Assembly (NCBI RefSeq): GCF_000003815.2
Contig: NC_049981.1
Span: 7,862,297 to 7,926,296, forward strand
Length of the DNA: 64,000 nt
From: Branchiostoma floridae
Taxonomy: Eukaryota; Chordata; Leptocardii; Amphioxiformes; Branchiostomatidae
Direction: 5' to 3'
Shown here: in pieces, positions 1-64,000 of the stretch
How positions within the stretch are numbered: position 1 is the stretch's first letter
Layout of the letters: every line of letters begins with the position of its first letter
The notes under the pieces: model-generated
The model's input: only the letters and a program-made list of their open reading frames with translations
The model's database searches: none
What the model was told of the DNA's origin: nothing
Program-made: the position numbers and the translations under genes

Positions 1-3000
1 GGGAAGAGAAAAAAAATCTTACAACAGCGGCTAAGAAACTGTCCCTGATGAAGAAGTTGAAGGGTGGAGAAAAGGAAAGTGAAGACTCAGAGCAACCAGG
101 TACCTCCTGAGCACCTGAACTGTGATCAGCACCTAACACCGACTTTTTCTTTGCACTAACTTGTTGCAATTCCTTCACCTCAATGGCTTTTTTTCTTTCA
201 AGAGCCATAGGTGGATTTTCTGAGTAAAGATTACGATTTTTGCCACGTCACGTTTTGTGTGTATGGTTTTGCTAAAAGCACTCAGGCACACGATCCTGTG
301 AATTAGTAGGCCAGTTTGGACCTGTCCTCAGTTGTAGCCATGTTAATTAGATCATATGGGTGACATCCTCTGGGAAGCCACAAAAACAAAGTTAACTTCA
401 TTATACATCATTAGAGGTAAGGAAGGTTGAACAAACACAAAGACTGTGGTATCCCAAACAAAAGATTTTTCATTTTTTTATGTTATATCTTCTTCTTTGA
501 CTTTGAAGTTGACTTTGATATTCTACAACATTAGTATCCATATCCTAATATCTAAAGCATGTTTTTGCTTATTTTGCAGCTGCTTTGTACGATTTACACA
601 CTTACTTTATCTTGAAAATGGTTTGAATTGCATAAGGATGACATCCTCGGGGAACCTCAAAACTGAATGGAAACAAAAAAAGTTGCCTTCAATAGGAAAT
701 ATTAAAAGTTCCCAGAACTAATCCATGTAATCAAATCAACATGGCTTATGATGAAATAGCAATCTATAAAGCACCCTCCAACTCCAGAGAAGATAGCTTA
801 TCCCTTCAGCACTGGATCTGGTATAAGCTTGTTCAATGGCACAGTGTTTTGCACACATTGGTGTTGTCCCTAGTGCTGAATTAAGGACTATTGTGCAAAT
901 TGATGTGTACATGTGAAATAGAAAATTTACATAGCACATGAAGGTTTTTATTATGTTTTGATTAGCTTTTGCACACTGTGTAAGCTTTTACATATTGATA
1001 ATATAGAATGCAATTGTTAAATTGTTACTTTTAAAGCAAATTGCATAACGTTACATCTGAGGGGAAGGATTGAGAGCAAACTTTGCTGCAGAAATTTCCT
1101 GAATGTTTCATATTGTGTCTAATATGAAGTATTCTCTTATGGACCTCAAAAATAGTCTATGTAGAGCAACAATTTTCATCATTAATACTTTCAATTTGCA
1201 ATTTTCAGTAAACACAGCCAAATGACCTCTCCAACTTACTATTTTCCTCTCATGGTTCCATCCTTTTGTGTTGTGTTTTGACTCACGTCTTTCTTAATTC
1301 TTACTAACACTAGGAGACAGAAGGCCTTCTCTCCCAAGACTGTCTTCTTCCAGAAGTCTAATAAGCATGTGGGATTTCCCCTGTACGTAACTGTGTGGCC
1401 AATATTGTCTGGCATGCAGTGGCTAACCCTCAAAAGATTATATCAGGAAAAATTTGTCATGATTTGCTAATGATTCTTTTATTCAATGAAAAAATTAATC
1501 AATCAATCAATCAATCAACAAATTATTTGTTTATTGATCAATTAAACAATCATCTGTAGGCATCAAATGCTGATGCATCTTCGTTAAAGACATCTCTATC
1601 CAGAATTTTCTCATTATGACACAGGACCTCCAATTAGCTCTATTGAGGTGTGTGGTGTTTTGGTCCTCCAATCTTGCTTATTGAAGGGTTTCAAGTTTTC
1701 AGATGCAGATGTGCATCTTGTGATTTTGCAATAATCCTATTGCAGTTTGTTGCAATTTCATTTTCATTCTAGAATTTGTTGTATATGATACTGATGAAAG
1801 AAAATTGATATTAATTTTTGCTGATTCAGAAACACAAAAAGCAGTGAGCTGCAAGTCTACAAATCAGATTCTGTTCTGTAAGTGCCCTGTTAATTCTTTT
1901 CAGTAAAGTACGTATTACATATCTATGAATGAAATGTAAAATTTCTCTACCATTTCAGTTGCGACAGCTGAAAATTCAAGCCAAAATGACAGTCCAGAGG
2001 TCAAACAAGAGGAAGGCAAGTCAATGTTTTCTTTACTCTCCTTAAAGACCATGCAGGTGTGCCCTGGGCAAAGCACTAAGGAAGTACTCCCTACTGTGAC
2101 CATCCCAGCAGCTAGAGGGGTGAATTGACCCCTATAAATACATAAACTAATAAAAATCCCAGACTGTCTACACGCTGGAAACAAAGGCAGGGACAGATTA
2201 GCATAAAATACTGGTCAAAAATTCAAATATTTTTCTCTACTGGTTTTCACGGAAACACTATCAAACCCTGCAGAATGATCCAGATAGTTGTAACAAACAT
2301 AATCGATGTCCTAATAACAGCAAATTGAAACTTCCAGCTCTGCTCTGCCAACTTTGTATCGAAGTGTCTTTTTGTATCTACATCATATAATATATATATA
2401 TGATTGCCACATGAAAATCTTCCTTTAATATAACTGAATTAGCTCTGATATTTATATGTCTAGAAATATGGCTAATAATGTGGTGTACCACTAGGGGCTA
2501 TGCAGACTGCACATGTAACTGTCAGTTATGTCTCACAGTACCAGAGTAAGACAAGCCAGCATTTTCATTACTTTATATTCTGGGTTAGGTAAAGCTTTAT
2601 GTATAAACATTCTTCAATACCTTATGTAGTATCCTAATTTCAAAATTGAATTGAAAATAAACTTGTGTTGGTCAGGGGTCTCAGCCAGCCTTCCCCGATG
2701 TTAACTCCACCACAGTCAACAGAAGACTGAGCTCTAGTAGTTTACGTTAGCTGAATTTATTGGGTGGTTTTATAGTACGGGGTTGGTCTTTAAATCATTT
2801 TGCTTTGAAAGTAAAAAATTTAAAAAAAGATCCATCTTCAAGTCACCTGAAGCAACATTAAACTGCTTGGTTGAAATTGTTGACTGTGGTTTTATTTTTG
2901 TGCATTTTTGCAGTGACCTCTCATGATTCTCATCCCTTAACGTTAGTTCACCTTTATCCGCGGGGTAACCTATATCCGTTATGTTGCTAAACAGGGTATC

Positions 3001-6000
3001 CAGGGTTATCAAGCTGATGGACGGTAGTTTCAAATTGTCCTTTTTTCAAAATATTGCAGTTTGAAACCACCATCTGTCGACTTGATATCCCTAAATACAT
3101 TGTTCTTGAAAAGAACGGATAAAGGTTACCCTACGGATAAAGGTGAACTAGCGTTATATGTTTGACTACTGTACTGAACATAATTGTTTCAACCACAGAC
3201 TGACGACACTGCCAAATTCTCCTTTAATTTCCCACCACGAAAACAAAATCAATCTGTATATGTCATTTTCTCTTTATAGAAGCAAAGAACCTGACAAGAA
3301 GGGAATCAACAGTGACCATTACATCAGTCAACATGTCAAATAAAGGTTAGGGTAATTCATCCTACATGTATATCCTTCTATCTATCTCACCTGTGTATCA
3401 CATTATATTCACACTTCCATGTTAATTTGCTAGATGCCTTAAGATCACCATATTGAAAAAAAAACAATGAATCTATAGAGATCTACTAAATGCTTTGACA
3501 ACTCCATCTTTCTATTGAGACTTGTTTATTACAACAAAAACATGTAATGTTGTACACAATGTACCAAAAACATAGCATAATTATGTTCTTAAGCTAAAGG
3601 TAAGAGCACAACCCGCCGTATGTGTAGTTTGTCCGTACATTTATTTGGAGGCCACGTCCGCCACATATTTCTGAATACGTTTAGGCTGTACAGGGCAGGC
3701 ACGTCGCTCGTCCTGGCACTTACGGGGGCAAATCCGCAGCCCGATGGCACACAAAGTTTTGCCTGCACGTAAAGTTGTACGGCGTGTTTGCGTGCTCCAA
3801 AATCCGTCAGATTCCCTACGAGTCCGGTACTTACCACTTACAGATCCTGAAAGATTGCCCACGTTTTGGCAAGTAGACAGCACATATTTGCACGTACAGT
3901 GGGTTGTGGCCTTAGCTTTACTGATGTATTCTTTTTTACAGATGAAGAAGCAGCTCCCAAAAAGAAAGGGATGTTTGGGTCCATGAAGAAGTTTTTTGGT
4001 TCCAAGTCAAAGCCAAAGAAGGAAGAAATCCCCATAGAAACCATCAAGGAACCGGAAAAACCCAAGGAACCTGAAGGTTAGATGGAAAAAATAGAAAAAA
4101 TATGAAGAAACGTGAAAAATATGAAATCAGGACAGAGTTCTATGTTGATGTCAAGAGCTAAATTTTTCAAATTATTAGAAAGATTATGTAACAAACCTTT
4201 TTCTTTTCAAATGTGGAATTTTTGTGTCTGTGTCTTTGTGTTTTTGTGTTGGTGTTAGAAAATAGAAGTTACATGATTTTTTCACAATATTCCCGTCTAG
4301 TAATAATTGTATATGCAAATTGTAATAATAATTGTTAAGGCATCAATGAATGTTTGAATTCAAACAAGAACGTTATCACTTTATAACTTTGTAACTTGCT
4401 AGAAGTTGATAATGTGTTGATAAGTTATTCAATTTTCTTATGATATTGTTTATTTTGTATACAGAAAGAGGCTGTCAATGCATGTAAAAGTGCATAAAAG
4501 AGAATGTACACAATCTTGCAGATCCCATAAAGAATGTTTGATCTTGCTTTGTTCCCTTATCCAGCCTAGCAAGGATCATACGGAGATTTTGTGCCAAATT
4601 CATTTCTATGACCAGCTGAAAAAAAAAACATTGGTGCGAAAATTTCTTAGCTGTAGTTTCCAAAGACTTTTCAAAATTCCGTGAGTACAGTCATATTGGT
4701 GCACCCATAAACTTACACAGTTTATAAGTGAAAATGGTGATAAACAATAGCCAATGCTCATAGTGGTGAAGTAATAATATCACAACCAATTTTCATGATG
4801 GCAGGTTTCTCAAAGGGGTGTTACACAGTAACTTTTTAAGCTCACAATAAGATTTGATACATGACTGTATGACACAAACAGTATGTTTAGAATCTGAGTA
4901 TTTTTACAAGGGGAGATCAATAAGTTCTCGGCCTCATGCAGAAATAATAAGCACAACTCAAATTTCGAGGCACAACTTCGTAGCATGAAGCCTTTTATCA
5001 ATATCCTCCAAATTTCAAATCATTGCCGTTATTACTTTCCAGCAGAGCAAGTTTACCCACACACCTCAGGTCGCAGCTCAATTGTTCACTTTTTTTCCTT
5101 CTCCCTTACCTGACGTTACCGTGTGTTGCCTGCAAAGTGATGATCACAATAATTTTAATTTTGATACGCATTCATATAAGACTTCACATCTATGCTTCAA
5201 AATCTGAGTTGTGCTTATCATTTCTGGGTGAGGCCAAGAACTTATTGATCACCCCTTACAAAATGATAAAAGTTTTCATTTTCCATTGTTGGTGATTCAA
5301 AATATTTGGGTGAGCAAAGACCATGTTGTAAGCAGTAAAATCAATGCACTTTAGCCAATGGCCAATATTTCTGTAAGTCATTCTCTGTAACTGTTTACAG
5401 TCCCCCCTCCCGATGGCAAACCTGTGACAGTGAACATTCGAGGAACGGACCTTGATGTGTACATACCAGACAGGTACTGGTACAAACCGGTCAATCACAA
5501 GTATCCAGAACACAAGCTTAGTCTGGACTGGGTGTAAGTACCATCATTTTACCTCAAAGCTTAGATCCTTCCACAATTAATATTGTATCGGTTAGTGAGG
5601 AAGTGAGGAAAGTGGTGTTAAGTGCATTCCCAAGTATACAACATTGGTGGAATTTCAACAGAATCAAACAAAGAGGTTAAACACCCTGACATTTTGACAT
5701 ATGACCCCATAAGGCATCGTAAATATCGCATCATAATTATGATTACCTTTTGACTAAGTAATATTTTCTTGAAAGATTAAACATGTCATTATTTGTAATA
5801 TCATGTAAAATTTTGAGGCAATATAAATGCTTTAACATTCAGTATTCAGAAATTATTTGCAAAAAAAGCAGAAGAATTCAGAAATCATCTTTTGCTTCCA
5901 CACAAAACCATGATCATGTAAAATTAATTTGCTACCCCTGTTTTACAGGTATGGTTATCGTGGCAATGACTGCCGAAATAACCTGTTCCCATTGGCTAGT

Positions 6001-9000
6001 GGTGAGGTGGTGTACTTCACGGGGACGGTGACAGTTATCTATGACCACTTACAGTGTAGACAGAGACATTATATGGAGCATACAGGGGAAATTAGAAGGT
6101 AAGAACCTCAATGGTTTCAGCAAGACTTTAAAGCACTGGTTAACAAAGTTCTTACACATAACATAGGGTGTAATGTTGATCGCACAAGGCAGACAATGTT
6201 TTGTTATCAATGATGGTAATTTGGACACTATGACGTTCGAACTTTAGATTAGGCTTGGTTAGGGACTTTGTTGTTAACTGTTATGTATTCTTCCTTTCTT
6301 CTACATGACTCTGTCTGTGCATGTGGGCCAGGTGCCTAATGATTGAATAAAGGAACAAGGATTTTTTCCATCAATGGGAATTCAGGTCTAATGTAAAAAA
6401 CATTTGATCTGGCTAGAGCCCTGGTTCTAGAGTCTGTTGGGTTTTGGATCACATTTTTTGCAATGCCGTAGCAAAACCTTATATATATAGCTGTGTTGTG
6501 TGAAGCAAAACCAGTTGGTACTGCCTTGAGGAAGGTGAAAACAGTCACAAAAATTTTGGCAGGTGATTTATATGTTACTGTTTGTAAAGAACTTTGTTAT
6601 GCATAAAACTGTGATCTTGTATACGATGTTCTTAAGTTTGCTAGCTGACAGTCCTGCCGTGTCCTCCTGTACAACGTTACCATTATTACTTTTCTGAACA
6701 GTCCAATTTCCGTAGATTGTACTTTTGCACTAACATTGCCCCATTCTCTCCTCTGGTAGCATTGCTGTTCACCCAGACAAGGTCACCTTGGCTACAGGAC
6801 AAACTGAAGTGCAGTATGACTCCTACTCTCAGGTAGGATCCATCCTCCTAACGCCCGGTCCCCAACGGCATTAGCCTATGGGGCCCTGCTATCTAGATGC
6901 CTACCAGCGGTTATTATGATTGTCACCACAAACCAGCTGTCAACCAATCAGAGAATTGGCTTTTCTTGGGCTTTTTGTTGTCGAAAGCTGTCTCGCAAAG
7001 GCAGCTGGGAAGCTATCAGCCAATCATGTTACGTCTTACATAGCACCATCCTCCTACGCCCGATCCCCAACGGCTGACTGCCCATATAAGGGTAAGCTCA
7101 TTAATATTTACAAGCAGGGCGACGAGGAACTGAAAATAACTGCAGGTAGGCCATGAGATAGCAGGGCCCCATAGGCTGAGTCAGCTAGCCGTTGGGGACC
7201 GTGCGTAGGAGGATGGTAGGATCCACTGTCTGGAATTTCTCACAACTTTGCTTGTGACAACTCACATTTGCATATAGAGGTGCAAAAAGCTGGAATGCAC
7301 TCCCACTAGCTGTGAAAACTGCACCATCCACACAAACATTCAAAACATTGTGCAAGAACATTGTGTGACTTCTGACCTCCATCCCCTTAAGTTAACGACT
7401 TGGAACGGAAATGGTTATAAGTGGTTTTGCTTTTGTTGTATTATGTAAATATTGTATTGTATGTATAATGTAATATTTGTATATTATGTATCCAGGGCCT
7501 CCACGAAAAGCAGTGCCAGTCACTGATGGAGCTAACCCTGGTTAAAGAAGACAGAAATAAATAAATAAATAAATAAACTTTCTAATACCATTTGGAAAAA
7601 GTGGCAGCTCTAGGAACAATTACTTTATAGGCTGTTTTTCTGCAGTTATGGGTGTGACCCTTATGTGGCCCCTTGGGACACCCTGCGGCTACCATGCTAT
7701 TTTTGGCACGGCTGGGCACCTGGATTTTTTAAGCTTGCATTTAAAATCAAACTGGGACCCAGCAACAAATAGATACTTGAACCTAATGGTGAAAACACTG
7801 AGATATCCAGCAGTCCACCGGGACATATTTGTGGCTTCTGAACCCGACTGACAATGCTCACCTTATGCATGGGCACCGGTGCAAATGGGACTGTAGCATA
7901 AGCAAGGCCAGTGCTTGGTTTTGACCAGCCAGGAATCTATCCCACTCTAGCTCTAGTTTGCTCTTCTGATTACTGTAAATGTAGAAATGTTCGCGGTGGT
8001 TTTATATTCGTGGTTTTTGTGGTGTCAACTTCACCACAAACTTAAAACCACTGCGAACTTAAAACCACCACGAACATTTTTTCCATTAGAGTTTTTGATG
8101 CTACCACAAACTGAGTCCATGGCGCTACCGGGAACTGAAAACCATCGCGAAAACTCCATTTTCACGCTACCGCGAAAGTAAATCCCCACAAACTTAAATG
8201 CATTTACAGAATTCCACGCAGAATATGACTTACATGGCTTTGATTTTTCAAAGCTTATTGCAGGCAGTATTGTAAGACTGTTAGAAGGAAACTTCTAGGA
8301 CCAACTGCCAACCACAGATACAGTACTTACAACTGACTCCCAACCACATGGGAGATCGCGTGGCCTTATTAGCAAAACGTTGGTCTCCCATGTGGTTGGG
8401 AGTCTCGCTGTGCCACCAATCTTTTGCCCTTGTGAAAGGCACTTAACACGACTTTCTACACTTCACTTGTGAAAATGAGTACCTAGCATAGGCTAGGAAC
8501 GTCCCTCGGATAGGACGTGAAATAAAGATCGAGCTATAATGATCAACATAATGTTCGTGGGCACTATTAAACGAATGAAAGAAAGTAAGACATGCATGGT
8601 CTGGAGAAGGTCAGAAGGCCGTCCAGTACACAATCTATCCAGTTGTTAGTAATCTTTGCGTTGTGTATCGTATTACGCTGGTGTGTTACGCCGAAGGGCG
8701 GTTATACCGGCTATATAGATACAGATACAGTATTGCCTTGATGTCCAGCCTTCGTCAATGTAAATTTTGAAACGTTTTGATCTTTTATGTGCCTGTAGGC
8801 CCATATAAGGATCTGGGACTCCAGAACTCTTCAGACTCAAAAGGTGCTGGGAACAGGTGCCTTGGAAAATGCTGTGATTGCCTTAACATTTTCAGGGACA
8901 CTGGTAAGATTTTAAGAAAATTGTTATCATGGAAAATAACTTCATGCTAGATTGAAATGCAGTATTTCCTGCAGTTTGCGTCACTCATGGCACAGTCATT

Positions 9001-12000
9001 TAAAACGTTTCTTGATACATCTCAAAGTAGCACTGGTCACTACTTTCCCCTAAAAGTATGACATTCTTTATCAGGGCTCGAAATACTTTTTCTGCATACC
9101 TGCACTGGTGCAGGTAACATTGTAAATTACCTGCACCAGACAAATTTTACCTGCACCACTCTGAATTTAGGAAGTATGGATCATACTAAAATTGTTCAGG
9201 AACCTGCTATTTTTTTTCTTTTATACTTGATAGGTGGTAACAGTCAATGCAGGTGATAACAGTCTATATGCACCTACATAATATGACATTTATGTATAGA
9301 ACCCAGTACATGGACCAGTGCAGGTAAATAGGTGCAGGTAGACACCAGAAATACCTGCACAGCTCCAATTTTATCTGCACTGACCTGCATATGCAGGTGG
9401 TATTTCGAGCCCTGTTTATATAGTTTCCATGTAGGGTCTGAGGATAAATTGTATGTAATGCACAGGACTTTGCTGCATCTGTGCCCAAACAGCTAACAGC
9501 ACAATGATCAATAATACTTTATCGACATCACTGCAACAGAGGCTCTAGAGTAGTACAGGGTTAAACCTTATCTTAGACTGCTTGGTGTAGACCAGATGCA
9601 TTTTATATGTTACAATTTTTGTTGTGCAATAAAGCTTGACAATGAAGTTTCCAACTTCCAGGACCGGCTGGTTGCTATTGACAGTAGTGAAGGTCACATG
9701 ATGTCCGTCTGGGACATCAAGTCAGGGAGGAAACTCACCGAAGCAAGGGTAAATGTGATAATTCCTCTTAACTAGTTAATTGTAAGGCCTCTGTGTTTTG
9801 TTTTATATCACCTCCTTGCAGTCTTAAGAAGTTTCTACAAGCTCAGAGTGACCATTTCAGAACAATGCAGCTCAACAAAAACATGTTTCTCAAAAGCTAT
9901 AACAGCAAATGAGATATTGTTACTATCTTTGTCTCGATAGATGATTGAGCTCTCAAAGGTAAGCGTTTGTTGTGTGGTGTGAGTTTCCAAATGGATGGCA
10001 ATGTTTACTGTTACATCACAGTCATAATTGGACTACCCTCCAAGTTTAATGAATGAATTTTGTGCTAAAGCTTTTTCTTTGTAACTGCTTGTTATTGTGT
10101 GTTTCATTTGTGGCATAGTGTTGGCATATTGGCTAGGGTGTTTGGCCTAGAACCCAGAGGTACAGAGTTTGAACTCTGGCATACCAACTGGCATTAAAAG
10201 TACCAAAAGGTACTAAACACAACTTGCCTCACTTCCAGGTAGCACCGAGGTGTAAAAATGGATACCTGACTTCAGTTCGAGAAGTATATATTGATGGGAC
10301 GAGAGGGATGGGCTCTGCCTTCCAATACCATCCCTAGACACAGTAGATAAAAACCCTATGGCCCCAAAAGGCTACAGGACAACCCTCACCTTTCTTTACC
10401 TTTCCTTGTGTCTCAGGTTGATACTGAGGTGGTGTGTCAGGCAGGGTTCAGCCCCAGGAGTCCTGACACCATCGTGACAGCAGGGAAGGAACACCTGGTC
10501 TGGTGGGAGTTAGGTGTGGAGACTGGGACTCTGCAGGAGGTGGCAAGGGCTAATTATGATGTAAGCATACATTAGAATAGGGATGTCCTTGTAGGTCAAC
10601 TGGTAGCAGCCTCACATTTGAGCTCCTGGTACCAATTTTCAAAATGTAGTTGGTAACTGGGAGACTCTGGTTCAAATTCTATGAAGATCATTGTGACTGA
10701 GGCTTCACCTGTCTTTCAGAAGGGACATAAGTGATGGAAAAGCATAGTCAATGTTAGGGCTGGGTACCAGTACAAAACCGATTCTTCTTGTTGTACCGGT
10801 CTGGAAAAAACAGACCTGAAAAAAATCAGTAGACCGGATGTTGGACCGGTTAGAGATTAAACAGATTATACCGACACTATGGCGGCAGGTATTCATGTGT
10901 TTGGGGTGCAGTAGACAAAAATTTGATAGTAATTTATCAAGATTTTACAATCGAACTTGGTCCAAGTTAACGGAGGCTGGTGTTGTTCATACGATACTCC
11001 ACCAAACAGATTCCTTTGTTGCAAAATGGACCATTGTTTTGAGTATAGCCCAATTACAAGTTTTCACAGACAATCATGTCTAGGTTCAGGTCCGGACCTG
11101 ATCCTTTGGACCTGGACTGGACCTGAATTTTGTGTACTGGTACCCTGACCCCTAGTCAATGTAGTGCTGACCCTTTGCATCCAGGTAGTTTGGGTTTGAA
11201 CCAGGGGTCTAGCCAGCGTCCGTTTTTCCGTCAATTGACGGAAATTTGCTGCGTCTGACGGAAAAATTTTAAAACCAATCCGTCAACCTTGATGGACAAA
11301 AATCCTTGGTGGAAGCTACAGGCGGCTTGGGGACGCCGTCCACGGCCGTAAAAGCCACACACTGTTTGTTTTGCTATTGTTATGATTGTTGACAATGTGT
11401 GTCGGCGCCCTTTTGCATACGATAATCTCATCAAAACCCGTTTTTCAAGGTCTCAGTTCAGTCCTTCTAATTAATTTTTGCGGTTTTCGCGACGATTGTA
11501 ATTGGCTGATGGAAAAACAATTCGAGCTGGCTAGAGCCCTGGTTTGAACCATGGCCGACTCAGAGACTGTTAACACTATGATTGAAAAATGACCTAATTT
11601 GCTTCTTAGCACTGTGTTAGTTGCTGGTAAGAATATGTCTGTAAGTGTTTGATTATTGGATGGCATTTCAGTACCTGTCAGGACCAACAGAACAAGTAAC
11701 CAAGATTTCAGCACTAAGGACAGGTCAAATAGTAGATATGCTACAACAATCATACAAGCAAAATATGTTATCTTCTGCTTACGCTGTTGATTACTTACTA
11801 CATATTTGTCTGTCTGTCTGTGTATATATGTCTCTCTTGTATGTGTGTGTGAATGTGCATGTGTGTGCGTGTGTTTCTGATGAAGTTAAAGTCTGCTATC
11901 TCTGATTCTGCCTGTGGGGCTGAAAGGGTCTCAAAACAGTAGTAGAGAGGCGAAGTCTGCCATCTCTTATTACATTGGATTTTTTGTCTCCTTAGCAACG

Positions 12001-15000
12001 GTACAACAAGGCCAAGTACATCATCTGCTTTGTCCACAACGAGAGGGGAGACCTGATTACAGGGGACTCCAACGGAACTGTGTTTGTGTGGGGAGAAGGT
12101 AGGGACTGCAAGAACCTTAAATGCAATCGGCTACAAATGTACAAAGAGGTTCATCAGTCACGTATGAATACAGTTACTCCAAGTTTTCTTCAAGCAATGA
12201 CTGTTTTTAAAGGTAAGGTACATACCTCATATTTTTGATGGCTTACAGTCCATCTTGTTCACGGAGAGTGACCTAGTCTCAATCTCGCGAGCACGAGACT
12301 AGATCAGGCTAGATCACCTGCCCCGCCTCCTTGCGGAGTAGGGGTATACGTAAGACTTGGGCAGCTCCCAACACTCATTGCGCTATCTACTTTACCTTTA
12401 AAAACAGTCATTGCTTAAAGAAAACTTGGAGTAACTGCTACAAATCTAAAATTCAAGCTTTATGATATCTTAAAAGCATGGCAAATAGTAAAATATCAAA
12501 CTGATAGTTACTGTATTGCACATTATTTTGTCTAGTTTTGAATACACAATGTAGTTACATATCTTTGTTTTTAAAGGTGGAAACAATATCACACAGGCTC
12601 TGAAGCACATTCATGAGGTATGTTAAAGTTTCTTTTACATACATTGATGAAGCTTCGAAGGCTAAATATCCAAGTTCTTGTAAGCTCTTTATCTAAGCAA
12701 GGCCCATTATATACTACCATGAGTTTTGTCCTCTAACAAATCTTCTGTGCTTGAATTTGATGATAATTTCTTTATAACAAAGTAGGTTGTAAATGACTCT
12801 AGAATCGTACCTTTTTAAATCATATTTCCTTAACTTCTACTGATTGCATTCGGTAACCTTTCAGCAGTGGAAAAGTGTGGCAAAACTTTCACAAAAGTTT
12901 GTCATATACTGACTGTGCAAGCATGCTTCTAACTAATACTGGAACACATTTTTTCCTCCAGGGTCCGGTGTTCTCTCTCCTGATGATGAAAAACTTCCTG
13001 TTGACGGCTGGAAGGGATGGAATGGTGTTTGCCTTCCCATGGGGGAAAAACATGGAGCATACGGGCTTCTCAGCTAGTCTACAGGTACACTCACTCACTA
13101 TCTGGTTTATTGTTACACCAGCTTCTGTACCTGTACCTGTATCTATAGTGCTGGTATGACCGCCCTTTGGTGTAACACTGAGGAAACTGCGCCTGTATAG
13201 CCGGTATAACCACTCTTCAGCATAGCACAGGAGCTTCTGTATCCGTATATGCTGGTATGGCAACCCTTCAGCAATTTACAAACACACCAGCATCTGTATC
13301 TGTATTGCTGGTATGACATCCCTTCAGTATAACACACCATGCCTCTGTATCAGTATCTGTATAGCTGGTATAACTACTTTTCAATATAACACACCATCTT
13401 CTGCATCTGTACATGTATAGTTGGTATAAATGCCCTTCAGTGCAACACTCCAGTATCTGTAGCTATATAACCAGTTTAACCGCTGTGGGCATAACACACC
13501 AGCAGCTTCACATAGCAGCAGCATCTGGTATATTACAGTGAATAACGTGTCACACCTGACCTTTGCACATCTTAGTGTAGGTGTTATCGTTGGCTATCTA
13601 GTGAGTACTGTAAATGCAGAAACTTTCATGGTAGTTTAATGTTCGCATTTTTTGCGATGGCCGCTTCACCGCGAACTTAGAACCACCGTGAACATTTTTC
13701 CACCACAGTAAGAGACTACAGTGCATGGCGGTACCGCGAACATAAAACCACAGCGAATAGTCCTTTTACCCGCTACCGCAAATTAAATCCCCACGAACTT
13801 AAATACATTTACAGTACTTTATAATCTCCTTCCTCCCAGGTCCCTCGAGTAGAAGGAGGAATCAGAATGCAGTGTGTAACAGCTGATGGAGCAGTGTTGC
13901 TGCTGGGTACGACGGTCAACTCCATCCTGTCTGCTGGCCTGACGTCTGCCAGCTGTCCCCTGTTGGGAGCCTCTCTGGACAAGGATGTGGTCACACAGGT
14001 AACACACCTTCTGTCATTAGTTTATCACACAAACTTCACTAGACTGGGTACCATCCGGGTAGTAGTTTGCTCCTAAGTTCGCTTCTGCTATCTGTTTGGA
14101 GACTTTGGTGCATTTAAACCATTTGGTGGTAACGCCAGTTAATGAGCGAATCAAAGAATAGGTTCTAGAGCACTTCCTCTGTGAAAATTCAAGCGTCCGA
14201 AACTGCTAAGACGGCGTCTACAAGCGTCCAAAGGCGTCTGAGCGCGTTTCAAACTCTCTGGAAGCGTCCATTGCCGTCAGAAACGGCCGCCAACACATCG
14301 TGAGCGTCCAGGCCGTTCTGTCAGTTTTTTTGTTGGACGCCCAGACGGCTGAAAGACGTCTGAGACGCCCGTCTGAGACGGCCACTGATGGGGCTATAAA
14401 ATACTTAGGAACCCAACGCCCTCAGACGGCTTGCGTCTGTCCTTATCCCCACGGGAAACATGACGTTTTAACTTCTGCACATGCGCCAATTTCAGCGGGT
14501 GAATTTGAATTTCAGACCGTTGAACAATCCGGCGGTTGCAGGACATATGTTCAGAAGGTGACTATTTCTGTGGATTTTATGTCTGTTTGTTAAAATTTTG
14601 CTTACTTTTAGACCAAGGACATCACGTCTAGAAGTAGCAGTTGATGTTTCTACGACATTGTGCTGAGGTTGGGTTTACGGCGATGACTTTATTCGTTATT
14701 CATACTAAAAAAGAATGTACAAAAATTATTTGTCGTGCGCCGACAAGGGGGATAAATCATACTACTTACCTGAAGCAACTGTGAAACGTAACGGACAGGA
14801 GAAATCACAGATGCCGTCAAAAGAAGCAGCGTCCTTCCGTTAGCTGACTGTCGATACTTTGCTGGCGCCGGTAAGTGAATACTCATTTTATTCTTATTTT
14901 TGTACAACATGTTGTTGCAAAGTTTGCCGACGATGGTTGCAAAGTTTTGGTGCCCTCCCCACATACGCAAAGGAATGATAAAATTTAGGATCTTACTTTG

Positions 15001-18000
15001 ATGCCACAAAATAAAAAGACTTATGAACACGTTGTAAAATACTTGTAAAAAATATCTGTGGTTCCGATTAAGAATGATAATGCTGTTAAAATGTAGATTT
15101 AGACAACAGATAATGAGATAGCACCTACCGATTTTGCCGTCAATGAAATCGGCCCTCCCAACTACTAGGGGTTGGGAACTTATGAAACGGACGAATTTGT
15201 TTCGTTACCGCGAAATAAAAATGACATATGAGCTTTGTAGAAAATGTATTGCACATTTACAATGTGTCCAGCCTTTAATTAAGACTATTGTGATTAAAAT
15301 GTACGATAGAGAATTATAAAACGTCCTGTATTCACCCTTGATGTTATGTGGACTCGTCCATTATGATGTAACGTGTGACAGTGCGGGCGGCACGGCGGCA
15401 CAAAGAGCCGCGGACACGATTGAAGGTCGGATTGAATTTCATACATGTAGCAAAGTTTATCAAACGCCGCGAAGTATGTCTGAATTTACGAAGAAATTTG
15501 TTCAAGTTGCGTTTGATTTTAACTAAACCTGACGGCCCGGTCGTGGGTGGTCTTCCACTGCCTGGCTGAATATTTGTTTGGTATGTGGCAACGCTTGTCC
15601 CAACAGGCCATAAAATTATAGCCGTGACCGGACGGTGTCAGAAACGGCGTCCGGGCAGCCGTCTACGCACGTTCCAAATTAAATGCACCTGCCCGTTATG
15701 AGTTTCTACCGTACTGCCTGACTAACTAAAACTGTGTCTTGAAGAAAAAATATTTTGCTAGGAGTTTGGCCCAGATACTAACCTTTAATAATATAGCGAT
15801 GACTGCCTCTTGGCCTTTCATTCCATTTTCTGTCGAATTTTACGCTCTGTACCCCCCGTGGGAAGGCGTGGTGGAGGCTACTGCCCGTACCAGCGGCCTG
15901 GATTACGCCGTTTATGCCCGTCGCAATCGGCGTCCGATCCGTCCCAGCAGCCTGGATTACGTCATTTACGTCCGTCGCAATCGGCGTCTGGTCCGTCCGC
16001 AGAGACGTCTGTTCCCAGCGGGGGGCCCGCCCGACGGAGCGCGGGAGCATCCGGCTGCCCGCTTTCAGACGCCGTCTCGGACGTCCCGAACGTCCGACCG
16101 GACGCGTCTAAAGTGCCAATCTAGACGCGTCCAAGCGTTTGTTATGCCGTTCGGACCGTCTTGGACGTTTCGTCGGGCGTTCAAAAGCCCGTCCCATGCC
16201 GTCCGCCGCCGTAACCGTCCAAAGCGTCCCAATAATTTAAGACGCCTTGGACGGTTGTCGCAAACGGCGTTTCGCCGTCTGAGACGCTTGAATTTTCACA
16301 GAAGTTGTTCCATGACAACAGCCCTCCCACAAGCGGACAGAGGGCTTATCCGGTGTTAAAATGCCTGTTCGAACAAGCGCTTGAACCCAATCCATAAGTT
16401 GCTCGCTCATGTGTAGGGACCAATCAGTGCCTGCGTCCAAAATTTGGACGATTCCAGACGTTAAGATGGTCAGGGTTCCCAGACGGAAACACAGAGAAGC
16501 GACTGTATATAGTGTATAATGAACGCCGGAGCGAACTACTTTCTGATGGCACCCAGGCTAAAACTTAAGATGTCTATGAGTGGATTTTTAGTACTTTGAT
16601 TGTACACACAACTACATTTTTGCCATAACAGAGAAATGAGAGTAAGCTGAAAATACAAGTGTACTAATTAACCACATATCAATACTCAAGCCACCTTGTA
16701 TGTTGTGTAACACAGGTCTTTTTCTTATTGTTATGACTTAACATATGTAGCTTATATTGTGTGTAAACAATTTTATTTCTAGTGACCTGTGCTTAAAGCC
16801 CAGTGGGGTGAAAATGTGCAATAAAGGTCTTGATCTATTTATATGGCCTGAACTTGTGTGAGCTTTTTCTTGTTAGAAGTCTTGATACAGAAATTGTTGT
16901 TCAGAATGAAATACAAAATACAGTATGTTAGTGCATTTTGTATTAAATTTTGTATATGATAATAGCTGCCTCAATTTTCTTCTTCTCAGGGTCATTTTGA
17001 TGATGTAAAGGCAATATGCCCACAGCCTTCCCATGCTGCACCAGGGCAGTTTGTGACAGCAGGGAATGATGGGACAGTCTGCATGCACGACTCCGATTCC
17101 CACATTCTGCAGTGGAAATTTGTCATCAAGGTACTGGCCAGTTTTTCTCATGACTACTCATACTATATGAAAACATTCTGTACAACATTCAACTGTATTC
17201 TTCCAGTAACCCTTGTACACACAGTAGAGATTAGAATTCAGGAGAATTTGGAATTCTCCTTGGAGACATTTGAATTCCAATATCCCTTGGGGGAAACTGG
17301 AATTCTACCAACATGCTGAAGACTAAATGTTATTGTATCATTGTATTGTTTGAAACTTTGAAGTTGAACAGCTATTAGACTAAAGGTTTGTTGTACATTG
17401 AGTAGTATAAAGACCATTAAGTCTCATCTCCTAGGGGAGATTGTAATTCTAATCTCTCCTAGGAGAATTCAAAATTCTCCTGGATTCCAAACTATACTGA
17501 TATTCAAACACGGTACGAGGTGCCTTCAAACTACTTAATCGTTAAAAAACAGTGGCAATTGAACCCAACTGTCCCTTTTTTGTAGTGATTTTGCACATGT
17601 CTTTACCGTTATCTTTCTGGAAATTATGAGATCTAGTAGACTTAAGTATTGTTTGGTAAGAATTTATAATCATGTTCCTCAGTGCTGTACTTTTTTTTTT
17701 TCAACCAGGGAGCGACTATTCAGTGTGCTGACTATTACCACCCCGGTAGTCTACCTAGGGTTGCCTTGGGAACAAAGGATGGCAGGTAGCATGCTACAAT
17801 GTTTAAGAACTTTGTTTTAAGCCAATGAAAAAACCTATGTTGAAGTCTATGATTGATTAAGTGTCATGAAACATCACAAAAGGGTTAAAATTGCACACTA
17901 AGCTGTTGCTGGTGCAATTTCTAGCACGGCCAATAGGAGGCACTTCTGCACTGCAGCTGATGAATGTCTTCATGAATTTTCTTGCAGTGTGATAGTATTA

Positions 18001-21000
18001 GAGGCGAATGACCTGGACGAGGTTTCCGAGATGTGCAGGGCCAGCAAGATCGCTAGGGGGCGCATCACAGTCATCAAGATATGTCCAGGTACTGGCAGTA
18101 AACAGCTGTAGTTCACCCTTGTTGATCTTGATGAGTATTTATGATTATTAGTAATGATAAATCCATGGGCTATTTGCAAACAACTCAAAACAACAGTGTA
18201 TGATGTGTGTAGACTATTATGATAAAGATTTTTATTCCAGAGGAACTGAAATATGACTTTCATGTGATCGTGATGTATACAGTATAGTGTGTCATACTAC
18301 ATGAAAAGCCAACTGGTACAACTTTTACATACATATATTTTGACACTACAACAGTATTGCAGCTACAGTTTGAAGAATACTACATGTGCCACTATTACAG
18401 CTTTGTTGACGGCAACAAAGACTGTAAAAACTGTTTCATTTTCCCCCCTTTTTTTGAATTCCATTGTTTTTCCTATTTTAAAATCGGATATAGGAGAATT
18501 CTTTTTACACAACCAGCAAGCACTTTGCTTACGTTTTGATGTCTATCAGACACCTTCCTCAGAGATTCTTACTGGAGTTCTGCTTCTCACCGCTATATGT
18601 AGCCGATGTAGTTGGCGCATTTGCAGTGAGAAAATGATCCCAAATGTGGCTTAAAAGCTTGTATCTTAAAATCCCATTTCTCAGACGGAGACAGGATAGC
18701 CATAGGCTGCCAGGACGGCTCGGTGCAGATCTTGCAGCTGACTGACTACTGCAGTAAACTGGAGCTGCTGGGAAAGTGCAAAGGTCACAAAGGCGCCATC
18801 ACCGGCCTGGACTGGTCAGCTGACCTCCCCACCGGAGGTTACATTATCCAAACCAGCTCCAGCCAGTACCAGCACTTCTTGTGTAAGTAGATTAAGTGAA
18901 ATGAAGAAAAGCTTATAAAATATTCAATTCTGGCTTTTCTTCATTTGAATAATTGCCAAGCTTTGTTAAGTACTTTATGGATAAAACACTTAGTACTGAC
19001 ACTATGTGGGAAAACTCCAGACCACTTTACGTCGTTGTAGGTTAGACATCCAGGTAATAAAATACGCCAAGAAATAGTTACTCAAGCAACTGGATATGGT
19101 TTTGGCCCATATCCAGTTGCTTGAGTAACTATTTTTTGGTTTATCCAGACCAATTCCATTACTGTCACCTTTCCGGCAACTTTGACCCAACTGCATGTGC
19201 TCGGATATGCTCATTCAAATGCCAAACTGCAGACACATTGAGACAAACAAACACGTACACAACGACTGATTACAGTACCTCAGTTTTGACAAAGATAACT
19301 ACTACCTATTATAGTAACAAGACCAATCGTGACTGATGCATCATACATCCTGATATAAGCCAGGAAACCTTTCTGTTATGAGAATTACCAGGAAGAGATA
19401 TTAAGTTCATCTCTGTACTGTATGATAAACCTGTCAACCTATCATGGGCAGACTCTCCATAAGCCTTCCCTGATCTGCCTTGTTGACTTTCACTGCTCCA
19501 TTAACTGATAAAACTGGGCCTTTCACTAAGCAATCTCATGACCTTCACATGCTGTCCTCTATAGACTCATGTCCACCCACTCCCAGGACTTAAACCAAGT
19601 AATCTACTGCGGTACGGTATTCAATCTTCCTATCATGGTATCAGGATTGCAGTGCTGTGATTTTGCTGTACCGTGAGTCAAAGCTGCCCAATGAGATCAC
19701 TCAGGAGGCTGATAAATCTGGTCTGTGTGGACACAAGTGGTCACAATATAGCCGGATTAAATCTCGCTTATAGCAGCCCGGCCAACATCTGCCGGTCTCC
19801 CGTGCGGAGGGGCCAGTTACAGCCCAGACAGCAGAGTTTGTGTTACACAGACTAGTCACAATAGACTGTCTGGTTCGTAATGTTCAATGTAAAAAATTCA
19901 GCACATTGGCAGGTGGACACATTTGCAGTGTGGTGAGCTGTACAATCCAAACTCACCAAGAAGACCACTTAGATCAGGGGACCAATAGAATCAAATGATT
20001 TGGTTACGCCCCTGTATTTCCCAGAGTTCCCCAGCATGCCAAGGGATCCAATATATATATAAGCCAACATACAATGTTCATGCTCAAAATGTTAAAATGC
20101 TATGCAAAATTGTTTGAGTTTGACAAGGCCTTATAATGTAACAATGATTGCGTGTACTGCATTTGCACTTAGCATTGGATCTGACGTTTAATACTGTTAA
20201 TCTTAAAATTTTTGCAATGGTTTCATTTTCACAATCCATGATGACCTTAGCCTGAGTACCATCCTATTTCTGCGGGGGCGCCTTACACTTGCTGCCCTAA
20301 AAAATAGTCTGGGAATGCTTTAAGGCCAACTGTTCCTCTGGAAGTTGAATATTTGGCTGCTAGCGATCTCACAGTGTAAGGAGCCCCAGTCACTCCATGA
20401 CTGTGTAAAGTCATTCATGAAATGAAAAAAAATAGGCGTTGCCAGCAAAATACAACGGTTACTTTTCTACAGAATTGTTTCAACGGCAACCTCAAAACAC
20501 AAGGAAAACTCTTTTCTGCCCTTTACAGCAATCAATTAAGTTCACACAAAAATAAACAGTTTTACAGGATCAAACTGACCAATTGGAGCAGAGTCATGCA
20601 AAGATTCTTGTTCCAAACACATCTGTCACTTTCACACATGGAAAAAGCAGATTCTGAAGAGCAAACCTACCCACAGAGAGGCATATGTCAACAGATGAGC
20701 AGACACATGTCACCAGTTTGTTCAAGTGTTAAAGGAATTGATTGGACAAATAAAAACACAGATTGGCAAACTGCTGGGTGAAAGCATGGCCTGAGACTCG
20801 TCAATTGACTTGGAACTGATGTTAATTTAGCACTCAGGCCACACCAATCTTATCTGTTGCTTCTCGTTTTTTTTTTTTTTTTTCGAAAAAAAATTGGGCC
20901 CGCAGGTCGAAAAAAATTTAAAAAATTTTTCAAAAGGACTGGGGTGAAGATATATGGCTTAAATAACAAAAAAAAAACAGCCTGAGGAGTTTAATGGCAT

Positions 21001-24000
21001 GTTTTATACAATGAATCCCTTCCTTTGATTTGATTTGTTACTAAGGCCACACCAATTTAATTCGTTGGTTCTCGGAATCGCCGCTTCTAATTTTCCCAAT
21101 TTCAAAAAAAAAAAAAAAATTCCATTCAGTAATCGTGCTGCAAAACTTTGGTTCCGTTAGAGAAACAGAACGTCTGGAAAGTACCAGTGCATTTACTTTT
21201 TCTCACCCCCAAATCCTTTGCTACCAATTGATTCATATCTTTTTTGTTGCAAAGTATATTTTGGAACAAATAAATCATCGTAAATGAGATACACATCGGC
21301 ATAACATAACGTAGCAGAACCAGAAGTTCGGCTGAGCATGTGCTCTCTCTCACACACACTTTCACATGCAAATTTTCAATTGAAATACAGAAATCGGCAC
21401 CCAAACAAACAACTCAATAAATCACCAATACTTTTTCACTCTTGTACCTCCATAGCCAACATGTTTTGATATGCCTGAAATGCTCAAAGTCTTCCAAATG
21501 GAGATGAAAATGAAGTCGGAAAATCTCGGGCGGCCATCTTTCTTCTTCTGTAAGTCAAAAAAGCGCCCCCACGCTGATTCTAATGGAACTGCAGATTTGG
21601 CTAGATAGTACATGGTGTACCATTTCAGTGCTGATTTCAGTAACATTAGGTTTTTCTAAGGAAGTTTAATCAAACTGCATCTTAATTTTTTGTCAACAAA
21701 TAATTGTACATGTAACAAAAAGAGAGAATAAACCTATGGTTTTATGCAACATGTAGTTCAGTACTTTGGCTTGTTCATGTATTTTGGGGGGAGTGGAAGT
21801 ATTTGTAATTTTTTTCCCAATTTGCACCAGTTGACCATGAAATGTATTTAGAGCCTTGGATAGACAGATTCTTATCAACTCAGAGAGCAAATAAGTCTTC
21901 CAGCGATGGTATTTTATTTCTAGAGGCAAACTTAAATAATGTTTGTTGTTGTCGTTGCATCTCTGTAAAAATACTATATTGGTCTATTTGAGATGTTTTG
22001 TGAACATTTCTGTTTACTGTAGCAACTGTACATAATTTAATGTATATTGTACAAATTTATGCCAACATGCAATTTTGCATGTAATTTTAACTGATTAACT
22101 ATTTCTATCACATGTATACCATGAGTTCAGGTCTGGACTAGCCAGCCTGGACCTGAACCCAGACTTGTTGCAAGTTTTTTTTTTTTTTTTTTTTTCGCCC
22201 TGTCGCTTCAATTTTTTTAGGAAAAAATCCGAGAACCAACAAATTAAATTGGTATGGCCTAATGTTATGAATAAAAGGTATTGTTTTTAGACTGAAATTA
22301 TGATGTGGTTCTGAATTGTAATATTTACAGGTTTGTGATAGCAAAACCTGTATTTTTTTTTCTTGAGACTTAAACTTTTTTTAAGAACAAAATGGACAGG
22401 CGGATCCAAGAAGCAACAAATGAAATTGGTGAGGCCTAAAGATTGAAGGACAACACTGCAATTTTAGGTCTATATCTAGACATAGATATAGACTTAGATA
22501 TAGGATTTGTCGACAAATGATTGTTGTCAGATCAAAGATGCCAGACTAAAATTCCTAGTCTAAAGTTGTCTTCCATTTTTTGTAGAAGTTGAGTGTTGCT
22601 TCTTACATGTATCTTGGCTGTTTGTCGATGTCCAGGGGATGTTGACCAGTGTGTGCAGCTGACTGACATGGCTGGACTCCGCAACACGGAATGGCTGACC
22701 TACAACTGCATTCTGGGATATGTTGTGAAAGGTCAGCACATCTATCATGTTATTGGACCGGAGTTTCTTTTACGATTTCAGATCTACCTGTAGGTGGACA
22801 CCCTCAGGCTAACAGGCTACTGTACAGTTCCACCAAAAAATGTAGAACGCAAAACTTAATCAACACGGTGAGAGGTTCTGCTTCTGCCAGAGGAACTTAT
22901 TGGTATCCTCTGTTGCCTCTTAATTTTGGGGTAGAATTTGTAGCAGTATCGTTTTTGAACACTTTTTTGATGGAAGCAGAAAAAAAATTCCCAGGATAAT
23001 ACATGTAGCATACATAACTACTAGAGAAGCTTCATGTTTGTGAAAAATGAAAATAAAAATCGATTCCCGGAAGTGATAACCCACAGGCTTTTAAGGAAAT
23101 TCAACAAATCTATGCAAAGAGCCCCTTTATGACATAGATTCAAATGCACTTTAATTTAAAAAAAACATCAAATATCAACTCTTTCAATAATTGGCTTATA
23201 TATAACTTCTGTGATAATGAGCAAAATTATGTGCACAATTTTGGATTCCATTTGCAAGGGAAAAACATTTACTAGCACTCTACTAAAATGCATTACAATA
23301 CACAAATTGCTTGAAATACTTAACATCAAACCAATTAGCCCAAGCAATTTAAGATCAAACTTTATGCCTTTCGCTCATTAAATGTTTGCATTTGTCTGGT
23401 AATGATCTTCCAGCGACCTTCAGAATGACCTTACCATGCCTCAGAAGGTTATTGACTTCCCTTGATCCTGTTTTGGAAAGGTTCATGTTTTCAAAGTCAA
23501 TGTGCATTTTAGGGGTCACTATAGATGTAAATAGCAGATTTTTGTAAAGTTTTGTTTTAATGTATGTGCAATCATCATTTAATTCAATAGTCCTTGGACC
23601 ACATTTCCACTTTATTGAGGTTATTATAATATTAGTGTCATTTTAGATGCTACTGAATTTTCTAGCCTGGGTACCATCCTGGTCACTTTATAACAGTAGG
23701 GGGTTTAAGTAGCGTCAAACAGCCGCGCGAATTAGCTGATCAGCCTTTTATAGCGCTGTGGTTTTGCTACTGGTTTGTAATCTGCCGACCCGGGTTCAAT
23801 CCCGGGTGTCGGCATGTTTGTTTCTTTCTGTTCCTGCTCGCCCTTCTAATTTCTACACTTTGCTTAGATAGTGGCAACAACTGACCCATTTTCCTTCATA
23901 GTGGCAGCAACTATTGGAGTGGACATGAACTAAACTACGGCCAATCTCTTGGCTAGAATTTTCAAAGTTCTGACACCACTATGTTGATGATCCAAAACCC

Positions 24001-26488
24001 CTACGTTCTGTTGGGCGTAGGATAAGACTTTGGAGGTGTCAAAACATATTTCTTGCATGAAGCAAATTATATGCATGCAAATACTCCACTATCACTGAAA
24101 CTCCCCGAACAGTCCTCTGTTTTCTTACAAAGAGATGTCGGCAAACATTCTCAGGAGGAACTGGGGGGTAACCATGGACCAATGTCTCACAAACATTGTG
24201 ATGCAAACTCCTGTGGTCCAATTGTGTCACAGAATCTGCTGACAGAGCAGTTTACGTAGAATTTCAATTTGCATTTCAATTACAGGGTCATTTAACTTAC
24301 TCCAAACCTAGAAATGTATTTGGGAAACAGTAAATCATAATGACCTTAAGCCAATGAAGTGCTATTTTCGATGTTGTTGAAATTTTGTGGTCTGGGCACC
24401 AAAAGCACACTTGAGTTTCATGCAACCCAGTGTAAACTCCTGCTGCCAAATTGTGTCCAACAAAAATGACTTTGCAGCAAGCCTGCTGTCACCAGCTTTG
24501 GACTTTTTTCCATGCCACTCATTGCTTGGAAACCCATGTTTTCACTTTGAGCTTACAAAACTACATTTTCAGCAATTTCATGCCATGAAGTTCTAAATTT
24601 GTTGCATGGATTCGATATAATTTTTATTTGTCTGTCCCGAAAATTTCCATCCTATGACAATCTGAGGGACGGGCCCTAGAGTCAGGCCTAGTCTCAGATG
24701 ACCGTTTTCACTTTGATTTCTGTACATCAACTACAGAATGATGTAACATATTACCCTGGACTGACCACTCAAGACTAAAAGTCATTTCTAGAACCATCAA
24801 TGTTCAGCTTAGGCAAATGATCAAATGATCCAACTGACCACTCAAGGCTAAAATCATCAATATTCCAGTCACGGCCATTGGCTTGCAGCTGTATTGAATG
24901 TCAAGTCAAATATAGACAGGCTAGCCATGCAGACTGTGCTGAATGCATCAGATCTGTGCTGGTATAGGTGTGACATGCTCTTAATATATGGGCTCTTGTA
25001 CAAAAAGCCCTGCAGTACATTTAAATACCTACCGAAAAAAGTATACAATTACAGACTGGTGTCACACATGACAGAGGCAACATTTAATGTCCTTGACTTG
25101 CTGCGATATTGAATGACAAGTCAAATATAGACAAGCCTGTGCAAAGCTGACATCTGTTTAGGCATCTGTTCTCTAAGGGTGTGACATGCTCCTAAAGATA
25201 ATCTCTACCACACTTACAACATTGGCTGAAAATAGTACAATTCAGTCGGAAAGGGAGAATAATTTACCAGGGGGAGTTTGGCCATCAAAGGGAATATGTT
25301 ATGCTTCCTGTGAACTAATAAACACTGGTCACTTATTTTGGCCAAGTTCAACAAACCATAGGAAGGCCTTGTGGACATGGTCCTAAAATATCTCCTTATG
25401 AAATATTTTGGTCAGTGAATTTGCAGGGCTGGAAATTCATTCATGGAAATAGTAGCTGCACTGGTGCATCTGTATGATACATGACAGTGTATCAGTGTTC
25501 TTTTGAGCAAAAAAGAAAGTTTGGGTGCAAAACATAAAATAAAGTAGAATGCCAGTAAAACCTTATCACAAACCATAATGCCTGCATGGCTCTTCAGAGT
25601 TTGAATTTGAAATTCAATTTGTAAGTTTGTATGATAAGGATATGCAAGTATGCAATGATAGGATATAATCCTACACAAATATCTAGATGCATTGTTTCAC
25701 CCAGTCAAAATTTAGTGCACATCTCCAATGTTATGCCACAATAGTATTAGCCTTTTTGCGCAACAAAAGTCTTGGATACTTAAAGAGACACTTCTGGGAC
25801 ATTAGGGGAAAAGGGTAATTTCAAGGCCTGATTTCAAGCCCTGTGTTATGTTTGCAGACATCTGGAATGCAGGACTAGACGGTCGGGACGTGCGAACGCT
25901 TGACAGAGCTCCGAACTGGAGACACGTGGGGACAGCTGATGAACGGGGAGAGATCCACATTTTCACATACCCCTGTGCTCACAAAGATGTAAGTATTGTT
26001 TCCATGTCTTCATTTCTGCACATATTAGGGATACTGAGTAGTAACTATCCATTTACTAACATACATTCTGTAAGTACCTGGTCTTCCTTATCATGAAAAA
26101 TAACAATTTACATACAAATCGCATCAAAAGTTGTTACAGGTTTCCATGAATACTTACATCAGGTTGATAAATCTGTCAGTTGCAAGGCTCATTCACAGAC
26201 TATTCAAGTTGACGAATGTATATTACAGGTTATCACATACAAGTTTAGGAGATCCTGTCCAAACTTGCAAATTGTATCTCATATGACAAACTGTTCAATA
26301 TATAACCGTTCCATGTAGCTTGTGGGTTATGTTTTACTGCATTTGTTTTTCCCCAGGCACAAGCTGACACCTACAAGTGCCACAGTAGCCAGGTCAGCTG
26401 TTTACGTTTCCTACACGACAACGTTCACCTGGTGACGGCAGGAGGCAAGGACACTAGCATCTTACTGTGGAAGATCGTCAGTCAGTAA
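1..26488 (+). CDS. Echinoderm microtubule-associated protein-like (EML) protein, 3' portion, 21 exons
   Basis: EML proteins bind microtubules through a HELP (TAPE) domain and WD40 propellers. The 5' end is outside the window. Exons read here: 1-99 (partial), 1959-2015, 3280-3345, 3942-4076, 5401-5533, 5949-6098, 6760-6832, 8799-8903, 9662-9748, 10417-10560, 11996-12098, 12577-12617, 12962-13084, 13840-13998, 16990-17130, 17709-17785, 17988-18088, 18685-18882, 22636-22731, 25858-25988, 26357-26488. Together they give exactly 783 codons in one frame, ending in TAA. Exons 1-4 encode a Lys/Glu/Pro-rich linker. Exons 5-6 encode the HELP domain, with the hallmarks LDWVYGYRGNDCR, GEVVYF and RQRHYMEHT. 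From exon 7 onward come WD40 blades, including HPDKVTLATGQ, HIRIWDS, IYLW-like turns and a final TAGGKDTSILLWK. Many blades differ from EML1-4 and the linker before HIRIWDS is shortened, so the EML subtype is not assigned. All borders are GT-AG except intron 2, which is GC-AG. The family call is firm, the subfamily is not. Confidence 0.9.
2016..3279 (+). other. GC-AG intron in the EML gene
   Basis: Exon 2 ends AAG and the intron begins GCAAGT, which matches the strong GC-donor consensus. The acceptor is TTTATAG. Using position 2016 keeps phase 1, which the next exon (from 3280) needs. The nearby GT at 2020 would break the frame. Confidence 0.75.
3600..3916. mobile_element. Possible short inverted-repeat element (MITE-like)
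   Basis: The ends read AGAGCACAACCCGCCG and, inverted, AAGGCCACAACCCACTG, and the interior is more GC-rich than the surrounding intron. It lies in EML intron 3, just upstream of exon 4. No coding capacity is recognised. The overlapping open frames on both strands are GC-content artefacts. Confidence 0.4.
4902..5263. mobile_element. MITE with about 60-bp terminal inverted repeats
   Basis: The left end (ACAAGGGGAGATCAATAAGT and onward) and the right end match as inverted repeats over roughly 60 bp. Both arms include AAGTTCTCGGCCTCA-like and ATAAGCACAACTCA-like blocks. It lies in EML intron 4. The arm sequence recalls mariner-type ends, but superfamily placement is inference. No transposase is present. 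Confidence 0.75.
5401..6098 (+). other. HELP-domain exons of the EML gene
   Basis: Two exons (5401-5533 and 5949-6098), separated by a 415-bp phase-2 intron, hold the conserved hydrophobic EML (HELP) motif. The stretch around LDWVYGYRG spans the splice junction: the Val codon after LDW is split gt/g. This domain packs against the first propeller and contributes to tubulin binding in known EMLs. It is the strongest single piece of evidence for the gene's identity. Confidence 0.9.
6841..7215. mobile_element. 375-bp MITE, copy 1, with 8-bp target duplication at a splice donor
   Basis: The ends CATCCTCCTAACGCCCGG and CCGTGCGTAGGAGGATG form about 28-bp inverted repeats. A third copy of the end motif lies inside, near 7045. 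The element is flanked by the direct repeat GTAGGATC (6833-6840 and 7216-7223). The left copy of this repeat is the splice donor of EML exon 7. An 8-bp target duplication suggests a hAT-like element (inference). A second copy of equal length lies at 61880-62254 in opposite orientation. Confidence 0.9.
7224..7577 (+). mobile_element. LINE 3' remnant (reverse transcriptase C-terminus and tail)
   Basis: Around 7275-7367 the plus strand encodes a peptide beginning RGAKSWNALPLAVKTAP and ending in TGA. It resembles the extreme C-terminus of CR1/L2-type reverse transcriptases (pattern RGAxxWNxLP followed by a FK motif). An untranslated tail follows and ends in an (AAAT)n run near 7559-7577, as expected for a 5'-truncated LINE. 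Only the last part of the element remains. Confidence 0.6.
7971..8209. mobile_element. TACTGTAAATG-family MITE, copy 1
   Basis: It starts TACTGTAAATG and ends with the inverse CATTTACAG. The inside is a run of GCGGTGGTTTTA / TAAAACCACCGCGAA-type motifs in both orientations. Related copies lie at 13605-13817 and about 35284-35470. It lies in EML intron 7. Confidence 0.7.
8335..8404. repeat. Perfect 21-bp hairpin
   Basis: Positions 8335-8355 and 8384-8404 are exact reverse complements (core CCCAACCACATGGGAGA) separated by 28 bases. The sequence after it (AAGGCACTTAACACGACTTTC) resembles the SINE-like tail at about 49350, so the hairpin is probably transposon-derived. Confidence 0.8.
9072..9414. 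mobile_element. AGGGCTCGAAATAC-family MITE, copy 1
   Basis: The termini CAGGGCTCGAAATAC and GTATTTCGAGCCCTG are perfect inverted repeats. The interior has many TGCAGGT/ACCTGCA motifs. It is flanked by the direct repeat TTTAT (9067-9071 and 9415-9419). Three more copies in the same orientation lie at 53461-53811, 58195-58525 and 62543-62900. No coding capacity. Confidence 0.85.
10105..10390 (+). repeat. SINE-like sequence
   Basis: AGAGTTTGAACTCTGGCAT near 10168 resembles a pol III B box in a T-arm-like hairpin. A tail shared in style with other SINE-like copies here (TACCTGACTTC, TAGATAAAAACCC) follows. It lies in EML intron 9. Family and exact ends are uncertain. Confidence 0.4.
10580..10735 (+). 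repeat. tRNA-derived SINE-like element
   Basis: An A-box-like TAGGTCAACTGGTAGCAG and a B-box-like GGTTCAAATTC (about 10670) have tRNA-like spacing with an extended variable region. They are followed by TGACTGAGGCTTCACCTGTC. The acceptor stem does not pair, so it is not a functional tRNA gene. It lies just after EML exon 10. Confidence 0.5.
10756..11146. mobile_element. GGTACC-ended MITE, copy 1
   Basis: It begins AGGGCTGGGTACCAGTACAAAA and ends TTGTGTACTGGTACCCT, an inverted pair. The interior has GGACCTGAACC/GGTCCGGACCTG motifs. A second copy lies in reverse orientation at 32028-32426 in a GAMT intron. Open frames across it are not supported as genes. Confidence 0.7.
11203..11542. mobile_element. 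Inverted-repeat element flanked by GGTTTGAACC
   Basis: The ends AGGGGTCTAGCCAGC and GAGCTGGCTAGAGCCCT are inverted. GGTTTGAACC occurs immediately on both sides, consistent with an 8-10 bp target duplication. The target looks like the B-box region of a SINE. The interior carries TTGACGGAAA/TTTTTCCGTCAA inverted motifs. It lies in EML intron 10. Confidence 0.65.
12171..12437. mobile_element. MITE with about 46-bp terminal inverted repeats
   Basis: The left arm CAGTTACTCCAAGTTTTCTT and onward and the right arm ending AAAACTTGGAGTAACTG match for about 46 bp with one or two changes. The middle holds a second palindrome (CTAGTCTC...GAGACTAG). It occupies much of EML intron 11. Confidence 0.85.
13112..13510. 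repeat. Diverged tandem repeat, unit about 60 bp
   Basis: About six to seven imperfect units contain TTCTGTATCTGTAT, GCTGGTATAAC, CCCTTCAG and TATAACACACCA in that order. It lies in EML intron 13, directly after exon 13. A single reverse-complement unit occurs at about 8681-8731, which suggests the unit derives from a dispersed element. Confidence 0.75.
13605..13817. mobile_element. TACTGTAAATG-family MITE, copy 2
   Basis: The ends GTACTGTAAATG and CATTTACAGTAC are exact inverted repeats. The interior is as in the 7971-8209 copy. It ends only about 22 bp upstream of EML exon 14, so it contributes the sequence around the branch-point and polypyrimidine region. Confidence 0.75.
14040..16560. 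mobile_element. CTGGGTACCATC-family element split by a nested insertion
   Basis: The left end TAGACTGGGTACCATCC and the right end GATGGCACCCAGGCTA are inverted. Both flanking portions align with the uninterrupted 450-bp copy at 29977-30426 (shared blocks TTAATGAGCGAAT, TCTAGAGCACT, AAATTTGGACGATTCCAGAC, GAACGCCGGAGCGAACT). The middle is a 2.1 kb insertion. It lies in EML intron 14. Confidence 0.8.
14179..16301. mobile_element. Nested CGTC-rich foldback element
   Basis: The outer ends CTGTGAAAATTCAAGCGTC and GACGCTTGAATTTTCACAG are exact inverted repeats. Both arms (roughly 14180-14400 and 15620-16290) are packed with GCGTC/GACGG motifs in opposing orientations, while the centre is AT-rich. 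A 206-codon open frame at 15739 runs through the GC-rich arm. It has a low-complexity Arg/Ser/Pro composition and no recognised transposase motif, so it is not called a gene. Confidence 0.75.
17230..17495. repeat. GGAGAATTC-rich inverted repeat region
   Basis: Repeated GGAGAATT/AATTCTCC motifs on both sides (about 17232-17300 and 17428-17490) form an imperfect foldback in EML intron 15. The element type is not assigned. Confidence 0.5.
19067..19139. repeat. 33-bp near-perfect hairpin with 7-nt loop
   Basis: The arms 19067-19099 and 19107-19139 pair with a single mismatch (core GTTACTCAAGCAACTGGATA). One arm recurs at 49143-49175 inside a foldback transposon, which indicates a repeat origin. 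The 73-nt stem-loop size resembles a pre-miRNA, but near-perfect pairing favours a siRNA-like or plain repeat structure. Confidence 0.8.
20836..22438. mobile_element. Nested pair of GGCCACACCAAT-ended inverted repeats
   Basis: The outer ends (AGGCCACACCAATCTTATCTG at 20836; inverse ending ATTGGTGAGGCCT near 22438) enclose a second pair (AAGGCCACACCAATTTAATT at 21043; inverse ending TTGGTATGGCCT near 22260). Poly-A/T tracts sit next to the termini. It fills the middle of EML intron 18. No transposase is seen. Confidence 0.65.
23749..23815 (+). repeat. tRNA-like SINE head or tRNA pseudogene
   Basis: An A-box-like TAGCGCTGTGG and a B box GGTTCAATCCC sit in an intact T-arm hairpin (CCCGGG stems), at tRNA spacing, with a possible anticodon GTA in TTTGTAATC. 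The 5' bases do not form the acceptor stem, so a functional tRNA is unlikely. It lies in EML intron 19. Confidence 0.45.
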
Positions 26489-26933
26489 CCATAGCAACTG
26501 ATCTCCAGTCAGTAACCATAGCAACTGATCTCCAGTCAATCACCATAGCAACTGATCTCCAGTCAGTCACCATAGCAACTGATCTCCAGTCAATCACCAT
26601 AGCAACTCATCTCCAGTCAGTAACCATAGCAACTGATTCCAGTCAGTAACCATAGCAACTGATCTCCAGTCAGCAACCATGGCAGAATCTCTCCTGTCAG
26701 TAATCACAGCAACATCTTTTCAGTAGCCATAGCAACAGAGATCAATAGCCATAGAAACAGATCTCGTTAGTAGCCATAGAAACAGATCTCTATCTAGTCA
26801 GTAGCCATAGCAACAGATCTCTATCTAATCAGTAGCCATAGCAACAGATCTCCAGTCAGTGACCATAGCAATAGGTCTCCAGTCAGTAACCATAGCAACA
26901 GATCTCCCATCATTAGACATAGCAACAGATCCA
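26477..26933 (+). repeat. Minisatellite with about 27-bp unit overlapping the EML stop codon
   Basis: About 17 units share the core CCATAGCAAC, preceded by GTCAGTA or GTCAGTC and followed by TGATCTC or AGATCTC. The first seven units are nearly identical and later ones decay. The first unit supplies the last two EML codons and the TAA. A 60-codon open frame over the array is a by-product of the repeat. Confidence 0.9.
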
Positions 26934-28123
26934 AGTTCGCAAAATTGTGTTGGTCACAAAATATGTGTATCTTAGATATCTTATTCTTATGACAGAATTG
27001 ATACCTATTATAATACAGTAACTGCTTTTTTTAAGTATGATGGTGTTAGAATGGTGCTCTCCCTGTGTGCTTGTGTGGATCATAAGCATTATTCTGTCCA
27101 CTGCATTTGTAATGACCTTCTATTCCCCTAGAAATAACAGCACTGTAGGTACAAAACCCCTAGGAAACAAGGGAAACAAGTTGAAATGAAAACTGGTGTA
27201 TTCCTTTTCTCACAGTTTTGAAACTTAAAGGCTTTCTTGATGGCATTTGAAGAACATAGCGGAATCATATATCTGATTTAAAAGATTTTTCAAATCTTTG
27301 TCATTTCAGTTGTTGCACGATTCGGGTTATTGTGCATGTGATGAGCTAGATAATTATTTGGAAGTTTATGTGGAATTTCATGGAGTTGCTGAGGAAGATA
27401 AAGTCATGTGACTGTCTTGTATAAAAAGGATTGAATTTTCTGTACAAGTTAGATGTCAGTTTTTGAGGTTCAGTAAGTGCTGCTTTGAATGTTGTGCAGT
27501 TGATCTAGAATACAAACTGAAAGAATGTACATTTTTTTGTACATTGACTGTAGGCTTTACAGCCTTGGATGATGTATACATGTTTAGACCAAAGGCACCA
27601 CAACATTATGTATATTTATGGAAAATGCCCATTATTTCATCTTCAAGTTGTATGATATATTTATTGGGTTCTTGAATTGAGCAGTTGTATTCTTGTGTAT
27701 GTACACATATAAGATCAGAGGCTGAAATATAAAAATCAAAATATAAAAAATCTGTGTTCATTTCTGTGTTGCAATGTGGATGCTGCTAATTTTGTGCTGT
27801 AATTGTGATGTAAAACTACTGTGGAGTCAAATGTACTTTAATAACATTTTTAAATTGTGAATAAAATCTGAATTTCATAGTTTTTGTTCTAGTGGTTTAA
27901 TTTAGACAAGCCAACTTCTGTGTAGTTTCTATTGTAGAAGCATTTCCTTTCTCAGTTTTCCCATTTTTCCACGCATTTTCTTCTGTAAGATTAGAAGCCT
28001 AAGTATCATGGTGACTGGCTCTTTAGGATAAGTGTCCTGGGTTCTTTTAAAATAATATTTTAGAAAGGCCATATTAGACCCACACACACAGTAACGCACA
28101 CAGGCATGAATAGTTGTAAGCTC
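26489..28123 (+). other. EML 3' UTR and convergent intergenic sequence
   Basis: After the minisatellite the sequence is AT-rich with no supported gene. AATAAA at 27860-27865 is the best polyadenylation signal, giving a 3' UTR of about 1.4 kb. A (CA)n run is at about 28080. The open frames in this stretch (for example 27463-27675) have no recognisable homology. Confidence 0.5.
27860..27865 (+). terminator. Candidate EML polyadenylation signal
   Basis: A canonical AATAAA followed within 30 bases by T/GT-rich sequence (TTTTTGTTCTAGTGG). It is the first canonical hexamer downstream of the EML stop that has such a context. Confidence 0.5.
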
Positions 28124-28413
28124 TAAGGTCTCATTGATGTATTACTAGATCGGAGGTACACAGTGCTGGGTTCTGAGTGGTGCAGTTGAACCATAGCAAC
28201 CAGCGAAAAAGTGCCTTTTGTGGGGATTGACTAATCATAGTTTGTAATTGCTATAAACAAAGAACCTTTGTCTATTTGACGTTGGAAATTTTTTCCTACA
28301 ATATAGGGTAAATGTGCTCAACATAGAAGGTAAAATCTGCAGACATTTCACGTAGCTTCATTATGAACGCGCCCATGTCTATGGGAAGAAAAAACCTCAT
28401 CAATGAGACCCTA
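28124..28413. mobile_element. AAGGTCTCATTGATG-family MITE, copy 1
   Basis: The ends TAAGGTCTCATTGATG and CATCAATGAGACCCTA are inverted. A reverse-orientation, longer copy lies at 60158-60640, sharing AAGGCACTTTTTCGC, TTAGTCAATCCCCACAAAAG and CATTTACCCTATAT blocks. It lies between the EML and GAMT 3' ends. Confidence 0.75.
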
Positions 28414-28479
28414 ACTAAGCCATTCAGAATGATAGAACATTGAAGAACATAATACAAACTTCACACTTCTTCAACTTCT

Positions 28480-28485
28480 TTTATT
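28480..28485 (-). terminator. Candidate GAMT polyadenylation signal
   Basis: TTTATT on the plus strand reads AATAAA on the minus strand, about 580 bases past the GAMT stop. No better canonical hexamer was noted closer to the stop, so this is tentative. Confidence 0.35.
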
Positions 28486-29061
28486 TAGAAACACAAACAG
28501 CAGAGAAAGTTGGGGAAATCTCCAGCTACAAAAGTGGCCTCAAACTGTCCACTGTGGCCTTAGAATTAAGAACATCACTCCAGAGAGACACAACATCTTT
28601 ACCAAGACAACAGGCACTACCTACGTTAGAACATCTCTGTTACTGAACCTATAGAAAATGTACTACTATACATTATCTATATTTTCCTTACATTTTAGAT
28701 GTTTTCAAACTGTTGTCATACCAAAAAATGACATTTTGACACAGATCATGTGTACAAAGGTATGAAAAGTGCTCCAAGTTCATTAAGCTGACAAACTTTG
28801 AAACATGTTTTTAGTGCAAAGTGAAAGGTAATTTGGATTAAAAAATAAACTGCATGAAATGTATTCACATACAATTAAGATGCAATAAAAAAAACGTAAG
28901 AACTTGAAATCACATCACACAAAACTTTCTTTTGTGTAAATACAGAATTACAGCATATTTGACATCCGTAGTACCAAAAAAAAAAAATCCCAAGAACGCT
29001 CCTAAGCTCAGGACTTGACAACATGTTTGTTTGTTTGTTGACATTTGTTGCATATTCCAGT

Positions 29062-32000
29062 CTAGGCCTTTATACACTTAGGTGCGAGCATGAGGGGGAA
29101 CTGGTAATACTTGCAGTCCTTGGGCGGGACGTTAGTGATGCACTCCCAGGAGATGTTCTCCTTCTTAAAGCCAGCCTCCTCAAGGTGCGAGATCTGGGTC
29201 TCCTGTAAGAACAAGATACAAGAAACATCTTTAATCTCTTTCTTTTGTCTTTAACATCAAATGTCAATCTATGAAAGTTAGGCATTCAGGAAGCCCATGC
29301 TATCTTGAGTTTGATATCCATAAATTCTCCATACAGTTTTCAGAAATTACACGGATTGAGTACATTGTATAGTCCGAAACCTGGTCAGGTGAACACCACT
29401 CTAAGCTCTTTCTTGTTGCCTAGCTGAAAACGTAATAATTCCACTCAAGTTCTGCAACTTGAACATTGAATAGTTACTAATTTTTGTACAAATACTTAAC
29501 ATGCACATGAAACCCTGGTATAAGAGAAAAACCAAAACCCCAAAATGTCTATTTTCTCCCCTTAATTTGAGTCAACCACAAATGATTCCCCCCTCACCTT
29601 GAACATGGTTTCTATGTTGCCTAGCTGAAAGCGTAATATTTCTACTCAAGTTCTGCAACTTTTATGTTGAATAGTTACTAACTTTTGTACAAATACTTTA
29701 CAAGCACATGAAACCCTGGTATAAGAGAAAAACCCTCACCTTGAACATAGTTTCGATGTTGTCATACTTCCCCTTGAGAAAATCACCCCAGGAGGTGAGG
29801 TTACAGTAGGACAGGACTCCGCCCGGCTTCAGTAACCGGCAGGCGTGCTTCCCGATGAAGTCAAACTGGTGGGTGTGCCACTCAGCCTCCGACAGGGGGT
29901 ATGTGTCATACAGAATACCTGTGGAAAATTCACAGAACCAACAAACCAATCAATCAATCTTTATTCTTCAACTTTGTAGCCTGGGTACCATCTGTATAGT
30001 AGTTCGCTCCTATGTTCGCTTCTGCTATCCATCTGGAGACCGGCACATTCAAACCATTTGGTGCTAATGTCAGTTAATGAGCGAATTAAGGAATGGATTC
30101 TAGAGCACTCCTTCAATAACAACAGGCCGGCACCCGCATGCGCAAGCGAATGGAGGGCTTTTCAGGTGTTGGAACACTGGTTCGAACGGGTGTTTGAACC
30201 CATTACCCATCCCATAATTCGCTCATGTGAAGGGACCAATCAGCGCCTGCATCCAAAATTTGGACGATTCCAGACATTAACCGTGATCCGGGATCCCAGA
30301 CAGAACATCAGAGAAGTAACACGTATAGTGTATAATGAATGTCAGAGCTAGAACTTAGTAGAAGTGACAGTATACAGTATATAATGAACGCCGGAGCGAA
30401 CTTTTTTCCGGATGGTACCCAGGCTATCAACTTTACAGATCTATGTCTGAATTATGTAAACATGACATTTGTAGAACAAAAGTCATGCAAACTGTCAAAC
30501 ATTTCAACATCCATACACATTTAAAACTGGGATAATGAGGTTTGAAAGTTTAGAATTTGTATGGACATAAATACGCATACATGTCATACGTACAAACATT
30601 CCTACAGGAAATACACATAAAAGCATTAAACAAAAATGCATTCATCCCTTCTTATCCTGTCTCAAAGCGTGCTCCTAAAACTCCTCTGCAGTTCTAAAAA
30701 AAAGCCCAAACTTAAGAAATTTCTTGTTGAGCACCAGAGCTATCGATCACCCAGAAAATATGACTATAGTATACATTTACATGCAGCTTTTAGGTAAAAA
30801 GGTATAAAAGCCACCACGAGGTCATTAATCAAAGTTATCCGCATGCCAAATATTTTTATTTACTTATTCATAAATAAATAATATTATGGGAAGATACACC
30901 AACAGCTTCTCGAGTTACGTTGTTCACACACAAACACATTACTGCTGTATTCAACTTACTTCCACAATATGATTAAATGAAGATGCGTATTGTTAAGATA
31001 AAACTGTCATTACTGTACTTTGTGTACTTACCATCAAAATGTCCATCAGGTAGAGTAGCAACAACATCCTGCCACATGCCCTTCAGTGGGACGATCTGGG
31101 AAGGTACAAAATGGAGAAACATGTCAACTACATGTAGGGAGGATGGTAGCCTTGGGGTTAGGGTTCTAGTTCTAGTTCTAGTCCATAATCTGCAAACCTC
31201 TGTCGAAAATGTGAGTGGAGAGGCTGTACTGTACTTTGCAGTGTCACACCTGCATCGTAGAGTTCTGTACTTATGTGAGTGGTTGGCACGGGTACTCGTG
31301 TGCTGATGCGAGGCGAGTAGGCGGAATGGCCACCTGACTGTGGCTGACTAATGATCTAAACCGTTACTAGGTAAGCAGTAGGTAAGCAGTAGGTTCGAAT
31401 CCCTAACAGGCCCTGATGTTTTGCCTTTGGGAAAGTGACATCATGCGAATTAGGTGAATACAGAATATCACGCAGATGGAGTACTTCATAATACCCAAAT
31501 GATATGGACCAAAGCAAGGCAGTAGACCGATTGTTGGACAGATACAAAAATGTACAATACCAATGTACAAGATTTGGAATACCAAAAAGTCATTAAATGT
31601 ACCAGAACTTTTCTTGGTTGCTACAAGCCAGATAACTAACCTTGTGTTTCTGTTCCTTGGCCCACTTTTCTAGTCTCTCGAACACGCCGTCATTACACTC
31701 GATGATCCAGTGTTCCTCGATGTCTTGTCGCTCGATTTCGCTCCCGGCAATGGCCATGCCGAAACCGATTTCGAGAACACGTCCACCTAAAAAACAACAA
31801 AAAACAGTGATATTCAACTTAGTAGTAAAGATCAACATCACTGCAATTTCTAGCAATATGTATGTCTACAAATACTGACATGTAAGATTGGTAACAAAAT
31901 AAGTACAGTTTTGATTTGGAAAATTGGAAAGTTGGCCTCTCTTAATCATTTTTTTCTCTATTGACCACTTACTAGTATAAGTAACCATTCGAGAAACTCT

Positions 32001-35000
32001 GATTTGTCAATTGATCACACTGAAACTAGGGTTCGGTACCGGTACAGAAAATTCAGGTCCAGGTCCGGACATGCACCTGGACCTGATTCAGTATGTGAAA
32101 ACTTATGAATGGATGATACTCAAAACAATGGTCCATTTTGCTACAAAGAAATCTGTTTTGTGGAGTATTCCCACTCCCACTGGCATTTTAAAATCCTACA
32201 AGGCTAACTGCCTATGTACGATTGACTGTACACCTTGGTAGAAATGAGTAGAGACTATACTCTACTTCACTCTTGTAATTTTCCTCAACTGGTAAACCCC
32301 CAAACATGTGAATTCCTGATCATATAATCTGTTCATTTTCCAATAGGTCCAACATCAGGTCAAATTTTCCAGGTCTGTTTTTTCTGGACTGGTCCAATAA
32401 GAAAAACTGGTTTTGTACGGGTACCTATCAGAAACCATTATTTCTGTTCTCATTCAAGGTCATGCTGACCAGCTGAATTTTCAATCGATCCTCTAACGCT
32501 AAAAAAAATCAATACGGTGTTCTAACCATCTCATTGCCGTGGCATTGTACAGTTGAGAGAGTCATTGATTTGGTAATACAGTACAGTCAAACCACCTCTG
32601 CATGAGGACCACCTGGCTAATGCCATTAATTACCTCCATAAAAAATGGAGGTATATTTTTTGGTGTGTGTGTGTGTGTGTCTTTCTGTCTGTCATAATTG
32701 TGGTCAGCATAACTTTAGAACCTCTGGATTGATTGTAATGATATTTGGTAAGTGGGTAAGTGTTGGGCAGACGAAGGTCAAGGGCAATTTTGGGCCCCCT
32801 GGTGTGTGACCTTGGTACTGCTTCAATTTTGTGTATCTTTTGACATGGACATGCTATGGTCTTGTTTTTTTGGTGGCAGATAGCTTGTGATGTAAGGAAG
32901 AAGTTATGTATGTTTGGGTCCCCTTGCAGCTTGTTTATGGTGGTAACAGATTCCTTAGACAATATTTCCCATGCACAAACACTAAGTAAGAAACCTGTCT
33001 ATAGTGATCACCTGTCCATTATATAGACCACATTTTCTTAGTCCGGGATAGTCCCGTAAATGGTCTTTTTGACCTGTTTTGACTGACTACATAATTAATG
33101 AGAGATCAGCTTTTAGCCAGCTAGGACACTCCTGTTAAGAATATGCAATATCTATATTCATTAGGCCCCCATTCCACTTGACGGCGCTCTCACCGCGCTC
33201 TCACGGCGATGGCAAACTTGCCCCATCGCCGTGAGAGCGCCGCGATGGCAGAAAAAGCTGCTCTAGTGGAATCTCTCCTGCGACGCCAGCGCGCTCTCAG
33301 CGCTACGGAAAACTCAAAGGACAGCAATTTTTATGGGCTGCCAAGAACTTTAAAGATTACTCAACGAATTTCAGAGATAAAGAACTAGATTTCTTACCTT
33401 TTGTGTATTTCATTGTATTTCAAGTCATACTTTTACGTCTTACGTAATTTTAAATTATAAAATCAAGGCTGTAAACAAATCCAATTTTGCTCACTGTAGA
33501 GTCGTTCAGCGTGAGTCTAAGATTATCTATACGCTTGACTTGCTGTTTTTTTTAAATTAAATTTGCCATGTAACTTGTTCAAAATGAATATCATTATCAT
33601 GCCAGGTTATTATCGTGAATTATAGAATAGTCAAACGAGTTGATCTATTGCAAATAAGTCTTCTATAATCTCAATCTACTGGCTAAGAACATGAAAACTA
33701 AAATGTTATTCTGTTGATATTTAAAAATCAGACATAGTAAACCTTTGTGTTCTTGATTATTCTATCTCAATTTAATTCATTGTACATTTTGAACATTTTT
33801 CCGAGTCCTTTCTCGTCAATTTATGTTATATGTATTCTGGAGTAATCCTGTGACTCGAAACGCTGAATAAAGCACCGTATGTGTAGTTGTCCAATTTGTT
33901 TTACCCATGATTTTAATTATAGGAAGTGATTCATGACACAAAAGTATGATTTGACAACAAAATTCATCTATACTTCCTCAAGAATAAAGACTGCATGAAC
34001 TATAGTTGAGAGCGCAGCGAGAGCGCGGTAAGATCGCCGTCCTAGTGGAATGGGGCCTATCATATACCATTGTTTAGCCCTATTGGCGCTCACCGCGCTC
34101 TCTTGGCGCTCTCATGACGCTCTCACGGCGATCATTGTTGCATCGCCATCCTCGGCGCTCTCACGGCGATGGTATGGCAGGGCTCCATACCATCGCCGTG
34201 GTGATGGCGCTCTCGCCGCGATGGCACTCCCGCCGCGCTCTCACGGCGCTCTCACGGCGCTCCCACGGCGACCTTGGCGATCCCACCGCGCTGGTCAAAT
34301 TTGCCATCGCCGTGAGAGCGCCGCGAGAGCGCCGTCCCAGTGGAATGGGGGTATAAGGACTTCATTTCACAGCTGAAATATTCTGTATAACAGCATATGG
34401 GGAGGTGCGATTGCATTTTCTCTTGAATTTCTGGAATAACTTGATACGTTTCTAAACTCCAATAAAATAATGAATCGTTTTGAACCCTGATATTTTCTAG
34501 TCTGGTTACCAAACCCCAGCCCGATCTCAAGTATCTATCGTACACGAAAGATATTTTTGAGGTTGGGGTATGGTATCCAGGCTAGATATTTTCTGGCAAG
34601 CCTGCTATCCTTGGGCAGAAATTTTCTTGCTGGCAAGGACAAAATTTCACCACATCCATCAACTGCTGGAATTGTATTTTTGTAAGCTACGTACAATACC
34701 AACGCAAATCAACAGCATGGGCTCCTAAACAATGAGAGGGACGGAAAAACATTTCAAGCTGGAGATAGCTCTGCTGCCAAGACTAATACAGTACCACCAT
34801 GCTTCAGTAAGACTAATAGGCTTTTATAGCCTTCTATAATCTGTCCTACATGCATTATAATCTAATCACCATAAATGTGACTGACCAAATGCAATTTTAC
34901 ACAGACCAATTTATCTTGCTTACCTTCACCTCTATATGATACAGGGGTACATCTGTATACATTACTGATCACCTAGGGCAAGCTAGATTAATATAGCCTT

Positions 35001-37373
35001 CAAATTCTCTCTTCAAGACCATGAATTTTCCATTATACAGTATGCCTAATTCAAGGTTATTTAGATATAGAAAGCCATCTGTTTTTATCCACGGAGGTCT
35101 ATATTCATCCTAAATTCTGTCAAAATCATGCAACATTATGTATCAAAATCTATTATTGTAAACATGAATTTCGTTGGACTTGTTTTGCGGTAGGCAATGA
35201 TAGGCTGTGCTGTGCTGGTTTCAAGCTGGGTAGGTCACTGTGCCCACCCCCACCCCCCCAAACACACAAAATAGCTCTGAATGTACTGTAAATGCAGAAA
35301 TGTTTGCAGTGGTTTTGGGTTGCATTTTTTGCAACAAACTCGACACTGCACACACATCTCCATTACAAAATGTGACTACAGTATATGGCGATACGCAAAC
35401 TCAAACAACTGCGAACACTCCATTTTCCCACTACCACGAAATCAAATCCCTGCATTAGTATGATAGTACATATATCAAGTATTACAGTAAATGCACCCAG
35501 AAGGCAGTTTCTCCCCTCCCCAACAGAGATGTGTTTGAATGACACTGGAGCAGTGGACAATGAAGGGATAATCACTTAATCTATTGTCTTTGTGCATAAT
35601 CTCTGCCACAGATAAGAAATGGCTTCAAATTTCACACCATTGTTCTGTTAATCTACTGGAATGGGTTGTTGCCACAGCAAACTTTCCTCTGCATACCTGT
35701 ACATTGATTTATGTTTATGGAGACTTAATTAGTAGTTGAACAATTCTGTGCCACAGAAACATAATGTAATAATATAACACTGGGGGTGTCACGAAATTGA
35801 AGAGGGGGCAATTGATGCAAAAAGTTAACAATTCTCTAAATAGAAGATTTACCTATGATGTAATTTCCCATCTGTTACCAGAATTTTTGGTTTGAAAAAG
35901 CCCTGATTTTTAGATCCCTTGGGAATAGATTAATTTGCATATTTTAAACATTTCACAAACTGCAAAAACTTTTTGAATCCCTTGGGAATCAGCTCAATTG
36001 CATATTGTCACACGCACATTTTTCATGCACAAATTTTTCATGCGCACAAAATCCCAACCCCTAGACATTGCTAGAATGAAATGTACAAACACTTCAGAAC
36101 TTCCTACAATGAAAATAACGTAATTATACATCCCCACAAACAAACATTAATTCATAGTAGCCATATAAAAAGAGCAGTCAGTCAGTCTTTTGGACACAGC
36201 TGTCTGAATAATCATCTGATGAACAGCTGTGTTTGGAAAAACCCCATGTGAGCCCCTGACATACCCATTTCACTGCATAGTGTAATTCAATGCAGACATG
36301 AGCAAACAGGTGCAAAGCTGCATTTTTGGTACATTCTGCACCTTTGAAGATTAAGAAAATAATGCAAAATTGTAAACTAATGCATAAAACATATGCACAC
36401 AAGCAATACTTGAAGTTGAACAGAAAATATATAAGAAAGCTTTCCTGATGAGAAAGTTGTCATTGGTAACTTTCACATTGAAAAAAAGTAACTTGCATCA
36501 ACTAATTTACCTAATATTATTTATGTATTTCTTCTGCTTTTGAAATTTCGAAGCTTTGATAATCAGTAATGTGTATTGAACCACAGAACCACAGCCCCCA
36601 TTGTTGTGCCCCCTCCCCCTTTATTAGGTGCCATCTGTAATCCAATCCCTAACCATGTATGCACATGGCCACGCATGGCGTGGATAGATCATTAATAAAT
36701 CCAGGTCTCGCTAATACTACATCTCCTCTACATTCTTTTGCTTCTTTGCATGATCGTTTTCTTCCTTTTATAATAAAATTCAGTAATATATTGATTATTA
36801 CACTTGCTCCAAATGCAATATGAACTTGAGGTTCAAGCAGTGTGAATTTTCAATTCTACATAATTCAAGTGAGTATGTTCTTCTTTAAAACACTTTTAGA
36901 TATTGAATTGGCCTTCCTAGACAAAAACACTTGAGGTTGGACATTTATGAATATCATAATTTACCATGCAGCAAAATTTATGCTAGGTGTGGGAGGGGGG
37001 CACACAGAAATTGTAGTTTGGGACGTCCCACAAGAATCAGTAACCCATCTCCGCCATCATTACTAAGAATATGGACGCATTTTTGAGAACATTTGGCAAA
37101 AATTAACCTCCTAGTACGTGTATGTATTATGAAGAGTATGTAAACGTATGGGGAAGGCGGTGAGAGATCATTTTTACGGCCTAAATTTTTACCTTTGCAG
37201 CTGGCGACCTGCGCCAGTTTGTGCATGTACGGAGTCTCCCATCTTTCCATCACGGGCTTCCCCATGATTTCCAGATGCTCGTCCGTCGCATCGTAGTCGG
37301 CTGAGGCGTCCGTCCAGGCCGGCTTGCAGTCCTCACCGCTTCCGAAGATGGGTTGTCCGGCTACGGCAGTCAT
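29062..37373 (-). CDS. GAMT: Guanidinoacetate N-methyltransferase, complete, 5 exons
   Basis: Catalyses S-adenosylmethionine + guanidinoacetate -> creatine + S-adenosylhomocysteine, the last step of creatine synthesis, in the cytosol. Exons in transcript order: 37193-37373, 31641-31786, 31032-31095, 29740-29918, 29062-29202. They total 711 bp and give 236 residues plus TAG, exactly the human length. Exon 1 carries the family signature [14 protein letters not shown] (residues 38-51). Exon 2 has the SAM-binding glycine motif [12 protein letters not shown] and the acidic strand [14 protein letters not shown]. Exon 4 has [11 protein letters not shown] with the substrate-contacting Asp135, WHTHQF and [17 protein letters not shown]. 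Exon 5 ends in [11 protein letters not shown]. No frame break or missing key residue was seen. The start ATG aligns with the vertebrate start. It is convergent with the EML gene and head to head with GATM. Its 5.4 kb first intron is repeat-rich. Confidence 0.97.
29977..30426. mobile_element. CTGGGTACCATC-family MITE, intact 450-bp copy
   Basis: The ends TAGCCTGGGTACCATC and GATGGTACCCAGGCTA are perfect inverted repeats with an inner GTTCGCTCC/GGAGCGAAC pair. It is the uninterrupted relative of 14040-16560. It lies in GAMT intron 3, 58 bp from exon 4. Confidence 0.85.
31310..31440 (+). repeat. tRNA-derived SINE-like fragment
   Basis: AGGTTCGAATCCCTAAC near 31391 is a strong B box. The following TGCCTTTGGGAAAGTGAC matches the style of the SINE tail near 49345. 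No matching acceptor stem. It lies in GAMT intron 2. Confidence 0.45.
32028..32426. mobile_element. GGTACC-ended MITE, copy 2 (reverse)
   Basis: Reverse-complement relative of 10756-11146, with shared blocks CAATGGTCCATTTTG, AGGTCCGGACATG and GGTCTGTTTTTTC. It lies in GAMT intron 1. Confidence 0.7.
32629..32937. repeat. ACCTCCAT/GGAGGTAT dispersed repeat, copy 1
   Basis: It starts with the palindromic TACCTCCATAAAAAATGGAGG followed by a (GT)n run. GGTCAGCATAACT, TGGGCCCCCTGGTGTGTGACC and GACATGGACATGCTATGG follow. A reverse copy at 55381-55727 aligns block by block. The 110-codon minus-strand frame over it includes the translated (GT)n and is not a gene. Confidence 0.7.
33166..34351. mobile_element. 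GGCGCTCTCACGGCGATGG-rich compound foldback element
   Basis: The termini CCCCCATTCCACTTGACGGC and GCCGTCCCAGTGGAATGGGGG are inverted. Another terminal copy (CCTAGTGGAATGGGGCCTA) at about 34036-34055 suggests a 0.9 kb unit with an attached second unit. Both ends carry arrays of GGCGCTCTCACGGCGATGGC in alternating orientation around an AT-rich core (33330-34000). It lies in GAMT intron 1. Open frames across it are motif translations, not genes. Confidence 0.75.
34497..34585. mobile_element. Short palindromic element (CTAGTCTGGTTACC ends)
   Basis: CTAGTCTGGTTACCAAACCCC on the left and GGGGTATGGTATCCAGGCTAG on the right are imperfect inverted repeats of a hairpin-like 89-bp element. Confidence 0.55.
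35284..35470. mobile_element. TACTGTAAATG-family MITE, copy 3, degraded
   Basis: It begins TACTGTAAATGCAGAAATG and contains the GCAGTGGTTTTGGG and CACGAAATCAAATCCC blocks of the family. The right terminus is eroded. It lies in GAMT intron 1. Confidence 0.6.
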
Positions 37374-37474
37374 TTTGGCACCAGGGAAAGCTGGAGAGAG
37401 CTAGGGACAAGCACACAAATTTCGTCTGCTGGACAAAAAGGAGGGAGGGACATTCGCGCGCTATTCTTATAGGT

Positions 37475-37514
37475 GGGCGGGCCTAACGCCAGCTACATAG
37501 ACGTATGTGATTGG
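37475..37514 (-). promoter_or_regulatory. GC box and inverted CCAAT motif of the GAMT promoter
   Basis: GGGCGGG at 37475-37481 and ATTGG (CCAAT on the minus strand) at 37510-37514 lie about 105-140 bases upstream of the GAMT ATG. Spacing and strand fit a CCAAT/GC-box promoter. Motif evidence only. Confidence 0.35.
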
Positions 37515-38239
37515 CCGCGGTGATGGTATCTGCGTCCTGATTAGTGGAGATGTTTTAAGGCGAAGACGTGGTCGTCTTGGTTTTGTCCATTTCACAAGTT
37601 TGAATTTTTTTTCCAAACGTTAATTGGGGAAATTGTGTAATTTGGAGTATTCGTTGTGGTTATATTTTACTCCCTGAACCACAGGAAGATCAAAGTCAGA
37701 GGATCAAAATATTGTATTTTAAAGTTTCCAATGGAAGTTACAATTGTCTATTGATACAATCCAGGATACCCCCCTTTTCTTGACCTAAAAAAAGACAAGA
37801 AAAAACAACAACAACAAGAACAGTAACAACAAGTGTCTAATACTAGGGAATGTAGTTATTGTGTTGTACCTGAATGTCCTGAAATGACGTAAGCTTTATC
37901 TTTTTTACAAACCTTCCAATTGTTTCTTTTCTTGTGGAGCTCTCCGCATTCCGTTACTGACGATAAGTCAATTAAAGAAGTGAGGTAAACCACAGTCAGT
38001 TCATACTTGCTTATCCCAGCAATCACCAACAGAATACCTGATCATGCCTAAAGCAACCGGCTTTGTTTCACCGAATCCCTATTCAACCACACGCGGTCAC
38101 AAGTTAATAAACCCCACAGCGCTTGGTGACGGAGGAATGCGTCATGCGACTTCGGTTTCAAAGTCTATAATAGCGAGAACAAAAGACCAAGGGACCTGAT
38201 AAACAACTGGGATGATCATGAAACCCTGTGGCTTTCTTT

Positions 38240-39045
38240 GGTAGGTTGTCTGGAATAACAGAAACGGTTCCAGATCGGACACGAGGGGTTAGGGCCGCAA
38301 TCATCATCATAGCGTTCCGTGGCCGCAATAATAAAATGAAAGGCTTGTTTCTTGCGCACGCTTTACCCATTATCTTTGTGATTTGCCGCTTACAAGTATG
38401 TTGCTGAATTTTGCCACTTTTTTATTTTGGCCTTTTGTATGGTAATTTATTCGGGCGCAGGGACATTTATGTGCATACCATACGGGGGGACCTCAACAAG
38501 TACAAATGCAATTACAAGTGCACATGTTTTCTTTTGCGCGTCAATTCATTCTTGTACTGAGTTACGGGAAAATTCACTTGCAAAACACTTAACTGTAACA
38601 ATAAATGAGAACAAAAATGTAAAATGTTTAAAAAAACAAGTAATCTCCAAGTAGACGACCAAGACTACTAGTATATCCGTAAGGTGCCCCCCCCCCCCCC
38701 GTATGGTATGCACATATTTATCCCTGCATCCAGTCTGTCACCACCCGAATAAATTACCATACAAAAGGCCAAAATGGGCAAAATTTAGCAACTTAAGTGG
38801 CAGATCACAAGTACAATGGGGGAATCTGGCGAAAAAAATGAAAACGAATTGACACCAATGCTACTGTTACAAAATGCATATCATAAGGAATCCGAACGTA
38901 AAAGATATGATATCCTATTTCATTTTAAGAAACCATTTGTCTGCACAAGACACAGGCCTTTAATTATTGTGGCCCTAACCCCTCGTGTCCGACGATTTCT
39001 CTGATCTGGGACCGTAAATTTTCCTGGCCGACACCGTGCCAACGT
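38240..39045. mobile_element. Foldback repeat between GAMT and GATM
   Basis: The arms are about 38246-38493 and 38688-39040. Near-identical blocks in opposite orientation include GGACACGAGGGGTTAGGGCC (38277; inverse near 38970), TTTTGGCCTTTTGTATGGTAA (38425; inverse near 38750), TAATTTATTCGGG and GCATACCATACGGGGGG. The 190-bp loop has no transposase. Arm 2 carries about 70 extra bases. The outer ends and target duplication are not clear. Confidence 0.75.
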
Positions 39046-39810
39046 GAACCGAAGAGCTGGTCAACCTATCGCAGACGTACGTGCTCGAGGGGCTGGCCTA
39101 GCCGGGTCTTGTCAGTTCAACCCAGTTGTCTGTTATTTTCTGGGTGTGTTGGATGATTTTTCCAAGCGCCTTTGGTGTTCGTGGCCAATGATGGCGTTCC
39201 CATGTGCCTTGGTGGCCATGACCTGGACTTTGGAATTGTTTGCCCATTTATTTCTAGGCAAAGGCGCGAAAAACTAATACACGTGCATTATAGCACGTAG
39301 GCCCAGTCTTAAAACACGTTACACGTTAGACTTGAAATCGATTTTGCTTGGCACTGGCGGCGTCTGGTATGGAATTTGTCCCTTATGGAATAATTCATGT
39401 CGTAGTAGCATCGCGCCGGGAGGGCGTTCAATAAATAGAACGGACAAATTTGCTTTTCCCTGATATGTAGACGAAAAAAATATCGTTATACAACTTGGAC
39501 CGCGTATTATACATATTTTCTCATCATAATCATGTAATAAAAACTAAGAATATGCATGTTGGTGATATAAAAAAAATATTCTTTTTAAAGCAAAGATAAT
39601 GCAAATTTTGTAACACAAAAAATTCAATCACACTTCCATCCCTAACCATATAACGTTTACCCTCTACGAAACCCTAACCCTTACCCTCCCTATGGATAAG
39701 GATAGACCCATATATTGTGTTGGTGGCTATAATAATACAGCTGAAGAAGTGAATTACCGTTTTGTTTGTTTTTTGGTAATATTATACCCTTCTTTCGAAA
39801 GCGGCAGCAA

Positions 39811-39856
39811 CCAATCAGAAGGCGAAGATTAGAGGCTTTCCCGCCAAAAGGGGCGG
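39811..39856 (+). promoter_or_regulatory. CCAAT, E2F-like and GC-box motifs of the GATM promoter
   Basis: CCAATCAG at 39811-39818 (NF-Y-type), TTTCCCGCCAAAA at 39837-39849 (a close match to the E2F consensus) and GGGGCGG at 39850-39856 lie 136-181 bases upstream of the GATM ATG. Function is inferred from motif and position only. Confidence 0.4.
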
Positions 39857-39991
39857 TATTGTCCGGAGGGAGGGAGGCCGGTGAAGGGAACGGCAGGGTC
39901 CATTGGTGTTCAGTTTCTGCCAAGGCTGAGGACTGACCCGCCGGCCGCTTATTCCCGACAAGATTTCACGGCTGAACTACCGACACTGACT

Positions 39992-42900
39992 ATGCTGCTC
40001 GTCAGGATCTTCCGGGGAGGATGCCGAGGCCGAGAGGCGGTGAAGGAGGTAAGGAATCACCGCTTTACACAGATGTAAAACGCCGTTACTCTGCGGTTTA
40101 ACGTTACACATATCGGTTTTATAACGTTACCATCACGGACCGAACCTTAAAACGTTCGGCATTTGTACCACCAATCAACCTTAAATCCTGTCAGGGTTTT
40201 CAATGTAAGCCAGTTAGATTTTCTCAGAATGTTTGATGATGATAATAAGAACTCGACCCCCACCATTTTCTGTAAACAAAAAGGTCGGTTTTGCTGAGTT
40301 TTGCGGAATACAGGACCGTGGGAGGACAGATGAGGATACGGCAGGCAAACCACATGGGCCGTCAACATGATCAATGATCCCACGGCCTTATGAGGCAATG
40401 AATATTCCTCGTACTCATAAATACTTCCTCTAACCGAGCAAAAATTACCAGCTAGATCCATTCAGAGCAAGTGACCCTACACAAAACACTTCCTGATCAC
40501 GGTGTGACTAGAAATATTAGCACGTTCTAAGACTTTGAGAAGTGGGTATTTTTTTCTCAAGGTTATTTTCGTCGTCTTGCTTTACTTGACTTCTTGAGTG
40601 CGTTGAACAAAGGTGATCATTAAGGGCGTGAAGCCTCTTAAGACTGTTTAAAAATGGAGGAACACGTTAGCAGAGGCACTTATTATGTAGGCCAGCAAGT
40701 TGACCGAAACATTTGCGGGTATTTTTTGTTTGCGGGGTTTCTTAATAGCCCTTTGATGCTCAGTGACCTCTGGTTCACCCTTTTCTTTTCCTTGTTTGCG
40801 CAAGTGGCACATTATGATTCTTCGCAAGACACAGTCAGCAATGTTAAAACTGAGGTTTAGATAGGGAAAATCCTTTGGTAATGTTTTGTTGGTTGCTAGG
40901 CTAGACGATAAATGGATCATGGTAAGAAAAAACAACAACAGAGAAACTGATCTCTGCCATTATATAACTAAAGGCACTCTTGTGTACATTTACAGTTTCT
41001 GTTCTAAAAATGGGGAGGGGGGCCATCCGTATCATGTTATGTTTTGACAAAATACGTTTTTCTTGAGGAGGGTTTCTGAGTTAATTCTTAGTGGTAGCTA
41101 CCCCTAAAGGCTAAAACATAGTCTTATGAACATTATTTATATACACTCACTCACTCACTCAGAATCTCCACATCACTAGTTTCCTCCTGAGTCCATTATA
41201 GACATATCTTCAGTTGAGTGGAATGAGAATTTTTTCTAAAAGTCATCCTCCCCACAGTTTAAAATGGAATAATCTATCTTAGACTTAAAATTGAGCTTAA
41301 AATTTGATCAAAATTAGGGATAGACCTTTGAGCATCTTGTGGTCAATGGACTGTGTCTGTTTAAACAACTTGAGTGATGTTTACAAAACTGGAGCTGTCC
41401 ACAAAATAACAAATCACGAGCAATAAACACAGATGTACCAGCACCCTCCCACACAGGGTTGACTATCGCCGGCAATGACTTACGATATCACCCCTGCCTT
41501 TTCTGGGATTTCTTTTGTTGTTGTTACTATACAGGGGAAGATATAGGGCTGTTGACAGACATTATGAGCTTATTTGTAGAACACCAATTTAACTTGTTTG
41601 TTCTCAGCTTGTAGAAATAAAAGTGAAAAATGAAAATTAACATGAAAACAGTATCTTGTGAAAAAGCTATTGCCTTTATGGCATGAACATTGCCAGACTC
41701 AATTTTCCCTCCCAGCCATGCATTTCCATCCTGATCAATTCTGATCTTTTGCTTACAAAATCCAAAGAACTAAGAAAATGATATGGTATGAGGTTAGCAA
41801 ATTAAGGGAAGCATCTTTCTTCTGCCAGTTGTATCACACTGTGTCATCTTTCTTCAGCCAGTTGTATCACTGTCATCTTTCTTCAGCCAGTTGTGTATGG
41901 AAAAGAAATCAACTGCACATGAAAAGGGGTAGCCAGCAGCTTATCAGCCTATCAAATAAAAGACATGAACCTTTTGCCATGTACTACCAAAACTACAAGG
42001 AAATGCCTTACATGTTTTACACATACTTGAACAAGATTATGAGATTCATATCTCTTTTAAGACATAAGTTCAAGTGCCTATATATGGCCTGTATGAATGT
42101 CCCTAGTGGAACACAACTTGTTTGGTGAATGTCACTTTTCAAGACATTTTCATTATTTTATTTATTATGTATGTAAGAGTAGCATTTTGGCTACAAAACT
42201 CACAAATCGTAATTGACAGATGTGATAAACACCATCTGGCATAGCACATGTTGGTGAGTTGGTGTGAGTTGTCACCCAGGCTGAGGAAACCTAACAGATG
42301 TTTTCATTTTTGTGTAACACCTTATAAATAAAGACCTATCACTTTGGTTTAAAGACTACTAGTCCTGGAATTAAGAACTACAGTGAAACCTGCCCAAGTG
42401 ACCATTCTCGATCCCAAAAATTTTACCAATTGACGTAAGCATTGAGACTAATGAGAGACCTTTCCAAGACGACCACCTGGCCAACACAACCACCAAAAAT
42501 TCAGGGACCTGTCGTAAATTGATGCTCTTCAAACTGACCGCCTGTTCAAAATGACAGTTTTAGTCCGTTCCCCTGTGTGGTCGTCTTGAGCAGGTTTTGG
42601 CCATGTACAAGAATATTGCTAAAAATTGTTGCTTGTCAATGTTTGCTCCTTTTTTCCTTCAATGTTGGCTTTAATTTAAGGTATACTAGGTAACATCAAA
42701 CTTGGTGTTCAATCCAAGACAGACTGTTGTGGAAGACAAACTTTACTTGCTGCACCTCATAGAGGAAAATCAATAATGAATCGTTCCATCCATACTAATA
42801 TTCTGCAACCCAAACCAGTTCTAACCATCCCAAACCTGCCTCGACCGGCAGTCAGACTTACTTGAAATCAATATCTGCTTAAAAATCAGTTTTGGTACAA

Positions 42901-45900
42901 CTACAAGCCGTTTTTTCTGATAGCTTGTTCATCAATAAAATTGTAAATGCAACTATAGGCCAATGTTACAGATACAGTACTGTACTATACTGTACTATAA
43001 TTACTGTAAACTTGACAATCATCTAGAATTCTTACACGGGCGCCCTGATTTTCAGGAGACCCTGGTACATCAAACTTCACTCCGACATAAATAGCATATA
43101 CATGAGCACACCTGGCTAAATAAATAAATGAAATGAAATGAAATTGTACATTTAGGCCACACCTACTTGTATGCCAGGAATTTAGTGCTACCTCATGATG
43201 ACCTCATGACAAATGTATTCATGAAGGTACCAAGTAAGAAAACATTTTAAATCGAAATTCAATCTTGCCTTCTTTTGAATTTGCAATAGGATACTTTTGT
43301 GAAGTTCCACAGGCTGATGATGCAGATTACCCAAGATTTTTACTTAAAGCAACCTTGACTGGGGTTTTTCTTTCCCAATTTGAGACTTTTCAAAGGATAT
43401 CTATTTTGAATAATTGATATGTCTAAAAATGTAAAATGTAGGGACAGGCATGCTTCATATAAGTTACATGTGTCTGCAAAAAGTGTGCAATTGCACTGTT
43501 TATGGTTGTCAAAACTACATAATTCAAACATGTATCAATGACTTTTACCATCATTTTTTCTTTTCCTCCTTTAGTCCTGCCCCAAAATAGGTAACTATCT
43601 TTTGTATTGTATTGTATTACAAGAGCCCAAAAGAGTGTTTATGAAACTATGATAAGTACAGATTGTAAATGGCTAGCCATGAGGGCAATGAAATGATACT
43701 TTCCAAGCTGCTACTTTCAAAAGCTTGGTTACACAAGAGGTGAAGTATCTATAAAATCTATACCTCACCCCAGAAAAGTAAACCTGCAAATGTTTCATTC
43801 ACATTTTATTATTCAGAAGACAATAGCCATAGCTTTCAGCAGAATATAAAGGAGAATAAATCATGTTTTTAATCATAAAACGATGTTATGTTTGCCTTAG
43901 AAACCAATTTAGACATAACGTATGCTTGTGGGATTACTGATTTCAGCATGGCAAGTTGTTTCCCTTGTGATCCCATTGCCTGCAGCGCTTGTGTTGGAGA
44001 CTGACTGCTGCATTATTTCATGGTAATGCAATAAATTGTGGAGGGCAAAGTCTCAGAAGGCTGCTTAGTATACAAGACAAGCTGTTATTTTGGCAGTTGT
44101 AATGCCAACAGCATCTGGGGGGACTGTAGGCATCCCTGATTTGTCATTTGGCACCTAAAGTGACATCAATAGAACATGATTGCCCAAGTGCAGTCAAGCA
44201 ACCCAAGACCTTTCGCCTTTGGCATGCACATACCACCAGCTATGCCTTGGTATATTTGAGAAGTTAGCTTGACTGTTTGAGCTGATAAATTACTTTATGG
44301 CTTATGCAAGTTTTAGTACGGGATGGCACAAGCTAGGGGGAAACAGCATGTAGAGCAAAATTCACTGCTACAAATTCAATATGATTTGGTATGTTTGAGA
44401 AGTTTGACTTCGAAATTTTACTGTCTTCGTTTTCAAGCTTCAGTATTGTCTGTGTAAAAAATCATAGGCCACATCATGAATAAAAAGAGATAACTTAACT
44501 CTTAAAGACTGATTTAGGAGACCTAAACAAGTGCTGTACTAGTACATATAGACATCAGTGTCATTTGTGTCCGCAATTGGGAAGCGAAGACTAGTGGACA
44601 CAAAATGCTCAAATCTATTATCATTTTCCACTTCAGTTACTGAAGTGGAAAATGATAATAGATTTGAGCAATATTGGAAGTTGTTCTAAAAAGATCAATG
44701 GTTGATTGTTATAAAGTATTGACTTGCATACGTTGTCTGAAGTAAAAAAAAATCTCTGACTATGCTAGTCAAAGAGCATTTTGATTCTGTTTCTNNNNNN
44801 NNNNNNNNNNNNNNNNNNNNNNNNNNNNNNNNNNNNNNNNNNNNNNNNNNNNNNNNNNNNNNNNNNNNNNNNNNNNNNNNNNNNNNNNNNNNNNNNNNNN
44901 NNNNNNNNNNNNNNNNNNNNNNNNNNNNNNNNNNNNNNNNNNNNNNNNNNNNNNNNNNNNNNNNNNNNNNNNNNNNNNNNNNNNNNNNNNNNNNNNNNNN
45001 NNNNNNNNNNNNNNNNNNNNNNNNNNNNNNNNNNNNNNNNNNNNNNNNNNNNNNNNNNNNNNNNNNNNNNNNNNNNNNNNNNNNNNNNNNNNNNNNNNNN
45101 NNNNNNNNNNNNNNNNNNNNNNNNNNNNNNNNNNNNNNNNNNNNNNNNNNNNNNNNNNNNNNNNNNNNNNNNNNNNNNNNNNNNNNNNNNNNNNNNNNNN
45201 NNNNNNNNNNNNNNNNNNNNNNNNNNNNNNNNNNNNNNNNNNNNNNNNNNNNNNNNNNNNNNNNNNNNNNNNNNNNNNNNNNNNNNNNNNNNNNNNNNNN
45301 NNNNNNNNNNNNNNNNNNNNNNNNNNNNNNNNNNNNNNNNNNNNNNNNNNNNNNNNNNNNNNNNNNNNNNNNNNNNNNNNNNNNNNNNNNNNNNNNNNNN
45401 NNNNNNNNNNNNNNNNNNNNNNNNNNNNNNNNNNNNNNNNNNNNNNNNNNNNNNNNNNNNNNNNNNNNNNNNNNNNNNNNNNNNNNNNNNNNNNNNNNNN
45501 NNNNNNNNNNNNNNNNNNNNNNNNNNNNNNNNNNNNNNNNNNNNNNNNNNNNNNNNNNNNNNNNNNNNNNNNNNNNNNNNNNNNNNNNNNNNNNNNNNNN
45601 NNNNNNNNNNNNNNNNNNNNNNNNNNNNNNNNNNNNNNNNNNNNNNNNNNNNNNNNNNNNNNNNNNNNNNNNNNNNNNNNNNNNNNNNNNNNNNNNNNNN
45701 NNNNNNNNNNNNNNNNNNNNNNNNNNNNNNNNNNNNNNNNNNNNNNNNNNNNNNNNNNCTTCTGTGTAAATTATTTTGTCTCTCTGGTCCTGCTAAAAAC
45801 ATAATATCGTAATTGGAACACACCGCGGAATTGCACGGAGAACGGGCGCGTGTTTGGAAGGGGGTGCACTATACCGGTCGAACGAAACACGGCACAATTA

Positions 45901-48900
45901 ACTGCCGCTATGTACCTTTATTCATCCTCTGTTGTTCCTTTCTTTCCTGTTAGTAGTTGCACAAAACAAAAATCTGCATGAGCATACAAAAAGTCATGAG
46001 AAAATGGGCGTATACTGACAAGAATTTTCATTTAATTTTGGTCCGTCACAACCGCTATGACGTAAAACTTTACTGCTGGCCGTAGCATTAAAAATGGCGG
46101 GAAAATGGCGGCGTACGTTCAATTTGACCCATTCAGCCGTAGATCCGGGCTATTATGCAACGGTTCCTCACACTTTTACACGAGTTTTAGGTCACCAAAA
46201 GAAATTCAAGATTGCTGTTGAATCATGCTCGTCTTGTGCCGTGAGCACATGTGATTATTATCTACAAATCTGGCGATGAACGTGACAGTGTGTTTGTCCC
46301 ACGACGAGCTCGCCTGCCCCGAAAATGACCTGAAAACTTTTGGCCTTGTTGTCATCGAATGCATTGTTATCGATGCTTTGTAAATTGTGTATTGGACACC
46401 TAGATGTCTGAAGTGTGCATACGATTGACAGAAACAACTCATCTATTATTGCAATTAGTTTGGGCTGTGAGCAAAATGAATGGCAAACAAACTATCTACC
46501 TATCTAATAGTTTATTCCTGGTCAATATGCCAACCTGTCATGCTGGTAATTGATGAGGTCTCCATTATGTCACCCCAAGTTGTAAGATCAAATGCCAAAA
46601 GGATTAGGAAGTTAACAGGTTTAAGATTAAACTCCTGATTAAAACAGCCTAACTTTCTCATGTAGTACGTTCTTTGTGACTGAGGAATGATAGATTTAAA
46701 ACAAGCAATCTTAAAGTTTGCAAATGTGCAAAATTGTTTCATTATGCTAATATGAATCATAAGCCATTGAAAAATCTTTTGAGCAGGTGGGGGGGGGGGG
46801 GGGCGCCCTAACTTGAGAAGTTTTATTAACATCTAACCAAGCAAAAGGATTTCTGTCTGTTTAGTGCCAGTAAATAGCAGCTGTCCCTAGGCAAACTGTT
46901 GAACAATGGCATGTCCCCTCTCCCCTGAAACTTGCAGTTATGATTTGAACCGGTACTCAGTGTCAGTCTAAAAAAAAGGAAGGAAATGGAAGTACTGATG
47001 ATTAATGGCACATTTTAGGAGGTCTTTCAATCTTGCCATCTTTTTTGTTGTTATACTTTACCATTTGCACAAATAGTACATCCCTAAAATTCATTTTTGC
47101 CATGCCCACGAAAGGTGACCATACTTTGAATTAATTCATAACAGATATTAGATAAGCAGGTGGCAATATTTTGATTTATGATAAACAATTTCTGTTTATC
47201 ACAAGATAATCACTTACTCACACTCACTATCCGGTTTATGTCCCCATCCTGTGGGGGTTTGATGATATCAGAGATAAACAAATAAACCGGCTTGATCAAG
47301 GCACCTGATATGATAGACTCAATACATGCACAAGTCAAAACTGACTATTTTCTATTAGTTTGGAGTCTATGCTGTTGCCAGGTTCTACACGGGTCACTTC
47401 TTAGCTCCAACCTTAATGCCAACATGTCGCCAAGAAAGCTTAAAATAGCTATAAAACCCAAAGGAAGCCAGCCCTTGGAGAGGCTCAAGTGACCAGGTTG
47501 AATTCCACTGCAAGTTGAAAGGAATGTATAAGATTAGAATGTTTGAATCAAACTGTTGCCATCTGAAATACCATCAATAATTCAATATTCCATTGTCAGT
47601 AAAATTCAGGTCCTCCTTTCTTTTTTTACCATGGAAAGAATTTCAGCATGTTAAGGACAAACACCATGATATTGAAGAGACAAGCCCACAATAAGATGGT
47701 TTGCAATTTTAGAGAATTATTGGTGTGAAAATGCCAGCTAACTATAGACCTACTGTTATCAAGAGCAAATGTTTTGATTTGGGGGTCCTTCGATGACCAA
47801 ACTTAGCCTTCCACATGAAGTCTTACATTCATCGCATTCATAATGCTGACCTTCACTCTGTTGGGATGTCTGGTGTAATGGAATCTGAACTTGAACTTCA
47901 ACTGGAAATAAGACATTGATTACAAGTTATTGGGCTAGTTGGGAAAACCATGAATGACATAATTGAGTAAATTGACATATCCTCAGCACTGTAACCAACA
48001 AGCAATTCCAACTGGTAAACCTCAAAGTCATGGCTATCAAGCTGTTACTACTCACAAAGCTCACTGGTAAATGATTTATGAGCCAGCTAAACCACCAGAA
48101 GAAGTATCTGTGAAACCCCTTTAAGGGCCCCCATTTTGTGACAGGTGCAAGCCAGATGGGAACATTTGGGGGGTCAAGTATTTTAGATATTGAGCCCACG
48201 TGGCTATCATAAATGACCATAAGGCTGGTCTTACTCTTTATCTCCTGTTCCTGAAGCCTTCATTTTCTCAGGGGGGCCATGACGTTCTTCTTGTGTCTTA
48301 AGACAAACTGTCACCGGTGATGGTAATAGGAGGTCATGATAATATGCTACATGGATCATATATTCATATGCCAATGATATGCTAACGAGCCCATAGCAAT
48401 GGAAACAAGTTTTGCCACATTCTAAGCAGGCGTCTTTGACAATTCTGATGTACATTTCTATGCCTGCATTTTAAAAGAGTGTTGTCATGAATTAATTTGA
48501 TTTCCAAAATAAATCAATTTCATGCCAACCTCCCTGAAATTACACACAGAATTCTTCAACCTGGCAGTATCTGAGGCCTTCCTAAAACTAGTAAAAGGAA
48601 AAAGAAAATTCTTAAATATGTTTTCAGCAAGCACTAGTGCAATACATTATACTGTATACAAGTGCTACTGAAAAATAAAACAAGTGATACTTTTTGTGCT
48701 GTCCTTTTTTTAGCTATCTATATATACAAACCAAAGCAGACTCAGTCAGACTCAGAGACCAGAACACACCAGTACTAATCAACTCTCTCCCTTTTACTGA
48801 CTAACCCTGTAGCTAATTCAAATTTGCTGAACAAACAACCCCATATACCAGAAGTAATAAGATTAGTCATAAACACAGGGGGTAATTGTCTAAAACCACA

Positions 48901-51900
48901 ATCCTGCCACCCATGCTAGGTTTCAACTAGGTGTGAATTGACCCTAAAACCCCTCCTCCTGCGGGTTTACGGAAAAGGCTGGGCTGTCTACCTGGGCTGT
49001 CTACATGGGCTGTCTACCTGGGCTGGCTATCACGTCAGGCTACTTGGACCTACGAAAGCCCATTGGGACAAAAGCTATTTTAGCAGTAGGGGTTGTTTGT
49101 GCTCAGCGAAGAAGCTGTGTCTGAAGGATCTGTCACGGTGAACCATATCCAGTTGCTTGAGTAACTACTTTTTGGTGGATCTGTGTGTTATTATGTGAAT
49201 GAGCTATGTGAAGTGGCAGTGTGTGAAGGAGCTGTTTGTGAAGTAGCTGTTTGTGAAGTAGCTGTGTTTGAAGGAGTTGTGTATGCTACATAACCCAGAG
49301 GTTCTGGGTTCGAATCTGTTGATATGCCACTGATCTTGTGCGCTTGGGAAGGGCTCTTAACACGACTTTCCTCCCTTCACTAGGGTAGAGAAAAGAGTAC
49401 CTAGCTTCGGTAAGGGCCCTCCCTCAGATAGGGCAAAGAACCCACCACACTTACGGAAAAGACTAGGGGTCCTTCCTTCCCAGTGTAAGTGGTTCAAAAC
49501 CTTAAGTCCTATGGCCACACCTGGGGTAATTGCTGTTGTATTGAGGTCACCTGAGTTAGCACCGAATGGCAGCAGTTCCAGACCCTCTAGCAACGATTAC
49601 TTTAAGCTCCTCACAATTCAATTGTCGATCCTTATGTATGGCGCAGAAGCCTGGACCATGACAGCCACTAAAGAAAGGCTCCTGGACGCCTTTGACCAAC
49701 TAGCCACCAGTCTTAAGACTAATCCAATCAGCCGATAAGTCGTGTTAATCCAAGGGCACAAGATCGCTGGCATATCAACTGATTTGAACCCAGAAGCTCT
49801 GGGTTATGTAACACGCACAATAGCTTCACACATAGCTTCTTTATTGAGTACAAACAATCCCTACTGCTAAAACAGCTTTTGTCCCAATGGGCTTTCGTAG
49901 GTCCAAGTAGCCTGACGTGATAGCCAGCCCAGGTAGACAGCCCAGGTAGACAGCCCAGGTAGACAGCCCAGCCTTTTCCGTAAACCCTCCTCCTGCCACC
50001 CCTACTGTTTATACTATTGGTTTATAGGAGAATAACAAACACAACTTGTAGCAAGGTTTGTGGATTTAGCTATCCTCGTTTACAGAGCCAAGGACAGCAG
50101 CTTACATTGTCTGCTACAGCCATTCATGGTTAGGTGTCACCAGAGTTCAATTTTATGTGAAGTGGTCAATGGGTTATATAGGGGGATCAGGAGTATTCAC
50201 ATTAACGTTCAAGGAAATTCAATGCCAGATAGCTAACTAAAGATTAGGTTTGGTTTGTCAGGCATTGAATTCCCGGAAAAATCAAGGCAAAAATTTATAC
50301 TAATTATAGGGTTGTCTTGTGTCTACTGAGAAACTAATTTGAAAGTGTTAAAACTGGTACACAGGATTCTTTTCATTGAGCTTTCATCAGTACTGTGGTA
50401 TTGTTGCTCAAAAGCATGACATAGCAGAGATTGACCTTTTCTCAATTGGCACAGTTTACCATCTTGTACAACATATAGAATCAAGTTTCATGATTGATTC
50501 TTTAATATATGTCACAGTGTCAATGCCGACAACCATGTAGTTATGAAAACTTACCATTGATATCTAATTGTCACTTGTTAGCATGGACTGCATTTGTCAA
50601 CTTACAGCAGATGTGATAAAGCTGATGTTAACAGTGAAAGGAAGTATCAATTGAATATCTCTGATCAATATTATCATGCCATATAATAAAAATAGGCTCG
50701 ATAAGGAAACTTTGTCAAGAAGACAGACAAAAATGTTGTCATTTTAATGCACGGGTCATTGTAGTACAAAGAGCGAGTAAAAGTTTTTGTAGATTTGCCA
50801 AGTTCTGAATGTTCCTTTGGATGCTAATTCTTCCCTTTGAAGAGACAAAAATGGGGCCTATGAAACTAATCTTCCCAGTTGTCTCGCAACTGAATAAACA
50901 CTCAGCTAACTATAGACAAGAATTTTGAGCAAAGGTCTAGAAACCTAACCCCATAGCGTATAGCTCTGCTCGCTACTCAATGCAACAGCGTAAGAGTGGT
51001 TTTGGGTCCAACATCTGAAATTATAACATTGGGAAGGAGAAAGAGAAAGTAAAAAATGGAGAGGAGTTTGTTAGTTCTGGCGAGAAGATGTCGAACCATC
51101 TGCGAAAGGACTATTACTAGACAAGACAAGGTAGGAAGTTCCCTTCACATTTTGATGTGGGCAAAACCACCAGTGATAACCAGCTGAATACCCACTTGCA
51201 GAATCAAAAGAAAGAACAAATGAATCAAAACCAACGAGATATTTTCTACTTGTTATGGTATCTGAGTCATCTTTGTAAAGATACCCATAGATGTTGTGAA
51301 AAACATTTTTAGGAACCCTTTTTAGTCATTCATCCCACCGTTTTGGCAACTTGAAGATACATGTTATCAAACCCATTTCTTTTACCACCAGTAACCAATG
51401 TCTATCACTCTATGCTATCTTGTTCTTGGTGATACGATGATAAAGTACATGTATATCATTTCCTTGCATGGCACCCGACAATTTTATTTTGTCACATGCT
51501 AATGCAGTATTAATGTGCAGTTGTTCTGGCTTAGAGTCGAAATGTTAAGTGTAACTGAGAAGTCATAAAAATTCCATGTATGCAGACTTGATTGATAGAC
51601 AATTCCTGTCACATTTTAATGTGATGTAATTTTTTGCACTCCACACTTCAAGCAAGGCTATATTTGTAACAATTATTTTAGAACAGATGTATAGCAATAC
51701 GTCATAGGGTCTACGTGAATGCCCTTAAAAGATTCAAATAAATCAACTGATTTTTTTACGTCGGAGGATGTTGCATGAAACATATTGTCTTGAAACATCT
51801 AATATACATGTATTTATATTGGTGGCAATCTAACTCCTAAGCCTTTTTGGCCGTGGTGTTGTTTTCGGAAAGGATACATACCATGTCAAGCTATGCAATG

Positions 51901-54900
51901 GTATACACCCACGTGCACGAACGCGTGCCTAGCTGACATCAAGAGCGCATTGTTTAGTGCTATGTGCAAGGCCACACACTTTTCGCGCCAATAAACAACC
52001 TGATACGAGCTATCCATAACAACGCTGGGGTATTAGTTTCATCGTTAGTATTGAGGTAGGAGGGTCTCCAGTGAATGGCATGGCAGTATCTCTCTCTCTC
52101 TCTCTCCCTTCATACCATGCTCTACCATTCATGTCATCAGCATAAAGTAAAACGTTGACTGACGTAAGATATTCAAATCTCTTTGCCATCCAGAATCATT
52201 TCTTTATAAGGTTCTAGACTAAGTGTATATTTAACAAATTAAAATTCACAAATTATTGTCTTTTTGTTCATTTCCTCAGTAATTTGCAAAAAGAAGTCCC
52301 TATAATGTTGTTGGCAACCATTTTGCTTCCTCCATCTTTTTTCCATAGAATTCATTATAATCATAATTTTATACCTTGAAAAAGCATAGTCTTTTCACAG
52401 TTCACAGCAGACCCCAGAAACGGTAGCGGACAATGCCCTTCGCATAGAGCGGAACATTAAGCCACAATGCCATCGGGATTTGACTGCATGGGTTTGAAAG
52501 ACCGCCCAAAAATCAATACAGCTTTGGTCCCTTCCCAGGCAAGCCTTAAAAGCCTTGAACATTCTGGAATGTATAATCATCCAAGTAGACTGAATTGAAC
52601 CTGAAGTCAGCGTTGGTTGCATATCATCTACTCACATCATACAGTCATGATTATGCTTAGACAAGAATTGAAATATTCCAGACCAGGGATGCTTGTGCAC
52701 ATTTGACTGGAGCTGTGCACCTGATTTTCTACTGTTAGTGCCCTGATTCACTTGGATACTTCAAATGTGTAGAGTTACAAACTTGAAGGCACATGACTAT
52801 ATCATACATTAGTAGTAATATCTGTGACATTGAAAAGATTTCATTCTCTAAGTTAAGTTAAGTTAGTTAGCTTTAAAATTATATTCAAGTTTTTATTACT
52901 GAGAAGCAGTATGGATTGTGCTTAGGTTGTTTTATGCTAGACCTAAAATGTTTTCGTGTCTTCCTATGGTTTTTTTTTATAGATAATGGGTACCAGTACC
53001 CAGGCTATTCCCAAAATGAATTTCGAGCCCTGGTTATATGTACATGTAGTCCCATGCCAAATACATGTACCAGATTGACTTTAGATACTCTGTGTGTGGT
53101 CTTATGTATTTCCACACACCATTAATAATTCCCTGTACTGCATGTGGAATGCAATATACAATGTAATACAAGTCAGTAAATTTTGGCTTGCAATTCATCA
53201 GAATTCAAGAAAAATTTGTAGTCCAATTATGCTTGTCTGATGAAAATAGAATAGAAAATAGCTGCCAGAAGATATAACATTTGTGTCACCTGTTTTTTCC
53301 CATATGATTTATGATACCATTATATGAGATCTTCTTATTCCTCATGATAAAAAGTAAGTATCACAAAAAGCATGAATATTAACAGTACCTGACTAGCTGT
53401 GATGTTTGAATGTATTTGATGGAATGATAATGCATTTTACTGTGAACACAAGAGGAATGGCAGGGCTCAAAATACTTTTTTCTGCACTGGTGCAGGTAAC
53501 GTTGAAAATTGCCTGCACCAGACAAATTTTACCTGCACCACTCTGAATTTAGGAAGTATGGATCATGCTAAAATTGTTCAGGAACCATTGGTATTTTTTC
53601 TTTTATACTTTATGGTGGTAACAGTCAATGCAGCTACTGTCAGTGAGCTAGTATTAGTAGTAACAATCCGTATACAGCTACATTATAGGACATGTATAAA
53701 ACCCAGCACATGGACCAGTGCAGTTTAGGTGCAGGTAGACACCAGAAAGACCTGCACAGCTCCAATTTTACCTGCACTAGCCTGCATATGCAGGTGGTAT
53801 TTTGAGCCCTGAATGGATTTTGGCAACATAACAGATGACATGTGTCACAGACTTCCTCCCCTCACCATGACTTGGATATGTAATATTCAGGAATGAAGTA
53901 ATAGACATTTCTACTGCACCAATCTTCAGGGAAATCAAAAACATTCCTGGACATAGATTCAAATGTGGGCCTCAAATTGATCACTTTTTGCTTTCAAACT
54001 CTACCTACCAGCCACCAGAAAACAACACAAGAAAAAACATCCATTCAAAACATTTCCCAACATATATATTGCCCTGTTCTCCATGGTTTATTCATAATTG
54101 CTCAGGCCCTGTAAAAGAGTGATATTTGCAAGTATTTATTCCCTCATTGCCAGTCATCCCTACATGCTGACCCCATAGTATAAATTGACCAACTACTGGT
54201 ACAATTTGTAGCTCATTTCATGCCTCATTAACTCCTACCCAGGCCTAAAGCCTTAAAGCCAGACCTTGATCATACCCATATGTGTTCATCTTGGCATTGC
54301 CAAGCTAGCTTTTCTTGACCTTTGAAGTATAGGACTCACTCTGCATACTTCTGTTTTAAGAGTAAGGCACTAGACAACAATATCCCTTTTGATACAGCTG
54401 TTCTTTGTGGATAGGCTTGAGTCATTGAAAGTACCAAAAAGGCCACCAAAATTTTTACAATGGATTGACTTTATGTCATTTGTTTTTCCTACTAATCATC
54501 CTTTCCGAAAAGGCAAATGGTCCTCCAGTCTTTTTCTCCTCTCTCAAATTCAAAAAGACAGCAGAGAAAGCTTTCAGCCACCGAGACATTTGTACATTCC
54601 CAGCAAGATTGGAGCTAATTATATCAGACTGGTATTTGGCCAAGATAAAACATGTCTTTTTCTGAATACCACTCAATGCCAAAATCCATATATTTCCCCC
54701 ATTTGTAGAGCTCTTTAGTCATTGCCTTTTACTATTTATACCAGTCTGAACTAAAGAAAAATCTGTTTCATACAACAAGGGGGACTATGTAGAATTATCA
54801 TGATCTACCTGGTCTGACTATAAGCTTACTTTGTAAGTCAACGTTTGTAAGTTGTAGGTTTATGTATATAGGGTACAGGTGTAGGGTAAGACTGGTGCAA

Positions 54901-57900
54901 CGGCCATGCTTGCTTTGTATTTGGGAGATTATCATGAGTTTGATCCGAGTTGGACCCAATGTGTTTTGGTTACAATGTCACCATTGCCAAAAACATTTTT
55001 ACAAAATTCCCAAATTGTATGAAAATTATGTATACAGTGTTTGTTTACAGAAGTGCATAGCTTGGAGATTTTCTTCCCAAAAATGCAGGAAATAGCATTA
55101 CAGATGGCTAGCATTTCCGTGGGAGCATGCCCCCAGAAATTCCCCCAAGATTCTCACGGTCACTACTTTGGCTTGCTACATGGGAATGTTACCTTGGAGC
55201 ACTCCTTTGGAATGCAGTTGATTACAGTCTGGATATAGCCAGGATAATTTTTTTTGTGAGCAGTTTCATCAACTTGCCTCCAAGGCTAGACTTTAGACTT
55301 GTAATAGTATGCCAGAGTTCAGATACCTCATACCTCCATAAAATATTCTGATTATGCAAATGACTTGCACATCCAGAGCAAGCTGCTAGGGAGCCCAAAC
55401 ATACATTACTTCTTCCTTACACCACAAGCCATTTTGCCACAAAAAAAATCAAGACTATAGCATGTCCAGGTCAAAAGATACAAAAAAATCGAGGTTCTGC
55501 AGCAGTACCAAGGTCACACACCAGGGGGCCCAAAATCAACCCTGACCCCTTTGTCTTTCCAACACCTACCCATATACCAAATATCATTACAATCCATACA
55601 GAGGTGCAAGAGTTATGCTGACCACAAATATCCAGAAACACAAAGACACACATACACACACATACACACACACACGCACACAGACACACCAAAAACTATA
55701 CCTCCATTTTTCATGGAGGTAATGAATAAGGATTGCAGTCACGTAGGGTTTGCTTTTCCAGGTTTACTATCACTACATGTTTCTGACATGAAAGTCCTGC
55801 AGGCATATTAAAAGCTACTATCTCGCTGAAGGCCTCTGCTGAATTTACAGGTGACTTGACAAGCCCTGCATGGTTNNNNNNNNNNNNNNNNNNNNNNNNN
55901 NNNNNNNNNNNNNNNNNNNNNNNNNNNNNNNNNNNNNNNNNNNNNNNNNNNNNNNNNNNNNNNNNNNNNNNNNNNNNNNNNNNNNNNNNNNNNNNNNNNN
56001 NNNNNNNNNNNNNNNNNNNNNNNNNNNNNNNNNNNNNNNNNNNNNNNNNNNNNNNNNNNNNNNNNNNNNNNNNNNNNNNNNNNNNNNNNNNNNNNNNNNN
56101 NNNNNNNNNNNNNNNNNNNNNNNNNNNNNNNNNNNNNNNNNNNNNNNNNNNNNNNNNNNNNNNNNNNNNNNNNNNNNNNNNNNNNNNNNNNNNNNNNNNN
56201 NNNNNNNNNNNNNNNNNNNNNNNNNNNNNNNNNNNNNNNNNNNNNNNNNNNNNNNNNNNNNNNNNNNNNNNNNNNNNNNNNNNNNNNNNNNNNNNNNNGC
56301 AGGCAAAGTGAATTTGTGGGGAGAATTGTGTTCCTGCGGAATGCAGATGGAATACATCTTAAAGTGGTTATAGAGCTAAAGGGAAATGTGGTTAAACTCT
56401 AGTACTTTAAGGCATGACTATTTGAAGTATTTCTTGTTCTTTTCTAAGCTGGTATTGGATACCTTAACTTATAGTTGGTATGTTCACCAGTTTATTACCT
56501 AAAGTTTATGTTTTTTGGGCATTTTCCAGAACATTGGTAGTTGTCTGCAAAATGAAGAAATGATTAGATTATGGGCCCCCAAGCAGCTCTCTACGGTAAT
56601 GCAGCAGTACTTCTGGTTTTGATATCTGGTATTCTAGACATGATATGGTCATAAGGTTTGATGGTAGATAGCTCTATTCATTTTGTACATCATGCAAGGG
56701 ACTTATGTTGACATGAACACTTATATGTCTTGCTCCAATGAAAGGTGACCTACACGCTGATTTCAGCTTTTCACAAGAAAAGTTCAAACAAGCAAACTTA
56801 CAAACACTTGCTGTTTTTCCGCAGCTATGGTCGCGGTCCGTTCACAGCGACCGGGTGCGCCACCAGAGTACCCAGGTTGCCATGCAGGACCTTGCCCAAG
56901 AAGACAGCGCCAAACCCGAAGATGCCAAACCCAACGAGAGCCCCAAGAAAAACCCTGTCTGCTCCTATAACGAGTGGGACCCACTAGAGGAGGTGATCGT
57001 AGGACGTGTGGAGGGAGCTTGTGTCCCGCCCTTCACTGTGGAGGTCAAGGTCAGAAGGCTTCTTTGTATTTCTCAGATTTTCTAATGTAGGTGTCATGTT
57101 TGTTTGTTTGTTTATTCTTTATTTAACCCAGGTAAAAGCATATCGCCTGACAGTATACATAAAGTTTAACAAAACCAAATTAACTTCAATAACATAATCA
57201 TACATCTATGAAACCAAATTACTTAAGTAGCATAAACATAAAGATTGTACAAAACCAGAATTAAAGTTAGATAACATTAAGTCATACTACCAAACGAGTG
57301 AATCAAAAGTTTAGCCTTAACTTGAGATAGCGCAGGAAATGTAGCAAAAAAAAAAGTGAAATTTGAAATCAGGATTGAATTTGTATATATATCAATGTTA
57401 AGTGCATAAAGGTTTTTGAAAATCACCAGCATTCTGGATGCTTTGATATGTTGTGGCAGTGAGTTCCACATAGATATAGGTAATAAAGATATTTGGCAAA
57501 TTACCTCAATGCTGGACGATTGTAGGCCAGAACATGTAAAACTTTCTTAAAGAAATTGAACTTGCGTGTTCTACTAGCTTGCAAATTTGATGATGGCATT
57601 TCAGTACCATGGAAAGTGTAGCAGGTTTCAGTGCTAGAAAGAAAAGTTGTCAGAAGGAGATTTTAGATAACCTTAAATTGATTAATGATTAAAAGTAACT
57701 AAATGATGGAAAATCTGTCGGCATTTGCCAAAGATTATTCAACAACATTGAGAGGTTTATTTAGGTTCTATCCATTTTGTTTATTTTAAGCACGTATCTC
57801 TACAATTAGCAAACTAAGGGGCTTTCAGTTTTTAGACATCCATTCTTTGTACTTCAAAACTACTTGGAACTTTTAACTTAGCACATATGTGTGACTTGTA

Positions 57901-60900
57901 TAAAGTTGAAAGCTACTTGCAGTTTCTGCTTCACAATTACCATGAGGAGTGATAGCATGGAGCTGACATTTCCGTTCGTCCTTGATGTAAAGTACAGTTC
58001 TCCCTCTGCTCCGTGTCTATATTTGTCGCCCTGATGCTGAGAGGAATACGGTATATCTTGACAAGGTCAGCCCTGCAGCGTGTGATTACCACGTCTCTGA
58101 CGTCAGCGTAGCAATCTCCCGTAATCCTGCGACTCCCCACACAACCTTCAGTAGATTCCTACATCATTTGTCAAACAGTGTATAAGAACTGAAGCAGGGC
58201 TCGAAATACTTTTTTCTGCATACCTGCACTGGTGAAGGTAACATTGAAAACTGCCTGCACCTGACTAATTTTACCTGCACCACTCAGAATTTAGGAAGTA
58301 TGGATCATACTAAAATTGTTAGGAACCATTGCTATTGTTTTCTTTTATAATTAATAGGTGGTAACAGTCAATGCAGCTAATAACAATCCATATACACCTA
58401 CATTATTGGACAGTTACGTATAAAACCCAGTACATGGACCAGTGCAGGTCAGGTGCAGGTAGACACCAGAAATCTCCAATTTTACCTGCACTAACCTGCA
58501 TATGCTGGTGGTATTTCGAGCCCTGCAATGTCTCTCGATACAACAAAGGTTTTTTTATAAACTAGATATATTCTTATTGGAAATGCTGAAGGGATACTTA
58601 CATATGACAAAAATAATAATTAGTGTATTTTTTTCAGACACTTACATGTCAAGAATAAGCTGTACATTATATATGTGCCCCAGTGCACAGGCCAAAATTT
58701 TACAGCAGTTCTGTTTGCACAAAAATGCATGTAAACCCAGCACGCATGTTGAGTCCTGAACGATATCAGAACTAAAGTCATCCATCCGAGCTGCTTGTTC
58801 CAGCTATCTCGTGACCACAGATGGGAAATGTAATACAAGGAAGGGCTGGTACAACTGGTGTTTGTTGAAGAGGGATTTTGTGAGATGGTGAGAATACTGA
58901 CTAATGAGGCTGTCAAGGACAAAGTTATAGTAATTCTAATTTCTTGGAAATATTGGGAAACTTGGTAAAAATTTGGGGACTGCTGTGGAAAAAAATTCTG
59001 AACTTTATGACATGAAACTGTCAAAAATATATTTTGATGAGCTAAAATGACAAATTTAACAACCAAATCAGCATGACCTCCCTAACAATAAGTGTGATGG
59101 AAAAAATGTAAAGCTGCCAAGCAAAATGTGGTTGTATTGCAAGTGTGCAAGTGGGTATTTTGAGCACTGAGCCTGTTCACGATCCTGACTTTCACCTGTT
59201 TCCAGGCAAACACATATGAGAAGAACTGGTCCTTTTTTGTGAAGAACGGAGGAAAGCCATTCCCCAACGAGCACATGAGGAAGGCTGTGGAAGAGGTGGA
59301 AGAGTTCTGCAACATTCTGAAGCACGAGGGCGTCAACGTTCGCCGGCCCGAACCCGTCAACTGGTCCGAGGTGTACAAAACCCCCTGGTTTGAATCCCCA
59401 GGTAAAGAATCTTGTTTGGTTTCTGTCATGGCATATGTATGAATCAAAAAAGTTTGTTCGCTTTACATAACCATAACACAACGCATGTATAGTTTATGAA
59501 CAAGCCATGTAAATCTTGTAAAAGTTTTTATCCGCTTGCACCGGTAGGTCCCTCAATTCTTTTCAAGAAATGTGGTGTGACCTTAAATGTGCTCAAGGTT
59601 TAATTCTCCTCTGACAAAAGGCTGTTGGTTTGACATCCATAATCAAAGCTAGGTACTTATTTTCACTTGTGTTGAGGGAGGAAATCATAGAGTGCCTTTT
59701 CTAAGGGCACAACATGTGGACCTACTGTACTAGGGATCCAAATGTTTGTCTAGGCAATAGCCTGAAGTTAAGGACTTTGACAACTTGAGACACCTTCTAG
59801 ATTTTGAAGCTTAATAATTGTGTACTTGAATATCTGGTACTGTTATCTTGGATTATAAAGCCAGATTGTAATCGTTTTCCCAGGCCTGTATGCGTCCATG
59901 CCGCGTGACATCCTATTGTGGTCGGTGATGAGATCATTGNNNNNNNNNNNNNNNNNNNNNNNNNNNNNNNNNNNNNNNNNNNNNNNNNNNNNNNNNNNNN
60001 NNNNNNNNNNNNNNNNNNNNNNNNNNNNNNNNNNNNNNNTTTCTTCGAGTACCGCGCCTACCGCTCCCTCATCAAGGAGTACTTCCAGGAGGGTGCCAAC
60101 TGGACTACTGCTCCCAAACCTACCATGGCTGATGAGCTGTATGACCAGGTATGCACTTAAGGTCTCATTGATGAGTTTCTTCTTCCCATAGACTTCTATG
60201 TTATAATTCGTGGTTTACACGGGCGCGTTCATAATGAAGCTACGTGAAAGTTTAGCAGATTTTTCATTGTATGTCGAGCACATTTACCCTATATGGTGGA
60301 AAAAAATTGCCAACGTCAAATAGACACCAGTTCTTTTTTTATAGCGATTACAAACTACGATTAGTCAATCCCCACAAAAGGCACTTTTTCGCTTCTAGTG
60401 TACAACCGCACCACTCAGAACCCAGGACTGTGTACCTCCGACCTAGCTCGCATCTGCAAAACTTTACCTGCTAATTTCTTCAGTTACAAACAAGCCTTTA
60501 CCAATCTAACTTTTGAGATCAGTCCCGCTGGCTAAAACGGAGTTTCTCACCGCTAAAAACACGCGTCCATGCAGCCGTTTATTTTTTAGCTCGGATCCTT
60601 TTAGGGTACCCACTCGGAGTAATACATCAATGAGACCCTATATTGAATCAAGTACAACATATTTCAAAAGACTCGATGCTACAAACAGATTTGTACATAT
60701 CTTTAGATGTTAGAACTCCCATAGTACAAAAATAGGCAAATACCGTATATTCTCGAATAAAGTACGCACTTTTTTAACTTTTCAAAATTGAAAAGGTGCT
60801 ACAAGTTGTTGCCAAAGTTGGGGTGCGTACTTTATTTGAGGTCTCTGCACAGAGAAATGGTAAAAAAAGCCTAAAATAAAGCAAGGTGGAGCTACACTTC

Positions 60901-62444
60901 TAGTAATGTTTCAAAACATGCACATTGTTGTTGTCTTGTAGTTGTCTAAACATGAAACAAAGAAATTGTCTAAACATGATTCACATAAGATTGGCATTTG
61001 CATACAATCCTTTTGAGTTAGTGACTTTGACTTGTACAACTGGTTTTTCCTGATTTCTTCTGCCAGTTCTCAGTGATTTTTATAATTTGCAGTAGGCAAT
61101 TCACAAGTTCATAGAGACAATGACAGTGTAAATGCAGGTTATTTCATGCAAAATAACCTGGGGAAAACATCATAAATTTGAATTTATCCAGTTAAAAGTC
61201 TGTTCAAAATTGGTGGAGAAGGGGTGCGTACTTTATTTGAGTTTTTCCATTTTACCTTTCAGTCCCAAAGATCTGTCTAAGACTTGTCCAAAATCAGGGG
61301 TGCGTATTTTAATTGGGGTGCGTGCTTTATTCGAGAATATACGGTATATCAAGGACTGCTTTGCTATTAGAAAGAATATCGAAACTAATGATTAGCCTAC
61401 TCCATTGTGATACTATATCAATGAATTATGTTAGCCCTAGCAACTAGGTTGTTAAGCTTTATCCTATATCTCTATTTTATACTTTGTGTAATAGTCGTTG
61501 CCATACATTGTACCATGTACAATTGTCGTAAAAAAAACTATAAAGTTCTTCTAAAAATTCTAAATGAACTAAATACGACCTCCGTGAGGAGGTACTGTTT
61601 TTGCTTTGTGTTTGTCTTTGTGTGTGTCAGTAGATATTTGAATATCATGTTAGTAGTTGGAAGTGAGATGGAGATAGGTGCTGCTATACATACCATATGA
61701 TGTGGGAAGGACTGTCACTTTTCTAGAACTATACTTATATATGACTTAATTCTTTAATTCAATCTACTACTGGACAAGTTTGTAAACTCACAGGAAAAGT
61801 TTCTTCAGTTTACAAATCCAGTATAGATTGGATTAAAAAATTAGTCATTAGTGAGAAGTCTTTCCCTCATGATTATTTGCATCCTCCTACGCACGGTCCC
61901 CAACGGCTAGCTGACTCAGCCTATGGGGCCCTGCTATGTCATGGCCTACCCACAGTTACCTTCAGTTCCTCGTCGCCCTGCTTATAAATATTAATGAGCT
62001 TACCGTTATATGGGCAGTCAGCCGTTGGGGATCGGGCGTAGGAGGATGGTGCTATGTAAGACGTAACATGATTGGCAGATAGCTTCCCAGCGGCCTTTGC
62101 GAGACAGCTTTCAACAACAAAAAGCCCAAGAAAAGCCTATTCTCTGATTGGTTGACAGCTGGTTTGTGGCGACAATCATAATAACCGCTGGTAGGCATCT
62201 AGATAGCAGGGCCCCATAGGCTAATGCCGTTGGGGACCGGGCGTTAGGAGGATGGACTATTTGCTGGTTTATGTGACTGAATAATTGTACTTCCGTGTGT
62301 GTACAGGAGTACCCTATGCGTTCTGTTGAGGATCGTCACAAGCTTGCGGCCGAGGGGAAGTTTGTCACCACAGAGTTTGAGCCCTGCTTTGACGCTGCTG
62401 ACTTCATGCGTGCAGGGCGAGACATCTTTGCCCAACGGAGCCAG
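39992..62444 (+). CDS. GATM: Glycine amidinotransferase (AGAT), 5' half, continues beyond the window
   Basis: Catalyses arginine + glycine -> ornithine + guanidinoacetate, the committed step of creatine synthesis, in mitochondria. Exons: 39992-40048 ([19 protein letters not shown], matching the vertebrate start; first in-frame ATG, A at -3), 56825-57049, 59206-59401, 59884-60148 (holding a 100-N gap) and 62307-62444. The Arg-rich leader lacks early acidic residues, fitting mitochondrial import. Family signatures are [13 protein letters not shown] and [11 protein letters not shown] (exon 2), ANTYEKNW (exon 3), [20 protein letters not shown] and [11 protein letters not shown] (exon 4), and [28 protein letters not shown] and [11 protein letters not shown] (exon 5). 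The Asp of PCFDAADF corresponds to catalytic Asp254 of human AGAT and the Asp of PRDIL to Asp170. The catalytic His and Cys are downstream. Exon 4 shows a one-base deficit before the gap. Confidence 0.95.
44606..44670. repeat. Perfect 31-bp palindrome with 3-bp spacer
   Basis: Arms 44606-44636 and 44640-44670 are exact reverse complements (core CTATTATCATTTTCCACTTC) around TTA. It lies 125 bp before a 964-N gap. It could be a real palindrome or a foldback artefact of sequencing or assembly. Confidence 0.85.
44795..45758. other. Assembly gap, 964 N
   Basis: Run of N in GATM intron 1. The apparent long open frames across it on both strands are artefacts. Confidence 1.
48963..49987. mobile_element. 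Foldback transposon with 9-bp target duplication (Mutator-like)
   Basis: The ends GGGTTTACGGAAAAGGCTGG and CCAGCCTTTTCCGTAAACCC are exact inverses. The arms extend about 150 bp and include tandem GGGCTGTCTACCT units (unequal number: four against five) and AAAGCCCATTGGGACAAAAG. The direct repeat TCCTCCTGC flanks it (48954-48962 and 49988-49996). The 9-bp duplication and long arms fit non-autonomous Mutator-like elements (inference). Inside are inverted SINE-like segments, one arm of the 19067 hairpin sequence and a reverse transcriptase fragment. It lies in GATM intron 1. Confidence 0.8.
49607..49735 (+). pseudogene. LINE reverse transcriptase fragment inside the foldback element
   Basis: One frame encodes [20 protein letters not shown] followed by [11 protein letters not shown]. 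This matches the widespread YGAExWTLT...RLDAFD motif near the reverse transcriptase C-terminus of LINEs. Only about 40 codons remain and the sequence then diverges, so it is a fossil fragment carried inside the 48963-49987 element. Confidence 0.6.
53461..53811. mobile_element. AGGGCTCGAAATAC-family MITE, copy 2
   Basis: CAGGGCTCAAAATAC and GTATTTTGAGCCCTG ends. Flanked by the direct repeat AATGG (53456-53460 and 53812-53816). It lies in GATM intron 1. Confidence 0.85.
55381..55727. repeat. ACCTCCAT/GGAGGTAT dispersed repeat, copy 2 (reverse)
   Basis: Ends in a (CACA)n run and the palindromic ACCTCCATTTTTCATGGAGGT. The upstream blocks GGTCACACACCAGGGGGCCCA, ATATCATTACAATCCA and TATGCTGACCACAA match 32629-32937 in reverse. 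Confidence 0.7.
55876..56298. other. Assembly gap, 423 N
   Basis: Run of N in GATM intron 1, about 0.5 kb before exon 2. Predicted frames across it are artefacts. Confidence 1.
57085..57478 (-). mobile_element. LINE 3' remnant (minus strand)
   Basis: On the minus strand near 57471 a frame begins [19 protein letters not shown], matching the WNSLP...FK C-terminal signature of CR1/Jockey-type reverse transcriptases. The downstream AT-rich tail runs to TTTATTTAACCCAGG at about 57117 and a (TTTG)n run. Upstream codons are interrupted. It lies in GATM intron 2, directly after exon 2. Confidence 0.5.
58195..58525. mobile_element. AGGGCTCGAAATAC-family MITE, copy 3
   Basis: The ends CAGGGCTCGAAATAC and GTATTTCGAGCCCTG are perfect inverses. 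No clear flanking duplication. It lies in GATM intron 2. Confidence 0.85.
59940..60039. other. Assembly gap, 100 N, inside a GATM coding exon
   Basis: Exactly 100 N, the usual placeholder for an unknown length. By comparison with vertebrate AGAT only about 25 bases (nine residues) should be missing if the exon is continuous. Confidence 0.95.
60158..60640. mobile_element. AAGGTCTCATTGATG-family element, copy 2 (reverse, longer)
   Basis: It starts TAAGGTCTCATTGATG nine bases past the GATM exon 4 border and ends CATCAATGAGACCCTA. It matches 28124-28413 in reverse, with about 200 extra bases near the right end. Confidence 0.75.
60741..61346. mobile_element. TACCGTATATTCTCG-ended MITE
   Basis: The ends TACCGTATATTCTCGAATAA and TTATTCGAGAATATACGGTA are near-perfect inverses. 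The motif GGGTGCGTACTTTATTTGAG recurs inside (about 60819 and 61221). A TA target site is possible (Tc1/mariner-like, inference). It lies in GATM intron 4. The 87-codon frame at 61132 has no homology. Confidence 0.8.
61880..62254. mobile_element. 375-bp MITE, copy 2 (reverse)
   Basis: The same length as 6841-7215 and its reverse complement with scattered differences. The flanks GATTATTTG and GACTATTTG form an 8-9 bp duplication with one change. It ends 52 bp before GATM exon 5. Confidence 0.9.
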
Positions 62445-62542
62445 GTACACAGGCAGTTTTGTTTGTTTGCTTGTTTGTTTGTTTGTTTGTCTGTTTGTTT
62501 TAGAGTACAATTAGTGATCTTCCTGGCGTCCACAAATACAAA

Positions 62543-62900
62543 CAGGGCTCAAAATACATTCTTCTGCATACCTGGACTGGTGTAGGTAACATTGAAAATG
62601 ACCTGCACCAGACAAATTTTACCTGCACCACTCAGAATTTAGGAAGCATGGATCATACTAAAAACTGTTCAGAAACCATTGCTATTATTTCTTTTATACT
62701 TCATATGTGGTACCAGTCAATGAAGCTAGTAAAAATCCACAATACACCCTGAGAGAGAGAGAGAGAGAGACTTTATTTGTCCATTAGCTGTGATACAAAA
62801 TTCTAAATTACTAAAAACCCAGTACATGGACATGTGCAGTTTAGGTGCAGGTAGACATCACAAATACCTGCATTAATATGCAGGTGGTATTTCGATCCCT
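62543..62900. mobile_element. AGGGCTCGAAATAC-family MITE, copy 4, with internal (GA)n insertion
   Basis: It begins CAGGGCTCAAAATAC and ends TATTTCGATCCCT. A (GA)n tract at about 62751-62770 and some following bases replace the family's CATTATRGGACA block. It lies downstream of GATM exon 5. Confidence 0.8.
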
Positions 62901-64000
62901 CACATTGTACTCTAAAAGTCTCTTCTTATGTGTGCTAGATGTTTTTGTTATCTATAATTTCTTTTAATTTTCATTTTAATGATTCTTTTCATAAAACATT
63001 ATCAAGATGCAGAGAGGAAATAGCATGTATGAAGTAAGGGGAGGTGGCAGTTTAGAACATGCTGATTATAGTTACACCAAATTAGTTTATTTTGTTGATC
63101 ATCAGTTTTGAGAAGAATCATCATGTTCAACTGAATTGTAAAATCAACATGAAAACTGTATCTCAAGGTCAACTACATGTAGTCTTCACACCTTGTTACA
63201 TACAGTATCAGGGAATGAATACTGATTAGATTTTTTTATCTTGGCTGTTTGCTGAAGTATTGCTGGAAGTGTGAGTTTTTCAGCTTGTATGATGGCATTT
63301 CAGTACCATGGAAAGATTCATCATAAATCATCATTCATCATTCCAGATTGTTTTTCATGCTGGAAGTTTTGCTTAAAAAATGCCCAGAACTAAGAGAATA
63401 CATTGCCGTGGCCTCAGCCATTAAATCCAAAATAATACTAATTACATTGATTTATGCATGACCCACTGAGGATGCATACTTTAAACCAGGTTACCAAATT
63501 TATGGCAAAAGCGTGACTGCTTGCTGAATGTTTGCTACGAAATGTCCGCAAACCAAGAATATGAATTGCTATGGCCTTTGCCATTAACTCCAAAATAATT
63601 ATACTTATTACAAATTGTTCTATATGATTCACTGACAGCCCATGCTCTTATGACAGCTAGACATTCAGTTCAAATTTATCTAGATTACAAAGCTTTTGAC
63701 CTACTGACAATGTATAATTTAGTCAGGTTACCAACTTTATGGGAATCATGTGGCTGCGCCACCACCTTGAGCCAAAAGTTACCGAAGGTTTGGTAAGAAG
63801 CAATTGTAAAAATGTATAACAAAATAACCTGACCCACTGACAATAATTTATTTAATGCAAATTTTACCCCAGGTTGCCAACTTGATAAAAATTGAGTAGA
63901 CTACCTTGAGCCAAGAGGATACAACATTTCTTAGCAAAAGTTCACAGAACCCCAAAAAATATACTGGTGTCCAAATGAACTGCCCTAATGACCAATTGTT
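62901..64000 (+). other. GATM intronic sequence, nothing recognised
   Basis: AT-rich sequence with no exon matching the next part of AGAT and no clear repeat border. A weak duplicated block (CATTAAxTCCAAAATAATxxTA near 63419 and 63583) is the only internal similarity noticed. Confidence 0.5.

Follow-up and report, generated by a model that had tools for sequence, protein, structure and literature searches.

Two creatine-biosynthesis genes, GAMT and GATM, are divergent neighbours on one chromosome of the lancelet Branchiostoma floridae

The GAMT and GATM genes and their surroundings

The window analysed here is a stretch of 64,000 nt of the Branchiostoma floridae genome (GCF_000003815.2, contig NC_049981.1, referred to as C3, positions 7862297-7926296 of the forward strand); all coordinates on C3 are counted from its first base, including those that fall outside it. 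The genome-wide searches covered 513,431,437 bases in 431 contigs, of which C3 accounts for 34,247,348 bases. Creatine is made by mitochondrial AGAT and then cytosolic GAMT acting in sequence, and the genes for both enzymes lie next to each other here:

29062..29202, minus strand, GAMT exon 5 with the stop codon (splice sites, human GAMT match)
29740..29918, minus strand, GAMT exon 4, containing LYDTYP (splice sites, human GAMT match)
31032..31095, minus strand, GAMT exon 3 (splice sites, human GAMT match)
31641..31786, minus strand, GAMT exon 2, containing GFGMAIA (splice sites, human GAMT match)
37193..37373, minus strand, GAMT exon 1, start codon at 37373 (splice sites, human GAMT match)
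37374..39991, no strand, interval between GAMT and GATM, 2,618 bp, no N, no gene found
38275..38992, no strand, imperfect inverted repeat of 718 bp, 30-bp ends 93% complementary
39992..40048, plus strand, GATM exon 1 (57 bases), start codon at 39992, donor GTAAGG
56825..57049, plus strand, GATM exon 2
59206..59401, plus strand, GATM exon 3
59884..60148, plus strand, GATM exon 4, interrupted by 100 N (59940-60039) and carrying a frame change of one base
62307..62444, plus strand, GATM exon 5
64037-64268, 65388-65521 and 66441-66533, plus strand, GATM exons 6, 7 and 8, past the window end

The earlier note had described a complete GAMT on the minus strand and the 5′ part of GATM on the plus strand, and both descriptions hold. 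The five GAMT exons run from 37373 to 29062 with GT/AG at 4/4 introns and encode 236 aa. This protein (GAMT-A) matches residues 1-234 of the solved human GAMT structure 3orh over their full length (E 1e-111, with one extra residue in the query), with 155/234 aligned residues identical, and is thereby identified as a GAMT. We take GFGMAIA in exon 2 to be the SAM-binding motif and the Asp of LYDTYP in exon 4 to be, by its position, the Asp134 of the literature. GAMT-A retains this Asp134 as well as the Glu corresponding to human residue 46 (rat Glu45), which presumably binds the substrate guanidinoacetate. Passages of two papers describe Asp134 as catalytic, the only one of the roles of Asp134 and Glu46 to be found in them.

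GATM has eight coding exons, five of which lie inside the window, with GT/AG at 7/7 introns and a stop codon that ends at 66533. Its translation aligns with residues 1-422 of human AGAT (E 8.7e-202, with part of exon 4 omitted); the alignment contains a 19-residue segment and GFHCWTCDVRRRG, and part of exon 4 is lost in the gap. The full-length match, together with the residues Asp254, His303 and Cys407 that we assume to be catalytic in AGAT, identifies the gene. The claim of a pair depends on the short exon 1, whose placement can be regarded as safe from the alignment: residues 1-17 of human AGAT reach a score of 54 at 39992, with 12/17 identical, and the next-best score over the six frames of 164 kb is 29. 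The frame change in exon 4 concerns one base about 20 bases before the 100-N gap; it is most likely a sequence or assembly error at the gap edge, the alternative being a true lesion of this haplotype. Ahead of the true exons 6 and 8 there are incomplete, degenerate copies of their beginnings, at 63721-63777, 63856-63925 and about 66087-66440; they may stem from a minisatellite-like expansion across exon borders or be remnants of alternative exons.

The start codons of the two genes (ATG at 37373 on the minus strand and at 39992 on the plus strand) are 2618 bp apart, as had been claimed. The only runs of N in the window are at 44795-45758, 55876-56298 and 59940-60039, with none between the two starts, and the next run to the left of the window ends at -17890; a single gap-free stretch from -17889 to 44794 thus contains the entire GAMT gene together with GATM exon 1. 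Genome-wide, 5/5 GATM matches fall on C3, and no second GATM locus was found, among the best candidates scored for a query of the first 267 residues as first read (a search with the PF02274 profile found no GATM exon in the genome, which is a limit of this profile). A misjoin between 37.4 and 40.0 kb, against which the earlier note had cautioned, is contradicted by the N-free first 44,794 bases of the window, the interval included, and by the lack of any other GATM match in that search. The divergent GAMT/GATM pair on one lancelet chromosome is therefore real.

Further features flank the pair. Exons of an EML-type microtubule-associated protein occupy about 9550-26485 on the plus strand, convergent with GAMT. 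As a loosely joined query they score above the Pfam cut-offs of both EML beta-propellers; two single exons best fit the second EML propeller, yet fall below its cut-off. A 27-bp tandem repeat of ~17 copies (26472-26931) is located where the last recognised EML exon ends. Downstream of GATM, past the window end, TPR_12-type repeats are found at about 73617-74501.

Composition of the GAMT-GATM interval

No gene was found between GAMT and GATM, in agreement with the earlier note: 15/15 ORFs of at least 60 aa wholly inside the interval are without a Pfam match at E 0.001, one of them reaching E 0.02, below the family's own cut-off. Neither ARAGORN with the bacterial code nor Rfam at its gathering scores found anything in the window. 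A bacterial promoter scan, which is uninformative for an animal promoter, gave three sites compared with 5.6 in shuffles.

The interval is CpG-rich along most of its length, beyond just both gene starts. The CpG observed/expected ratio is at least 0.85 in 6/10 300-b blocks from 37201 to 40200, compared with 20/195 of the other N-free blocks of the window; the ratio of the window as a whole is 0.50. In a second blocking, also of 300 b, the two blocks starting at 37100 have ratios of 0.98 and 1.04, the block at 37700 has 0.45, the four that cover 38000-39199 have 0.70-1.02 and the four from 39200 have 0.85-1.21. Among the 20 CpG-rich blocks away from the pair, some form runs, at 13501-16500 and 33001-34500.

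The 718-bp inverted repeat, which leaves 1.9 kb of the interval when subtracted, has a perfect inner arm pair of 32 bp and looks like a fold-back or MITE-type insertion. A search for this element elsewhere, which skips common words, returned self matches only; its status as a dispersed repeat is accordingly unsupported.

A second GAMT gene beside a transcarbamylase on C18

The earlier note spoke of the two creatine-biosynthesis genes; their identities as GAMT and GATM stand, but the count was incomplete, as the genome holds a second GAMT on another contig, C18. Half of the ten GAMT matches in the genome belong to the gene in the window and the other five to C18:5272941-5278649. This second gene (GAMT-B) is intact and has the same exon lengths as GAMT-A (181, 146, 64, 179 and 141) and 236 residues, 195 of which are identical between the two proteins. 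It shares 154/234 residues with human GAMT, so that both copies are ~66% identical to it. At the 41 sites where the copies differ, the human residue is found in GAMT-A 12 times, in GAMT-B 11 times and in neither 18 times; 38/77 fourfold sites differ, a distance of about 0.8. Judging by this balance of shared residues and by the fourfold-site distance, the duplication is assigned to the lancelet lineage, later than its divergence from vertebrates. GAMT-B keeps Asp134, and Gln replaces Glu at human position 46 (confirmed at the codon). By its residues, the C3 gene is thus the copy predicted to keep substrate binding, and the C18 copy the one that has drifted.

GAMT-B is preceded on its own strand by a transcarbamylase gene (E 4.4e-89 against human OTC), which spans 5264065-5270096, its final matched exon ending 2.8 kb before the GAMT-B start codon. 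A candidate last exon, read by eye, ends with AVILSLLKDHVCTTPKPDY at ~5270925, which brings the spacing to 2.0 kb. The genome contains 13 OTC matches, seven of which belong to this gene and six to a gene on the unplaced contig C373. The latter retains SxRT, HPxQ, GDGNN, DxxxSMG and HCLP, whereas the C18 gene retains SxRT, HPxQ, GDGNN and HCLP and is without DxxxSMG, the ornithine-binding motif of OTC according to the text seen of PMC8517447. The loss of this motif together with the Gln at position 46 of GAMT-B suggests that the C18 pair may have changed substrates. One could go further and propose that lancelets have two compact guanidino-metabolism loci, C3 being a chordate-wide creatine relic and C18 a second pathway that N-methylates a carbamoylated amine; in such a scheme the Gln of GAMT-B would suit a neutral ureido group, as the Glu would a cationic guanidinium. 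We regard this as highly improbable. C18 was also rejected as a wider copy of the C3 locus, the interval having no similarity to the 60 kb around GAMT-B, as was an OTC neighbour of the C18 type at C3, with no OTC match across the 164 kb around the pair.

Chromosomal position of vertebrate-neighbour markers

Seven marker families were searched in the genome, of which five were informative (NDUFS7, DuoxA, TLE, GALK2 and DOT1). We take human NDUFS7 to adjoin GAMT, human DUOXA and GALK2 to lie at 15q21.1 near GATM, itself presumably at 15q21.1, human TLE genes to lie at 15q23 and 19p13.3, and human DOT1L to lie on 19p13.3. Human GAMT is placed at 19p13.3 in a passage of PMC12842229. In the lancelet, the homologues of NDUFS7 (1/1 match), DuoxA (11/11) and TLE (5/5) are all on C2. 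The galactokinase family has two of its three matches on C2, where the gene best fits N-acetylgalactosamine kinase (GALK2), and the third on C13, where it best fits galactokinase (GALK1-like). Of two predictions written down together with the search, that of GALK2 on C2 held; DOT1, against the other, is on C15 (3/3 matches). The two remaining families are uninformative. SLC28 has 20 matches (12 on C5, five on C3 and three on C8), and SPP/SPPL has 12 (five on C3, four on C11 and three on C2), the five on C3 stacking on one profile segment; compared with human sequences, the C2 gene of this family reads as HM13-like and the C11 gene as SPPL3-like, for which reasons the family was dropped as a marker.

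Four of the five informative markers are therefore on C2 and not on C3, which suggests a change of chromosome of the GAMT/GATM pair with respect to vertebrates. Both vertebrate loci may trace to the C2 linkage group, with the lancelet pair on C3.

Separate promoters, shared control or chance

The two genes are divergent and adjacent with their start codons 2,618 bp apart. Passages of PMC7817982 state that head-to-head pairs are usually defined by TSSs within 1 kb. A classic bidirectional promoter would require long 5′ UTRs to fit the 2.6-kb spacing, and a single compact bidirectional promoter is probably not what drives the pair. The reading that we prefer, tentatively and at a little short of even likelihood, is that of a divergent pair with two promoters in a common CpG-rich upstream region. 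We infer that GAMT and GATM would each have their own promoter, one per end of the 2.6-kb region, that the pair would probably be transcribed from one open-chromatin domain with enhancers partly common to both, and that the outcome would be partial co-expression. The gene structures and their distance, the gap-free stretch, the 5/5 GATM matches on C3 and the CpG enrichment of the interval argue for this reading. So do the bidirectional arrangement being common in B. lanceolatum, as reported in excerpts of PMC6292497, and a C. elegans enhancer able to control two head-to-head genes (PMC12239621, seen in part). Against it count the start-codon spacing, beyond the 1-kb limit for TSSs (PMC7817982, as excerpted), and the intervening 718-bp repeat, and the CpG argument is weakened by the CpG-rich runs elsewhere and the poor block (0.45) at 37700. 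Moreover, mammalian AGAT is under its own creatine feedback (in the passages of PMC10725494), and in the periphery the kidneys produce GAA while creatine comes mainly from the liver (in those of PMC12842229); joint control is thus dispensable, and separate control also works.

It is quite possible, although we would not rate it as probable, that the two genes are neighbours by chance, a scrambled gene order yielding occasional adjacent enzyme pairs whose members are regulated apart. In B. lanceolatum, 3,950/15,884 neighbouring genes (25%) are in bidirectional promoters according to the excerpts of PMC6292497, so the orientation itself is ordinary; the notable feature of the pair is the shared pathway, not the orientation. 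From a rough estimate with the 26,501 genes given in the same excerpts, any two named genes are adjacent with a probability of 7.5e-5 and divergent with one of 1.9e-5. Over 1,000 consecutive-step pairs 0.08 adjacent pairs would be expected, and 0.23 over 3,000 (both numbers of pairs being assumed). The passages of PMC7269912 add that gene order inside linkage groups is largely scrambled. On the other hand, the prior for this one pathway is small, and the positions of four of the five informative markers suggest a common linkage group for GAMT and GATM in the vertebrate stem as well.

The same markers bear on an ancestral creatine locus, which we consider unlikely: the two genes would have been linked in the chordate ancestor, moved chromosome once and jointly, on either the lancelet or the vertebrate side, and parted in vertebrates by differential copy loss following the genome duplications. 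The presence of the NDUFS7, DuoxA, TLE and GALK2-like homologues on C2 is consistent with it, and a single relocation of both genes together is more parsimonious than an independent one for each. Excerpts of PMC7269912 give BFL2 a CLGC + CLGJ ancestry and derive chicken chromosome 28 from CLGC, which also fits, although C2 and C3 are equated with BFL2 and BFL3 from numbering alone. Against it stand DOT1 on C15 and the second GAMT, which demonstrates that GAMT is mobile.

Finally, an assembly artefact in which a scaffold join brings two unlinked genes together is barely credible: GATM exons 2 to 8 do lie past two N gaps in intron 1 and are linked to exon 1 by scaffolding, but GAMT in full and GATM exon 1 lie in one uninterrupted stretch, the later exons are in order and on the correct strand, no GATM match elsewhere in the genome came up in the search described above, and the chromosome-scale B. 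floridae assembly described in passages of PMC7269912, if it is the same one, was built from chromatin contacts with a linkage map as a check.

Comparison with known systems and significance

A close parallel to the divergent pair is found in the bidirectional-promoter pairs of B. lanceolatum (PMC6292497, in part), which are likewise divergent neighbours; most of the 372 putatively ancestral ones are missing from vertebrates, with 54.5% lost in stem vertebrates. These are spaced by 0-2 nucleosomes, whereas the GAMT and GATM start codons are farther apart, and GAMT and GATM share one two-step pathway. As adjacent genes of one pathway they also resemble metabolic clusters such as the fungal GAL and allantoin clusters as far as the texts seen describe them; in comparison with these, the lancelet pair has only two genes, is found in an animal, has only a presumed co-regulation and includes one enzyme with an unlinked second copy. 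The vertebrate GATM and GAMT genes are orthologous, with full-length alignments to the human proteins, but lie on separate chromosomes. Prokaryote clusters were discarded as a parallel: two peptide patterns retrieved 44 stretches from a prokaryote collection, of which one carries a distant GAMT relative (33%, Woesearchaeota), and the 11,161 bases of that stretch gave no match to AGAT.

According to the parts of PMC2481426 consulted, all of the studied deuterostomes have GAMT, as do cnidarians, one acoel and one chaetognath, but none of the surveyed protostomes does, and B. belcheri sequences serve as an outgroup in those of PMC6443941. No description of GATM-GAMT adjacency was found among the open-access matches listed, mostly by their titles and abstract starts, and the pair is apparently undescribed so far.

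GAMT-B beside an altered transcarbamylase is an independent lead, to a possible new guanidino/ureido chemistry in a chordate. As for the C3 pair, should co-regulation or an ancestral origin be borne out, an animal would here have retained an entire two-step pathway in adjacent genes, which is rare, and the question why vertebrates came to place creatine synthesis on different chromosomes, and for the most part in different organs (kidney and liver), could readily be tested on it.
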